DNA of 36,639 nucleotides from Komagataeibacter melaceti (GTDB lineage Bacteria > Pseudomonadota > Alphaproteobacteria > Acetobacterales > Acetobacteraceae): the NCBI RefSeq assembly GCF_003403295.1, contig NZ_QUWV01000164.1:1-36639 (forward strand), read 5' to 3'. How positions within the stretch are numbered: the stretch's first letter is position 1; each line of letters starts with the position of its first letter. The notes under the pieces were generated by a model, which was not told the DNA's origin, ran no database searches, and saw only the letters and a list, made by a program, of their open reading frames with translations. Positions 1 to 36,639 of this stretch are shown here, in pieces. The translations under genes were made by a program, and so were the position numbers.

Positions 1-283
1 AGTTACCCCGTGTGGACAGGAGCCTGCCCACCAGACTGCCCATCTGGCTGCCGGGCAGGAACGTCTTCCAGATGTCATCATGGGTAAACGGCTCCATCTG
101 CCACAGACCGAGGGCAGGGCCGCCGCCGTCCTGCACCAGTCTGCGGCAACCGCTTTCGGCCAGCGCCGTGCCTGCCAGCAGGTTGACCGCGGCACGGCCG
201 CCCATGCCGATCAGGGTCAGGGTAGGAGCAATCACGCGGACCTTGAGGTCAGACAGGTTCAGCCCGGCATCACCCGGCATCAT
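1..283 (-). CDS. Endolysin/transglycosylase-like phage protein, N-terminal part, runs off the left edge
   Basis: The reading frame opens at ATG 283-281, overlaps the holin-like stop as ATGA, and stays open to base 1, giving 94 residues. The protein contains ALAESG near residue 40 and, about 20 residues later, GGGPALGLWQMEP followed by HDDIW. An E-S-G, a G-LGLWQMEP and a T-HDDIW segment are typical of a small phage family usually annotated as lysozyme/transglycosylase-like, in which the Glu after the Ala-rich helix would be catalytic. The position next to the holin-like gene at the end of the late operon fits host lysis. The C-terminus is outside the window, so the catalytic assignment is inference. 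Confidence 0.6.
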   Translation of the reverse strand, partial: MMPGDAGLNLSDLKVRVIAPTLTLIGMGGRAAVNLLAGTALAESGCRRLVQDGGGPALGLWQMEPFTHDDIWKTFLPGSQMGSLVGRLLSTRGN

Positions 284-603
284 GGATGGCCACCGTGCAG
301 GAAATGCGCAAACCAGTCACAGAAAGGCGGATAGGCGAACAGGGCGGCCGCTACAGTGCCGATGATGGTGATCAGCCCCACAATGGCGGTGCCGATTGCC
401 TTGACCGCCTTCATGCCCCCGATCAGTTGCCCCATACACTCCCGCATCTCGGTCGAAAGGGTGCGGACCTCTCCACGTAGCGCCCGCAGGTCGGTCTCGG
501 TCGATTCGACTTTGGTCTCGACACGGACCAGACGGTCGCGCAGCTGGGGGTCTTCACCGAACCCCAGCACTCTCCATAGAATGAACATCAGATTTCCAGG
601 CAT
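280..603 (-). CDS. Holin-like small membrane protein
   Basis: A 107-residue protein. Residues 20-60 form a charged, heptad-like helix (RVETKVESTETDLRALRGEV), followed by one hydrophobic segment at about residues 70-92 (IGTAIVGLITIIGTVAAAL) and a short His-rich tail. A single membrane span after a coiled coil, between the fibre genes and an endolysin-like gene with an ATGA junction, is the usual setting of a holin or lysis-accessory protein. Its Shine-Dalgarno (GAGG) lies in the 3' arm of an intrinsic-terminator-like hairpin immediately upstream, so translation may depend on whether that hairpin forms. The holin role is inferred from topology and position. Confidence 0.6.
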   Translation of the reverse strand: MPGNLMFILWRVLGFGEDPQLRDRLVRVETKVESTETDLRALRGEVRTLSTEMRECMGQLIGGMKAVKAIGTAIVGLITIIGTVAAALFAYPPFCDWFAHFLHGGHP

Positions 604-627
604 AAAAAAACCGCCTCAAGGGCGGTC
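604..627 (-). terminator. Intrinsic terminator overlapping the holin-like gene RBS
   Basis: On the minus strand ACCGCC, a 5-nt loop and GGCGGT are followed directly by seven T residues, and then by the ATG of the holin-like gene. It lies between the Ig-like protein gene and the lysis genes. It may attenuate lysis transcription, and its 3' arm also supplies the GAGG ribosome-binding sequence. Confidence 0.65.
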
Positions 628-652
628 GGGCGGACGCGGATTGTCGGGTTGG

Positions 653-1153
653 TCAGGACGCGGCCGCTGCTCCCACCGTCACCTCAAGAGAGGCGGGATC
701 GGTCAGGCCACCATTGTTCGTGGCGCTGATGGCCACAGTCCCGGCCGCCTTGGGCGTGTAGGTCACTGTCTGCGCGGTCGTGCTGCCTGCATCAAACGTG
801 ACGGTACTGGCCGAAAAGGTCCCGCCCGCGCCACCATCGGACAGCGTGACGGTGGTGTTCGCCTGGGGACCAGCATTGTTGGGCGCAAGGGTCAGTGTCA
901 GGGGCGTCCCTGCCGTTGCGGTAGCCGCGCCAGCCAGCGTGTAGCCCGTGGACGGCACGGGATAGATGCTGCCTGCCGGATAGGCCCTGGCCGCATCCAG
1001 CCCCAGCGCCATGCCCGCGGGCGGGGTAAAGGCCGTGGGGCCGGGCAGCGTCATCGCCATGATGACGTAGCCCACCTGCTGCCAGCCATCGGCCTGCGTT
1101 CGGTACAGGACGTAATTCTGCGCGGTGGGGGATGTGGCTGTCGTGTCGGTCAT
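653..1153 (-). CDS. Ig-like-domain tail accessory protein (fibre-associated)
   Basis: A 166-residue protein. ATG 1153 is preferred because GGAG lies 8-9 nt upstream. The first 70 residues resemble small tail-fibre-associated proteins (NYVLYRTQADGWQQVGYV). Residues about 75-160 are Thr/Ala/Gly-rich beta sequence with the alternating pattern of bacterial Ig-like (Big) domains (GTPLTLTLAP, TVTFDAGSTTAQTVTYTPK, GTVAISATNNGG). It follows the tail fibre gene directly. A role in fibre decoration or weak carbohydrate binding is likely. The fold is inferred from composition and periodicity, not from a family match. Confidence 0.6.
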   Translation of the reverse strand: MTDTTATSPTAQNYVLYRTQADGWQQVGYVIMAMTLPGPTAFTPPAGMALGLDAARAYPAGSIYPVPSTGYTLAGAATATAGTPLTLTLAPNNAGPQANTTVTLSDGGAGGTFSASTVTFDAGSTTAQTVTYTPKAAGTVAISATNNGGLTDPASLEVTVGAAAAS

Positions 1154-1194
1154 TGTCAATATCTCCGGTTGTCAGATTGTAATTGTGCTTATGA

Positions 1195-3366
1195 TCATGG
1201 CGCGTTGCCTATCGCCACGACTTGAAGGCGATATGCCTTGCTCGACGTATTGGTGCCATTTCCTGTGGTAAATGTCGGCTGGAACTGGAAACCAGTATTG
1301 CTGACTGGCGAGCTGGGGTCATCAGACCCCGCAAGGGTTACAAATCTCGATACCCCCTCTCCCGACGATCCCGGCTCACGATCAATGGTAGGGCTAACCA
1401 CCGGCGTTGTTCCGGCAGCAAATGCCTTTGGGAAAACAACAGAATTGTTTGCGGAGCCGCCTGCGCCTGTTCCTAGCGCAACAAATGAAAGCGTCATCAC
1501 GCCGTTGATGATGGTCCATCGACAGTTCTGATAATCGTCTGTGTCAGGAAGGCTTCCTGCCGTGGGAAGATCGGCAGCCCACGCCAGATCACCAGACCCA
1601 CCGTCATAGACGGCACTCATGTTTCCCGATGAACCGTTAAGGTGGAGAGCGTCCCCGCGCTTGTCCCCGTTTGCCGCGACCACTCCCGAAGTTCCCGATA
1701 TAAGGGAAGCCTCGACGTTGGTTGCACGGGTTACCTCTGCGGTGAGATCGGCAGCCCACGCCAGATCACCCGACCCGCCGTCATAGACGGCACTCATGTT
1801 CCCAGACGAACCGTTAAGGTGGAGAGCGTTCCCGCGCTTGTCCCCGTTTGCCGCGACCACTCCCGAAGTTCCCGACACGAGCGTGGCTTCCACGTTAGTC
1901 GCCCGTGTCGTCTCGGCCACCACTTCGCTGTGGGACGCAAGCTGGATGACGGTGGAGGCGGAAACCGTGCCATATGCGAACATGGCGGCCCCAAGCGCCG
2001 TGGACCAGTGAAGCCCGATACCCTGAGAGTCCCCGCTGGCCATCTCAAATGTGCCAGAAACAAGCCCGGCTTCCGCATTGGTGGCCCGGATCGTTTCATT
2101 GGTGACATCTGAATACAAGGCGACAGCGGCATAGGTCTGGCTGGCCCCGTTGGGGCCATATCCTACTGCTGGCCGTGACATGCCGCCGGAATAATGCAGC
2201 GAAAATATCTGCATGTCCCCGGCGCTCGTGTCCATGCTGTTCGTGCCTGAAACCAGCGTGGCGTCAGCGGCGGCGCGTGCTGCGGCTTCTGCCGTTACGT
2301 CCGAGGCGAAGGCAATGTCCGCCTGGCCGCCGTCCCAACTAATAGCGACCTTGCCGCTGCCACCATCTAGATGACCGCCATACAGTCGCTTGTCGCCATT
2401 CGCGCTGATCCCGCCAGCAAACCCGGCCATGAGGCTGGCATCTGCCGCCGCACGGGCCGCAGCCTCGCCCGTAACGTCCGAAAGCAGGGCGGCGGTGTAG
2501 TAACTGCCGTTCATATCATAGGACTGGTAAACCAGCCGGTCACCACTGTCCTGGGACAGGTCGCCAAGCTGGCCATAAGCCGCGTTCAGTTCTGTCCCGT
2601 ATGTTGAGAGCAGATAGCCGCCCGTGACCGTGTTGCCCCCGCCATTAACATAGGAATAGCGTAGCCCCGGATAGGTGGTGTCACGGCCGAGGAACACCTT
2701 GCCCGCCACCTGGTTGATGCCGCCGCCCTGCTGGACGGGCGTGAAGCCCAGCGCATCTTGCTTATCCGCCTGTAGCTGCGGAATGGTGTCGTAAAACGGT
2801 GCACCATCCGCCTGCACGATCATGTCCGTGGTGATGGACGTAGCGGCTGCGGGCACGGTGATGATCCACAGCGGATATGCGCCATTGGGCGCGGATGTGC
2901 CAATGCCAAGTTGCGCAGCATCCTGCCGCACGGTAGGTGCGGTCTTTCCGCTGTTATCCGATCCGGCATAGGTCACGGACGGATTAGCGGCATTGTAGAA
3001 CGGCAGCACGGTATCATCCGTATCGACCGTGGCGGGAGTGACATAAACGGTATAGGTCGCCCCTGCACCCGGAACAGTCAGCGTGGCCGGATCGCGGCTG
3101 ACATACTGGCGCACAAGCGCGCTGGCGACGGCAGCCAGCGTGCCATAGGCCGTGCCATCCACCACGCCGGGGGCCAGCAGCGAGCCGGGCGCGACGGTCA
3201 CGGCTAGCCCCGCTCCGGGCGTGCAGGCAAAGCCGCTTGCGGCCACCGTGGACCAGCCGTAAGCCATGGCCGCAAGCTGACCCAGACCCACATACGCATT
3301 GCGCTGGGCGTTGAGCTGGTCACTATCCAGCGGGATCTGGGCGGGGTAGACGATCTGCCTGTCCAT
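1195..3366 (-). CDS. Tail fibre protein with tandem repeats
   Basis: A 723-residue fibre. The N-terminus (about 1-200) is the conserved baseplate-attachment part (MDRQIVYPAQIPLDSDQLN). The middle, about residues 290-610, consists of roughly 59-residue units. Each begins with a short Ala-rich helix such as EAAARAAADATLVSG or ETTRATNVEATLVSG and continues into a Gly-rich beta region (ANGDKRG, HLNGSSGNMSAVYDGG). The last two units are nearly identical at DNA level. The C-terminal 110 residues are a non-repetitive tip (CRWTIINGVMTLSFVALG) that probably contacts the host. It lies directly after gpI, as in P2-like tails. Recombination between repeats could change fibre length. Confidence 0.85.
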   Translation of the reverse strand: MDRQIVYPAQIPLDSDQLNAQRNAYVGLGQLAAMAYGWSTVAASGFACTPGAGLAVTVAPGSLLAPGVVDGTAYGTLAAVASALVRQYVSRDPATLTVPGAGATYTVYVTPATVDTDDTVLPFYNAANPSVTYAGSDNSGKTAPTVRQDAAQLGIGTSAPNGAYPLWIITVPAAATSITTDMIVQADGAPFYDTIPQLQADKQDALGFTPVQQGGGINQVAGKVFLGRDTTYPGLRYSYVNGGGNTVTGGYLLSTYGTELNAAYGQLGDLSQDSGDRLVYQSYDMNGSYYTAALLSDVTGEAAARAAADASLMAGFAGGISANGDKRLYGGHLDGGSGKVAISWDGGQADIAFASDVTAEAAARAAADATLVSGTNSMDTSAGDMQIFSLHYSGGMSRPAVGYGPNGASQTYAAVALYSDVTNETIRATNAEAGLVSGTFEMASGDSQGIGLHWSTALGAAMFAYGTVSASTVIQLASHSEVVAETTRATNVEATLVSGTSGVVAANGDKRGNALHLNGSSGNMSAVYDGGSGDLAWAADLTAEVTRATNVEASLISGTSGVVAANGDKRGDALHLNGSSGNMSAVYDGGSGDLAWAADLPTAGSLPDTDDYQNCRWTIINGVMTLSFVALGTGAGGSANNSVVFPKAFAAGTTPVVSPTIDREPGSSGEGVSRFVTLAGSDDPSSPVSNTGFQFQPTFTTGNGTNTSSKAYRLQVVAIGNAP
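1569..1922 (-). repeat. Two tandem 177-bp repeats in the tail fibre gene
   Basis: The block beginning gatcggcagcccacgcc at 1569 recurs at 1746, a shift of 177 bp (59 codons, in frame). At least the first 130 bp of the two copies differ at only a few bases. Each copy encodes the GTSGVVAANGDKRG plus HLNGSSGNMSAVYDGG unit. The similarity implies a recent duplication or ongoing homogenisation. Confidence 0.85.
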
Positions 3367-3992
3367 CAGTCAAGGGTCTCCACGTCCTGAACCCATGCGA
3401 TGGTGCCGGCGGGCATCACATCGGCCATGCGGTCCAGGGTCTGTGTTGCGGGCGGGTTGGTGTCACCCGTTGGTAGCTGGGCAAATAGCTGGAAGGGTGC
3501 GGCGCGCGAGCCATAACGCAGGGCGGACACGCCATAGCCGTAGCCGCCGCCAGTGGCGGGCGCGGACAGGCTGCCCAGCCCCTTGCAGTCAGCGGCGTTG
3601 CGCGGTTCGATCACGCGCCCGGCCTGCCTCACTTCATCGGCCATCACGTTCACCACATCGGGGCGCGTGCCCAGCGAGGGGAACAGCGCTTCCTCAATGC
3701 GGGTGCGGAAAGCGTCGTCACTTTCGCCGGGGTTGCGGCTCAGCATGGTGCCGAAGAAATCGGCGGCAAACATGTCGAGGAACGCGCCGGTCATGGTGGC
3801 CAGCCGGGTCTGGGCATCGGTGCCCGCCAGCAGGGCCCACACCCATGCAAACACGCTGCCAAAACCCTGCAGCAGGGCGTTGAGCACCGGGGCCTGTTCG
3901 GGCTGCCCGGTGGCGGGTGCGGGTGGGAACCAGCCGGTGGGTAGCAGCCTGCGGATGCGCAGGGCGAAGCCGTTCTGTGTGGTATCAGCCAA
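3366..3992 (-). CDS. Tail protein I-like baseplate protein
   Basis: A protein of about 208 residues between gpJ and the fibre, the P2 gpI / Mu gp48 position. The part TRIEEALFPSLGTRPDVVNVMADEVRQAG resembles DUF2313-type baseplate proteins. The C-terminal PAGTIAWVQDVETLD is typical of proteins joining the baseplate wedge to the fibre. The frame is open to 4025, but the only starts there are TTG codons. TTG 3992, 8 nt inside the end of gpJ, is preferred because it gives a normal short overlap; the start remains uncertain. The stop overlaps the fibre ATG. Confidence 0.75.
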   Translation of the reverse strand: MADTTQNGFALRIRRLLPTGWFPPAPATGQPEQAPVLNALLQGFGSVFAWVWALLAGTDAQTRLATMTGAFLDMFAADFFGTMLSRNPGESDDAFRTRIEEALFPSLGTRPDVVNVMADEVRQAGRVIEPRNAADCKGLGSLSAPATGGGYGYGVSALRYGSRAAPFQLFAQLPTGDTNPPATQTLDRMADVMPAGTIAWVQDVETLD

Positions 3993-5109
3993 AATCCACC
4001 GTCCCGGCCCGGTAGGCCGTGCCAATGGTGGCGGGCAGGTCCACCACGCCGCCGGCCAGTGTCACGCCGGTCACGTTGGTCACGGACGTGCTGGCGGCAT
4101 AGGCGATCTGGATCAGGCGCGAGTAGCTGGCCGCCGCCCCTATGGCGAGGCCGTTGAGGTAGGTTACGATATTGGTGCTGATCGTGCCCTGCACCGCGGC
4201 AAGGTCGCCGGTTGCATCCACGCTGACCGTCATGGCCACAGCGGGGCGGACCACATGCGGGCGCACCACCATGATGGACACGGCGGCAGGCCGTACGGCA
4301 TCCACCGCCACATACACGGCATTGATCGTGGCGTCTGACACATCGCCCGACCCGTCATCGACATACACCACCACGTTGCCGGGCAGGAAGGCGCCGGATG
4401 TATCCACGTTCTCCACCACCTGATAGGCCAGATCGGCGGACACATCGGCCACCGCGTTCTCGATCGCGCCAATGGTGGCCTTGGAGCGGCTGTTGATGTA
4501 GGCGACGAAGCGGGTGCGCAGGGCCGCGTCGGTCTCGCCATCGCTGCCGTTGGTGAGCGCCGCGGTGTTGGTCACCGTATCGATGCCCGCAATGGCCGTA
4601 CCCAGCAGGCAGATGGCACCCGCCGCCACGTTGCCCGCACTGCCCGCGCTCTCGCACTGCACCGGCACCGTGATGGATGCGGTGCCCGCGGGGCGGATAT
4701 ACGCGCCATCGGCTGCCGACCATGCCGGGTTGGTGCTGTCCTCAACCACATCATAGATCAGGTTTGATGCCGTCTTGACCGTACTGCCCACCGCGATGGT
4801 GGCGGACTGGCTCGCGGGCGTGAACGAGGTGAACGTGACCGTGCCGGTCGCCGCCGTGCCCGCCAGGCGCGTAAGGCCAAAATCCTGCACGAAACTGTCC
4901 ACATCCGTGCCGATCGATGTGGCAAGGCGGGTGCGCGAGAGGATCTGCAGTGCGATGAACTGGAACCACAGCGCCAGCCCCGCCACGGCTTCCAGCATGG
5001 CGCGGCCGGGTGAGCCGACATTGAGGTCCAGCAGCGACGGGCACGCGCCCTGTGCCGCCGCGACCATGTTGCCCAGCGTGGTCTTGAAGGATTGGAAGGT
5101 GATGGCCAA
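3985..5109 (-). CDS. Baseplate J-like protein
   Basis: 374 residues. The N-terminal helix and the segment DLNVGSPGRAMLEAVAGLALWFQF near residue 30 are characteristic of the baseplate J family (P2 gpJ, Mu gp47), as is the later DGETDAALRTRFVAYINSRSKATIGAIENAV. This protein builds the wedge between the gp25-like protein and gpI. The order gp25-J-I-fibre is conserved in simple contractile tails. Confidence 0.92.
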   Translation of the reverse strand: MAITFQSFKTTLGNMVAAAQGACPSLLDLNVGSPGRAMLEAVAGLALWFQFIALQILSRTRLATSIGTDVDSFVQDFGLTRLAGTAATGTVTFTSFTPASQSATIAVGSTVKTASNLIYDVVEDSTNPAWSAADGAYIRPAGTASITVPVQCESAGSAGNVAAGAICLLGTAIAGIDTVTNTAALTNGSDGETDAALRTRFVAYINSRSKATIGAIENAVADVSADLAYQVVENVDTSGAFLPGNVVVYVDDGSGDVSDATINAVYVAVDAVRPAAVSIMVVRPHVVRPAVAMTVSVDATGDLAAVQGTISTNIVTYLNGLAIGAAASYSRLIQIAYAASTSVTNVTGVTLAGGVVDLPATIGTAYRAGTVDFG

Positions 5110-5146
5110 GGGAGGCTCCGATTACAAGGCGACCCGAGGCCGCAGG

Positions 5147-5509
5147 TCAGGTGGTCAGTGTCAGTTCCTGCACCGCGCCGGTGGTGGCGTCCGTGTAGGA
5201 GATGGCCAGCAGGTAGACTCCAACTTTGGGGTTGGTCACCGTGACCGTGACGGGCTGGGTCTGGTCCACGCCGGCCTCGGCCTGCATCTGCTCCAGCACC
5301 AGCGCACGGATACCCGCCTCGTCCATCACGCTGCCGACCCGGGCAGGCAGCCCGGCGCCGTAATCAGGCTGCCAGATATAGGCCCCCGCATTGGTGCAAA
5401 GGCGGCGCAGCAGGGCCTGCCGGGTCTGTTCAGCACCACTCACCACGGCCACGCCGCCGGTGCCGGACAGGTCCAGATCGCCGCCCATGGTGTGGGATAA
5501 GGCGCTCAT
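5147..5509 (-). CDS. gp25/gpW-like baseplate wedge protein
   Basis: 120 residues. It contains RQALLRRLCTNAGAYIWQPDYGAGL, corresponding to the helical and core segment of the T4 gp25/lysozyme-like baseplate family (P2 gpW), followed by a beta-rich C-terminus. It overlaps the spike gene by an ATGA junction and lies just upstream of gpJ. It is expected to connect the wedge to the first sheath ring. Confidence 0.8.
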   Translation of the reverse strand: MSALSHTMGGDLDLSGTGGVAVVSGAEQTRQALLRRLCTNAGAYIWQPDYGAGLPARVGSVMDEAGIRALVLEQMQAEAGVDQTQPVTVTVTNPKVGVYLLAISYTDATTGAVQELTLTT

Positions 5510-6186
5510 TGTGGCGCCCCCGTTGATCCGCCGCCCGGCTGCACGCCGCTGTGGGTGTGGCCCTTGCCGGAAATGCCAGCAGCCAGCACGTCTTTCTGCC
5601 CGGTTACAGTGCCCTGCGCGGTCACGTCCTTATCGGTCGTGATGGAGCCGCCCGTAATGGCCAGACCGTTTGCGTCCAGCACCATGCCCACGCTGCCCAC
5701 CTTCCACGCCTTGGAGCCGCTGGTCAGGGTCTCGATGGCGTTCCCTGCCCCGCTGTAAATCGTGTCCTTGGTGATGTGCCACCACGGCGCGTTCTGGACC
5801 GCCTGTCCGGCGGCCGTGCCGCCATTGGCAGGTGGTGTTCCGCATCCGGCCACGATCAGAAATTCACCCGGCTGCGCAGGCTTCCCCGTGGCGGGGGAAC
5901 TGGGCGGCATGACCACCGCGTCATAGATCGGGACAGCGGCCACGCCGTGTTCCGCGTCGGCCTCCACATGCACGACCAGCACATGCGTGCCGATGTCTGG
6001 CGGGCAGGCGATGCGCAGGCTGCCGACCTGTACGGCAGCATATGGCAGCCAGCCGCTTTCGATGTTGCTCGGCTGCGTCATGACCTTCACGGCATGGTTC
6101 ACCGGGTCTACCGCACTGACAATGCCGAAACCGGGCTGGGCCTGCGCGTTAGCGATGCCAGACGCCACCATACGGAGATCATGCAT
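5506..6186 (-). CDS. Baseplate spike protein (gpV-like)
   Basis: 226 residues. The N-terminal OB-like part (FGIVSAVDPVNHAVKVMTQP) is followed by a beta-helical stretch (AIETLTSGSKAWKVGSVG, ITGGSITTDKDVTAQGTVTG). The C-terminus has GKGHTHSGVQPGGGSTG, an H-x-H metal-binding apex pattern as in P2 gpV and Mu gp45 spikes. It would be the membrane-piercing tip. It sits between the gpD-like and gp25-like genes with short overlaps on both sides. Confidence 0.88.
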   Translation of the reverse strand: MHDLRMVASGIANAQAQPGFGIVSAVDPVNHAVKVMTQPSNIESGWLPYAAVQVGSLRIACPPDIGTHVLVVHVEADAEHGVAAVPIYDAVVMPPSSPATGKPAQPGEFLIVAGCGTPPANGGTAAGQAVQNAPWWHITKDTIYSGAGNAIETLTSGSKAWKVGSVGMVLDANGLAITGGSITTDKDVTAQGTVTGQKDVLAAGISGKGHTHSGVQPGGGSTGAPQ

Positions 6187-7342
6187 CGGTGGCCTCGTCT
6201 TTCGTTACGTCGCGCGTGCGTAGCGTGATCTGCTGGGTGAAACCGCCAGACCACGAGAACTGGCTGGTCACGGCGTCTACATCCAGCGTGCCGTCCCATG
6301 TCGTGCCGGTGCCAGTGATCTGCATGAACTGGCGCGGGGCCAGCGTGATGCGGCCGGGGATCTGGCCACTGATGACGCGCTCGTGCGCTACGATCTCGTT
6401 GTATTTCTGCTGGGCATACTGCTGGAGCAGGTCCAGCCGCGCACCCGGTAGCGTGAAGCTGTGCAGGTTGCCCGTGCTCTCGGCTTTCTTGGTCGAACCG
6501 CCCTCGGCCGACCAGTAATATTCCACCCGGTTGCGCTGGCGGCTGTCCCAGCTTGTGACGTGCACGACCACCCCTTTGGCGATCTGGTAATCCCGTGTGA
6601 ACCGCAGCCCGGACGCGCCCATTTTGATCGGGGCGAGCGGTCCGGCGTTCTCGTAGGTCAGGGTGTGGGTGTTGGACTGGATGGCCGTTGGATACGGCGC
6701 GCAGACGATCGTCTTGCCGTCTGCATACAGATCACACCCCGTCATATTCGCCAGGTAGCTGGCCAGGTCAAAAGCGGTCTGGAACCGGCTGTGGCTGCTG
6801 GCGGACTTGCGCTTGTGCTCCACCTGCCAGAACTGCCCCACCATGCCATCTTTCATGGTCACGTCTGGCGTCAGGCCGGCATCGGTGATCATTGCCTTGA
6901 CCACATCCGCGCCGGTCATGTTCATCCAGCCCGACAGCACGCGCATGTCGAGCAACTTGGCCAGATAGTCGCGGCACTGGATATGGACGGCCGTTTCCGC
7001 CGGACTAAGTTCGACGTGATCCACGATGCCCGAGAACATGGTGGTCCACTGCGCGCCGGCCTGGGCCTCATCGCGCATCTGTAGCGTCACGTCGATATCG
7101 GGCAGCGCCTTGCCATTCTTTGACGCGGGCAGGTCGAACCAAAGGCCGTTGGCCGGGATCTGCGTGCGATCCAGTGCCAGCGTCAGGTCCAGCGTGTCAG
7201 CCCGGCTATAGCGGGTGCGGGTGAGCGTGAATTCTTCCAGACCGGTCTCAGGATGTTCTGCGCCATTGACCAGCAGACGGGCGCGGGGCATGCGCCAGAT
7301 TGCTTGCTTACGGCGCGCCGTGACAGTGATTGTCTCGCTCAT
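6179..7342 (-). CDS. Late control gpD-like tail hub protein
   Basis: 387 residues. The opening part (PRARLLVNGAEHPETGLEEFTLTRTRYS), a later HVELSPAETAVHIQCRDYLAKLLD, and the C-terminal LAPRQFMQITGTGTTWDGTLDVDAVTSQFSW fit the P2 gpD / T4 gp27 hub family. It would form the trimeric hub that carries the spike. It overlaps the LysM gene start region by 4 nt and the spike gene by 8 nt. Confidence 0.85.
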   Translation of the reverse strand: MSETITVTARRKQAIWRMPRARLLVNGAEHPETGLEEFTLTRTRYSRADTLDLTLALDRTQIPANGLWFDLPASKNGKALPDIDVTLQMRDEAQAGAQWTTMFSGIVDHVELSPAETAVHIQCRDYLAKLLDMRVLSGWMNMTGADVVKAMITDAGLTPDVTMKDGMVGQFWQVEHKRKSASSHSRFQTAFDLASYLANMTGCDLYADGKTIVCAPYPTAIQSNTHTLTYENAGPLAPIKMGASGLRFTRDYQIAKGVVVHVTSWDSRQRNRVEYYWSAEGGSTKKAESTGNLHSFTLPGARLDLLQQYAQQKYNEIVAHERVISGQIPGRITLAPRQFMQITGTGTTWDGTLDVDAVTSQFSWSGGFTQQITLRTRDVTKDEATDA

Positions 7343-7548
7343 GACGACACCCCCGGCACGCCACTGGCCAGAGAGGCGTCAACGGTCGGCAGGACCAGTT
7401 GCACCGGCGAAGTGAACGCGGACAGGTCCGGGTCCGTCATGCCGTTAAGCTGCGCGATGCGCCACCACTGCGTGGCATCACCAAGGCGTGCGGCTGCAAC
7501 GTGGTAAAGCGTCTGGTCCGCCGCCGTGACCTTGATCGTGGTTGCCAT
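7339..7548 (-). CDS. LysM-domain tail tip protein (gpX-like)
   Basis: 69 residues. It contains TLYHVAAARLGDATQWWRIAQLNGMTDPDLSAF, a compact LysM-like unit, and ends with PVQLVLPT as in P2 gpX and Mu-like tail proteins. It sits between the DNA-circulation-like protein and gpD, a very common order. It is a structural hub or sheath-initiation component rather than a lysis enzyme. Confidence 0.8.
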   Translation of the reverse strand: MATTIKVTAADQTLYHVAAARLGDATQWWRIAQLNGMTDPDLSAFTSPVQLVLPTVDASLASGVPGVSS

Positions 7549-7555
7549 GGTTGTC

Positions 7556-8479
7556 CTACTGTGTCGTGACCAAGGGTCCGTTCTGTGTGCCGTCCGTGGC
7601 CGTCAGGGTGTTCGCATAGGCGCGATTGACCAGCGCGCCGGACGTGACCGATGCGCTGTGCAGTTCCGCGTTCTGGGTCAGGGTGGACAGGCCGGCCGCG
7701 TTGGTCAGGCTGATGCCCTCCAGATTGCCGCCAGTCTGGCTGATGGCCGTTGTCAGGCCAGAACCTGACGCCTCAAGCCCGGTCAGCAGGCTGGCGGAAC
7801 TCTCGGGCACGGATGCCAGGTTCACACCGGCGCCGGACAGTCCGCCCACTACGGACAGGTTGTCCTGTACGCTGGCGAATACTCCCCCTGCCCCTACCAT
7901 GTCCGCAATGGGTGTGACCTGCCCAACCACGGTATCAAGCTGGCCCGCGATGTTTCCCGCTATTGTGGACACGTCACTCACGGCGCCGGTGATCCCGGAT
8001 ATGGCGCTGGCCGCATCCGTACCAATCAGTGCAGACAGGGCCGATGAATTGCCGGTCGCGGTCGTGGCGGTCTGGGCGGGCTGTTCCAGCACCAGCCGGT
8101 ACGGGATGACAATGCCCTTCTTCTGATAATCGTAGGAATACTGCACGATTTTGACCAGAAGCGAGAGGCCCGCACCAGTGAATTGAACTGGTCGGCCTGC
8201 AATACGCATCTGCTTGAGCGCCAGCGCCCGTTCTATGGCAGTCGGCCCAGTGAAGGTGCCGGACAGTTCCAGCCGGTCGGGGTCGTTACCAACCGCGTCG
8301 ATAATCCGGTTGCCGCCGGGTAGCTTGTGCACGGCCAACTGCTGGCCGCCGCCGTCGCGGATCAGGTTCGGCACTTCCATGCCGGTCAGTGTCAGGCTGC
8401 CAATGGTGACAGGCGCCGATGCCCATAGCCGCCCGAGCGAGCCGATGGCGGTCTCAGCGTTCATGAGCGTCAGGGACAT
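7556..8479 (-). CDS. Tail hub/DNA-circulation-like protein
   Basis: 307 residues. The N-terminal 140 residues (TIGSLTLTGMEVPNLIRDGGGQ, LELSGTFTGPTAIERALALKQM, PVQFTGAGLSLLVKIVQYSYDY) resemble the first domain of Mu-type DNA-circulation/tail initiation proteins. The rest is low-complexity Ser/Ala/Gly/Val sequence of probable helical or disordered nature. In related phages it follows the tape measure gene directly; here a 6-kb island intervenes. It is the first gene after the second 42-bp late element. Its RBS is weak (GGAT). Confidence 0.6.
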   Translation of the reverse strand: MSLTLMNAETAIGSLGRLWASAPVTIGSLTLTGMEVPNLIRDGGGQQLAVHKLPGGNRIIDAVGNDPDRLELSGTFTGPTAIERALALKQMRIAGRPVQFTGAGLSLLVKIVQYSYDYQKKGIVIPYRLVLEQPAQTATTATGNSSALSALIGTDAASAISGITGAVSDVSTIAGNIAGQLDTVVGQVTPIADMVGAGGVFASVQDNLSVVGGLSGAGVNLASVPESSASLLTGLEASGSGLTTAISQTGGNLEGISLTNAAGLSTLTQNAELHSASVTSGALVNRAYANTLTATDGTQNGPLVTTQ

Positions 8480-8491
8480 GGGAAATCCAAC

Positions 8492-8518
8492 AAAAAAGCC
8501 GCCTCAGATGGGCGGCTT
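8492..8518 (-). terminator. Intrinsic terminator between late element A and the hub gene
   Basis: On the minus strand AGCCGCC, a 7-nt loop and GGCGGCT are followed by six T residues. It starts about 18 bp downstream of the 42-bp repeat element and ends about 12 bp before the hub gene ATG. Transcripts starting in the element would be stopped within roughly 50 nt unless antiterminated. Confidence 0.75.
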
Positions 8519-8535
8519 GGCGGTCGTATTCAGGG

Positions 8536-8577
8536 CATGATGGACTGAATAATGCATATTACTGGAAAAAGTACAAG
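8536..8577 (-). promoter_or_regulatory. 42-bp repeated element A, candidate phage late promoter
   Basis: This 42-bp segment matches 30041-30082 at 37 of 42 positions in the same orientation. Read on the minus strand it contains TTGTAC, 16 nt and CATTAT, a poor sigma70-like promoter that could need an activator or antiterminator. A terminator hairpin follows within 20 bp and then the hub gene. The other copy precedes the terminase block and is also followed by a hairpin. The shared design points to a phage-controlled late promoter. Confidence 0.55.
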
Positions 8578-8647
8578 GGCGAAGTCGGCGCAAGCGAAAA
8601 TCGCCTTATACCACCCGCCATAGGGCACAACCCTGCATGCAGGCAGG

Positions 8648-8977
8648 TCAGAACGGATTTTCCACGATACTCTCTGGCTGGGCATCCTGCATCTGTTCAT
8701 CAACGGTGTGGGGTGAGCGCGTGGTGCTGCGCCGGGTCGAGCGCGGGGTATGCTGGCGGGCCACCCTGACGCCAGACCGATGGTCGCCCTCTGCCTCGGC
8801 CTGGCGCTCGCACACATATGCGCCGTGTTTCGTTCGCCCATACCAGCGATCCCCTGGCAGGTGATAGACGCCAGTATTCTGGTTGACCCACACCACCGTA
8901 TCGCCGGGACAGGATGGAGCGGCTTGGGCGGCTGGGATTGTGCCGATCAGGACGGCGGCGAGAATCAGGTGGCGCAT
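8648..8977 (-). CDS. Small secreted protein with WVN-RWYG motif (paralogue 1)
   Basis: 109 residues from the ATG at 8977, chosen because it gives a clear signal peptide (MRHLILAAVLIGTIPAAQA, cleavage before APSC). The mature part has VVWVNQNTGVYHLPGDRWYG then TKHGAYVCERQAEAEG, with two cysteines, followed by an Arg/Ser/Thr-rich tail. The WVN-x-VYH-x-RWYG-x-TK-x-G-x-Y-x-CE pattern recurs in the plus-strand gene at 13946. Proteins with this short motif are common in bacteria and phages, but no function is known to me. Export to the periplasm is expected. The ribosome-binding site is weak. Confidence 0.65.
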   Translation of the reverse strand: MRHLILAAVLIGTIPAAQAAPSCPGDTVVWVNQNTGVYHLPGDRWYGRTKHGAYVCERQAEAEGDHRSGVRVARQHTPRSTRRSTTRSPHTVDEQMQDAQPESIVENPF

Positions 8978-9080
8978 GATGCGGATATACCGGCATAGGT
9001 GAAACAGAAGATGACCAGATAAACGCATAGCGTCCATGCGCGGTCGAGCTTAGAGCGACTCTCGCGCGCGTGGAAGAATG

Positions 9081-9094
9081 CCTTCTTTTGAAGG
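9081..9094 (+). promoter_or_regulatory. Hairpin covering the RBS of the DUF2441-like gene
   Basis: CCTTC, a TTTT loop and GAAGG form a 5-bp stem whose 3' arm is the Shine-Dalgarno (AAGG, 6 nt before ATG 9101). A competing GAAG/CTTC pairing just upstream is also possible. The stem is short, so an effect on translation is only a possibility. Confidence 0.4.
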
Positions 9095-9100
9095 TGCCAA

Positions 9101-9742
9101 ATGCGCAAAGTAGAAAATGAGATTTTTTATCATATCAATCGATATGGGCACAATAATTTACTGGGCCCAATGGAGGTTGGTAAAACATATAAAGTAGGGG
9201 ATGAATACAATAATTTTTTTCGCAGCCATTTCGAGCACTCTCCTGTTTGGCCAGTTAAATACGGAGAGAAAAATATCATTTCAACAGCTCCAGCCCTGAA
9301 CGTACTTATGAAATGTATTGATAACACAATTCAGTCCACTGATATAAAAGACGTAGCGAAGCCAAATTTTCAAGGGACTTATTTTCTAGGTCTGCATTAT
9401 GCGACGCTTGCTCGAGAACTAATATGGGAACAGGTACGTCTTTCCCATTTTCCCGATCATCCATCCCGGCAGAAATGCTTATGGTTATGTGAACAAGATT
9501 CTATTAAATTCTGGATTGATCAAATTAAGAATCAAGAGGGAAAATTTCAGATATTAGAAGTATCTGCAACAGGGAATGTTTGCGAATGCTATCAAAATTT
9601 TTTATTATGCATTTTGCATGCAAAACCAGAATATATTAAAAATGCTCATAGTTACTGGAAGGGAGAAGTCAGCGGAACTTACTCAAAAGAAATACTATTT
9701 GAAGGAAGTCTATTTGTTGAAAAAGTGATTGAGATAAAATAA
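9101..9742 (+). CDS. DUF2441-like protein, AT-rich cargo gene
   Basis: 213 residues on the plus strand, in clearly AT-rich DNA unlike the surrounding late genes. The N-terminus has FYHINRYG. The middle has ARELIWEQVRLSHFPDHPSR followed by KCLWLCEQDSIKFWIDQI, and later FQILEVSATG. The FYHI start and the (L)IxExVRxxxFPxxPSR segment match what I recall of DUF2441, a family of unknown function. An N-terminal YH and late acidic residues are reminiscent of ADP-ribosyltransferase-like folds, but that is speculation. It stands alone, convergent with the next minus-strand gene (stops 1 bp apart). Composition and position mark it as recently acquired lysogenic cargo. Confidence 0.7.
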   Translation: MRKVENEIFYHINRYGHNNLLGPMEVGKTYKVGDEYNNFFRSHFEHSPVWPVKYGEKNIISTAPALNVLMKCIDNTIQSTDIKDVAKPNFQGTYFLGLHYATLARELIWEQVRLSHFPDHPSRQKCLWLCEQDSIKFWIDQIKNQEGKFQILEVSATGNVCECYQNFLLCILHAKPEYIKNAHSYWKGEVSGTYSKEILFEGSLFVEKVIEIK

Positions 9743-9743
9743 C

Positions 9744-10196
9744 TTACTTAATCCACAATTCCCAACCTTGCTTCGCGGAAAGAACCAAAGAGGGATCAGG
9801 CTCGTCTGTCCCTCTTTTTGGTAAGCATAGTGTTCTCACTGTATTCCAATCGGGCAGATCCTCCGCCGCGACAAAGCTATAATTTCCGTCAAGATCAACA
9901 AATGTGATACCCTTGCGGTGCAGGTGAAGACGATTGTCTGTATCATTAGGGAATTGTTCTGCTTGAGCTATCGCAGATGCTCGATATAGCTTCTGGCCTT
10001 TGATGCCGCCGGAAAAGGCGAAAGTGACGGCATGCTTCTTGCCGCTAATCATGAGGTTGGTAGTGAAGTCCGCAGGTGGCAGGCTGGACCCGTTGGGTGA
10101 CGACAGCATCAACATGGACGCGTCACCGTCGAACGGTTCCAGCCAGATATGCCCGGAACCTGCGAGGGGAACGGTTTTCTTCGCCGTCTCTGTCAT
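9744..10196 (-). CDS. Hypothetical phage protein
   Basis: 150 residues with no family I recognise. ATG 10196 is preceded by TAGGAG at a good distance. The sequence looks like a compact beta-rich globular protein (SGHIWLEPFDGDASMLMLSS, HAVTFAFSGGIKGQKLYRAS, GITFVDLDGNYSFVAAEDL) with no membrane span or cysteines. A candidate leftward promoter overlapped by a 34-bp palindrome lies about 75 bp upstream, so this gene may be under separate control from its neighbours. Confidence 0.6.
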   Translation of the reverse strand: MTETAKKTVPLAGSGHIWLEPFDGDASMLMLSSPNGSSLPPADFTTNLMISGKKHAVTFAFSGGIKGQKLYRASAIAQAEQFPNDTDNRLHLHRKGITFVDLDGNYSFVAAEDLPDWNTVRTLCLPKRGTDEPDPSLVLSAKQGWELWIK

Positions 10197-10270
10197 GCCG
10201 CGCTCCTACGTCTCGATCAATCCTGATGATTGAAGATATGAGGCAGGTGGCAATCCACTGGGTGCGACTT

Positions 10271-10304
10271 CTGCCAAAGCGGTAATATAATACCGTTTTG
10301 GCAG
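10271..10304. promoter_or_regulatory. 34-bp palindrome, site 1 (operator or recombination-type site)
   Basis: Arms CTGCCAAAGCGGT (10271-10283) and ACCGTTTTGGCAG (10292-10304) are inverted repeats with one mismatch, around an 8-bp AT core AATATAAT. On the minus strand TGGACA, 17 nt and TATATT span the site, so it could be an operator lying on a leftward promoter for the gene at 9744-10196. A related site occurs at 14941. Confidence 0.6.
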
Positions 10305-10323
10305 GTTGTCCATTTTGGACAGC

Positions 10324-10352
10324 AAAAAGGCCGCCCCGCGATGGAGGCGGCC
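10324..10352 (-). terminator. Intrinsic terminator after the antirepressor operon
   Basis: On the minus strand GGCCGCC pairs with GGCGGCC and is followed by TTTTT. It lies just past the stop of the gene ending at 10359 and should end the leftward RHH/KilA-N transcript. Confidence 0.75.
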
Positions 10353-10358
10353 AGTTTC

Positions 10359-10781
10359 TTATCCGATCAACTCACGCTCCCGGCCAATTTCACAGCCAGG
10401 TATCAGCATCTTCACCGCAGCGGGTGGCCGTGACTGACCTTCTCGGTCCGCGATGACACGAGCGACATACTGGACACACTCACCCATGGCCTGCCACAGT
10501 TCTTCAGCAGATTTCCTGCCGCCAACGTAGTCCATCGTCCCGAAGAACGGGGCATAACACATCTTCCCGATCTTCTCGGGTGAAGTGTCTACCTTCCCTT
10601 CCTCCTGCGGCTCCACACCAATCCCACGCTTGCGCAGGAACGCGCACCGGGCCTGCTCCACCACAGCCTTGATGCCCAGACGGCAGCGGATATGCCGGAT
10701 CAGGTCGTTCCGCCGCCACTTCGCGTTGGCATCGTTCGGTCGGCCCTTGAGGTGTGTTTCCCATGCCTCGCAGTTCGCCAT
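10359..10781 (-). CDS. Hypothetical protein downstream of the KilA-N gene
   Basis: 140 residues from ATG 10781. It is rich in Arg and Trp in its first half (WRRNDLIRHIRCRLGIKAVVEQ) and is otherwise without recognisable motifs. The ATG lacks a good RBS. The frame stays open upstream through the KilA-N 3' end, encoding plausible sequence (ALTENPVSGHYPEDEELLIW) with no ATG, GTG or TTG in the gap. The true start could therefore be an unusual codon (a CTG lies 7-8 nt after AGAGGA) or the protein could be joined to KilA-N by frameshifting. It belongs to the leftward operon ending at the 10324 terminator. Confidence 0.55.
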   Translation of the reverse strand: MANCEAWETHLKGRPNDANAKWRRNDLIRHIRCRLGIKAVVEQARCAFLRKRGIGVEPQEEGKVDTSPEKIGKMCYAPFFGTMDYVGGRKSAEELWQAMGECVQYVARVIADREGQSRPPAAVKMLIPGCEIGRERELIG

Positions 10782-10840
10782 CCAGATCAGCAGTTCTTCA
10801 TCCTCTGGATAGTGCCCGCTGACCGGGTTCTCCGTGAGGG

Positions 10841-11698
10841 CTACACTGTTGCGGTCTCCGGCTTCTTGGCGAAAGGGACAGATACAGACTCTCCCTTGAC
10901 GGCAAGATGAGACGAAAGAACCGCAAGAACCCGTTCAGACCAGCGATAGGTTTGCACGGACCCATCCGAATGAGCCTTCCCCGTATCTGACAAACGGGCA
11001 AACTGCATGCCGCTTTCGGTGGGTGTCCATACGATCTTATTCTTCTTGTCGCGGCTGTCCGTATGCAACCCAGCCTCTTTCAGAAGCTGGTTTCCTGCGA
11101 TGCCTGGTCGCGATCCCGGAAGGTCGAGGCGCTCGGCAATCTCGCTGGCGTTCAGCGTCTTGGTATTTTCGGGCGCTTCATGGTGCGTAATGCCCATGAG
11201 CGTCAGCGGACTCTCGTTGCACTTCTTGTTGGTGTAGCGATCTGCATAAATCGACGCCTGATTATCGTCGAGGCCCAGTATCTTGGCGATGCCAAAGCCT
11301 GTACGGAATGTCGGCAGGACTGAGGGTTTACGGACACGCTTAACGGTCTTCTCCTTTTGCTTCCCCGCCAGAGCCTCCATCTTTTCACGCGCGGCCTGAT
11401 TGACCCAAGCGTGAAACTCAGGAGACAGCTTCTTGGCGTAAGCAAAAGCGATCTGCCAGTAAGCCCACGTTCCACCGCCCTTTCCGGGATTGGATTTTAT
11501 AACATGGGAAATTCCCATGTTTTGAGTTTCACTGATAAATTCGATGAACTTCTCAGCATCGGCAGACCGCTGCCATTCTGCAGGAGAACTTGAGGCGGGC
11601 TTCCCGGCGGCCTTCCACATGTCGGTGAGGCACAGCATTTCATCGCAGAAGTTGATTGGCTTTTCGTTGTAGACGAGGACGCCTTTGTTGGTGCTCAT
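10841..11698 (-). CDS. KilA-N domain antirepressor-like protein
   Basis: 285 residues. The first 105 residues are a KilA-N domain (INFCDEMLCLTDMWKAAGK, then GKGGGTWAYWQIAFAYAKKLSPEFHAWVNQ). The C-terminal half (LPTFRTGFGIAKILGLDDNQAS, LNASEIAERLDLPGSRPG) is a phage-type DNA-binding or protein-binding domain with a winged-helix look. KilA-N proteins are widespread phage antirepressors. Here the gene follows an Arc-like gene in one operon with ATGA coupling to the intervening small gene, the arrangement of ant in P22 immI. Antirepressor function is inferred from family and context. Confidence 0.8.
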   Translation of the reverse strand: MSTNKGVLVYNEKPINFCDEMLCLTDMWKAAGKPASSSPAEWQRSADAEKFIEFISETQNMGISHVIKSNPGKGGGTWAYWQIAFAYAKKLSPEFHAWVNQAAREKMEALAGKQKEKTVKRVRKPSVLPTFRTGFGIAKILGLDDNQASIYADRYTNKKCNESPLTLMGITHHEAPENTKTLNASEIAERLDLPGSRPGIAGNQLLKEAGLHTDSRDKKNKIVWTPTESGMQFARLSDTGKAHSDGSVQTYRWSERVLAVLSSHLAVKGESVSVPFAKKPETATV

Positions 11699-11994
11699 GC
11701 TGCGGCTCCCTTGGCTTCTTCCGCTTTTTCAAATGCACGCATAGCAGCGGCTCCCATCGCTCCGGCGATTTCCATGGCGTCTTCTGTTTTTATCCCAGAA
11801 ATCTTCGCCATCTCGGATATGGCCGTTGCTGCGCCTTCAACCGGACCTATGAGGTCAAGGCACTTCTTGCCCTGTGCATGATATGACAAGCCAATACGAT
11901 GCCCAATCTGGACATAAGTATCTATCGTAAGAACGCTGTCGCGCAGGTTCTGAATGACTGGACTATAGTTTTTTGAAGTGCTACGTTTCTGCAT
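11695..11994 (-). CDS. Small helical protein between Arc-like and KilA-N genes
   Basis: 99 residues, unrecognised. It is mainly helical and Ala/Glu-rich at the C-terminus (AMEIAGAMGAAAMRAFEKAEEAK). The middle has CLDLIGPVEGAATAISEMAKISGIK. The stop overlaps the KilA-N start (ATGA), so the two are translationally coupled, and a co-regulator or partner of the antirepressor is plausible. Confidence 0.6.
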   Translation of the reverse strand: MQKRSTSKNYSPVIQNLRDSVLTIDTYVQIGHRIGLSYHAQGKKCLDLIGPVEGAATAISEMAKISGIKTEDAMEIAGAMGAAAMRAFEKAEEAKGAAA

Positions 11995-12005
11995 AGCTGT
12001 ATTCC

Positions 12006-12188
12006 TTATTCAGCGTGAGAGGCATCGGGATTGCTTTGGTCGGCTCCCGGTGCCTTTTCTGTTTTTTGGGAATGATGAATGTACTGCTCAAGGCAGTATT
12101 CAATCTGACCTGTTATGGAGCGACGATTGGCCCTCGCGTTCTCTCGCATCCATTCGTTAATCCAACTTGATAATCGGACCCTGATCAT
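12006..12188 (-). CDS. Arc-like ribbon-helix-helix repressor
   Basis: 60 residues from ATG 12188, which has a perfect AGGAG 5-6 nt upstream; ATG 12209 (AGAGGG upstream) is a second possibility. MIRVRLSSWINEWMRENA, then NRRSITGQIEYCLEQYI, is a beta-strand/helix/helix pattern matching Arc/MetJ-type ribbon-helix-helix proteins; the RVRL strand would enter the major groove. It is the first gene of the leftward operon that leads to KilA-N, the position of arc in P22 immI. It is divergent from a Mnt-like gene. Autoregulation through the shared intergenic repeats is likely. Confidence 0.72.
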   Translation of the reverse strand: MIRVRLSSWINEWMRENARANRRSITGQIEYCLEQYIHHSQKTEKAPGADQSNPDASHAE

Positions 12189-12275
12189 CGGGTCTCCTCT
12201 CGCGGCCATATCGCCCTCTTTCGCAAAATGCCGCACCCGTGTGTCATTCCGTGCGGCAGACACACCGATAGCTTT

Positions 12276-12322
12276 TGTGTGGCATATCCGTCAAGGAAAA
12301 TGTGTGGCATGCTGTGTGGCAT
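12276..12322 (+). promoter_or_regulatory. Operator-like direct repeats in the divergent RHH promoter region
   Basis: tgtgtggcat occurs exactly at 12276, 12301 and 12313. An inverted, one-mismatch form (atgccgcac) lies at 12228. The third copy overlaps the start codon of the Mnt-like gene. On the minus strand TTGACG at 12294-12289 could be the -35 of the Arc-like operon, with a weak -10 about 17 nt on. These are the obvious binding sites for one or both ribbon-helix-helix proteins. Confidence 0.6.
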
Positions 12323-12782
12323 GGCACGAGAAGATCTTCATTTCCGTCTGCGCATACCGGAAGACCTGAAAAAACAGGTGCATGAAGCGGCAGAAAAACA
12401 CGGGCGATCCATGACCGCTGAAATCATTCAGAGGCTGGCATGGACGTTTGATGGTGGCTTCTATGACGATTTTGGACCGGATACCGTTAAGCCGGAAGCG
12501 TCCGCGAAGGTATCTTTGACCGGACTCCATAAACTCAGCGATGAATTGGCGACTCTTGAGGCCGCTCTCTATGCGGAGCAAGGAATGCTTATGGAGGCAA
12601 CCGATTACGCGGAAGATTTTGACAGCCCAGAAGATGCCAAAGATGCAGCGGAATTATCTGAAACCCGCATTGGACAACTGGAAAGGCGCATCGCGCGGGT
12701 CAGAAAAAAAATTGAAGCCGAGAGGCTCAAAGAGCGGAATGCGCCTAACCCTTTTTCCGATCCAGAGACAGAAAAAGGCTGA
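12321..12782 (+). CDS. Mnt-like ribbon-helix-helix repressor with coiled-coil tail
   Basis: 153 residues. MAREDLHFRLRIPEDLKKQV then EKHGRSMTAEIIQRL closely follows the start of P22 Mnt (MARDDPHFNFRMP, then NGRSMNSELLQ), which is why ATG 12321 was chosen. ATGs at 12300 and 12309 are also in frame and one sits at a better distance from AAGGA. The C-terminal 90 residues form a charged coiled coil (ETRIGQLERRIARVRKKIEAER). Mnt also tetramerises through a C-terminal coiled coil, though a shorter one. The gene is divergent from the Arc-like gene, as in P22 immI. It should keep the antirepressor silent in the lysogen. Confidence 0.78.
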   Translation: MAREDLHFRLRIPEDLKKQVHEAAEKHGRSMTAEIIQRLAWTFDGGFYDDFGPDTVKPEASAKVSLTGLHKLSDELATLEAALYAEQGMLMEATDYAEDFDSPEDAKDAAELSETRIGQLERRIARVRKKIEAERLKERNAPNPFSDPETEKG

Positions 12783-12785
12783 TAG

Positions 12786-12815
12786 AAAAAAGCCGCCCGA
12801 AGGCGGCTCTTTTTT
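12786..12815. terminator. Bidirectional intrinsic terminator
   Basis: AGCCGCC, a CGAA loop and GGCGGCT are flanked by an A-run on the left and CTTTTTT on the right. It works for the Mnt-like gene (stop 12782) on the plus strand and for the convergent membrane-protein gene (stop 12852) on the minus strand. Confidence 0.8.
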
Positions 12816-12851
12816 AAACGGGCATCAGCTCATAAATACCGCAGAATATTC

Positions 12852-13523
12852 TCATTGAGGCGCAGACGACATCATTGCTTCTAGCCCCGATTTTAATGCG
12901 AAGTCTTTATCCGAATGATAATTATCGGCAATTTCAGGGATAGATGTGAACCTAAAATTTTTCCAGTTGATTTTCGCCCATGTGGACTTTGAAAAAACAA
13001 AGTCGAACATAGGCCGTTTAACATCATTACCGAATTTATCCGGTTCTACATATTCCCAAGAAAATTTACATTTTTCTGGTGAATGGTTTTGCTCAAATAG
13101 ATGATGCACAAGACTCGCGCTAATTTCCGAAGCAACCATATCCATCATCGAATATCTTTCTGTATCTCCCATATAATCGGAAACAGAAGAATTAAAAAAA
13201 CCCATACCAATAACTTTTTTAAAGTTATTCCTGAACCTAATTTCATTAATCTCGGAAGATACTAAACACTTATTGTCGTTATATGTAAGATTTGTTGTTA
13301 TACCAATGCTATCATCTGGGTTATCCGCACCGATAAGCTGTGTTGGAAACTCCGTTGTCGACCATGCCAGTGTTTTCGGTGTACATAAAACAAAGTGCCC
13401 CTTGGACAACTCGCTTACCGAGCACCGGACATAATAAGATTTCTTATATTCAAATATAAATAATATAGATATAATTAATAAAAACAATAAAAGACACGCA
13501 TATATTTCCAGACGTTTATTCAC
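12852..13523 (-). CDS. AT-rich membrane-anchored protein of unknown function
   Basis: 223 residues from GTG 13523, which has GGAGGG at ideal spacing; the frame extends upstream to 13559 without support. One membrane span at about residues 6-24 (EIYACLLLFLLIISILFIFEY) is followed by a roughly 195-residue extracytoplasmic domain with four to five cysteines (VRCSVSEL, VLCTPKTL, NKCLVSSE, EKCKFSWEY). The DNA is much richer in A+T than its neighbours. The gene is flanked by terminators and opposes the Mnt-like gene. It looks like lysogenic conversion cargo, for example a surface or envelope protein. No family recognised. Confidence 0.65.
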   Translation of the reverse strand: MNKRLEIYACLLLFLLIISILFIFEYKKSYYVRCSVSELSKGHFVLCTPKTLAWSTTEFPTQLIGADNPDDSIGITTNLTYNDNKCLVSSEINEIRFRNNFKKVIGMGFFNSSVSDYMGDTERYSMMDMVASEISASLVHHLFEQNHSPEKCKFSWEYVEPDKFGNDVKRPMFDFVFSKSTWAKINWKNFRFTSIPEIADNYHSDKDFALKSGLEAMMSSAPQ

Positions 13524-13641
13524 ACTACCCTCCCTCAATGTGAATAAACTTTGTACCATTCCGCATTATCTAGCCAGAACAGACTGTCTTCGCCTACCGC
13601 AAACTGCCCCCACAATCTGCTGACTCGCCAGACTCGTCCGG

Positions 13642-13663
13642 CCTGTGGAAATATCCCCACAGG
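13642..13663 (+). promoter_or_regulatory. Hairpin overlapping the RBS of the zinc-ribbon gene
   Basis: CCTGTGG (13642-13648) pairs with CCACAGG (13657-13663) around an 8-nt AT-rich loop. The last three bases of the 3' arm are the start of the AGGAGG ribosome-binding site of ATG 13672. It could act on translation or be a protein operator. Confidence 0.45.
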
Positions 13664-13671
13664 AGGGCCGG

Positions 13672-13914
13672 ATGAGCGATCTAGGAAGCCTGCAATTCAG
13701 CCCGAAATGCCCCAAGTGCGGCGGAAACCTTGGCGTCGAAGTCAGCGATGGACAGCCTCGGGGCGATGATGAGATCATCTGCCAGTCCTGTGGCTTCGTC
13801 CTTGGGCCGCGCAGCGAGGTTTCGAAAAAAATCATCGCAGAGAATAGAAGCGAAATCGAGCGAGCGGCGGCCGATAAGGTCCGTGAGGTTTTGAGAAAGG
13901 CCATCGGGCAATGA
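13672..13914 (+). CDS. Zinc-ribbon protein
   Basis: 80 residues from ATG 13672, 5 nt after AGGAGG. CPKCGG near residue 10 and CQSCG near residue 35 form a C4 zinc ribbon. The rest is a charged helix (EVSKKIIAENRSEIERAAADKVREVLRKA). Small zinc-ribbon proteins of this design are frequent phage accessory genes; RNA polymerase or nucleic-acid binding is possible but unproven. A long frame on the opposite strand covers the same bases and is less convincing. Confidence 0.7.
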   Translation: MSDLGSLQFSPKCPKCGGNLGVEVSDGQPRGDDEIICQSCGFVLGPRSEVSKKIIAENRSEIERAAADKVREVLRKAIGQ

Positions 13915-13945
13915 AACGCGGATGGTCAGCGGCATTGTCTGCTTC

Positions 13946-14227
13946 ATGTTGACTTCCTTTCGAAAGGTAAGGGTTGCGGTTGCATTTCTCGCCCTACTAA
14001 CCCCCGCAGCATCCCACGCCTACGCGCCCCGGCACGACTACGCCCCTTCCAGTGCCCAGACTGAACCGGTCTGCCCTAAAGGTGACCAGCCGGTATGGGT
14101 GAACACCCGGTCCAGCGTCTACCATTACCGGCACGAACGCTGGTACGGGAACACGAAGTATGGGCAGTATGAATGTGAGAAAGACGCGCAGGCCGAGGGG
14201 CGTCAGCCTACGCGGAATGGGCAATAA
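13946..14227 (+). CDS. Small secreted protein with WVN-RWYG motif (paralogue 2)
   Basis: 93 residues from ATG 13946; ATG 13922 would add 8. A signal peptide (VRVAVAFLALLTPAASHA) precedes a mature part with VCPKGDQPVWVNTRSSVYHY, then RWYGNTKYGQYECEKDAQAEG. It is the same domain as in the minus-strand gene at 8648, with both cysteines conserved. The two genes face each other across the central part of the island. Function unknown; periplasmic location expected. Confidence 0.7.
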   Translation: MLTSFRKVRVAVAFLALLTPAASHAYAPRHDYAPSSAQTEPVCPKGDQPVWVNTRSSVYHYRHERWYGNTKYGQYECEKDAQAEGRQPTRNGQ

Positions 14228-14247
14228 ACAGGACGGAATATTCCTAA

Positions 14248-14532
14248 ATGAGCGATTCTGACGAAGGCCGCACAAAAAGCTGGACCGAAGATCCCTATTT
14301 CACTGACGCCCTGTATGCGCTGCGCGATAAGCGCGAACACGGCCTACGTTTCCTCACGATAGATCTGGATGCGATCGGAGAGGTTATGTCAAATGGAGAT
14401 GGACCCGCCTACCGTCTGCTTGATGCCATGGTCGACATTCAAGAGACGGAAGGCTACCACGGCAAGAGAGGCGCACCGCGCGTTCTGCTGGCAACGCTGC
14501 TTAGGCTGGCGGAGATTTCAAAAACGGTGTGA
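14248..14532 (+). CDS. Hypothetical small acidic protein
   Basis: 94 residues starting MSDSDEGRTKSW. It is mostly helical and acidic at the N-terminus, with HGLRFLTIDLDAIGEVM in the middle and an Arg/Leu-rich end (RVLLATLLRLAEISKTV). No family recognised. The start is preceded by GGACGGAA, part of which lies in a perfect 10-bp palindrome (GGAATATTCC). It is co-oriented with the zinc-ribbon and secreted-protein genes and probably shares their transcript. Confidence 0.6.
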   Translation: MSDSDEGRTKSWTEDPYFTDALYALRDKREHGLRFLTIDLDAIGEVMSNGDGPAYRLLDAMVDIQETEGYHGKRGAPRVLLATLLRLAEISKTV

Positions 14533-14568
14533 TGGCGTCCTATAGGGGCGACTCATACGGCCGTGGAA

Positions 14569-14593
14569 GGGTGTCTCCGTAAAGGAGATACCC
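14569..14593 (+). promoter_or_regulatory. Strong hairpin sequestering the RBS of the 14594 gene
   Basis: GGGTGTCTCC (14569-14578) pairs over ten positions, one of them G-U, with GGAGATACCC (14584-14593), leaving a 5-nt loop. Most of the Shine-Dalgarno AGGAG is in the 3' arm and the ATG begins at the very next base. Translation should be off unless the stem is opened. Confidence 0.65.
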
Positions 14594-14914
14594 ATGTCAG
14601 ACGATCAGAAAAAACCTGCCGGTATGGCATCCGAAGAAGCAAAGGAATTCAAAGAGAAATGGGCAAAAATTCTATCATCAGAAAAGCCCGCTCTAGAATG
14701 CTTCTTTGACCTTACAACAACAGTAACCCTTTCTGCCGATGGATCGGTTTACCTTGATTGCCCAAGTCTGCATTTTCCGGGCTTTGATCAGGCGCAGATA
14801 GTTCGGGCCCACCTAACACCGGAAACAGTATCAATCCTAAAACACGCCCTTGCAGAGGCTGAAAAAAATCCGGGTAAGCCTGTTCAATTTTCCGCAAAAA
14901 ATCGGAGCCATTAA
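14594..14914 (+). CDS. Hypothetical protein with hairpin-controlled start
   Basis: 106 residues, Lys-rich and of lower GC than the tail genes. The first 40 residues are helical and charged (EEAKEFKEKWAKILSSEKP). The rest contains FFDLTTTVTLSADGSVYLDC and ETVSILKHALAEAEKNPGK. No family recognised. It is the last rightward gene of the island, running into the 34-bp palindrome and the convergent tape measure gene. Its start codon directly follows a 10-bp stem containing the RBS. Confidence 0.6.
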   Translation: MSDDQKKPAGMASEEAKEFKEKWAKILSSEKPALECFFDLTTTVTLSADGSVYLDCPSLHFPGFDQAQIVRAHLTPETVSILKHALAEAEKNPGKPVQFSAKNRSH

Positions 14915-14940
14915 CGGGCGTTATTTCCATTTCGGGTCTC

Positions 14941-14974
14941 CTGCCAATGCGGTATCATAATACCACATTGGCAG
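14941..14974. promoter_or_regulatory. 34-bp palindrome, site 2
   Basis: Arms CTGCCAATGCGGT (14941-14953) and ACCACATTGGCAG (14962-14974) flank an 8-bp core ATCATAAT. It agrees with site 1 (10271) at 28 of 34 positions in the same orientation, and both are followed by GTCCAT. It lies between the convergent 14594 gene and the tape measure gene. It could fold as a hairpin but has no T-run, so it is not a standard terminator. A minus-strand TGGACA-18-TATGAT promoter-like pair overlaps it. Confidence 0.6.
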
Positions 14975-14996
14975 GAGTGTCCATCATGGATGATGC

Positions 14997-17447
14997 CTAC
15001 CGACCAATCGCCCTACCCGGCAACTGCGGGTTCTGAAGCACGTCCGGGGCTGTGCCGCTGGCGCGCATGTCCTGCTGGGTCTGACGGAACTGCAGATCCT
15101 GAACTGTCGCGGCGATCTCTCGGCTATCAAGTTTTACACTGATATTCGCGGTCCCCACGTGCTGCGTGTTCGTGCCACCCGCCTGAGCAGGCTGCATCGC
15201 GGAAATGCGATTGGCCTGATGATAGCCCTCATGCGCCACGCCAAAGACGCTACCGACAACAGCGCCCCCAATAGCGCCCGCAGCGGTGCCTGCGCCCGGC
15301 AAAACAGAGCCGCCAATCGCTCCGGTCGCCGCTCCTGCCGCTGCGCTTTCGAGAATGCGGCGCAAAGGGCCTGGAATGTGGTCCAGAACCGCGCCAATGG
15401 ACCCAGCAATACCCCCCACAACGTGGATCAGGGCTGATATATCATCCGCAAACTGCCGGACATCATCGGGATGTCTCCCCACGAAATCACTGATCCCGTT
15501 GAACGCTCCGGTCAGCGCCTGCAGGGAACTGATAAATGGCCCCTGCGCGGCCTGACCCACCGTGAACTCCAATCGTTCCCATGCTGTGTGCATGGCGAGG
15601 GACTGGGCAGACTGGCCGCCTGACAGGGCATCCACCGATCGCATGGCATCCGTGCGACGGGCGGCAGCGGCCTGACGGGCGATATTCCCCTCAGCCCCCG
15701 TCGCCTCGCCCGCCAGATCCGACACGTTCATGCGCTGGATGTAGCCCGTCAAATCAGGATTTGACCTGATTAGTGGCGATAGATAGCGATTAATCCAGCC
15801 AATAGGGTCAGAGGTCAGTCGGGCCTGATCCACAAATCGCCCCTCACGATCTGTCAAGTGTAGTTTATCGCTGAAATACGCGAAGTCCCCATCAGTCATG
15901 CGGACATGATTGCCTGCAAACAGGTTTTCAAACGACCGCACCTGCATACCGGCGCGGGCCGGGTTCACGTCGATGAAATGGGCAAGGTTAAGCATGCCTT
16001 CATCGGACATGTTCTGCGCGGCCAAACCTGCAGACCGGGCGAATGACTGGAAGTTCTGCCCGCGCATGAACTGCCGGTTGGCAATGACCATACCCAGGGC
16101 AGAATTGGTGCTTTCCGACGCCCTTTCCATCGAGAACTGACCCGTGTGCGGGTCATAAAACCGGTTGGAAATGTCCTGTGCCCGGATAAACGCGATGCTT
16201 TCCCGCATCGCTTCCTCTGGCGATTTGCCCAGAAGCTGGAAGGTACGATCCACACGGTTAATCAGGGACGTAACCGGGGCCTGTTCCTCCATATGGCCAC
16301 CGCTAACCTCGTATGCCTCCTGTGCCATACGGGCTGCATCCACAGGCGTGAGGTAACGGTTTTCGCGCATGGCCTGCTGTGCGCTGGCCTGAATGGCGGA
16401 CATGTTTGCAGCAGCCTGCGGGTCACCCTGCATACCGAGGAACGTCTGGTCATACTGCCCGGTCTGGCTGAACGCGGATGCGAGCGTCTCCCCTGCCCCG
16501 TGGATGCCGGCATATGCCGCCATACCGGCCGCCAGCGGCCCAACACGCGGCACGCCGACACCCGACAACGCCCCACGGGCTGCCATCACCCCTTCCCCGA
16601 CTTCCCCCGGATTGACGGCGTGGGGGCCAGCATACGGAAACGGCCCATAAACATCGCTGCTACCATAATTCACGCCCATCGTGGTTTCGCGGGCGGACCT
16701 GTGGCGTTCTGGTGTTACGGATTCTGGACCGCCAGACATGGTGAAATCGGGCGCATATCCGGTTTCCGATCCCCGGAAGCTGGCCCCGTTACCCATGCTG
16801 CTGCCCTGCCCCGGAATGACCGTCAGCGCGCGGCTGGGCTCAGGCTGGTATTCCAGCAGTAGTGGCGACCGCTCGGCACGCGGGGGTGGCGGACCATAAG
16901 GCGCCCCCACCATGACGCCGGGACCGGTTGACCCGTACATGGGGCCTGGCGCGCCGCGCACCACCGTGATCTCCCCGCGCGGATCATACCCAAGCAGGGG
17001 AACAGGTGACGGTGCGGGCAGCAGGCGCGTTGGCGCGTCAGGCACATTGGTTGCTGCCGCCGAATAGGGCGAGACGTAACTGGAACGACCCAGATCGTCA
17101 GGCAGCGGCGGCGGGGCCGGTGGTGGCGCAGAAGAAGGCCGCGACGCCCCGCGACTGCGCGTAGGCTGATCCTCATCGGCGCCTGTGTACTGAGGCGCAC
17201 GGAACCGACCGGAAGCGGATGCAATATCTCGCGCAGCCCGCGCTGCACGCTCCATGTCATCCGCCATGCCGCCAGCCAGACGCCGCGCGCCGCCTAGAGA
17301 CGACACCATGCCATTGAAACCCTGTTGTGCTTCGCGCTGAGCAGACAACAGGCGTTCCAGCGCCTCGATCATCTCGCCAATCGGCCCGGTCACGCGGGTA
17401 GCGTTGGCGACGAGGTTTACGCCGATTTCATAGGCTTCGATGGGCAT
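14997..17447 (-). CDS. Tail tape measure protein
   Basis: 816 residues from ATG 17447 (GGAG upstream). The N-terminus (YEIGVNLVANATRVTGPIGE) and early coiled coil lead into a Pro/Ser-rich region, a long helical centre, and a glycine-zipper hydrophobic stretch near the C-terminus (AAAGAATGAIGGSVLPG, AAGAIGGAVVGSVFG). The last part is a polar tail. This layout is typical of tape measure proteins, which set tail length and pass into the host envelope. Using the usual 0.15 nm per residue, the tail would be about 120 nm. It is unusually separated from the downstream hub genes by the accessory island. Confidence 0.85.
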   Translation of the reverse strand: MPIEAYEIGVNLVANATRVTGPIGEMIEALERLLSAQREAQQGFNGMVSSLGGARRLAGGMADDMERAARAARDIASASGRFRAPQYTGADEDQPTRSRGASRPSSAPPPAPPPLPDDLGRSSYVSPYSAAATNVPDAPTRLLPAPSPVPLLGYDPRGEITVVRGAPGPMYGSTGPGVMVGAPYGPPPPRAERSPLLLEYQPEPSRALTVIPGQGSSMGNGASFRGSETGYAPDFTMSGGPESVTPERHRSARETTMGVNYGSSDVYGPFPYAGPHAVNPGEVGEGVMAARGALSGVGVPRVGPLAAGMAAYAGIHGAGETLASAFSQTGQYDQTFLGMQGDPQAAANMSAIQASAQQAMRENRYLTPVDAARMAQEAYEVSGGHMEEQAPVTSLINRVDRTFQLLGKSPEEAMRESIAFIRAQDISNRFYDPHTGQFSMERASESTNSALGMVIANRQFMRGQNFQSFARSAGLAAQNMSDEGMLNLAHFIDVNPARAGMQVRSFENLFAGNHVRMTDGDFAYFSDKLHLTDREGRFVDQARLTSDPIGWINRYLSPLIRSNPDLTGYIQRMNVSDLAGEATGAEGNIARQAAAARRTDAMRSVDALSGGQSAQSLAMHTAWERLEFTVGQAAQGPFISSLQALTGAFNGISDFVGRHPDDVRQFADDISALIHVVGGIAGSIGAVLDHIPGPLRRILESAAAGAATGAIGGSVLPGAGTAAGAIGGAVVGSVFGVAHEGYHQANRISAMQPAQAGGTNTQHVGTANISVKLDSREIAATVQDLQFRQTQQDMRASGTAPDVLQNPQLPGRAIGR

Positions 17448-17459
17448 GGCAGGCTCCGA

Positions 17460-17488
17460 CTGACAGGTGCGGCACAAATACGGATAAT
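17460..17488 (+). promoter_or_regulatory. Sigma70-type promoter for hicAB
   Basis: CTGACA, a 17-bp spacer and GATAAT match the -35 and -10 consensus at five of six positions each. It points rightward toward hicA and begins at the edge of the tape measure gene RBS on the other strand. The -10 region carries a small GATA/TATC inverted repeat that could be a HicB operator. Confidence 0.65.
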
Positions 17489-17538
17489 GCTATCACTTTT
17501 AGCTTGCATCCTGCAGATAGATGGCACATTATGCTTGC

Positions 17539-17793
17539 ATGAACCGCAAGCAGTCACGCACCCTCGAAGCGATCTTCACCAACCCGGTCAGCGCCACCAT
17601 CAAGTGGCCCGAAATCGAAAGCCTGCTGGTTGCGGTTGGTTGTGAAGTGATTGAGGGCAACGGCTCGCGTGTAAAGTTCATCAGCAAGGGCCAGATGCTG
17701 GCGGTTCACCGCCCTCATCCGCGCAAGGAAGCCAAGGAATATCAGGTTCGCGCCGTGCGTGACTTCCTGACCAATCTGGGGATCAAGCCATGA
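17539..17793 (+). CDS. hicA: HicA-type mRNA interferase toxin
   Basis: 84 residues from ATG 17539. The opening NRKQSRTLEAIFTNPVSATI is very typical of one HicA subgroup. It is followed by the double-stranded-RNA-binding-like core (WPEIESLLVAVGCEVIEGNG, SRVKFISKGQ, AVHRPHPRKEAKEYQVRAVR). It ends with ATGA overlap into hicB, the standard toxin-first order. It lies on the plus strand between two minus-strand tail genes. In this subgroup GSR replaces the GSH seen in other HicA proteins, so the catalytic histidine may be the one in HRPHP. Confidence 0.9.
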   Translation: MNRKQSRTLEAIFTNPVSATIKWPEIESLLVAVGCEVIEGNGSRVKFISKGQMLAVHRPHPRKEAKEYQVRAVRDFLTNLGIKP

Positions 17794-18137
17794 GTGTCAT
17801 GACCTATAAGGGCTATCACGCCCGCGTTGATTTTGAACCGAACGACGGCGTATTTGCGGGCCGTCTGGCGGGGATAAACGATATCATCACCTTCGAGAGC
17901 GACAATGTTAATGGGCTGCAGGAAGCTTTCCACGAGGCGGTGGATGACTACCTGGAAACATGCCAGCAGATCGGGAAAGACCCGCAAAAGCCCTATAGCG
18001 GCAAGATGATGTTCCGCGTTGCGCCGGAAGTGCACGCACATGCAGCTTTGGCGGCCGAACTGGCTGGAACGAGCCTTAATCAGTGGGGAGAAAAAGTGAT
18101 TAGGGAAGCTGCAGGGAAAATTATCACAGCAAAATAA
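17790..18137 (+). CDS. hicB: HicB-type antitoxin
   Basis: 115 residues. The N-terminal part (YKGYHARVDFEPNDGVFAGR, then FEAFHEAVDDYLETC-like residues 45-60) is the partial RNase H fold that caps HicA. The C-terminal part (MMFRVAPEVHAHAALAAELA, then TSLNQWGEKVIREA) is a ribbon-helix-helix DNA-binding domain for autoregulation. It is convergent with the gp10-like gene, with stops 4 bp apart. It may stabilise the prophage. Confidence 0.9.
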   Translation: MSVMTYKGYHARVDFEPNDGVFAGRLAGINDIITFESDNVNGLQEAFHEAVDDYLETCQQIGKDPQKPYSGKMMFRVAPEVHAHAALAAELAGTSLNQWGEKVIREAAGKIITAK

Positions 18138-18141
18138 CCCT

Positions 18142-18654
18142 CTATTCGCTTTCTTGCGCCCGTGCATTTGGCAGCGGCCGGCCCTCGATCGCACGCACGA
18201 CCATGCGGCCAATGCCATGCGCCACCTTCTGTTCGTTCCTGAATGCTGCAACGGACAGTTCGGGGCGCGGTGGCTGGTAGTTGTTCTGCTCCATGCGGCC
18301 AACCTCGAACACCACGGCCTTGATGTCGTCAGATCCGATCGAGGCTTCCACACGCAGGGCCGCATCGCTGACCCTCGTGCCGTAGCTGTCGCGCATATCG
18401 CCGGTCCGCAAACCGGGCTCATCGGGCGAAAACCCCTTGCGGATGCGGTCGTCTATGGTCCGGTCCGCCAGGGGCGCGGTCGGCAATCCGCTTTCCGGTC
18501 CATCCAGGTATTGCCCGATCTGCACCTTGGTCTCGGTCTTTACAAGATCGGCTCCGTCCTGAACGCCACGATGAACCGCGTGGGCGATATTCGGCTCCAC
18601 GCGCTCGCGCAGGTGCCGTATGAAGCCATCCAGCGTGTTGAATTTCCGCGTCAT
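18142..18654 (-). CDS. HK97 gp10-like tail/neck protein
   Basis: 170 residues. The opening helix (LDGFIRHLRERVEPNIAHAV then GADLVKTETKVQIGQY) and the later GLRTGDMRDSYG and EVGRMEQNNYQPPRPELSVAAF segments match the HK97 gp10-like minor structural family (tail completion or head-tail connection). In this phage it lies between the chaperone pair and the tape measure gene. Its ATG overlaps the stop of the frameshift extension (ATGA). Confidence 0.7.
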   Translation of the reverse strand: MTRKFNTLDGFIRHLRERVEPNIAHAVHRGVQDGADLVKTETKVQIGQYLDGPESGLPTAPLADRTIDDRIRKGFSPDEPGLRTGDMRDSYGTRVSDAALRVEASIGSDDIKAVVFEVGRMEQNNYQPPRPELSVAAFRNEQKVAHGIGRMVVRAIEGRPLPNARAQESE

Positions 18655-18851
18655 GGTTCAGCATCCACATATCGACCGATGGACCAGTCGAAACGGGCCG
18701 GGATCAGGCCGTATGTCTCCCGGCTCCGCCGTTCCGTGATAGCCACACAGGCGGCAAAGCGCCGCGTGCGTGACCACTTTCTGGCAACGTCCCAAGGCAC
18801 CCCGCTATCGGCCAGCAGGAGCATTTCCTGCATAACGGGGTGCCTGCTCAG
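18651..18851 (-). CDS. Tail assembly chaperone extension reached by -1 frameshift
   Basis: This frame lacks a good start of its own and joins the end of the upstream chaperone gene through a slippery A AAA AAC. After the slip it reads LSRHPVMQEMLLLADSG and VPWDVARKWSRTRRFA for 66 residues. The fusion would be about 181 residues. The layout equals the lambda G-GT and P2 E-E' systems, where the long form is made at low level and binds the tape measure protein. Its stop couples to the gp10-like start. Confidence 0.75.
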   Translation of the reverse strand: MSRHPVMQEMLLLADSGVPWDVARKWSRTRRFAACVAITERRSRETYGLIPARFDWSIGRYVDAEP

Positions 18852-19195
18852 TTTTTTGCCGTTTCAGCGTCCACATCCGCAGGAACAGCCTTCTCCGGCG
18901 CATTCTTGTCCTTGGCCGGGTAGAACACGGCCTGCAGGGCGATGATGCCGTCATTGCCGATCCGCCGGGCAAGCTGCTTCACCTGTTCCTTGGTTTCGGG
19001 CATTTCCACCGGCACACCATCGATGGCATCCACCGAACAGATCATCTGGGCATACCCCATCCATGCGCCAGCCGATGCCGACTGCATGGCCGTGCCTGCC
19101 ACTTCGATCAGGTCCAGCATGTTGCCGGGGTCCAGTTCCTTCAGTTCCAGCTTCTTGCCAGATGCGGTCGTGATTTCCTTGGGGATCATGGTCAT
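18848..19195 (-). CDS. Tail assembly chaperone, short form
   Basis: 115 residues from ATG 19195 (AGGAA upstream, ATGA overlap with the tail tube stop). The sequence TASGKKLELKELDPGNMLDLIEV and the later TKEQVKQLARRIGNDGIIALQ are typical of small helical chaperones located between tube and tape measure genes. It ends ETAKN directly on the slippery heptamer, with TGA as the very next codon. Cytoplasmic, assembly only, not expected in virions. Confidence 0.8.
   Translation of the reverse strand: MTMIPKEITTASGKKLELKELDPGNMLDLIEVAGTAMQSASAGAWMGYAQMICSVDAIDGVPVEMPETKEQVKQLARRIGNDGIIALQAVFYPAKDKNAPEKAVPADVDAETAKN
18851..18857 (-). promoter_or_regulatory. Programmed -1 frameshift slippery site A AAA AAC
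   Basis: In the zero frame the codons GCA AAA AAC TGA place A AAA AAC exactly in X XXY YYZ register, immediately before the stop codon. A -1 slip continues in the extension frame with CTG AGC and no stop for 66 codons. Confidence 0.8.
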
Positions 19196-19623
19196 GAAAT
19201 CTTGTTCCTGATGCGCGCCATGAAGTCGATGTGCTGGGTGACGATGTTTTCGGACTGATAGTGCCCGGCGTTCGTCAGGCGGATGGTGGCACCCATGAAT
19301 TCGTACGTGGTGGATGTGCCATCGCATTCGGTGACATACTGGTAGACGCTGCCAAGGATCATGGTTCCGGCTTCCCAGAAACCGCCTTCGATGGCCGCGA
19401 ACAGGTCATCCGCGCCTGAATTGTCCCGCTGGAAGTCGAACCCGCCGCTCCACCCATTGGGCGTGTCGTAGAATGAGGGCATGTCATTCAGGGGCATGGA
19501 CATGAGCCGGTGCGTCTGCTGCTGCGCCTGGAAACCGGTGACGGTCGGCAGTTTGATGCGCGATCCGTTGTAGACCAGGACAACCCGGCAATCCCGGCCT
19601 ACGTTAAATGGCTTGTCTGCCAT
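19192..19623 (-). CDS. Tail tube protein
   Basis: 143 residues directly after the sheath gene, the standard order in contractile tails. It has GSRIKLPTVTGFQAQQQTH, WSGGFDFQRDNSGADDLFAA and YEFMGATIRLTNAGHY, consistent with the beta-barrel tube fold. A strong GGAGG is 5 nt before ATG 19623, and an intrinsic terminator separates it from the sheath gene. Confidence 0.88.
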   Translation of the reverse strand: MADKPFNVGRDCRVVLVYNGSRIKLPTVTGFQAQQQTHRLMSMPLNDMPSFYDTPNGWSGGFDFQRDNSGADDLFAAIEGGFWEAGTMILGSVYQYVTECDGTSTTYEFMGATIRLTNAGHYQSENIVTQHIDFMARIRNKIS

Positions 19624-19634
19624 TCAATCCTCCA

Positions 19635-19663
19635 AAGAAAAAGCCGCCCGGTATGGACGGCTG
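19635..19663 (-). terminator. Intrinsic terminator between sheath and tube genes
   Basis: On the minus strand AGCCGTCC, a 5-nt loop and GGGCGGCT form an 8-bp stem (one G-U) followed by TTTTTC. It lies inside the late operon, 10 bp upstream of the tube RBS. Confidence 0.75.
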
Positions 19664-19679
19664 TTGAAACGGAACGGGA

Positions 19680-21170
19680 TCAGGCTGCGGACGTGGCCGT
19701 GCTGACCACCACGCTGGAGCCGCCCTGCAGGTTGACCACGAAAAAGCGGTTGATGCCCTGATAGGTGACCTGCACGTCCGCGCGCACGTAGCCCAGCGCG
19801 GTCTCGGACTGCGGGTTGTTCGTGCTGTCGCATACCACAGCGTAGGCAGCGGTGCTGCCGAGGATGCCGGCCGTGACCATATTGGACAGCGTGCCCAGCA
19901 GCACGGCGCGGATATCGCCGAACAGGGTGGTGTTGATCACGTCGCCCACGAACACACCCATGCCGGCATTGATGGTCTCAGCGATGTAGTTGGTCAGGCG
20001 GGTGTAGCTGTCATCATCAATGGTGTCATCGCTGGACGTGTTGATGCCGCCGCGCACGGCCCAGTAGCTGCCGCCCGGGGCCGGGTTGCAGATCACGTCG
20101 ATCCCGTCCTCGAACAGCGCGCCCAGTTCCGCATCGGAATAAGTCTGGGTCGTGCCGGTGCTGACCAGCCCCGCCTTCTGGCTGCCGATCACGCCCGAAA
20201 GTTGCTTGTTCAGGCTGGATTGCTCGGGAGACAGGCCGCCAAACAGGCCCGCCACGAATGCCTGCGGGGGCACCAGCATTTCGCCGTTGGTATCGTCGTC
20301 CCACCACAGCCAGTCACCGAACATCAGCTTCATGGCGTAGCTGTCGATGCCGGCGGCGGCCTTGGCGCTGACGGCGTTGGTGATGGTATCGCCCGCCGGG
20401 CCGCAGGCGATCATATACACCCCCTCACCCAGACCGAACGCCACCTGGTCGGTCCACGATGCACTATCGGTCAGGCCAGCCAGTACACCCAGCGCACAGC
20501 CTTGCCCGCGCAGGGCATACATGCCGGTGCGGGTGGCGGCGTCCGCGCCCATGAACTGCGCCGTGGTGGGCGTGCCGCCGTCCGTACCGCCGGACAGGGT
20601 TGCGCTGCCTGCCGCCAGATCAGGAACCGTATCGGGCACGGTGGCCACGACCAGTGCGGACGTGTCGGCTGCAATGGCGGCGGCAATGTCCGTCCACGTT
20701 GTGCCGGTATAGCCCCGGCTGCCCAGCACACTGTGGCTGGTGGTCAGCGTGTAACGGGTGGTCACGATGCTGTTCTGCGCCAGCGTGGCCGTGATGGCGT
20801 TACCCGCGCTGCCGGTGTAGCGCGCCGTAAGTGAGACGCCAGCCAGCGTGCCGGTGGCGGCCGCGTCGGTGCCGTCGCTCACGCGCACACAGCGGAAATC
20901 GGATGCGCCATTGAGGATGGCGATGTTGACGGCCGTTCCGATATCGGTGGCCAGTGCCTGCTTGGTGCCGAAGGCGGACAGGCAATCACCCATAGAGCCC
21001 ACGATCACGGGCGTATTGAGCGGCCCCCACCCGGCAGTGCCGACCAGGCCGATACGGCCGCTGGACACGCCATTGAGCGCCAGCGTAGCGGGTTTCTGGA
21101 TCTGGACGTAAAGGCCGGGCACGGTCAGGCTGTTCGTGTTCAGCTTACCTGCCTGATAGAGCTGGGGCAT
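19680..21170 (-). CDS. Tail sheath protein
   Basis: 496 residues. The N-terminus (VPGLYVQIQKPATLALNGVS, RIGLVGTAGWGPLNTPVIVG) is typical of sheath proteins of Mu- and P2-like phages. The C-terminal domain contains YTRLTNYIAETINAGMG and YVRADVQVTYQGINRFFV. AGGAG lies 9 nt before ATG 21170. It forms the contractile sheath around the tube encoded next. Confidence 0.93.
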   Translation of the reverse strand: MPQLYQAGKLNTNSLTVPGLYVQIQKPATLALNGVSSGRIGLVGTAGWGPLNTPVIVGSMGDCLSAFGTKQALATDIGTAVNIAILNGASDFRCVRVSDGTDAAATGTLAGVSLTARYTGSAGNAITATLAQNSIVTTRYTLTTSHSVLGSRGYTGTTWTDIAAAIAADTSALVVATVPDTVPDLAAGSATLSGGTDGGTPTTAQFMGADAATRTGMYALRGQGCALGVLAGLTDSASWTDQVAFGLGEGVYMIACGPAGDTITNAVSAKAAAGIDSYAMKLMFGDWLWWDDDTNGEMLVPPQAFVAGLFGGLSPEQSSLNKQLSGVIGSQKAGLVSTGTTQTYSDAELGALFEDGIDVICNPAPGGSYWAVRGGINTSSDDTIDDDSYTRLTNYIAETINAGMGVFVGDVINTTLFGDIRAVLLGTLSNMVTAGILGSTAAYAVVCDSTNNPQSETALGYVRADVQVTYQGINRFFVVNLQGGSSVVVSTATSAA

Positions 21171-21173
21171 GGG

Positions 21174-21380
21174 TTATTTCTCCTGAGCGGCGGCAATGCG
21201 CACGGTGAAGCGGCCAAGGGTGCCGCTCGCTTTCAGCTTCGCAATCGTGGCGGCATCGGTGATCTTGGTACCGATCCGGTAGCCGTAACCGGGCAGTGTG
21301 ACCACGTAGGTATCGGCAGGCGTCATGACGGCGGGCGCAGGTGTCGGCCCGGCGGCCGTAGGCGTCGGTGTGGTGGGCAT
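21174..21380 (-). CDS. Small tail protein upstream of the sheath
   Basis: 68 residues. A Pro/Thr/Ala-rich start is followed by DTYVVTLPGYGYRIGTKITD and AKLKASGTLGRFTVRIAA. Proteins of this size and position precede the sheath in many Mu-like tails, but the exact role is unknown. GAGG precedes the start. Confidence 0.7.
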   Translation of the reverse strand: MPTTPTPTAAGPTPAPAVMTPADTYVVTLPGYGYRIGTKITDAATIAKLKASGTLGRFTVRIAAAQEK

Positions 21381-21398
21381 TGGTTGTCCTCGGGTGGG

Positions 21399-22280
21399 TC
21401 AGGAGGCGGCCAGTAGCGGGCCGTCCCCTGTGTGGATGGTCTGGCCGCCGGGCAGGCTGAACACCTCGGTTCCAAACAGCATCTGGGCCATGTTCTCGCG
21501 CGCGTCCGTGTCGTAGGTGCAGATGAACCGGAACGGGCGCATGAAGATGCCGCTGTTCTGGGCGGCGTCATTGTTCCAGTCGCCTCGGGCCTCGATCTGG
21601 AAGGTTGACCCGCTGGCGTCGGTCAGCCAGTCGACGAAGGCCATGCCGTTCTCAACCGCCGTTCCCAGTGCATCGCGGGCATTTGGCGAAGCTGACCAGA
21701 CCGTGATCTGGAATAGCTGCTGCTGCCTGCGCGCGGTACGGACCGCCGGAGCATATCCGCCTGTTGCACCTGACAGGTCGGTAGCGCCGGGCACTGTGAT
21801 TGTGAGGCCGCTGGACGTAGCGCCGGGTATCTGCGTAGCCAGTGCGGCGGCAATCGTGTCGGATGTGTCGGTGGCCTGCACGGCATAGGCCGCTACGGCC
21901 CGGTCGGGGATGGCTGCACTGTCCGATCTGATACGCAGGCCGACAATGCCCGCCGGGGTTGCGTCGGCCTGCAGCACGACTGTAGCCGTGTTGCCCACGG
22001 TCGTGATCGACACGGTGGCCGGTATCGTGGCCTCCTGCCGCCACGGTCGGCCCAACGGTTCATCAATGCGCCGCCAGCCGCCCTGCAGGTCTGTTACGGT
22101 GATGAAGTCCACGCCGTTGCCCAGCGTGCAGGCCGCGCCAGAATAATCGGCCTCGGTGATCCAGCCACGCCGGATTTTAATGGGGCGGCCGGTTACGGAT
22201 GGTTTCCCCTTGCCGTTCGGGTAAACGATGGCTTCCATCTGCGCCACGATGGCGCGGGAAATCGATACAACGTCGGCCAT
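21399..22280 (-). CDS. Neck/tail structural protein
   Basis: 293 residues between connector and sheath genes. It starts VSISRAIVAQMEAIVYPNGK, has a central beta-rich part with TVPGATDLSGATGGYAPAVR and then RRQQQLFQITVWSASPNARD, which resembles tail-terminator-type proteins. A compact C-terminal domain follows (FIDYDTDA-like FICTYDTDARENMAQML). A tail terminator or neck role is inferred from location. Confidence 0.6.
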   Translation of the reverse strand: MADVVSISRAIVAQMEAIVYPNGKGKPSVTGRPIKIRRGWITEADYSGAACTLGNGVDFITVTDLQGGWRRIDEPLGRPWRQEATIPATVSITTVGNTATVVLQADATPAGIVGLRIRSDSAAIPDRAVAAYAVQATDTSDTIAAALATQIPGATSSGLTITVPGATDLSGATGGYAPAVRTARRQQQLFQITVWSASPNARDALGTAVENGMAFVDWLTDASGSTFQIEARGDWNNDAAQNSGIFMRPFRFICTYDTDARENMAQMLFGTEVFSLPGGQTIHTGDGPLLAAS

Positions 22281-22281
22281 A

Positions 22282-22959
22282 TCAAACCTGCCTCACGCCC
22301 ATCAGGCACCGGTTGCCATACTGGCTCGGCTCCACGGCGCTGATCGTGTAGGTTGTGCCGAGATCAGTCGTGACCGCCATCTGAACGGCAGGAACAAAAT
22401 CGGGCATCAATGGCAGGAACATTTCGTAATCTGCTGCCTTGATGGAGCCGGGTATGCCATCGCCCACAGCATTCCCCTTGTTCTTGATCTGGATGAAGGC
22501 CGGCCAGCCCGAGGCAAGCGTGGCCTGGTCGCTGGTGTCGCCTGCTGTTCCGTAGTCATCCGACGCACCCACGTCCGTGCAGACTGCGCCATCGCCGTTG
22601 GTGCCGCCCTGCCCTGGTTGGCCAGCGATGGACACGACCCGATTGCACAGCATGCACAGCGGCGGCCGGAATGGCTCAATCCGGGCCACAAAATAGTTCT
22701 CACCCGCGCAGGTCAGCAGGTCGCCTGGCTGCACGTCCGTGGTGTCGAACAGACCGAACACGGCGGGTTTGTCCCACAACGCCGGGCCGTCGAAACCGAA
22801 TTTCCTGTCATTGTTGAACGCAGCCAGAAAGGTCGCGTAGGCTGTGGCCATCGGCGCGGTCAGTGATGCCGGGCGGTATTGCGCGGTCGCGGCCCCCAGC
22901 CGCAGGGCGGCCTTGGCATAGCCACGCGCCACCTTCTGCTGGACGAGGGCCTGATACAT
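22282..22959 (-). CDS. Head-tail connector-region structural protein
   Basis: 225 residues. It starts YQALVQQKVARGYAKAALRL and has DTTDVQPGDLLTCAGENYFV and later QYGNRCLMGVRQV. A hub of mixed helix and beta, cysteine-containing (PPLCMLCNRVVSIA). Similar proteins sit between small connector genes and tail genes in related prophages, but no defined family is recognised. Its ATG overlaps the upstream stop (TGATG). Confidence 0.6.
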   Translation of the reverse strand: MYQALVQQKVARGYAKAALRLGAATAQYRPASLTAPMATAYATFLAAFNNDRKFGFDGPALWDKPAVFGLFDTTDVQPGDLLTCAGENYFVARIEPFRPPLCMLCNRVVSIAGQPGQGGTNGDGAVCTDVGASDDYGTAGDTSDQATLASGWPAFIQIKNKGNAVGDGIPGSIKAADYEMFLPLMPDFVPAVQMAVTTDLGTTYTISAVEPSQYGNRCLMGVRQV

Positions 22960-23153
22960 CAGTGACGCCGCCCCCTGGTCGATGTGCGGTTCATCAGCGA
23001 CACCATCTGCCGGTCAATCGCCTTGGCCTGGGGCGTCTTCTTGAACGCCGCCGTGGTCATGCCGACCAGTGCCGCGTTCTGACCGTCCTCTTTGCGGTCG
23101 GTATTGGACCTGAGATACTGCGCCATGGTCATGCGCTTTGCTGGGCGTGCCAT
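22959..23153 (-). CDS. Small basic phage protein
   Basis: 64 residues, strongly basic (MARPAKRMTMAQYLRSNTDR, then KKTPQAKAIDRQMVSLMNR). Translationally coupled to the following gene. Possibly a DNA-facing connector or minor head protein; unrecognised. Confidence 0.55.
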   Translation of the reverse strand: MARPAKRMTMAQYLRSNTDRKEDGQNAALVGMTTAAFKKTPQAKAIDRQMVSLMNRTSTRGRRH

Positions 23154-23363
23154 CTATTTTCTCCGGCGTATGATGCTATTCGCCTTGGCGTTGATCTTCG
23201 CTTGCGAGGATTTGGACAGGTTGCCCGCCTTCACCTGCTGGGCCGCGCGGGCCTTGGCGTTTATCGCATGGGCGCGATCGGGCAGCGGGAAGCGCCGGGA
23301 GCCGGGCAGCCCGAACGCGGATTTGGGCAGGGTGTTACGCCTGCGGATGGTCAGCGTGGCCAT
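23154..23363 (-). CDS. Small basic head-region protein
   Basis: 69 residues from ATG 23363. LPKSAFGLPGSRRFPLPDRA followed by HAINAKARAAQQVKAGNL is a recurrent phage head motif also found in DUF6582-like proteins, where it follows capsid protease or connector genes. It overlaps the previous gene by 29 bp in another frame and ends 1 bp before the next one. Confidence 0.65.
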   Translation of the reverse strand: MATLTIRRRNTLPKSAFGLPGSRRFPLPDRAHAINAKARAAQQVKAGNLSKSSQAKINAKANSIIRRRK

Positions 23364-23748
23364 CGACCGCTTCCTTCTGCTCAGGGGCCGCATTTTTTGA
23401 CCAGTTCGCCGGATGGTCCGGATCTTTGGTCGGCATCACGCCAACAGATGCCAGGGCGCGACCAAGGGGGCCCGATGCAACGGCGGGAACCGGCGGCCCT
23501 TCGAGATAGGCCGGGCGACCATCCGGGATCGGGCCTGTGCGGTTCTCGCGCGGTGTGACGTTTCCCATTTGGTCAACCAGATACCCGACCTGCACATCGG
23601 TGCCGGTCACCTCGACCACGCGCCCGGCTTCCGGGCCAAAGGGCTGCGGCTGGCGCGCAAGGGAGGATTTGATGGCTGTCACCACGCCATCCTTTACCAG
23701 CGCCCACAGCCGCGTCGGGCGGGGCCGGTTGCTGTCAACAGCGAACAT
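23335..23748 (-). CDS. Hypothetical head-region protein
   Basis: 137 residues from the internal ATG 23748; the upstream frame overlaps the connector gene and is not needed. It contains RLWALVKDGVVTAIKSSLAR and VEVTGTDVQVGYLVDQMGNVTP, resembling small phage proteins with a short beta domain for a viral structural role. The C-terminal third is Pro/Ala-rich and acidic. Function not recognised. Confidence 0.6.
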   Translation of the reverse strand: MFAVDSNRPRPTRLWALVKDGVVTAIKSSLARQPQPFGPEAGRVVEVTGTDVQVGYLVDQMGNVTPRENRTGPIPDGRPAYLEGPPVPAVASGPLGRALASVGVMPTKDPDHPANWSKNAAPEQKEAVDGHADHPQA

Positions 23749-23756
23749 GCTGCCTC

Positions 23757-24164
23757 CTAGATTGTGATGCGGTTCTGCGGGCGCAGGCCGGGACCGGGAG
23801 GGATGCCGAAGAAGGCGCACAACTGCCGACGCCAGCGATTGTAGAGACCGAACCGGTCCTGAACCTCGTAGCGGTTGTGGTGCCACACGGCGGCCTGATC
23901 AGTGTCCAGATTGTCTGTAGCACCCATGATGGCCGTCTCGAGCGTCTGGCACTGGGTCAAAAATGTGCGGATCTGCACATATTCGTCCGGCGCCATGTTG
24001 CGCATGCGCCATTCGTTGAAGCCGTAGACCTCAAAGAAGCGCCAAGACTGCTGGCCGCTATTGATGCCGCCCATGGCCGGATAGCCCATATAGCGGCGGC
24101 ACTGGACCATCTCGGCATCGGTCAGTGGCGTATCGGCTACGGGGTCTGTGGTTGTTCCGGACAT
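23757..24164 (-). CDS. Head completion/connector protein
   Basis: 135 residues. It has YMGYPAMGGINSGQQSWRFF and EWRMRNMAPDEYVQIRTFL, then YNRWRRQLCAFFGIPPGP. Small helical proteins of this type, with the YMGYP motif and helical bundle, are adaptors between portal and neck in several phages. It overlaps the upstream gene by 28 nt. Confidence 0.62.
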   Translation of the reverse strand: MSGTTTDPVADTPLTDAEMVQCRRYMGYPAMGGINSGQQSWRFFEVYGFNEWRMRNMAPDEYVQIRTFLTQCQTLETAIMGATDNLDTDQAAVWHHNRYEVQDRFGLYNRWRRQLCAFFGIPPGPGLRPQNRITI

Positions 24165-24358
24165 TCCACCGGCTCCAGTTCCGCCCCGCGCTCGCGCAGG
24201 TGGGCAATTTCGTCGGGGTTGGTGATGATCTCACCGGCGGACCAGCGGTAGCACCCCCGATTGAAACGGGTCTCGATATACCCGTGGTCGCGCACGAGAC
24301 GGACGGGGGCGGCGTTGCTGCCAGCCCCCTCCACCTGGGCCTTGCGAGGCCGCGCCAT
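24137..24358 (-). CDS. Small protein after the capsid gene
   Basis: 73 residues from ATG 24358, which overlaps the capsid stop as TAATG. It contains APVRLVRDHGYIETRFNRGC and SAGEIITNPDEIAHLRERGA and ends Glu/Pro-rich. Similar short proteins follow the capsid gene in other prophages; role unknown. It is evidently expressed through coupling to capsid translation. Confidence 0.6.
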   Translation of the reverse strand: MARPRKAQVEGAGSNAAPVRLVRDHGYIETRFNRGCYRWSAGEIITNPDEIAHLRERGAELEPVECPEQPQTP

Positions 24359-25731
24359 TACGCCGCCGCTGCCTGACTGGTGGCACCGAGGCTTTCGATC
24401 ACCACACCGCGCTTGAGGTAGCTGTTGGTGGCGGTGGGGATGATCGAGGTATTGGCGGTCAGGTCGGTCGGCAGGGCAAAGCCACCGATCCATGCCCACG
24501 ACTGCGCGATGATCTGGGCCAGGCGGTCCAGAGCGGGACGGGTAACCATCACCACATCATCGACATGGGTCAGTTCACCGCCGTCCAGAAGGCCCGCGTA
24601 GTGCTCGCCCATATTGGCGTAATCGCCCTCGATCAGCGCGCCCTGCCCGCAGATGATGGCACGGTGGATGTTGCCGGGGCCGCCCGTGAGGGCCTTCTGC
24701 TGCGGCGCTTCCGTGGTCGGGATGAAGCGAACGCCCAGCAGGTCGAACACCTGGCCGGTCTGGTAGGTGTCCGAGCCATACTGGCCGCGATACAGCAGCT
24801 TGAAGTCATCATCGCGGAACAGCCCGAGCAACTGGTTGTTGTCCAGGTAGCAATGATAGACGCCCCCGGGCATCGTGGGCACGTTGTTGTCGCGCAGGGC
24901 CGCCACGGCACCGAGCACGTTCTGGATGGTCAGCAGGTCGCCAGCGGCGAGGGCTGCAGTCGTGGCGCGGCCACTGGGGCGCAGGACCAGCGGGGCGGTT
25001 GCGGCCACAACGGCCATCCCTGCGGTGCCGTCGGCCACCGACACATTCCCGGAGAAGGTGAGCGTGCCCGAGATGCCATCCGGCGCGGTGGTGGCATTGA
25101 CTGCATCGGCAGCCACGCCCACGAGCGTATAAGAGCCCGCGCCAACGGTGACCGTCATGCCATCCGTGGCGCCGACGGAAACAACCTGCCCTTCCGAGGA
25201 CAGCACGTTCTGGAACCCACGGATATCGTCAACCGAGATCGTGGTGCCAGCAGCGCCCAGCGTGGCGGTTACGCGGGTATTTCCGCCCAGATAGCCCCCC
25301 ACGCCATTCTGCGCGCCGCCATACAGGGCATTGCGGGCCAGACGGTCGAGGGTCTGGCGGGCATTGATGCCGAGGCGCGAGGCATTGGCAAGGAACTGGT
25401 TGGCGACCCCCACCCCTTCGGTCACCTGGTTAAGGTCCATGGTGTTGCCGTACTGGTTGATCGACAGCGTGTACTGTTCGACCGACCATTCCGTGGGCGA
25501 CATGCCGTTGTCAAAATTGGTGTTGGCGTTCGGGTTCAGCGGCGTGGTGGCGGGCACCAGCAGGCCAGCACGGGTATCGGTGATGGTCTGACCGATGCGG
25601 GCCGGGAACTCCATGCGATCCGCAATGGAGCGGAACCCCAGCTTCGACTGCAGTGCATCCTGGAATGCACGCGAGAGAAAGCCCTGCTGGATGACGGGCT
25701 GGAGCGAGGCGGGAAAATTGGCGATTGCCAT
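24358..25731 (-). CDS. Major capsid protein
   Basis: 457 residues, directly after a scaffold gene. The start (ANFPASLQPVIQQGFLSRAF) and the part LSINQYGNTMDLNQVTEGVG, followed by NARQTLDRLARNALYGGAQN, are typical of HK97-fold capsids of the P22/N4-gp56-like group. Residues about 160-250 (ISVDDIRGFQNVLSSEGQVV to SVADGTAGMAVVAA) look like an inserted Ig-like or telokin-like beta domain. The C-terminal half has GGVYHCYLDNNQLLGLFRDD and the axial domain IICGQGALIEGDYAN. Confidence 0.9.
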   Translation of the reverse strand: MAIANFPASLQPVIQQGFLSRAFQDALQSKLGFRSIADRMEFPARIGQTITDTRAGLLVPATTPLNPNANTNFDNGMSPTEWSVEQYTLSINQYGNTMDLNQVTEGVGVANQFLANASRLGINARQTLDRLARNALYGGAQNGVGGYLGGNTRVTATLGAAGTTISVDDIRGFQNVLSSEGQVVSVGATDGMTVTVGAGSYTLVGVAADAVNATTAPDGISGTLTFSGNVSVADGTAGMAVVAATAPLVLRPSGRATTAALAAGDLLTIQNVLGAVAALRDNNVPTMPGGVYHCYLDNNQLLGLFRDDDFKLLYRGQYGSDTYQTGQVFDLLGVRFIPTTEAPQQKALTGGPGNIHRAIICGQGALIEGDYANMGEHYAGLLDGGELTHVDDVVMVTRPALDRLAQIIAQSWAWIGGFALPTDLTANTSIIPTATNSYLKRGVVIESLGATSQAAAA

Positions 25732-25748
25732 GGGTTTTATGTCCTTGT

Positions 25749-25802
25749 GATGCCGGAAATACGCCCCGGCATCAGCCGGTCAGCGAGGCCCGCATCAGCG
25801 GG
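25749..25802 (-). promoter_or_regulatory. Twin hairpins in the scaffold-capsid gap
   Basis: CCGGC-atca-GCCGG (25766-25779) and CCCGC-atca-GCGGG (25789-25802) form two adjacent 5-bp stems with the same loop. GATGCCGG at 25749-25756 can instead pair with CCGGCATC at 25766-25773, giving a mutually exclusive fold next to the capsid RBS. The same hairpin occurs at 26462. Confidence 0.5.
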
Positions 25803-25816
25803 CAGTTGGTAATTTT

Positions 25817-26437
25817 TCAGAGGGTCGGCCAGCGCAGGCCGGCGGCCGCGGCGGCTGACGCCACATCCTTGGTGTCCGCCTTGGTCGCATCGAACGGCGC
25901 CGGATCACCCGCCTTGGGCGCGGGCGTCGTCTTGGTCGTGCCGGTCTCGGTGCCCGGCTTGGCCGGTTCGGTAAACAGGTAGGCGCGGCTCTCGCGCGCG
26001 GCTTCCATCACCGCGTCGAGGCCTTCGACCTGACCGTTCTCACCCATCTTGACGGTGCCGAGGTCGATCAGCTTCACCACATCCTCGGGATTGACCGCGC
26101 CCAGACGAACGGCGGCAGCCTTGGCTTCGGCCCGGATGACGGCGGCATTTGCCTTTTCCGTCGCCCCTTTGGTTGCGGCTTCAGCATCGGCCTTGGCCTG
26201 CTCGATGGCGGCGTTCGCGTCGGCCAACGCCTTCTCGCCATCAGCCTTCTGCTTGTCAAACTGGGCCTTGAGGCCATCGCGCGACTTGATCGCCTCGTCA
26301 CGTTCGCCGCGAATGGTGTCGCGCTCAGACCGCGCGGATTTCAGTTCGCCGCGCAGCGTCACGAGATCAGCGCGCGCCTTTTCCAGTTCGCGCACCGTGT
26401 TGGGATCGATGGGCGTGTTCGTCGGTTCTGTGGTCAT
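25817..26437 (-). CDS. Capsid scaffolding protein
   Basis: 206 residues, highly charged and helical. An extended coiled coil at residues 12-110 (RELEKARADLVTLRGELKSA, SERDTIRGERDEAIKSRDGL) is followed by AVRLGAVNPEDVVKLIDLG and a Thr/Pro/Lys-rich tail. This is the standard look of gp20/DUF4355-type scaffolds encoded between portal and capsid. No protease domain is visible. Confidence 0.82.
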   Translation of the reverse strand: MTTEPTNTPIDPNTVRELEKARADLVTLRGELKSARSERDTIRGERDEAIKSRDGLKAQFDKQKADGEKALADANAAIEQAKADAEAATKGATEKANAAVIRAEAKAAAVRLGAVNPEDVVKLIDLGTVKMGENGQVEGLDAVMEAARESRAYLFTEPAKPGTETGTTKTTPAPKAGDPAPFDATKADTKDVASAAAAAGLRWPTL

Positions 26438-26461
26438 CTGACCCTCTGTGTTGTGAATGAT

Positions 26462-26475
26462 CCGGCATCAGCCGG
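26462..26475 (-). promoter_or_regulatory. Hairpin in the portal-scaffold gap
   Basis: CCGGC-atca-GCCGG, identical to the first hairpin in the scaffold-capsid gap, lying just downstream of the portal stop side and about 25 bp before the scaffold start. Confidence 0.45.
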
Positions 26476-26481
26476 GAAACG

Positions 26482-27999
26482 TCAGGCCGTGACCTGACGT
26501 GTCTCTGTGCGCCCTGCTCCGGCTGCCTGCCGGTCGGCCTTGGCGGCATTGGCTGCGGCCTGCCGCTTGGCGATCAGGACCGGATCGGACAACTCGTCCA
26601 GAACGCGGTTCCATTCCTCCTGCGGGCTCGCAGTGCCCACCTTGGCGGCATAGATGCTGCAGGCGGTCTCGTTGCTCATGAAGCCGCTGGCCACAGCCGT
26701 TGCGAGGCCCTGCGCAAGCTGCAGCAGTTCGGGGTCCGTGCTGGGGAAGTAGGGCGGCCACTGGAGCGCGAGGCCGGTGTCGTCCAGACCCACATAGTCG
26801 TTCCCGCCGATCCTGATCCCGCCAGTCAGCACATGCGAGAACCGGCAGATCATGCGATACAGCGCCAGCAGCCCGTATTCGCCGTAAGACAGGCGCAGGC
26901 GATCGGCCAGCCATACGAGGCTTTGGCACATCATCTCCATGGCCCGGCCAGACTGCGCGGCGCTGATCTTGTCCGCGCTGGCCCGGTTGCCGTGGATCTG
27001 CTCGAGCACGATGGCGCGCAGTTCCCGGTATTGCGCCAGCATGGCCGCCGAGGCGTCGCCGTTGATTTCCAGCATCTTGGCGTCGCCATCCATGGGGAGG
27101 ATGAGGGCCGATGCCGCGCCGCCGGTTGTGCCGCCGTCGCTGTCTGCGCCTGCCGGATCGCCCTTCCCGGCCTTGATGACCAGCTTGGGATCAGAACTGT
27201 ATTTCAGCCCGCGACCAGACTGCGACAGCAGATAATCGCATTCGATGACCGTATCGATGGCACGCTCGAATGTGCAGGGTCCGTCCACCGTGCCGGGCAG
27301 GGCCATGTTCGCCATCCAGACCCATGGGACGAAACCGAGGCCGTGCCGGGTGGTTCGTTTCTCGTCAATCCGGTTCGGCAGCCCGTCCGCCACCCGTGTT
27401 GGCACATAGACCTGGCATGCTGTCTTGTCCCACTCGCGCCGCCACCAAAACCATGCCTGTGCGTCATCGGGGCCAATGGGCCAGCCCTGCGCCGCCAGAT
27501 CGCCACCTTTGACCTTGTAGCATTCCGTCATGCTGACCAGTTCGCCAGCGACACCCCACTGCGGCGTCAGAAACCGGGTTCCATGCAGGGAAACGCACGG
27601 CCTGCGGTCCACGGTCTCCACCAGCAGGGCAGACGATCCGACCGAACCGGAAATGACCGCCTCGATCAGCACGGCAGGCAGGGCACATTCCCGGTCCAGC
27701 GCCGCCATGATGCCCGGCACCGTCTCGTCTACTGCCGTCAGCGCAGGCCAGTGCATCTCACCAAACACCAGCGAGGCGCTTTCATCCACCACAGTCGCGC
27801 ACATGTTGGTGCGAACCGACGGGCGGCGTTTGTCGAGCGGGATGTATTCCCCTGCCCCGTTGTATTCGCTGCTGAACGGGTTCGGGATGTCGTCATACTG
27901 TGTGCAGTCCCGGACCCGCATCAGGGCTGTCAGGCGGTTTGCGCGCGCTGGCAGGTCGGTATCCTGCGGATAGGTTTCCTTGAGTTGCTTCCAGTCCAT
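26482..27999 (-). CDS. Portal protein
   Basis: 505 residues, between the large terminase and the scaffold. It has RRPSVRTNMCATVVDESASL near residue 60, GDASAAMLAQYRELRAIVLEQ around residue 325 and SGRAMEMMCQSLVWLADRLR near 355. These fit SPP1 gp6-like portal proteins, with the long crown-side helices in the last third. It would form the dodecameric packaging vertex. No Mu gpF-like head protein follows it, so the cluster goes straight to scaffold and capsid. Confidence 0.88.
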   Translation of the reverse strand: MDWKQLKETYPQDTDLPARANRLTALMRVRDCTQYDDIPNPFSSEYNGAGEYIPLDKRRPSVRTNMCATVVDESASLVFGEMHWPALTAVDETVPGIMAALDRECALPAVLIEAVISGSVGSSALLVETVDRRPCVSLHGTRFLTPQWGVAGELVSMTECYKVKGGDLAAQGWPIGPDDAQAWFWWRREWDKTACQVYVPTRVADGLPNRIDEKRTTRHGLGFVPWVWMANMALPGTVDGPCTFERAIDTVIECDYLLSQSGRGLKYSSDPKLVIKAGKGDPAGADSDGGTTGGAASALILPMDGDAKMLEINGDASAAMLAQYRELRAIVLEQIHGNRASADKISAAQSGRAMEMMCQSLVWLADRLRLSYGEYGLLALYRMICRFSHVLTGGIRIGGNDYVGLDDTGLALQWPPYFPSTDPELLQLAQGLATAVASGFMSNETACSIYAAKVGTASPQEEWNRVLDELSDPVLIAKRQAAANAAKADRQAAGAGRTETRQVTA

Positions 28000-28014
28000 G
28001 CGGCCCCGTGGCCG

Positions 28015-29325
28015 CTATCGGCCCAGATTGAAACGTGTTGGTACGAAGCGCGCCGGTGCGGCCGGCGGCGGCCCGAGCATCAGGTCAGTCAGTGCCCAGA
28101 CCAGTGCATCCGCCCGGTCGGGCGAGCGTGCGCCCTGGAACCCGCTGGCCGAGAACTGGCAGAGCTGGTCCTCCATGTCGGGGAACCGGCCGTGGTGCGT
28201 GACCTTGCCCTGTTCATAGAGCGCGGCCACCGGCTCAGCCCGGGCGAACTTGCCGCGTGAAGCCGTGACCAGCGTGACTGGTGCCGTGGCGCGGGCTGCG
28301 CGGATCGTGCTTTCGACCATCGCGCCGCCAAAGTTTTTCTCGGCCACAATCCGGTCGCCCCGCCACAGGTCCAGCGCATCCAGTGCGATCTTGGCCCACC
28401 CCGCGGGGCCGGTCCGGCAGGACAGGTCGGCAAGCACATGCCCGTTGCCGTCTGCATCCACACCACAGACCGATATGCCTATCTCATCCGAGCGATAATC
28501 TTCGGGGCCGGAACAGCCCGATGGATCAACCGCCACCACGATGCGCCGCATGCGCGCCAGCACGGCAGCGCGGTTGGCATCGGTTATCGCTGCCTCACGC
28601 CTGATACGGTCCAGCGTCCACAGCGCGCCTTCAATCGCAGTCTGATAGTTGCCGAACAGGAAGCGTTGTCGCTCCTTCTCCGGCAGGCTTTCAAGTTGCT
28701 TCAGGTATTCGGGCGACAGGTTGGCCCGATTGCTGTCCGGGTTGATCTGCATGGTTGCATAGTCGGCCGGATCGGGCAGCGGCTCGCCAGATTTCGGTTC
28801 AACGTGCCGCTCGAACAGGCTGTAGAGCCAGTGCGAAGTCGTGGGAGGGTTGGCGTCGATGTATTCCTTCACGCGCAGGCTGGATTTTTGCGCCAGGCGC
28901 GTCAGCAGCATGTTGCGTGCGCCGTAACTGATCTGGCTGGCTTCGTTCAGATAAACCGTGGCGAACTCAAGGCCGAGGATCTTCTCGGTGCGGTCGGAAC
29001 TGTCGAGGCCGTGGAACAGGATTTCGGACCCGTTCGGCAGGGCCACATACCAGTCAGTGCGGTTCAGGTTGTAGGGCACATCCGGAAAACACAGGCGCAT
29101 CACCTTGGGGAACGTGTCCCCGATAATGGAGTGTTTCAGGGCATTGAACCGATGCCGGAAGATGCCGTGCCGTGTGCCTGGCGCCTTGGCCGCGCGAATG
29201 ACCAGTGCGCGGATCAAAAGGAAGGTTTTCCCCGAACGCGAACCACCACGCAGGAGGATGTGCGTGGCCGGACTGCCCAGCAGCCGGTTTGCCTCCTGCT
29301 GGGCCGGGTTCAGCTTGGCGACCAT
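28015..29325 (-). CDS. terL: Terminase large subunit
   Basis: 436 residues. A Walker A motif GGSRSGKT at residues 27-34 and a Walker B-like TVYLNEAS at about 123-130, with the catalytic Glu, define the packaging ATPase. The nuclease domain has VAVDPSGCSGPEDY near residue 260, VAEKNFGG and the terminal SPDRADALVWALTDLMLG. ATG 29325 overlaps the small subunit stop (TAATG). The Walker B has N-E rather than D-E, as in several related terminases. Confidence 0.95.
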   Translation of the reverse strand: MVAKLNPAQQEANRLLGSPATHILLRGGSRSGKTFLLIRALVIRAAKAPGTRHGIFRHRFNALKHSIIGDTFPKVMRLCFPDVPYNLNRTDWYVALPNGSEILFHGLDSSDRTEKILGLEFATVYLNEASQISYGARNMLLTRLAQKSSLRVKEYIDANPPTTSHWLYSLFERHVEPKSGEPLPDPADYATMQINPDSNRANLSPEYLKQLESLPEKERQRFLFGNYQTAIEGALWTLDRIRREAAITDANRAAVLARMRRIVVAVDPSGCSGPEDYRSDEIGISVCGVDADGNGHVLADLSCRTGPAGWAKIALDALDLWRGDRIVAEKNFGGAMVESTIRAARATAPVTLVTASRGKFARAEPVAALYEQGKVTHHGRFPDMEDQLCQFSASGFQGARSPDRADALVWALTDLMLGPPPAAPARFVPTRFNLGR

Positions 29326-29786
29326 TACAGCGCGTCGTCGTCTTTCGTGATGTTCATGGTGATATTGCCGCTCTGTTGCACGTCATAGCGTTCACGGAAT
29401 TTCTCGGGCCGATGTGCCTTGAGTAGAAGCGTCATCAGGCCGTCAGAGCGTTTGCGGGTGGTCAGGTATTCCCCGGTCTTGGGATCGCGGACCAACTGAC
29501 CCATCGAGACCACGTATTCCTCATCGCCCTCAATGGCGCGGCGGCGGGCCTCCTGTTCGAGCGCATCGATGCCTTCTTCCTCGGCATCATCCCAGCGTTC
29601 GGCGAACTCTGGTTCAGCCGCGCGCCAGCGGTGCACTGTGGTGCGGCTTACGCCCGCATGCCGGGCAGATGCGGAAATATTCCCCGTCTTGCGCAGGTGC
29701 TCTATGAAGATGTTCCGCGCATCGCGCGTAGGGTCTGTTCCATTTGTAACGGCCCGAGGCTTAGCCGGACCCTTGCGCCCAGCCAT
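29325..29786 (-). CDS. terS: Terminase small subunit
   Basis: 153 residues. The helix-turn-helix at about residues 33-55 (GNISASARHAGVSRTTVHRW) would bind the packaging site. It is followed by EGIDALEQEARRRAIEGDEE and DGLMTLLLKAHRPEKFRERY, typical of this family. It is the first gene of the late operon after the 42-bp element. Confidence 0.9.
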   Translation of the reverse strand: MAGRKGPAKPRAVTNGTDPTRDARNIFIEHLRKTGNISASARHAGVSRTTVHRWRAAEPEFAERWDDAEEEGIDALEQEARRRAIEGDEEYVVSMGQLVRDPKTGEYLTTRKRSDGLMTLLLKAHRPEKFRERYDVQQSGNITMNITKDDDAL

Positions 29787-29986
29787 ACGATCCTCCAGGC
29801 AATGATGATGCGTGCACTTCCCGCCTTATCCCGGTCTACTTACGGGCTGACAGGATTTTCCCATGCCGCCCAGCGAGGCCTTTGGGCACCAGTCGGTTAG
29901 GGAGGTCGGGATTTATCGGTTCCGTGCCAGAAACGCTGAAATGTCAGCCGCCCAAGCCGGGCATGGAACAGGGAAGCCCGCATACG

Positions 29987-30012
29987 AAAAACCGCCCTCT
30001 GCTGGCCGGTTT
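29987..30012 (-). terminator. Terminator-like hairpin downstream of late element B
   Basis: On the minus strand AAACCG-g-CC pairs with GG-g-CGGTTT (one internal mismatch) and runs into TTTTT. It begins 28 bp past the repeat element, matching the position of the terminator after element A. Confidence 0.55.
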
Positions 30013-30040
30013 CGTGTGTGCCGTTGCGGCGCATTTATTC

Positions 30041-30082
30041 CATGATGGCTCGAATAATGCACGTTACTGGAAAAAGTACAAG
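30041..30082 (-). promoter_or_regulatory. 42-bp repeated element B, candidate late promoter
   Basis: Matches element A (8536-8577) at 37 of 42 positions. Read on the minus strand, TTGTAC-16-CATTAT is conserved in both. It lies immediately after the gene at 30085-30630 and upstream of the terminase operon, the position of pR' after Q in lambdoid phages. Confidence 0.6.
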
Positions 30083-30084
30083 TG

Positions 30085-30630
30085 TTATTTTCGGAGCCAC
30101 AGATCAGCCAGTTTTTCGAGGCCATAGCACAGGGTTTTCCCACGCATGCCCACACGCTCATCCTCTCCACAGACCGCCACGATGGCGCGACGTTGAGCTG
30201 CTGACAGGACTTCCAGCGCCTCGGAAACCAGTTCACGCGCATAGCAGGTGTTTTCCTGCCCGCTCAGGTCGCCGCCGCGCTCGATTTCCTGCGTATCGTA
30301 GGTCTGTGTCGTGCGTGCCCGACGGGCGGAGCGCAGCCAAGCACGACGGAACCGCAAGCCGGCGGCATATTGCGTGGGTGTCAGTGTGCCATTGGGGCGG
30401 TGGTAAAACCGGTCCAGCGCGCATTCGTCTGCCACCCGGCGGACTGATTGCGTCCTGCCGCCTCCCCCTGCAATCGCAATCGCATCCTGCACAATCCGCC
30501 GCGACAGGGAGGCCGGTCCATCTGCGCCGGGGTCTGGCGCCGTGCCTGCCGCGATCTCACGGCACAGGCGGTTATAGCGCCTGTCGGATTTCAGGATGCG
30601 GGCTACGCGCTCTGCTTCGATGGTCGCCAT
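30085..30630 (-). CDS. Candidate late transcription regulator
   Basis: 181 residues, basic. The central part has QYAAGLRFRRAWLRSARRAR. The C-terminal 60 residues (ELVSEALEVLSAAQRRAIVA, VCGEDERVGMRGKTLCYGLE, KLADLW) look like a sigma-region-4 or DUF6456-like helix-turn-helix. Proteins of this build stand at the end of the early region in many alphaproteobacterial prophages. Its position directly before the late element suggests a Q-, ArpU- or RinA-type activator or antiterminator. The family assignment is approximate. Confidence 0.6.
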   Translation of the reverse strand: MATIEAERVARILKSDRRYNRLCREIAAGTAPDPGADGPASLSRRIVQDAIAIAGGGGRTQSVRRVADECALDRFYHRPNGTLTPTQYAAGLRFRRAWLRSARRARTTQTYDTQEIERGGDLSGQENTCYARELVSEALEVLSAAQRRAIVAVCGEDERVGMRGKTLCYGLEKLADLWLRK

Positions 30631-30818
30631 TATCTCTCCAGCCTCCTCATGGCCGCCCGAGCGTTTTTATCGGCCCTGCGGTCGCCCGGCGTTCCTGCCG
30701 AGAAATAGATTGCACCGTTACTGTGGGTCCATTTCAGGTGTCCGCCGCGCGAGACGGAAACGGACCATCCCCGCGCCTGCATTTCCTGCTGGAAGCGGCG
30801 TTGTTGGCGGGGGATCAT
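30630..30818 (-). CDS. Small HicA-fold-like phage protein
   Basis: 62 residues. WSVSVSRGGHLKWTHSNGAI followed by YFSAGTPGDRRADKNARAAM has the G-G-H-x-K-W pattern of a small double-stranded-RNA-binding-like (HicA-like) fold often found alone in phages. No antitoxin gene is next to it, so a toxin role is doubtful. Coupled to both neighbours (ATGA upstream, TGATG downstream). Confidence 0.6.
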   Translation of the reverse strand: MIPRQQRRFQQEMQARGWSVSVSRGGHLKWTHSNGAIYFSAGTPGDRRADKNARAAMRRLER

Positions 30819-31372
30819 GCGCCCTCCACCACTGACCAGTAACCGCCAACAAAGCGGATTTTCCCGGCCTTGCGGAGCTTCTGAAACAAGCGGTCAATGA
30901 AGCGGTGCGCAACCGCGCGGGACACGTCTTCCTTGATGGCCTTCACTTCCATTTCGTGCGCCGTAAACGGCTCCTTTTGGCGCAAGATGTAGTCTGCGAA
31001 CCATTCAACGATTTCAGGGTCAATCTTCTGACCTTCAACAATCATTGCCTCAAACCCCGCATATTCGTCCGCACAGAGCCCTTTCCATCGTCCACGGTCA
31101 TCTCCCTCGGAAACACTTACACCGCACTCAGCGCCAATCCCTGACGCGGAAACGGGCATGTTATCCACGATAGCGCGCCCACCTTCCCCGATATCGTAAC
31201 CGGCCCGCATCTGGCACGCCGCAGCAGCGACGGCCCAGTTCCGAGGCGAAGCAAGCTGGGCCCGGTAGCCGGCGCTGCAACGGTCGGGCCAGATTTCGTC
31301 GGAAGCATCCATGCGCGATAGTACCGCACCCCGCCGGGGATTGGTACCTTTTTCTGCTTGGTTTTCAGCCAT
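30815..31372 (-). CDS. Hypothetical protein with C-terminal winged-helix-like region
   Basis: 185 residues. The middle has GYRAQLASPRNWAVAAAACQ. The end (EPFTAHEMEVKAIKEDVSRAV, AHRFIDRLFQKLRKAGKIRF, VGGYWSV) looks like a winged-helix domain. It overlaps the preceding gene by 8 nt. Possibly a replication or regulatory accessory; no family named. Confidence 0.6.
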   Translation of the reverse strand: MAENQAEKGTNPRRGAVLSRMDASDEIWPDRCSAGYRAQLASPRNWAVAAAACQMRAGYDIGEGGRAIVDNMPVSASGIGAECGVSVSEGDDRGRWKGLCADEYAGFEAMIVEGQKIDPEIVEWFADYILRQKEPFTAHEMEVKAIKEDVSRAVAHRFIDRLFQKLRKAGKIRFVGGYWSVVEGA

Positions 31373-32159
31373 TTTTCGTATGCTCCAGCAGCGTATCAGC
31401 CGCTTCGGCCGCCACCTTCAGCATGGAAATCCGCTCCAGGGTGAACGCCCGCATGTCGCCGGTCATCTTCGGCAGGTCAGCCTCCAGTGCCCGGATCAGA
31501 TCCCATCCGCGCAAGGTCGTGTCGTTGCCCGGCATGTAATCGCCGAACTGGCGCACACGGGCCTCTTCGGCTTCGCGCTGCGCTTTCCGTTCACGGCGTA
31601 GGGCTTCCATCTGGGCAGCGACTGCCGCGCGCTCGGCTTCCGTTGGTCCCGCGCGCTGCGCTGCGGGCTTCCGGTCGGCAACGGCCAGGATTTCCTTACA
31701 GCCCTCGACCTCACGGGCAATCCGGTCCGCGATAGGACGCAGCAGCGCGTAAAGCTCCGCCGGACGCGGCCAGAACGTGCCGGGCAGACGGCCATTAACC
31801 GCGGGCTGCCGACACCACGCCTGACGCGACGCGACCGACCAGACGCCAGCGGGCAGTTCGCCGCAAACCTCCATGATCGCCTCGACCGATGCCCGGATGT
31901 CACCCTCATCGCTCGGGGGATTGGCAACCATCCCGGCCAGCTTCTTCAGCCACGCCATGACGATCTGGGGCGATGCCGGGCACATGGCGGCCCGCGCCTG
32001 CTCGAGCTGCAAGCGTGCCTGGCTGGCCAGTGCCGGTGAGACGTTACAGGGCAGGATCGCCATACCCTCGCGCCGTGCGTCGATCAGCGCAGCGATGGCG
32101 GGAGCAGCCGGGCGGTATTCCGTGACAATGCTCGGCCGGGCTTTGGTGACGTGGTTCAT
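31365..32159 (-). CDS. Hypothetical early protein next to the replication initiator
   Basis: 264 residues from ATG 32159 (GGAG 8 nt upstream). It has ASQARLQLEQARAAMCPASP, a compact part with AWLKKLAGMVANPPSDEGDI, RASVEAIMEVCGELPAGVWS, and a long charged helix near residues 175-215 (AAVAAQMEALRRERKAQREA). The size, the N-terminal helix and the position behind an O-like protein suggest a replication partner, but it is not a DnaC/P-type ATPase since no Walker motif is visible. Confidence 0.6.
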   Translation of the reverse strand: MNHVTKARPSIVTEYRPAAPAIAALIDARREGMAILPCNVSPALASQARLQLEQARAAMCPASPQIVMAWLKKLAGMVANPPSDEGDIRASVEAIMEVCGELPAGVWSVASRQAWCRQPAVNGRLPGTFWPRPAELYALLRPIADRIAREVEGCKEILAVADRKPAAQRAGPTEAERAAVAAQMEALRRERKAQREAEEARVRQFGDYMPGNDTTLRGWDLIRALEADLPKMTGDMRAFTLERISMLKVAAEAADTLLEHTKNG

Positions 32160-32161
32160 GG

Positions 32162-33073
32162 TCAAACTCCGGGGCAATCGGGGATGGCGTCCCAGATGGC
32201 GGGACGGCCCTGGTTGCGCTGGGGGATGCGATGCGGATTGGCATGTTTGCGGGCAGCGGCCGATGCTTCGGGATCACCGGCCCAGCCCATCGCGTTGAGC
32301 CATGAGGCTGGATACGGGACCAGATCGAAGCCAAAGTCGGATTTTCGTTCCGGCCATACCGCGACGTGCCGTGCCAGCCCGAGCATGATTTCCGCCTGGG
32401 GGGTTTTGGTCCGGGCCTTGGTGTGCGCCTTCATGGCCGCGCCCTTGTCCACCTTGCGGGGATAGGCTTCCCAGAACTCATCGAACTCGGCAGAGCGCGG
32501 CCCTTTCGCCTCAGCGCTTGGCGATGAGGAAGAGCCCGAACGAAGTGAGGGTGATATATTACCTTCCTCCCTTCCTCCCTTCCTCCCTTCTGAAATCGAT
32601 TTTCCGGACTGGTTCGGAACCGGTTCGGAACCGGTTGCGTCTTTGGGAGGAACTGAAGGGACTTTATCTTCCGTTTCTACCTTGTCCTGTTCGGAACTGA
32701 CCTTTGCTTCATCATCGGTTTTGATGTGCGTGGTGTGGGCATACTTCCGCACCTGTTCCGGCATGGGGCAGAACCGGGATGGCTTCTTGGGTTTCTGCCA
32801 TTTTCCGAAGTTCCGGACCGCGCCATAGCTGCGGCCATCATGTTCGTAGCGTGTGATGGCATCCGCTCCAGCCAACTCATCCAGCAGGGCAGACACGTCC
32901 ACTGCGTCGGCCGGGAATATCCGCATCTTGAGGGTCAGTGGCTTCCATTCGAAGCCGCCGCCATCATCTGCATGGTTCCAGATGCCGATCAGCAGGACGC
33001 GCGCGGCCATCGAGAGCGTGGCAAACCCCTCATCCGTGTAGATGCCGGGGTGAATGCTTCTGATGCGGGCCAT
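32162..33073 (-). CDS. O-like phage replication initiator
   Basis: 303 residues. The N-terminal 110 residues form a winged-helix domain (FATLSMAARVLLIGIWNHAD, RIFPADAVDVSALLDELAGA). The Ser/Gly/Pro-rich linker (about 120-190) is followed by EFDEFWEAYPRKVDKGAAMK and DLVPYPASWLNAMGWAGDP, the C-terminal module common in O-like and DnaD-like phage replication proteins. The linker DNA carries iteron-like repeats. It is directly followed by a possible partner gene. Confidence 0.75.
   Translation of the reverse strand: MARIRSIHPGIYTDEGFATLSMAARVLLIGIWNHADDGGGFEWKPLTLKMRIFPADAVDVSALLDELAGADAITRYEHDGRSYGAVRNFGKWQKPKKPSRFCPMPEQVRKYAHTTHIKTDDEAKVSSEQDKVETEDKVPSVPPKDATGSEPVPNQSGKSISEGRKGGREEGNISPSLRSGSSSSPSAEAKGPRSAEFDEFWEAYPRKVDKGAAMKAHTKARTKTPQAEIMLGLARHVAVWPERKSDFGFDLVPYPASWLNAMGWAGDPEASAAARKHANPHRIPQRNQGRPAIWDAIPDCPGV
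32560..32697. repeat. Iteron-like repeats in the replication gene: candidate origin
   Basis: GTTCGGAAC occurs at 32612, 32624 and 32689. The first two lie in tandem 12-bp units (ggttcggaaccg). Just left of them is a strongly strand-biased tract of repeated cttcctcc units (about 32564-32590). Lambda-type origins lie inside the O gene linker and consist of initiator iterons next to an easily melted tract, so this is a candidate ori. Confidence 0.5.
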
Positions 33074-33432
33074 TATGCCATAACCTTTCCCGCCACAGGC
33101 ACGCCATTCTCACGCAGGAACTCCAGCACCTGATCCAGTGACTGGCAGACGCCGACTTTGAACCCGGCGGCACGCAGGCGCGCATGGAGCGCCCGCTGTT
33201 CGCGCGAGACGGTGCCCTTTGAGGCTTTCAATTCGATGTAGAGAACGCGGCCGCGATAATGAACGGCCATGTCAGGGATGCCAGGGATGCAACCACGAGC
33301 CTTCCGGCGTGCACCTTCACGCGCACCGTTGCGCCGGTTCTCAGAACTCCATGGCACCGCATCGTCAGGCAGCAGCATGGTCAGCGTGCGCCAGACGAAC
33401 GTATGAAGAGCGTCTTCTTCGTGCTGGGCCAT
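33073..33432 (-). CDS. VRR-NUC domain nuclease
   Basis: 119 residues from ATG 33432; the longer frame overlaps the next gene. It has EEDALHTFVWRTLTMLLPDD, then GCIPGIPDMAVHYRGRVLYI and ELKASKGTVSREQRALHARL. The G-I-P-D-x-n-E-L-K pattern is the catalytic core of the VRR-NUC branch of PD-(D/E)XK nucleases. Phage copies often act in recombination or replication-fork processing. TGATG-type coupling to the replication initiator. Confidence 0.85.
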   Translation of the reverse strand: MAQHEEDALHTFVWRTLTMLLPDDAVPWSSENRRNGAREGARRKARGCIPGIPDMAVHYRGRVLYIELKASKGTVSREQRALHARLRAAGFKVGVCQSLDQVLEFLRENGVPVAGKVMA

Positions 33433-33433
33433 A

Positions 33434-33799
33434 TCACGCCACCATCCATGACGGCGGCATAGGAATAACCTCGGCATGGGGGCGCCAGATATGCAGGCAA
33501 TAGGGGTGAACAGAAATATGATCTGACACTGGCACATGAAGCTGCATGCATGTCTCATTGTCGGCAAAGAACAGCCTCTTCACCAATTCCATTTCGGGCC
33601 AGTTCGGACACCGGGAGGATCGAGAAACACTCACATGGTCCCAGCCATCACCGACCGATGCGATGACTTTCATTTTCTGCTGGTCTGTTGGAGACGGAAC
33701 CATGAAAAAACCGCACGTGCTGTCGCCCGATGAACCAAATCGAGCCACGATTTCAGGTGAAGTGATGCGATATTGGTTGACTTCGTAAAGATTTCTCAT
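33434..33799 (-). CDS. DUF7694-like phage protein
   Basis: 121 residues from MRNLYEVNQY at 33799. It has KVIASVGDGWDHVSVSRSSR, CPNWPEMELVKRLFFADNET and CMQLHVPVSDHISVHPYCLH followed by IWRP. The GWDHVSVS-x-CP-W-EM-x-K-LFF-x-MQLH-x-HPYCLHIWRP signature matches a widespread small phage family of unknown function. Several His and Cys residues may bind metal. It ends 1 bp before the nuclease gene. Confidence 0.75.
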   Translation of the reverse strand: MRNLYEVNQYRITSPEIVARFGSSGDSTCGFFMVPSPTDQQKMKVIASVGDGWDHVSVSRSSRCPNWPEMELVKRLFFADNETCMQLHVPVSDHISVHPYCLHIWRPHAEVIPMPPSWMVA

Positions 33800-33801
33800 C
33801 G

Positions 33802-34071
33802 TCACATCCCCAAAGCGCGGCGGTAGATGTCGAGCAGGTTTTCCTGCTCCTCGACCTCGGCCGGCTCCTGCTTGCGCAGACGGATGATCTGGCGGATCAC
33901 CTTGACATCGAAACCCGCGCTCTTGGCCTCGGTCATGATGTCCTTGATGTCTCCGGACAGGGCCTTGCGTTCTTCCTCCAGGCGCTCGGTGCGCTCGATG
34001 ATGGAGCGCAGGCAATCCGCCGCGATGCCGCCGGTGTTGGCTTCGTTGTGATCGTTGGGGAAGTCAGGCAT
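33802..34071 (-). CDS. GapR/DUF2312-like DNA-binding protein
   Basis: 89 residues. LRSIIERTERLEEERKALSG, DIKDIMTEAKSAGFDVKVIR and IRLRKQEPAEVEEQENLLDI correspond over nearly the whole length to DUF2312, whose Caulobacter member GapR clamps overtwisted AT-rich DNA. Phage copies are known and may help replication or topology of phage DNA. The start overlaps the HTH gene by 8 nt. Confidence 0.88.
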   Translation of the reverse strand: MPDFPNDHNEANTGGIAADCLRSIIERTERLEEERKALSGDIKDIMTEAKSAGFDVKVIRQIIRLRKQEPAEVEEQENLLDIYRRALGM

Positions 34072-34294
34072 GGTTCTGTCCCTTCATGGGAATGCAAACG
34101 GTCCGAGTTACGTAACCCAGCGCATTGACGATGCTTTCCGACACCTCGCGGCGTTCGTTCAGCGTTTCGGATACAACCGACTGGGGGATGCCGGTCCGCC
34201 GTGCCCACGCATTCTGTCCGCCGGCCATTTCGACAGCATCGGCAAGTATTGATCGCATTGATGCGATAGGTCGGCCGGTAATGTTCTGGGTCAT
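34064..34294 (-). CDS. YdaS/Cro-like helix-turn-helix protein
   Basis: 76 residues. QNAWARRTGIPQSVVSETLN followed by RREVSESIVNALGYVTRTVC is a lambda-repressor-type helix-turn-helix of the YdaS/Cro group. It lies within the early operon rather than at a divergent switch, so it may be a CII-like or accessory regulator. Start overlaps the upstream stop (ATGA). Confidence 0.7.
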   Translation of the reverse strand: MTQNITGRPIASMRSILADAVEMAGGQNAWARRTGIPQSVVSETLNERREVSESIVNALGYVTRTVCIPMKGQNHA

Positions 34295-34467
34295 TCTCCG
34301 GCCTCCCGCTTCAATTCATCTGCCCGCCGCTCAAGCCAGTCAGCCCGCTCGCTCAGGTATTCAGCCCAGCGCCGCAGGGAGATTGCGCGGCGGAGTGCGC
34401 GACTGGCGCGCCATCGGGTAATGGCTGCGCGCCGCAGGAGGATGTATCTCCCCATTCGTTTTCCCAT
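34291..34467 (-). CDS. Small basic protein
   Basis: About 58 residues from ATG 34467, or 54 from the next ATG. Very Arg-rich (RYILLRRAAITRWRASRALR) and ending LERRADELKREAGE. The ATGA junction with the HTH gene supports translation. It overlaps the upstream gene in another frame by over 100 bp, which lowers confidence. Confidence 0.45.
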   Translation of the reverse strand: MGKRMGRYILLRRAAITRWRASRALRRAISLRRWAEYLSERADWLERRADELKREAGE

Positions 34468-34745
34468 TCTTGACTGAGGGCGCGGTAGATGGCGGCCTGA
34501 TGTTCTGCCTGCCGTTCTGCGCGCTCCATGTGTTTGCGGTATGATTTCTGGACAGCCAGGAACACATGCGCCGGTATGACGTGCCATTCCCCGTACCAGA
34601 GCCGCTTGACCTGCCCGGCTGTCAGACCGGTATGCAGGGACAGGCGGCTGAAAACTTCTTTCAGGCCAACGCGGGCGCCGAATGTTCCGGCGATCGCGTG
34701 AAGGCTCGCCTGAACGTTGCTCGCGATTGCTTCAGGCGTGTTCAT
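34353..34745 (-). CDS. Hypothetical early protein with HTH-like segment
   Basis: 130 residues from MNTPEAIASNVQASLHAIAG. It has LKEVFSRLSLHTGLTAGQVK and RLWYGEWHVIPAHVFLAVQK, a helix-turn-helix-like region, and a charged helix RKHMERAERQAEHQAAIYRA. No named family. The frame upstream to 34793 has no supported start. Confidence 0.6.
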   Translation of the reverse strand: MNTPEAIASNVQASLHAIAGTFGARVGLKEVFSRLSLHTGLTAGQVKRLWYGEWHVIPAHVFLAVQKSYRKHMERAERQAEHQAAIYRALSQEWENEWGDTSSCGAQPLPDGAPVAHSAAQSPCGAGLNT

Positions 34746-35025
34746 TTCCACCCTTTCTGCTCTCACGGAAAACTTTTCTCTCTGTGCGGACAATTACTTC
34801 TCCATCTTCCGAACAGCGATGAACGGAACTGGAGAAACACTTGTTGGAGGAGCCCCACGCATACGACACGAAGGTACGGTCAATTCCACTGACTGAACCC
34901 ACGATCGCGCAGTCACTCCGTATGCTGGCCAGGTGCTGGGCCACGCTGCACCCGAGCGCCACCATCGAGGAACGGCAATTCCTCGCGGCGCTCGTGGCTA
35001 CGGAGTTGGCGGGGCGGTGAAGCAT
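34732..35025 (-). CDS. Hypothetical protein coupled to SSB
   Basis: 97 residues starting at an ATG that shares bases with the SSB stop (TGATG), which favours real translation. It has IVGSVSGIDRTFVSYAWGSS followed by VHRCSEDGEVIVRTERKVF. The opposite strand carries an equally protein-like 59-codon frame (TTG 34841 to 35020), so the assignment is uncertain. Confidence 0.42.
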   Translation of the reverse strand: MLHRPANSVATSAARNCRSSMVALGCSVAQHLASIRSDCAIVGSVSGIDRTFVSYAWGSSNKCFSSSVHRCSEDGEVIVRTERKVFRESRKGGNEHA

Positions 35026-35495
35026 CAGAACGGGATTTCATCATCCAGATTGTCACCGGACGGCGCATCCCAGCCGCCAGAACGCTGCTGGCTGTTCCGC
35101 TGGCGCGGTTGGGACTGCTGAGGTGATGAACCACCATCACCGCCGCGTTCGCCACACAGCACCAGGTCGCCACCGAACCGCTTGATCACGACTTCGGTCG
35201 TGTAGCGATCCTGCCCGCTCTGGTCGGTCCACTTGCGGGTTTGGTTCTGGCCTACAACCTGAACCTTCGATCCCTTTCGGACAAACCGCTCGATCACGCT
35301 GGTCACGCCCTCATTCCAGCATACGACGCGGTGCCATTCGGTCTTTTCGCGCTGCTCGCCGGACTGCTTGTCCTTCCACGTTTCGGACGTGGCAAGCGTG
35401 AAGCTGGCAACCTTCTGGCCGCCCTGCGTAGTCCGGATTTCCGGGTCTTTGCCCACATTCCCGAGGATGATTGTCTGTGAGAAATGACCGGCCAT
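35025..35495 (-). CDS. ssb: Single-stranded DNA-binding protein
   Basis: 156 residues from ATG 35495 (TGATG overlap with the S4-like gene). The OB fold reads SQTIILGNVGKDPEIRTTQG, GQKVASFTLATSETWKDKQS and TEWHRVVCWNEGVTSVIERF. The Gln/Gly/Ser-rich linker ends in the acidic tip DNLDDEIPF, which recruits replication partners in bacterial SSBs. Full length. It serves phage replication and recombination with the nearby initiator and nuclease. Confidence 0.95.
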   Translation of the reverse strand: MAGHFSQTIILGNVGKDPEIRTTQGGQKVASFTLATSETWKDKQSGEQREKTEWHRVVCWNEGVTSVIERFVRKGSKVQVVGQNQTRKWTDQSGQDRYTTEVVIKRFGGDLVLCGERGGDGGSSPQQSQPRQRNSQQRSGGWDAPSGDNLDDEIPF

Positions 35496-35707
35496 CACCG
35501 CACCCCCATAGACTGCCGACTGACCACGCGCTCACCGATCCCGCGCACGCTAACCGTCACGCCGTATCCGACGAATGCGGAACCCTGCGGCAGATCACCA
35601 TCAATCCGTACCCGTCCGCAGCGGATTAGGGCACGGGCTGTATTTTCCGATTGGGCCAACCCGAGGCGGCACAGGGCGCGCGAGAGGGCGAAGGTTGTGA
35701 AGCTCAT
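35495..35707 (-). CDS. S4-like RNA-binding domain protein
   Basis: 70 residues from ATG 35707 (GAGGAG 8 nt upstream; a GTG at 35713 is too close). ALCRLGLAQSENTARALIRC, GRVRIDGDLPQGSAFVGYGV and TVSVRG follow the S4 alpha-L RNA-binding fold (helix, helix, then G-x-V-x-I/V-D-G and a V-x-G end). An isolated S4 domain in a phage early operon is unusual. ATGA coupling upstream and TGATG coupling to ssb. Confidence 0.6.
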   Translation of the reverse strand: MSFTTFALSRALCRLGLAQSENTARALIRCGRVRIDGDLPQGSAFVGYGVTVSVRGIGERVVSRQSMGVR

Positions 35708-36150
35708 GGGCACATCTCCTCACGAGAGGCATGCACGCGACGGCATAGGTCACACGAACAGCGGGAGGCTACAGTTTCGCTGCCGGAGAGAGTCGCACCC
35801 CTCTCCGGCTTTTCTCCACCCTGTGCAGAGGATGAAGCTTTATGAGTAACGAAACCATGACCCGTGAGGGACTTATCTGGCATGCATCGTGCGTGATCGC
35901 CGTCATGGAGGGGAAGCGTCTCTATGCTGCCCCCGGCAAGTCTCTCGTCGGAGATCGGGAATACGTCCTGACCCTTCTGAAAGATGTCGCCAAGGCAATC
36001 GATACAGACGGAAAAGTCTCCGTCGGTTAATGCCCCGCTGAGGGCCGAGGCCATCTTGAAGGTGGCCTCAAGCTGCTTAGGTCCATTTTCCTGAATGGGC
36101 GTTATATCGACCGCTATTCGGTAGGCGTCGAGGTAAGGGTTTCCGGTCAC
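35704..36150 (-). CDS. Hypothetical early protein
   Basis: 148 residues with ATGA junctions at both ends. The start (DAYRIAVDITPIQENGPKQL, EATFKMASALSGALTDGDFS) looks globular; the last 50 residues are Ser/Glu-rich with CSCDLCRRVHASREEMC, a possible Cys cluster. An opposite-strand frame (35842-36030) is also protein-like, but the coupled junctions favour this one. Confidence 0.5.
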   Translation of the reverse strand: MTGNPYLDAYRIAVDITPIQENGPKQLEATFKMASALSGALTDGDFSVCIDCLGDIFQKGQDVFPISDERLAGGSIETLPLHDGDHARCMPDKSLTGHGFVTHKASSSAQGGEKPERGATLSGSETVASRCSCDLCRRVHASREEMCP

Positions 36151-36542
36151 TGCACCCCCTCCCCTTCAGGCCGCACGACCGTCACGCCTCGGAACAGGTC
36201 CGGGCGGAGTTCTTCGCGGGGGATGCTGAATTTGTTTTCCAATACTTGAAGGTGTCTCTCTGCCTTCTCTTTGCACCAAGACGCTCCGTTCTCATCATTG
36301 GCATCACTGCAACGATCAGATGCTTTCATCCAGTAAGATACTTGGCGCTCATGGTAGAGGCGCGAAAGATTGGGGCCATTTTCTTTTCGTCTTTTGCGTT
36401 CAGCATCCGCCCAGTCCGGGTCATTCCAACGATCTGCTGTCTTTTTCGCAAAGCTTTTCTTCGCCTCAGGAGACCAGATGTTCTGTCGACCTCCCCGATT
36501 TTTTGACAGCTTATGTGGGACTTCAAACAAAAGAAGACCCAT
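36147..36542 (-). CDS. Hypothetical protein, 5' end probably cut by an insertion sequence
   Basis: 131 residues from ATG 36542. NIWSPEAKKSFAKKTADRWN followed by DPDWADAERKRRKENG resembles the small DNA-binding motifs found beside homing endonucleases. Further codons up to 36596 lie in sequence that appears to belong to an IS end, and the ATG has no clear RBS, so the original start may be missing. Confidence 0.45.
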   Translation of the reverse strand: MGLLLFEVPHKLSKNRGGRQNIWSPEAKKSFAKKTADRWNDPDWADAERKRRKENGPNLSRLYHERQVSYWMKASDRCSDANDENGASWCKEKAERHLQVLENKFSIPREELRPDLFRGVTVVRPEGEGVQ

Positions 36543-36549
36543 ATCGCCG

Positions 36550-36639
36550 TTTAGCAGCCTGTCGGGTTGGGGTACCCTTTGAAGTGGCGAGGGCATAGTA
36601 TGCTGGGATGAGCCGTTTCATCCCGTTTGACCGATCCCA
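36550..36639 (+). mobile_element. Left end of an IS1182-like insertion sequence (partial)
   Basis: A rightward ATG at 36608 begins MSRFIPFDRS and runs off the edge. That opening resembles transposases of the IS1182 type, which often begin M-x-RFI-x-x-DR-Q. The 55 bases before it (from about 36553, agcctgtcgggttggggtac) would contain the left inverted repeat. The boundary and the family are inferred from ten codons only. Confidence 0.4.

What the first reader, a model, noticed from the sequence alone, without database searches (positions are those of the whole stretch)
8536..30082. Two copies of a 42-bp element, each followed by a terminator hairpin: a Q-like late control system
8536-8577 and 30041-30082 agree at 37 of 42 positions on the same strand and each is followed within 17-28 bp by an intrinsic-terminator-like hairpin. 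One copy precedes the terminase block. The other precedes the hub gene just after the accessory island. Promoter, immediate terminator, then late genes is the architecture of Q antiterminator control in lambdoid phages. The second copy would restart late transcription where the island with its rightward genes interrupts the operon. The repeat and hairpins are seen; the promoter and antitermination roles are inference.
Basis: partly seen in the sequence, partly recalled or inferred. Interest (0 to 1): 0.75.

Follow-up and report, generated by a model that had tools for sequence, protein, structure and literature searches.

The report
Twin late-gene switches in a prophage
A prophage of acetic acid bacteria carries two matching DNA switches, each a promoter-like element followed by a stop signal, one before the packaging genes and one before the tail genes, and both look as if they are read by one phage protein distantly related to a regulator of gene transfer agents.

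Summary
In detail: 37 of 42 bases match on one strand; 20 shuffles reached at most 31. A hairpin with a T-run follows each copy, imperfect at copy 2. The Q-type reading is well supported but untested at the bench. Copy 2 starts 2 nt after a 181-aa gene distantly related to DUF6456/GafZ; Caulobacter GafZ is a reported antiterminator. Eight phage records hold both a close relative of this gene and the 307-aa tail-side gene; all 8 have both copies (about 7 distinct phages). Sixteen of 18 distinct element sequences are followed by a strict terminator (background 0.7-2.3%). The spacer between putative -35 and -10 exists in three versions, and each phage carries the same version at both sites, as expected if one protein reads both. 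A -10-like motif keeps its A and T in 18 of 18. In the phages mapped, copy 1 closes an accessory island between tape-measure and tail genes. Two sister phages with an unrelated regulator family show the same layout with another element; other sister phages depart from it. Best reading: a twin Q-like late switch run by a GafZ-like antiterminator, a new variant of a known kind.

The parts
30085..30630 (-). 181-aa putative antiterminator (Q position), distant DUF6456/GafZ relative, phrog_31762; C-terminal part resembles sigma domain 4 in a modest-confidence model
30041..30082 (-). Element copy 2 (late-promoter-like, before terminase)
30076..30081 (-). putative -35 TTGTAC, copy 2
   Evidence: by hand; conservation
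30062..30075 (-). spacer core, putative antiterminator binding element, copy 2
   Evidence: changes in step with copy 1
30054..30059 (-). putative -10 CATTAT, copy 2 (weak; register uncertain by 1)
   Evidence: by hand
30042..30047 (-). putative pause-inducing -10-like CATCAT, copy 2
   Evidence: its A and last T invariant in 18 of 18
29988..30013 (-). intrinsic-terminator-like hairpin, copy 2 (one mismatch; fails the strict rule)
   Evidence: homologues
29325..29786 (-). terS, first late gene after copy 2
8536..8577 (-). Element copy 1 (late-promoter-like, before tail genes)
8571..8576 (-). putative -35 TTGTAC, copy 1
   Evidence: by hand
8557..8570 (-). spacer core, putative antiterminator binding element, copy 1
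8549..8554 (-). putative -10 CATTAT, copy 1
   Evidence: by hand
8537..8542 (-). putative pause-inducing -10-like CATCAT, copy 1
8496..8518 (-). intrinsic terminator hairpin, copy 1
7556..8479 (-). 307-aa gene (phrog_36820, unknown function), first gene after copy 1
8648..14996 (.). accessory island between tape-measure gene (14997-17477) and copy 1, genes on both strands

Best explanation
Each copy is a Q-type late unit: promoter, antiterminator-loading site and immediate terminator. RNA polymerase would start near 30046 and 8541 on the minus strand, pause at a -10-like motif just after the start, and without the regulator end a transcript of roughly 50-60 nt at the hairpin. The 181-aa protein (30085-30630), encoded just upstream of copy 2, would bind the spacer between -35 and -10 with its sigma-4-like C-terminal part, board the paused polymerase and carry it through the hairpin. 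Copy 2 drives terminase and head genes. Copy 1 reloads polymerase downstream of the accessory island and drives tail and baseplate genes. SHOWN: the repeat, its conserved places, the conserved hairpins, distant kinship to DUF6456, matching spacer versions at both sites. INFERRED: promoter activity, pausing, binding, antitermination, and the reason for the second copy.
Confidence: 0.73

Rival explanations
1. Activator-type late promoters: a phage activator binds the element and recruits RNA polymerase; the hairpins are only terminators of upstream genes or leader structures.
For: Weak -35/-10. Multiple activator-driven late promoters are the rule in P2-like phages (recalled). GafY with IHF activates the GTA promoter in Caulobacter (PMC11150451, passages). 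Five sister phages have, by eye, a TTGTAC site before the 307-aa gene with no hairpin between.
Against: Hairpins lie between element and first gene in 16 of 18 distinct sequences, so promoter transcripts must cross them. The shared, step-wise changing part lies between the putative -35 and -10, not upstream.
Confidence: 0.13
2. RNA-based antitermination: the element acts in the transcript (nut/put-like) on polymerase coming from upstream, and is not a promoter.
For: Matching changes at both sites fit RNA or DNA recognition; copy 2 follows a gene read in the same direction.
Against: Four elements (window copies 1 and 2, L013, L041) fold no better than shuffles as RNA (z -0.01 to 1.16). The -35/-10/-10-like layout with two invariant bases would be unexplained.
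Confidence: 0.08
3. Plain conserved repeat: a repressor operator or a recombination or packaging site, with hairpins by coincidence.
For: Copy-1 sequences carry, by eye, a near palindrome across the -10-like motif (e.g. TCAGGGCATCATGCCCTGA).
Against: That palindrome is a feature of copy 1 rather than of both copies (by eye); hairpins follow far above background; both places precede late blocks.
Confidence: 0.06

Closest known systems
GafZ of the Caulobacter crescentus gene transfer agent (Tran & Le 2024, PMC11150451; abstract, passages and one section seen)
   Same: Distant kinship through DUF6456-type proteins; sigma-like HTH; putative binding element between -35 and -10; read-through of terminators in a capsid-tail cluster.
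   Different: GafZ has one target promoter and works with GafY and IHF; here there are two sites, each with an immediate terminator, and the gene next upstream (30815-31372) has no Pfam match.
Q with pR'-tR' of phage 21 (PMC6606751, passages seen) and lambda
   Same: Antiterminator gene next to the late promoter (recalled for lambda), binding element in the spacer, -10-like pause motif, terminator after the promoter, sigma-R4-like recognition domain (21Q).
   Different: No family-scan match to known Q proteins; two units in one genome, the second after an accessory island.
AlpA of Pseudomonas aeruginosa (PMC9371919, passages seen)
   Same: Binding element between -35 and -10, -10-like motif at -1 to +5, downstream intrinsic terminator.
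   Different: Described for the alpBCDE lysis operon; our protein shows no family-scan match to it.
Antitermination in the Bartonella gene transfer agent BaGTA (Korotaev et al. eLife 2025; only its title in a reference list seen; not held)
   Same: By title, antitermination ties together several phage-derived loci.
   Different: Details not seen; homology not tested.

Membership tests
Q-type late antitermination unit | Regulator gene immediately upstream of the late promoter | tested here: met
   Element begins 2 nt after the stop; same order in L008-L014, L041, phiKX1/2
Q-type late antitermination unit | Intrinsic terminator between promoter and first late gene | tested here: met
   16 of 18 distinct elements strict. 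The window's copy 2 is one of the two misses; it folds with a mismatch
Q-type late antitermination unit | Binding element between -35 and -10 | tested here: inconclusive
   Spacer version matches at both sites (post hoc); binding not testable here
Q-type late antitermination unit | -10-like pause element in the initial transcribed region | tested here: inconclusive
   xAxxxT invariant in 18 of 18; start site and pausing not testable
Known Q protein families (Pfam, PHROGs, NCBIfam) | Profile match | tested here: not met
   Only DUF6456 below threshold, phrog_31762 and 21451 of unknown function, weak SigM
DUF6456 (PF20057) | Gathering score | tested here: not met
   23.1 vs 26.3 bits for the window protein; 21 of 22 aligned relatives match at E<=0.1
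GafZ-like proteins | Profile-profile homology | tested here: met
   A6 vs A8: 94.6%, E 7e-8, 113 columns. A8 is 9 unnamed-genome proteins with strong PF20057 scores, not GafZ itself; PF20057 also hits Caulobacter in 1 of 14 control genomes, not checked to be GafZ
GafZ-like proteins | Adjacent GafY partner | tested here: not met
   30815-31372 has no Pfam match at E<=0.1
GafZ-like proteins | Antitermination with RNA polymerase and Nus factors | not testable with these tools
   needs bench work
P2-type activator control (Ogr) | Ogr-like gene and upstream TGT-N12-ACA site (recalled) | not tested
   not all proteins of the phage were scanned

The most novel reading that the evidence does not exclude
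GafZ-family regulators are at root phage late antiterminators. In phages of acetic acid bacteria they run a duplicated promoter-terminator unit, one before the packaging genes and one after an accessory island, so that cargo can sit in the late operon without cutting off the tail genes. Regulator and both sites swap as a set (three spacer versions, plus a non-homologous regulator family, phrog_16492, with its own pair of sites), which gives a ready-made recognition code and a second unrecognised antiterminator family.
Probability: 0.5. Interest if true: 0.75.

Novelty: new variant of a known kind. Interest (0 to 1): 0.62.

Why it matters
It places a distant relative of the gene-transfer-agent antiterminator GafZ in the classic Q position of temperate phages, a hint at where GafZ came from. 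It also suggests a simple genomic solution to cargo inserted in a late operon: a second copy of the promoter-terminator unit. The natural spacer versions make the recognition rule testable with existing phages.

Tried and rejected
Structured-RNA reading of the conserved ~140-nt leader between the copy-2 hairpin and terS: folding no better than shuffles (z 0.92); 5 of 36 predicted pairs have changes on both sides; Rfam nothing at gathering score, only three hits far below it. A cos/pac role is a guess.

Distant DUF6456 genes: 20 lower-scoring matches picked from the table (51 of 289 genomes matched); a hairpin passed the rule in 2 of 20. Some have terminase-like frames next, by eye, not scored. 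L026, L045 and L047 look by eye as if a hairpin follows, not scored.

Structure: Foldseek against PDB gave no match with E<=0.001. The sigma-4 resemblance comes from the second-look aligner. No Q protein is among its 50 rows shown, which excludes nothing.

phrog_16492 versus the DUF6456 set: no relation by hhalign. Its two sites share CTTGTA and TGTACA but little else (a 40-nt search with copy 1 did not find copy 2), so matching versions there are tentative.

Same-phage similarity between the two places in L175, L176, L177, L182 and L208 phages (5): none convincing.

Literature: DUF6456 occurs in 2 papers of the library, both on GTAs (listing; one seen in passages). Searches for GafZ (22), Komagataeibacter phage (33), late promoters and antitermination (94, 95, 109) and BrrG/BaGTA (112, 116) listed no description of this twin unit; I saw listings and some passages, and most subscription journals are not held.

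Full report
OBSERVATION. The two 42-nt stretches agree at 37 positions on the minus strand. In 20 dinucleotide shuffles the best 42-nt pair scored 28-31; the only higher real pair is a 177-bp tandem repeat at 1551-1904. A clean hairpin follows copy 1 (8518-8496, T6). The one after copy 2 (about 30013-29988) has a mismatch; scanners miss it, RNAfold forms it.

SETTING. The window is taken to be a Komagataeibacter prophage contig, from its named relatives. Minus-strand late genes run terS, terL, portal, scaffold, major head, sheath, tape measure, then an island, then the 307-aa phrog_36820 gene and tail/baseplate genes. Copy 2 begins 2 nt after the stop of a 181-aa gene (30085-30630) and lies before terS. 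Copy 1 lies 56 nt before the 307-aa gene, with its hairpin between.

RELATED PHAGES. In a first scan 4 of 60 genomes, the window's own included, held the element, all in one genus. The 181-aa gene, element, hairpin and terS occur in this order in L008-L014 and L041 and in phiKX1 and phiKX2 (terS by annotation in phiKX1; in the phiKX2 record the matching gene is called hypothetical). The two phages come from a study of mitomycin-inducible phages (PMC8566455, abstract start and passages) whose PHAST run calls phiKX1 incomplete and phiKX2 questionable; the stem 'antiterminat' does not occur in it. Eight phage records hold both a regulator of at least 70% identity and the 307-aa gene, and 8 of 8 have both copies: window, G335, G336, G337, G341, G698, phiKX1, phiKX2, about 7 distinct phages. 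The copies are about 18 to 21.5 kb apart, except in G336, where terL is cut and they are 5.1 kb apart. Records with one copy are fragments: G338, G339 and G340 have no 307-aa match; contigs of G006 and G011 are 4.7 and 5.4 kb. The regulator type was found in 9 of 79 loci with a related terL.

HAIRPINS. Of 18 distinct class I-III elements among the fetched loci, found with a pattern built on the known versions, 16 have a strict hairpin and T-run within 75 nt (an incomplete list gave 15 of 17). In the window and phiKX1, 0.7-2.3% of 75-nt windows pass. The misses are copy 2 of the window and of G010. Some stems change on both sides and still pair; G010's has one side changed and a broken pair.

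ELEMENT ANATOMY. By hand: -35 TTGTAC, 16-nt spacer, weak -10 (CATTAT or similar), a variable stretch, then a -10-like hexamer whose A and last T are invariant in 18 of 18. 21Q needs a -10-like motif and a binding element between -35 and -10; so does AlpA, whose motif spans -1 to +5 (passages). Here it spans -1 to +5 or +1 to +6, depending on the -10 register. As RNA, four elements fold no better than shuffles.

MATCHING CHANGES. Three spacer versions exist: I (window, G335, G336, G337, phiKX1/2), II (G698; L012 copy 2) and III (G341; G005). In each of 7 phages both copies carry the same version. Of 30 variable positions 10 agree in all 7 phages and 20 do not. Permuting partners gives an equal or better 14-nt spacer score in 72 of 5040 cases. 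The spacer was chosen after seeing the data; over 41 positions G698's copy 1 is no closer to its own copy 2 than to the window's. The C-terminal part of the 181-aa protein also differs by class, but the gene abuts copy 2, so linkage can explain that; the distant copy 1 is the informative one. Classes II and III are single lineages.

ISLAND. In the phages mapped (window, phiKX1, G341, G698; phiKX2 by annotation) 4.3-6.5 kb lie between the tape-measure gene and the 307-aa gene, with genes on both strands in the window and phiKX1, and copy 1 at the far end. G336 keeps part of the island; G335 and G337 were not mapped. Homologues of the 307-aa gene, some partial and some of them phage copies, occur in 18 of 19 genomes of the genus. 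Of 24 upstream regions read, the 15 of the more distant homologues have no element. Three of these loci were mapped (L122, L123, L130): homologues of the late genes and a 42-45% regulator homologue. In L122 a tape-measure remnant is 0.2 kb from the 307-aa gene; in L123 and L130 no tape-measure match was found. This fits, but does not prove, a reload role.

SISTER PHAGES. G699 and G700 have a second element type. In G700 phrog_16492 is in the Q position (no relation found to the DUF6456 set); the end of that gene overlaps CTTGTACCGCTGTACA, followed by a hairpin and, further on, terS. G699 has the same element and hairpin sequence at that place; its regulator was not scanned on its own. Before the 307-aa gene both have CTTGTA then CTGTACA or TTGTACA, and a hairpin (both G700 hairpins fold at z -2.3). 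Other sister phages depart from the layout.

VERDICT. It is not filed under a known Q protein family (no match) nor under DUF6456 proper (below threshold). Nothing has been shown at the RNA level.

Noticed in passing
window 10265-10312 and 14938-14983 (-): A second same-strand repeat (33 of 42): two sigma-70-like promoters inside a palindrome TGCCAA..GGTA..TACC..TTGGCA, one at the start of the island and one about 1.7 kb before copy 1; looks like repressor-controlled accessory promoters.
   Followed up: partly
Homologues of the 307-aa gene, some partial, in 18 of 19 genomes of the genus.
   Followed up: partly
window 29800-29960 (-): About 140 nt of conserved noncoding DNA before terS (A5); no unusual RNA stability; cos/pac candidate by guess.
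   Followed up: partly
window 19642-19662 (-): A further terminator-like hairpin inside the late region after the sheath gene, as one would expect if late transcription is antiterminated.
   Followed up: no
window 1551-1904: Tandem 177-bp repeat inside the 723-aa gene 1195-3366, which has no PHROG match; a tail fibre is a guess.
   Followed up: no
L254:17467-18009: phrog_16492 protein in the Q position of sister phage G700, candidate second antiterminator family.
   Followed up: partly
window 8648-9037 (-): Last island gene, a short protein with a weak 'sunset' domain match; homologues lie just before the 307-aa gene in phiKX1, G336, G341 and G698.
   Followed up: no
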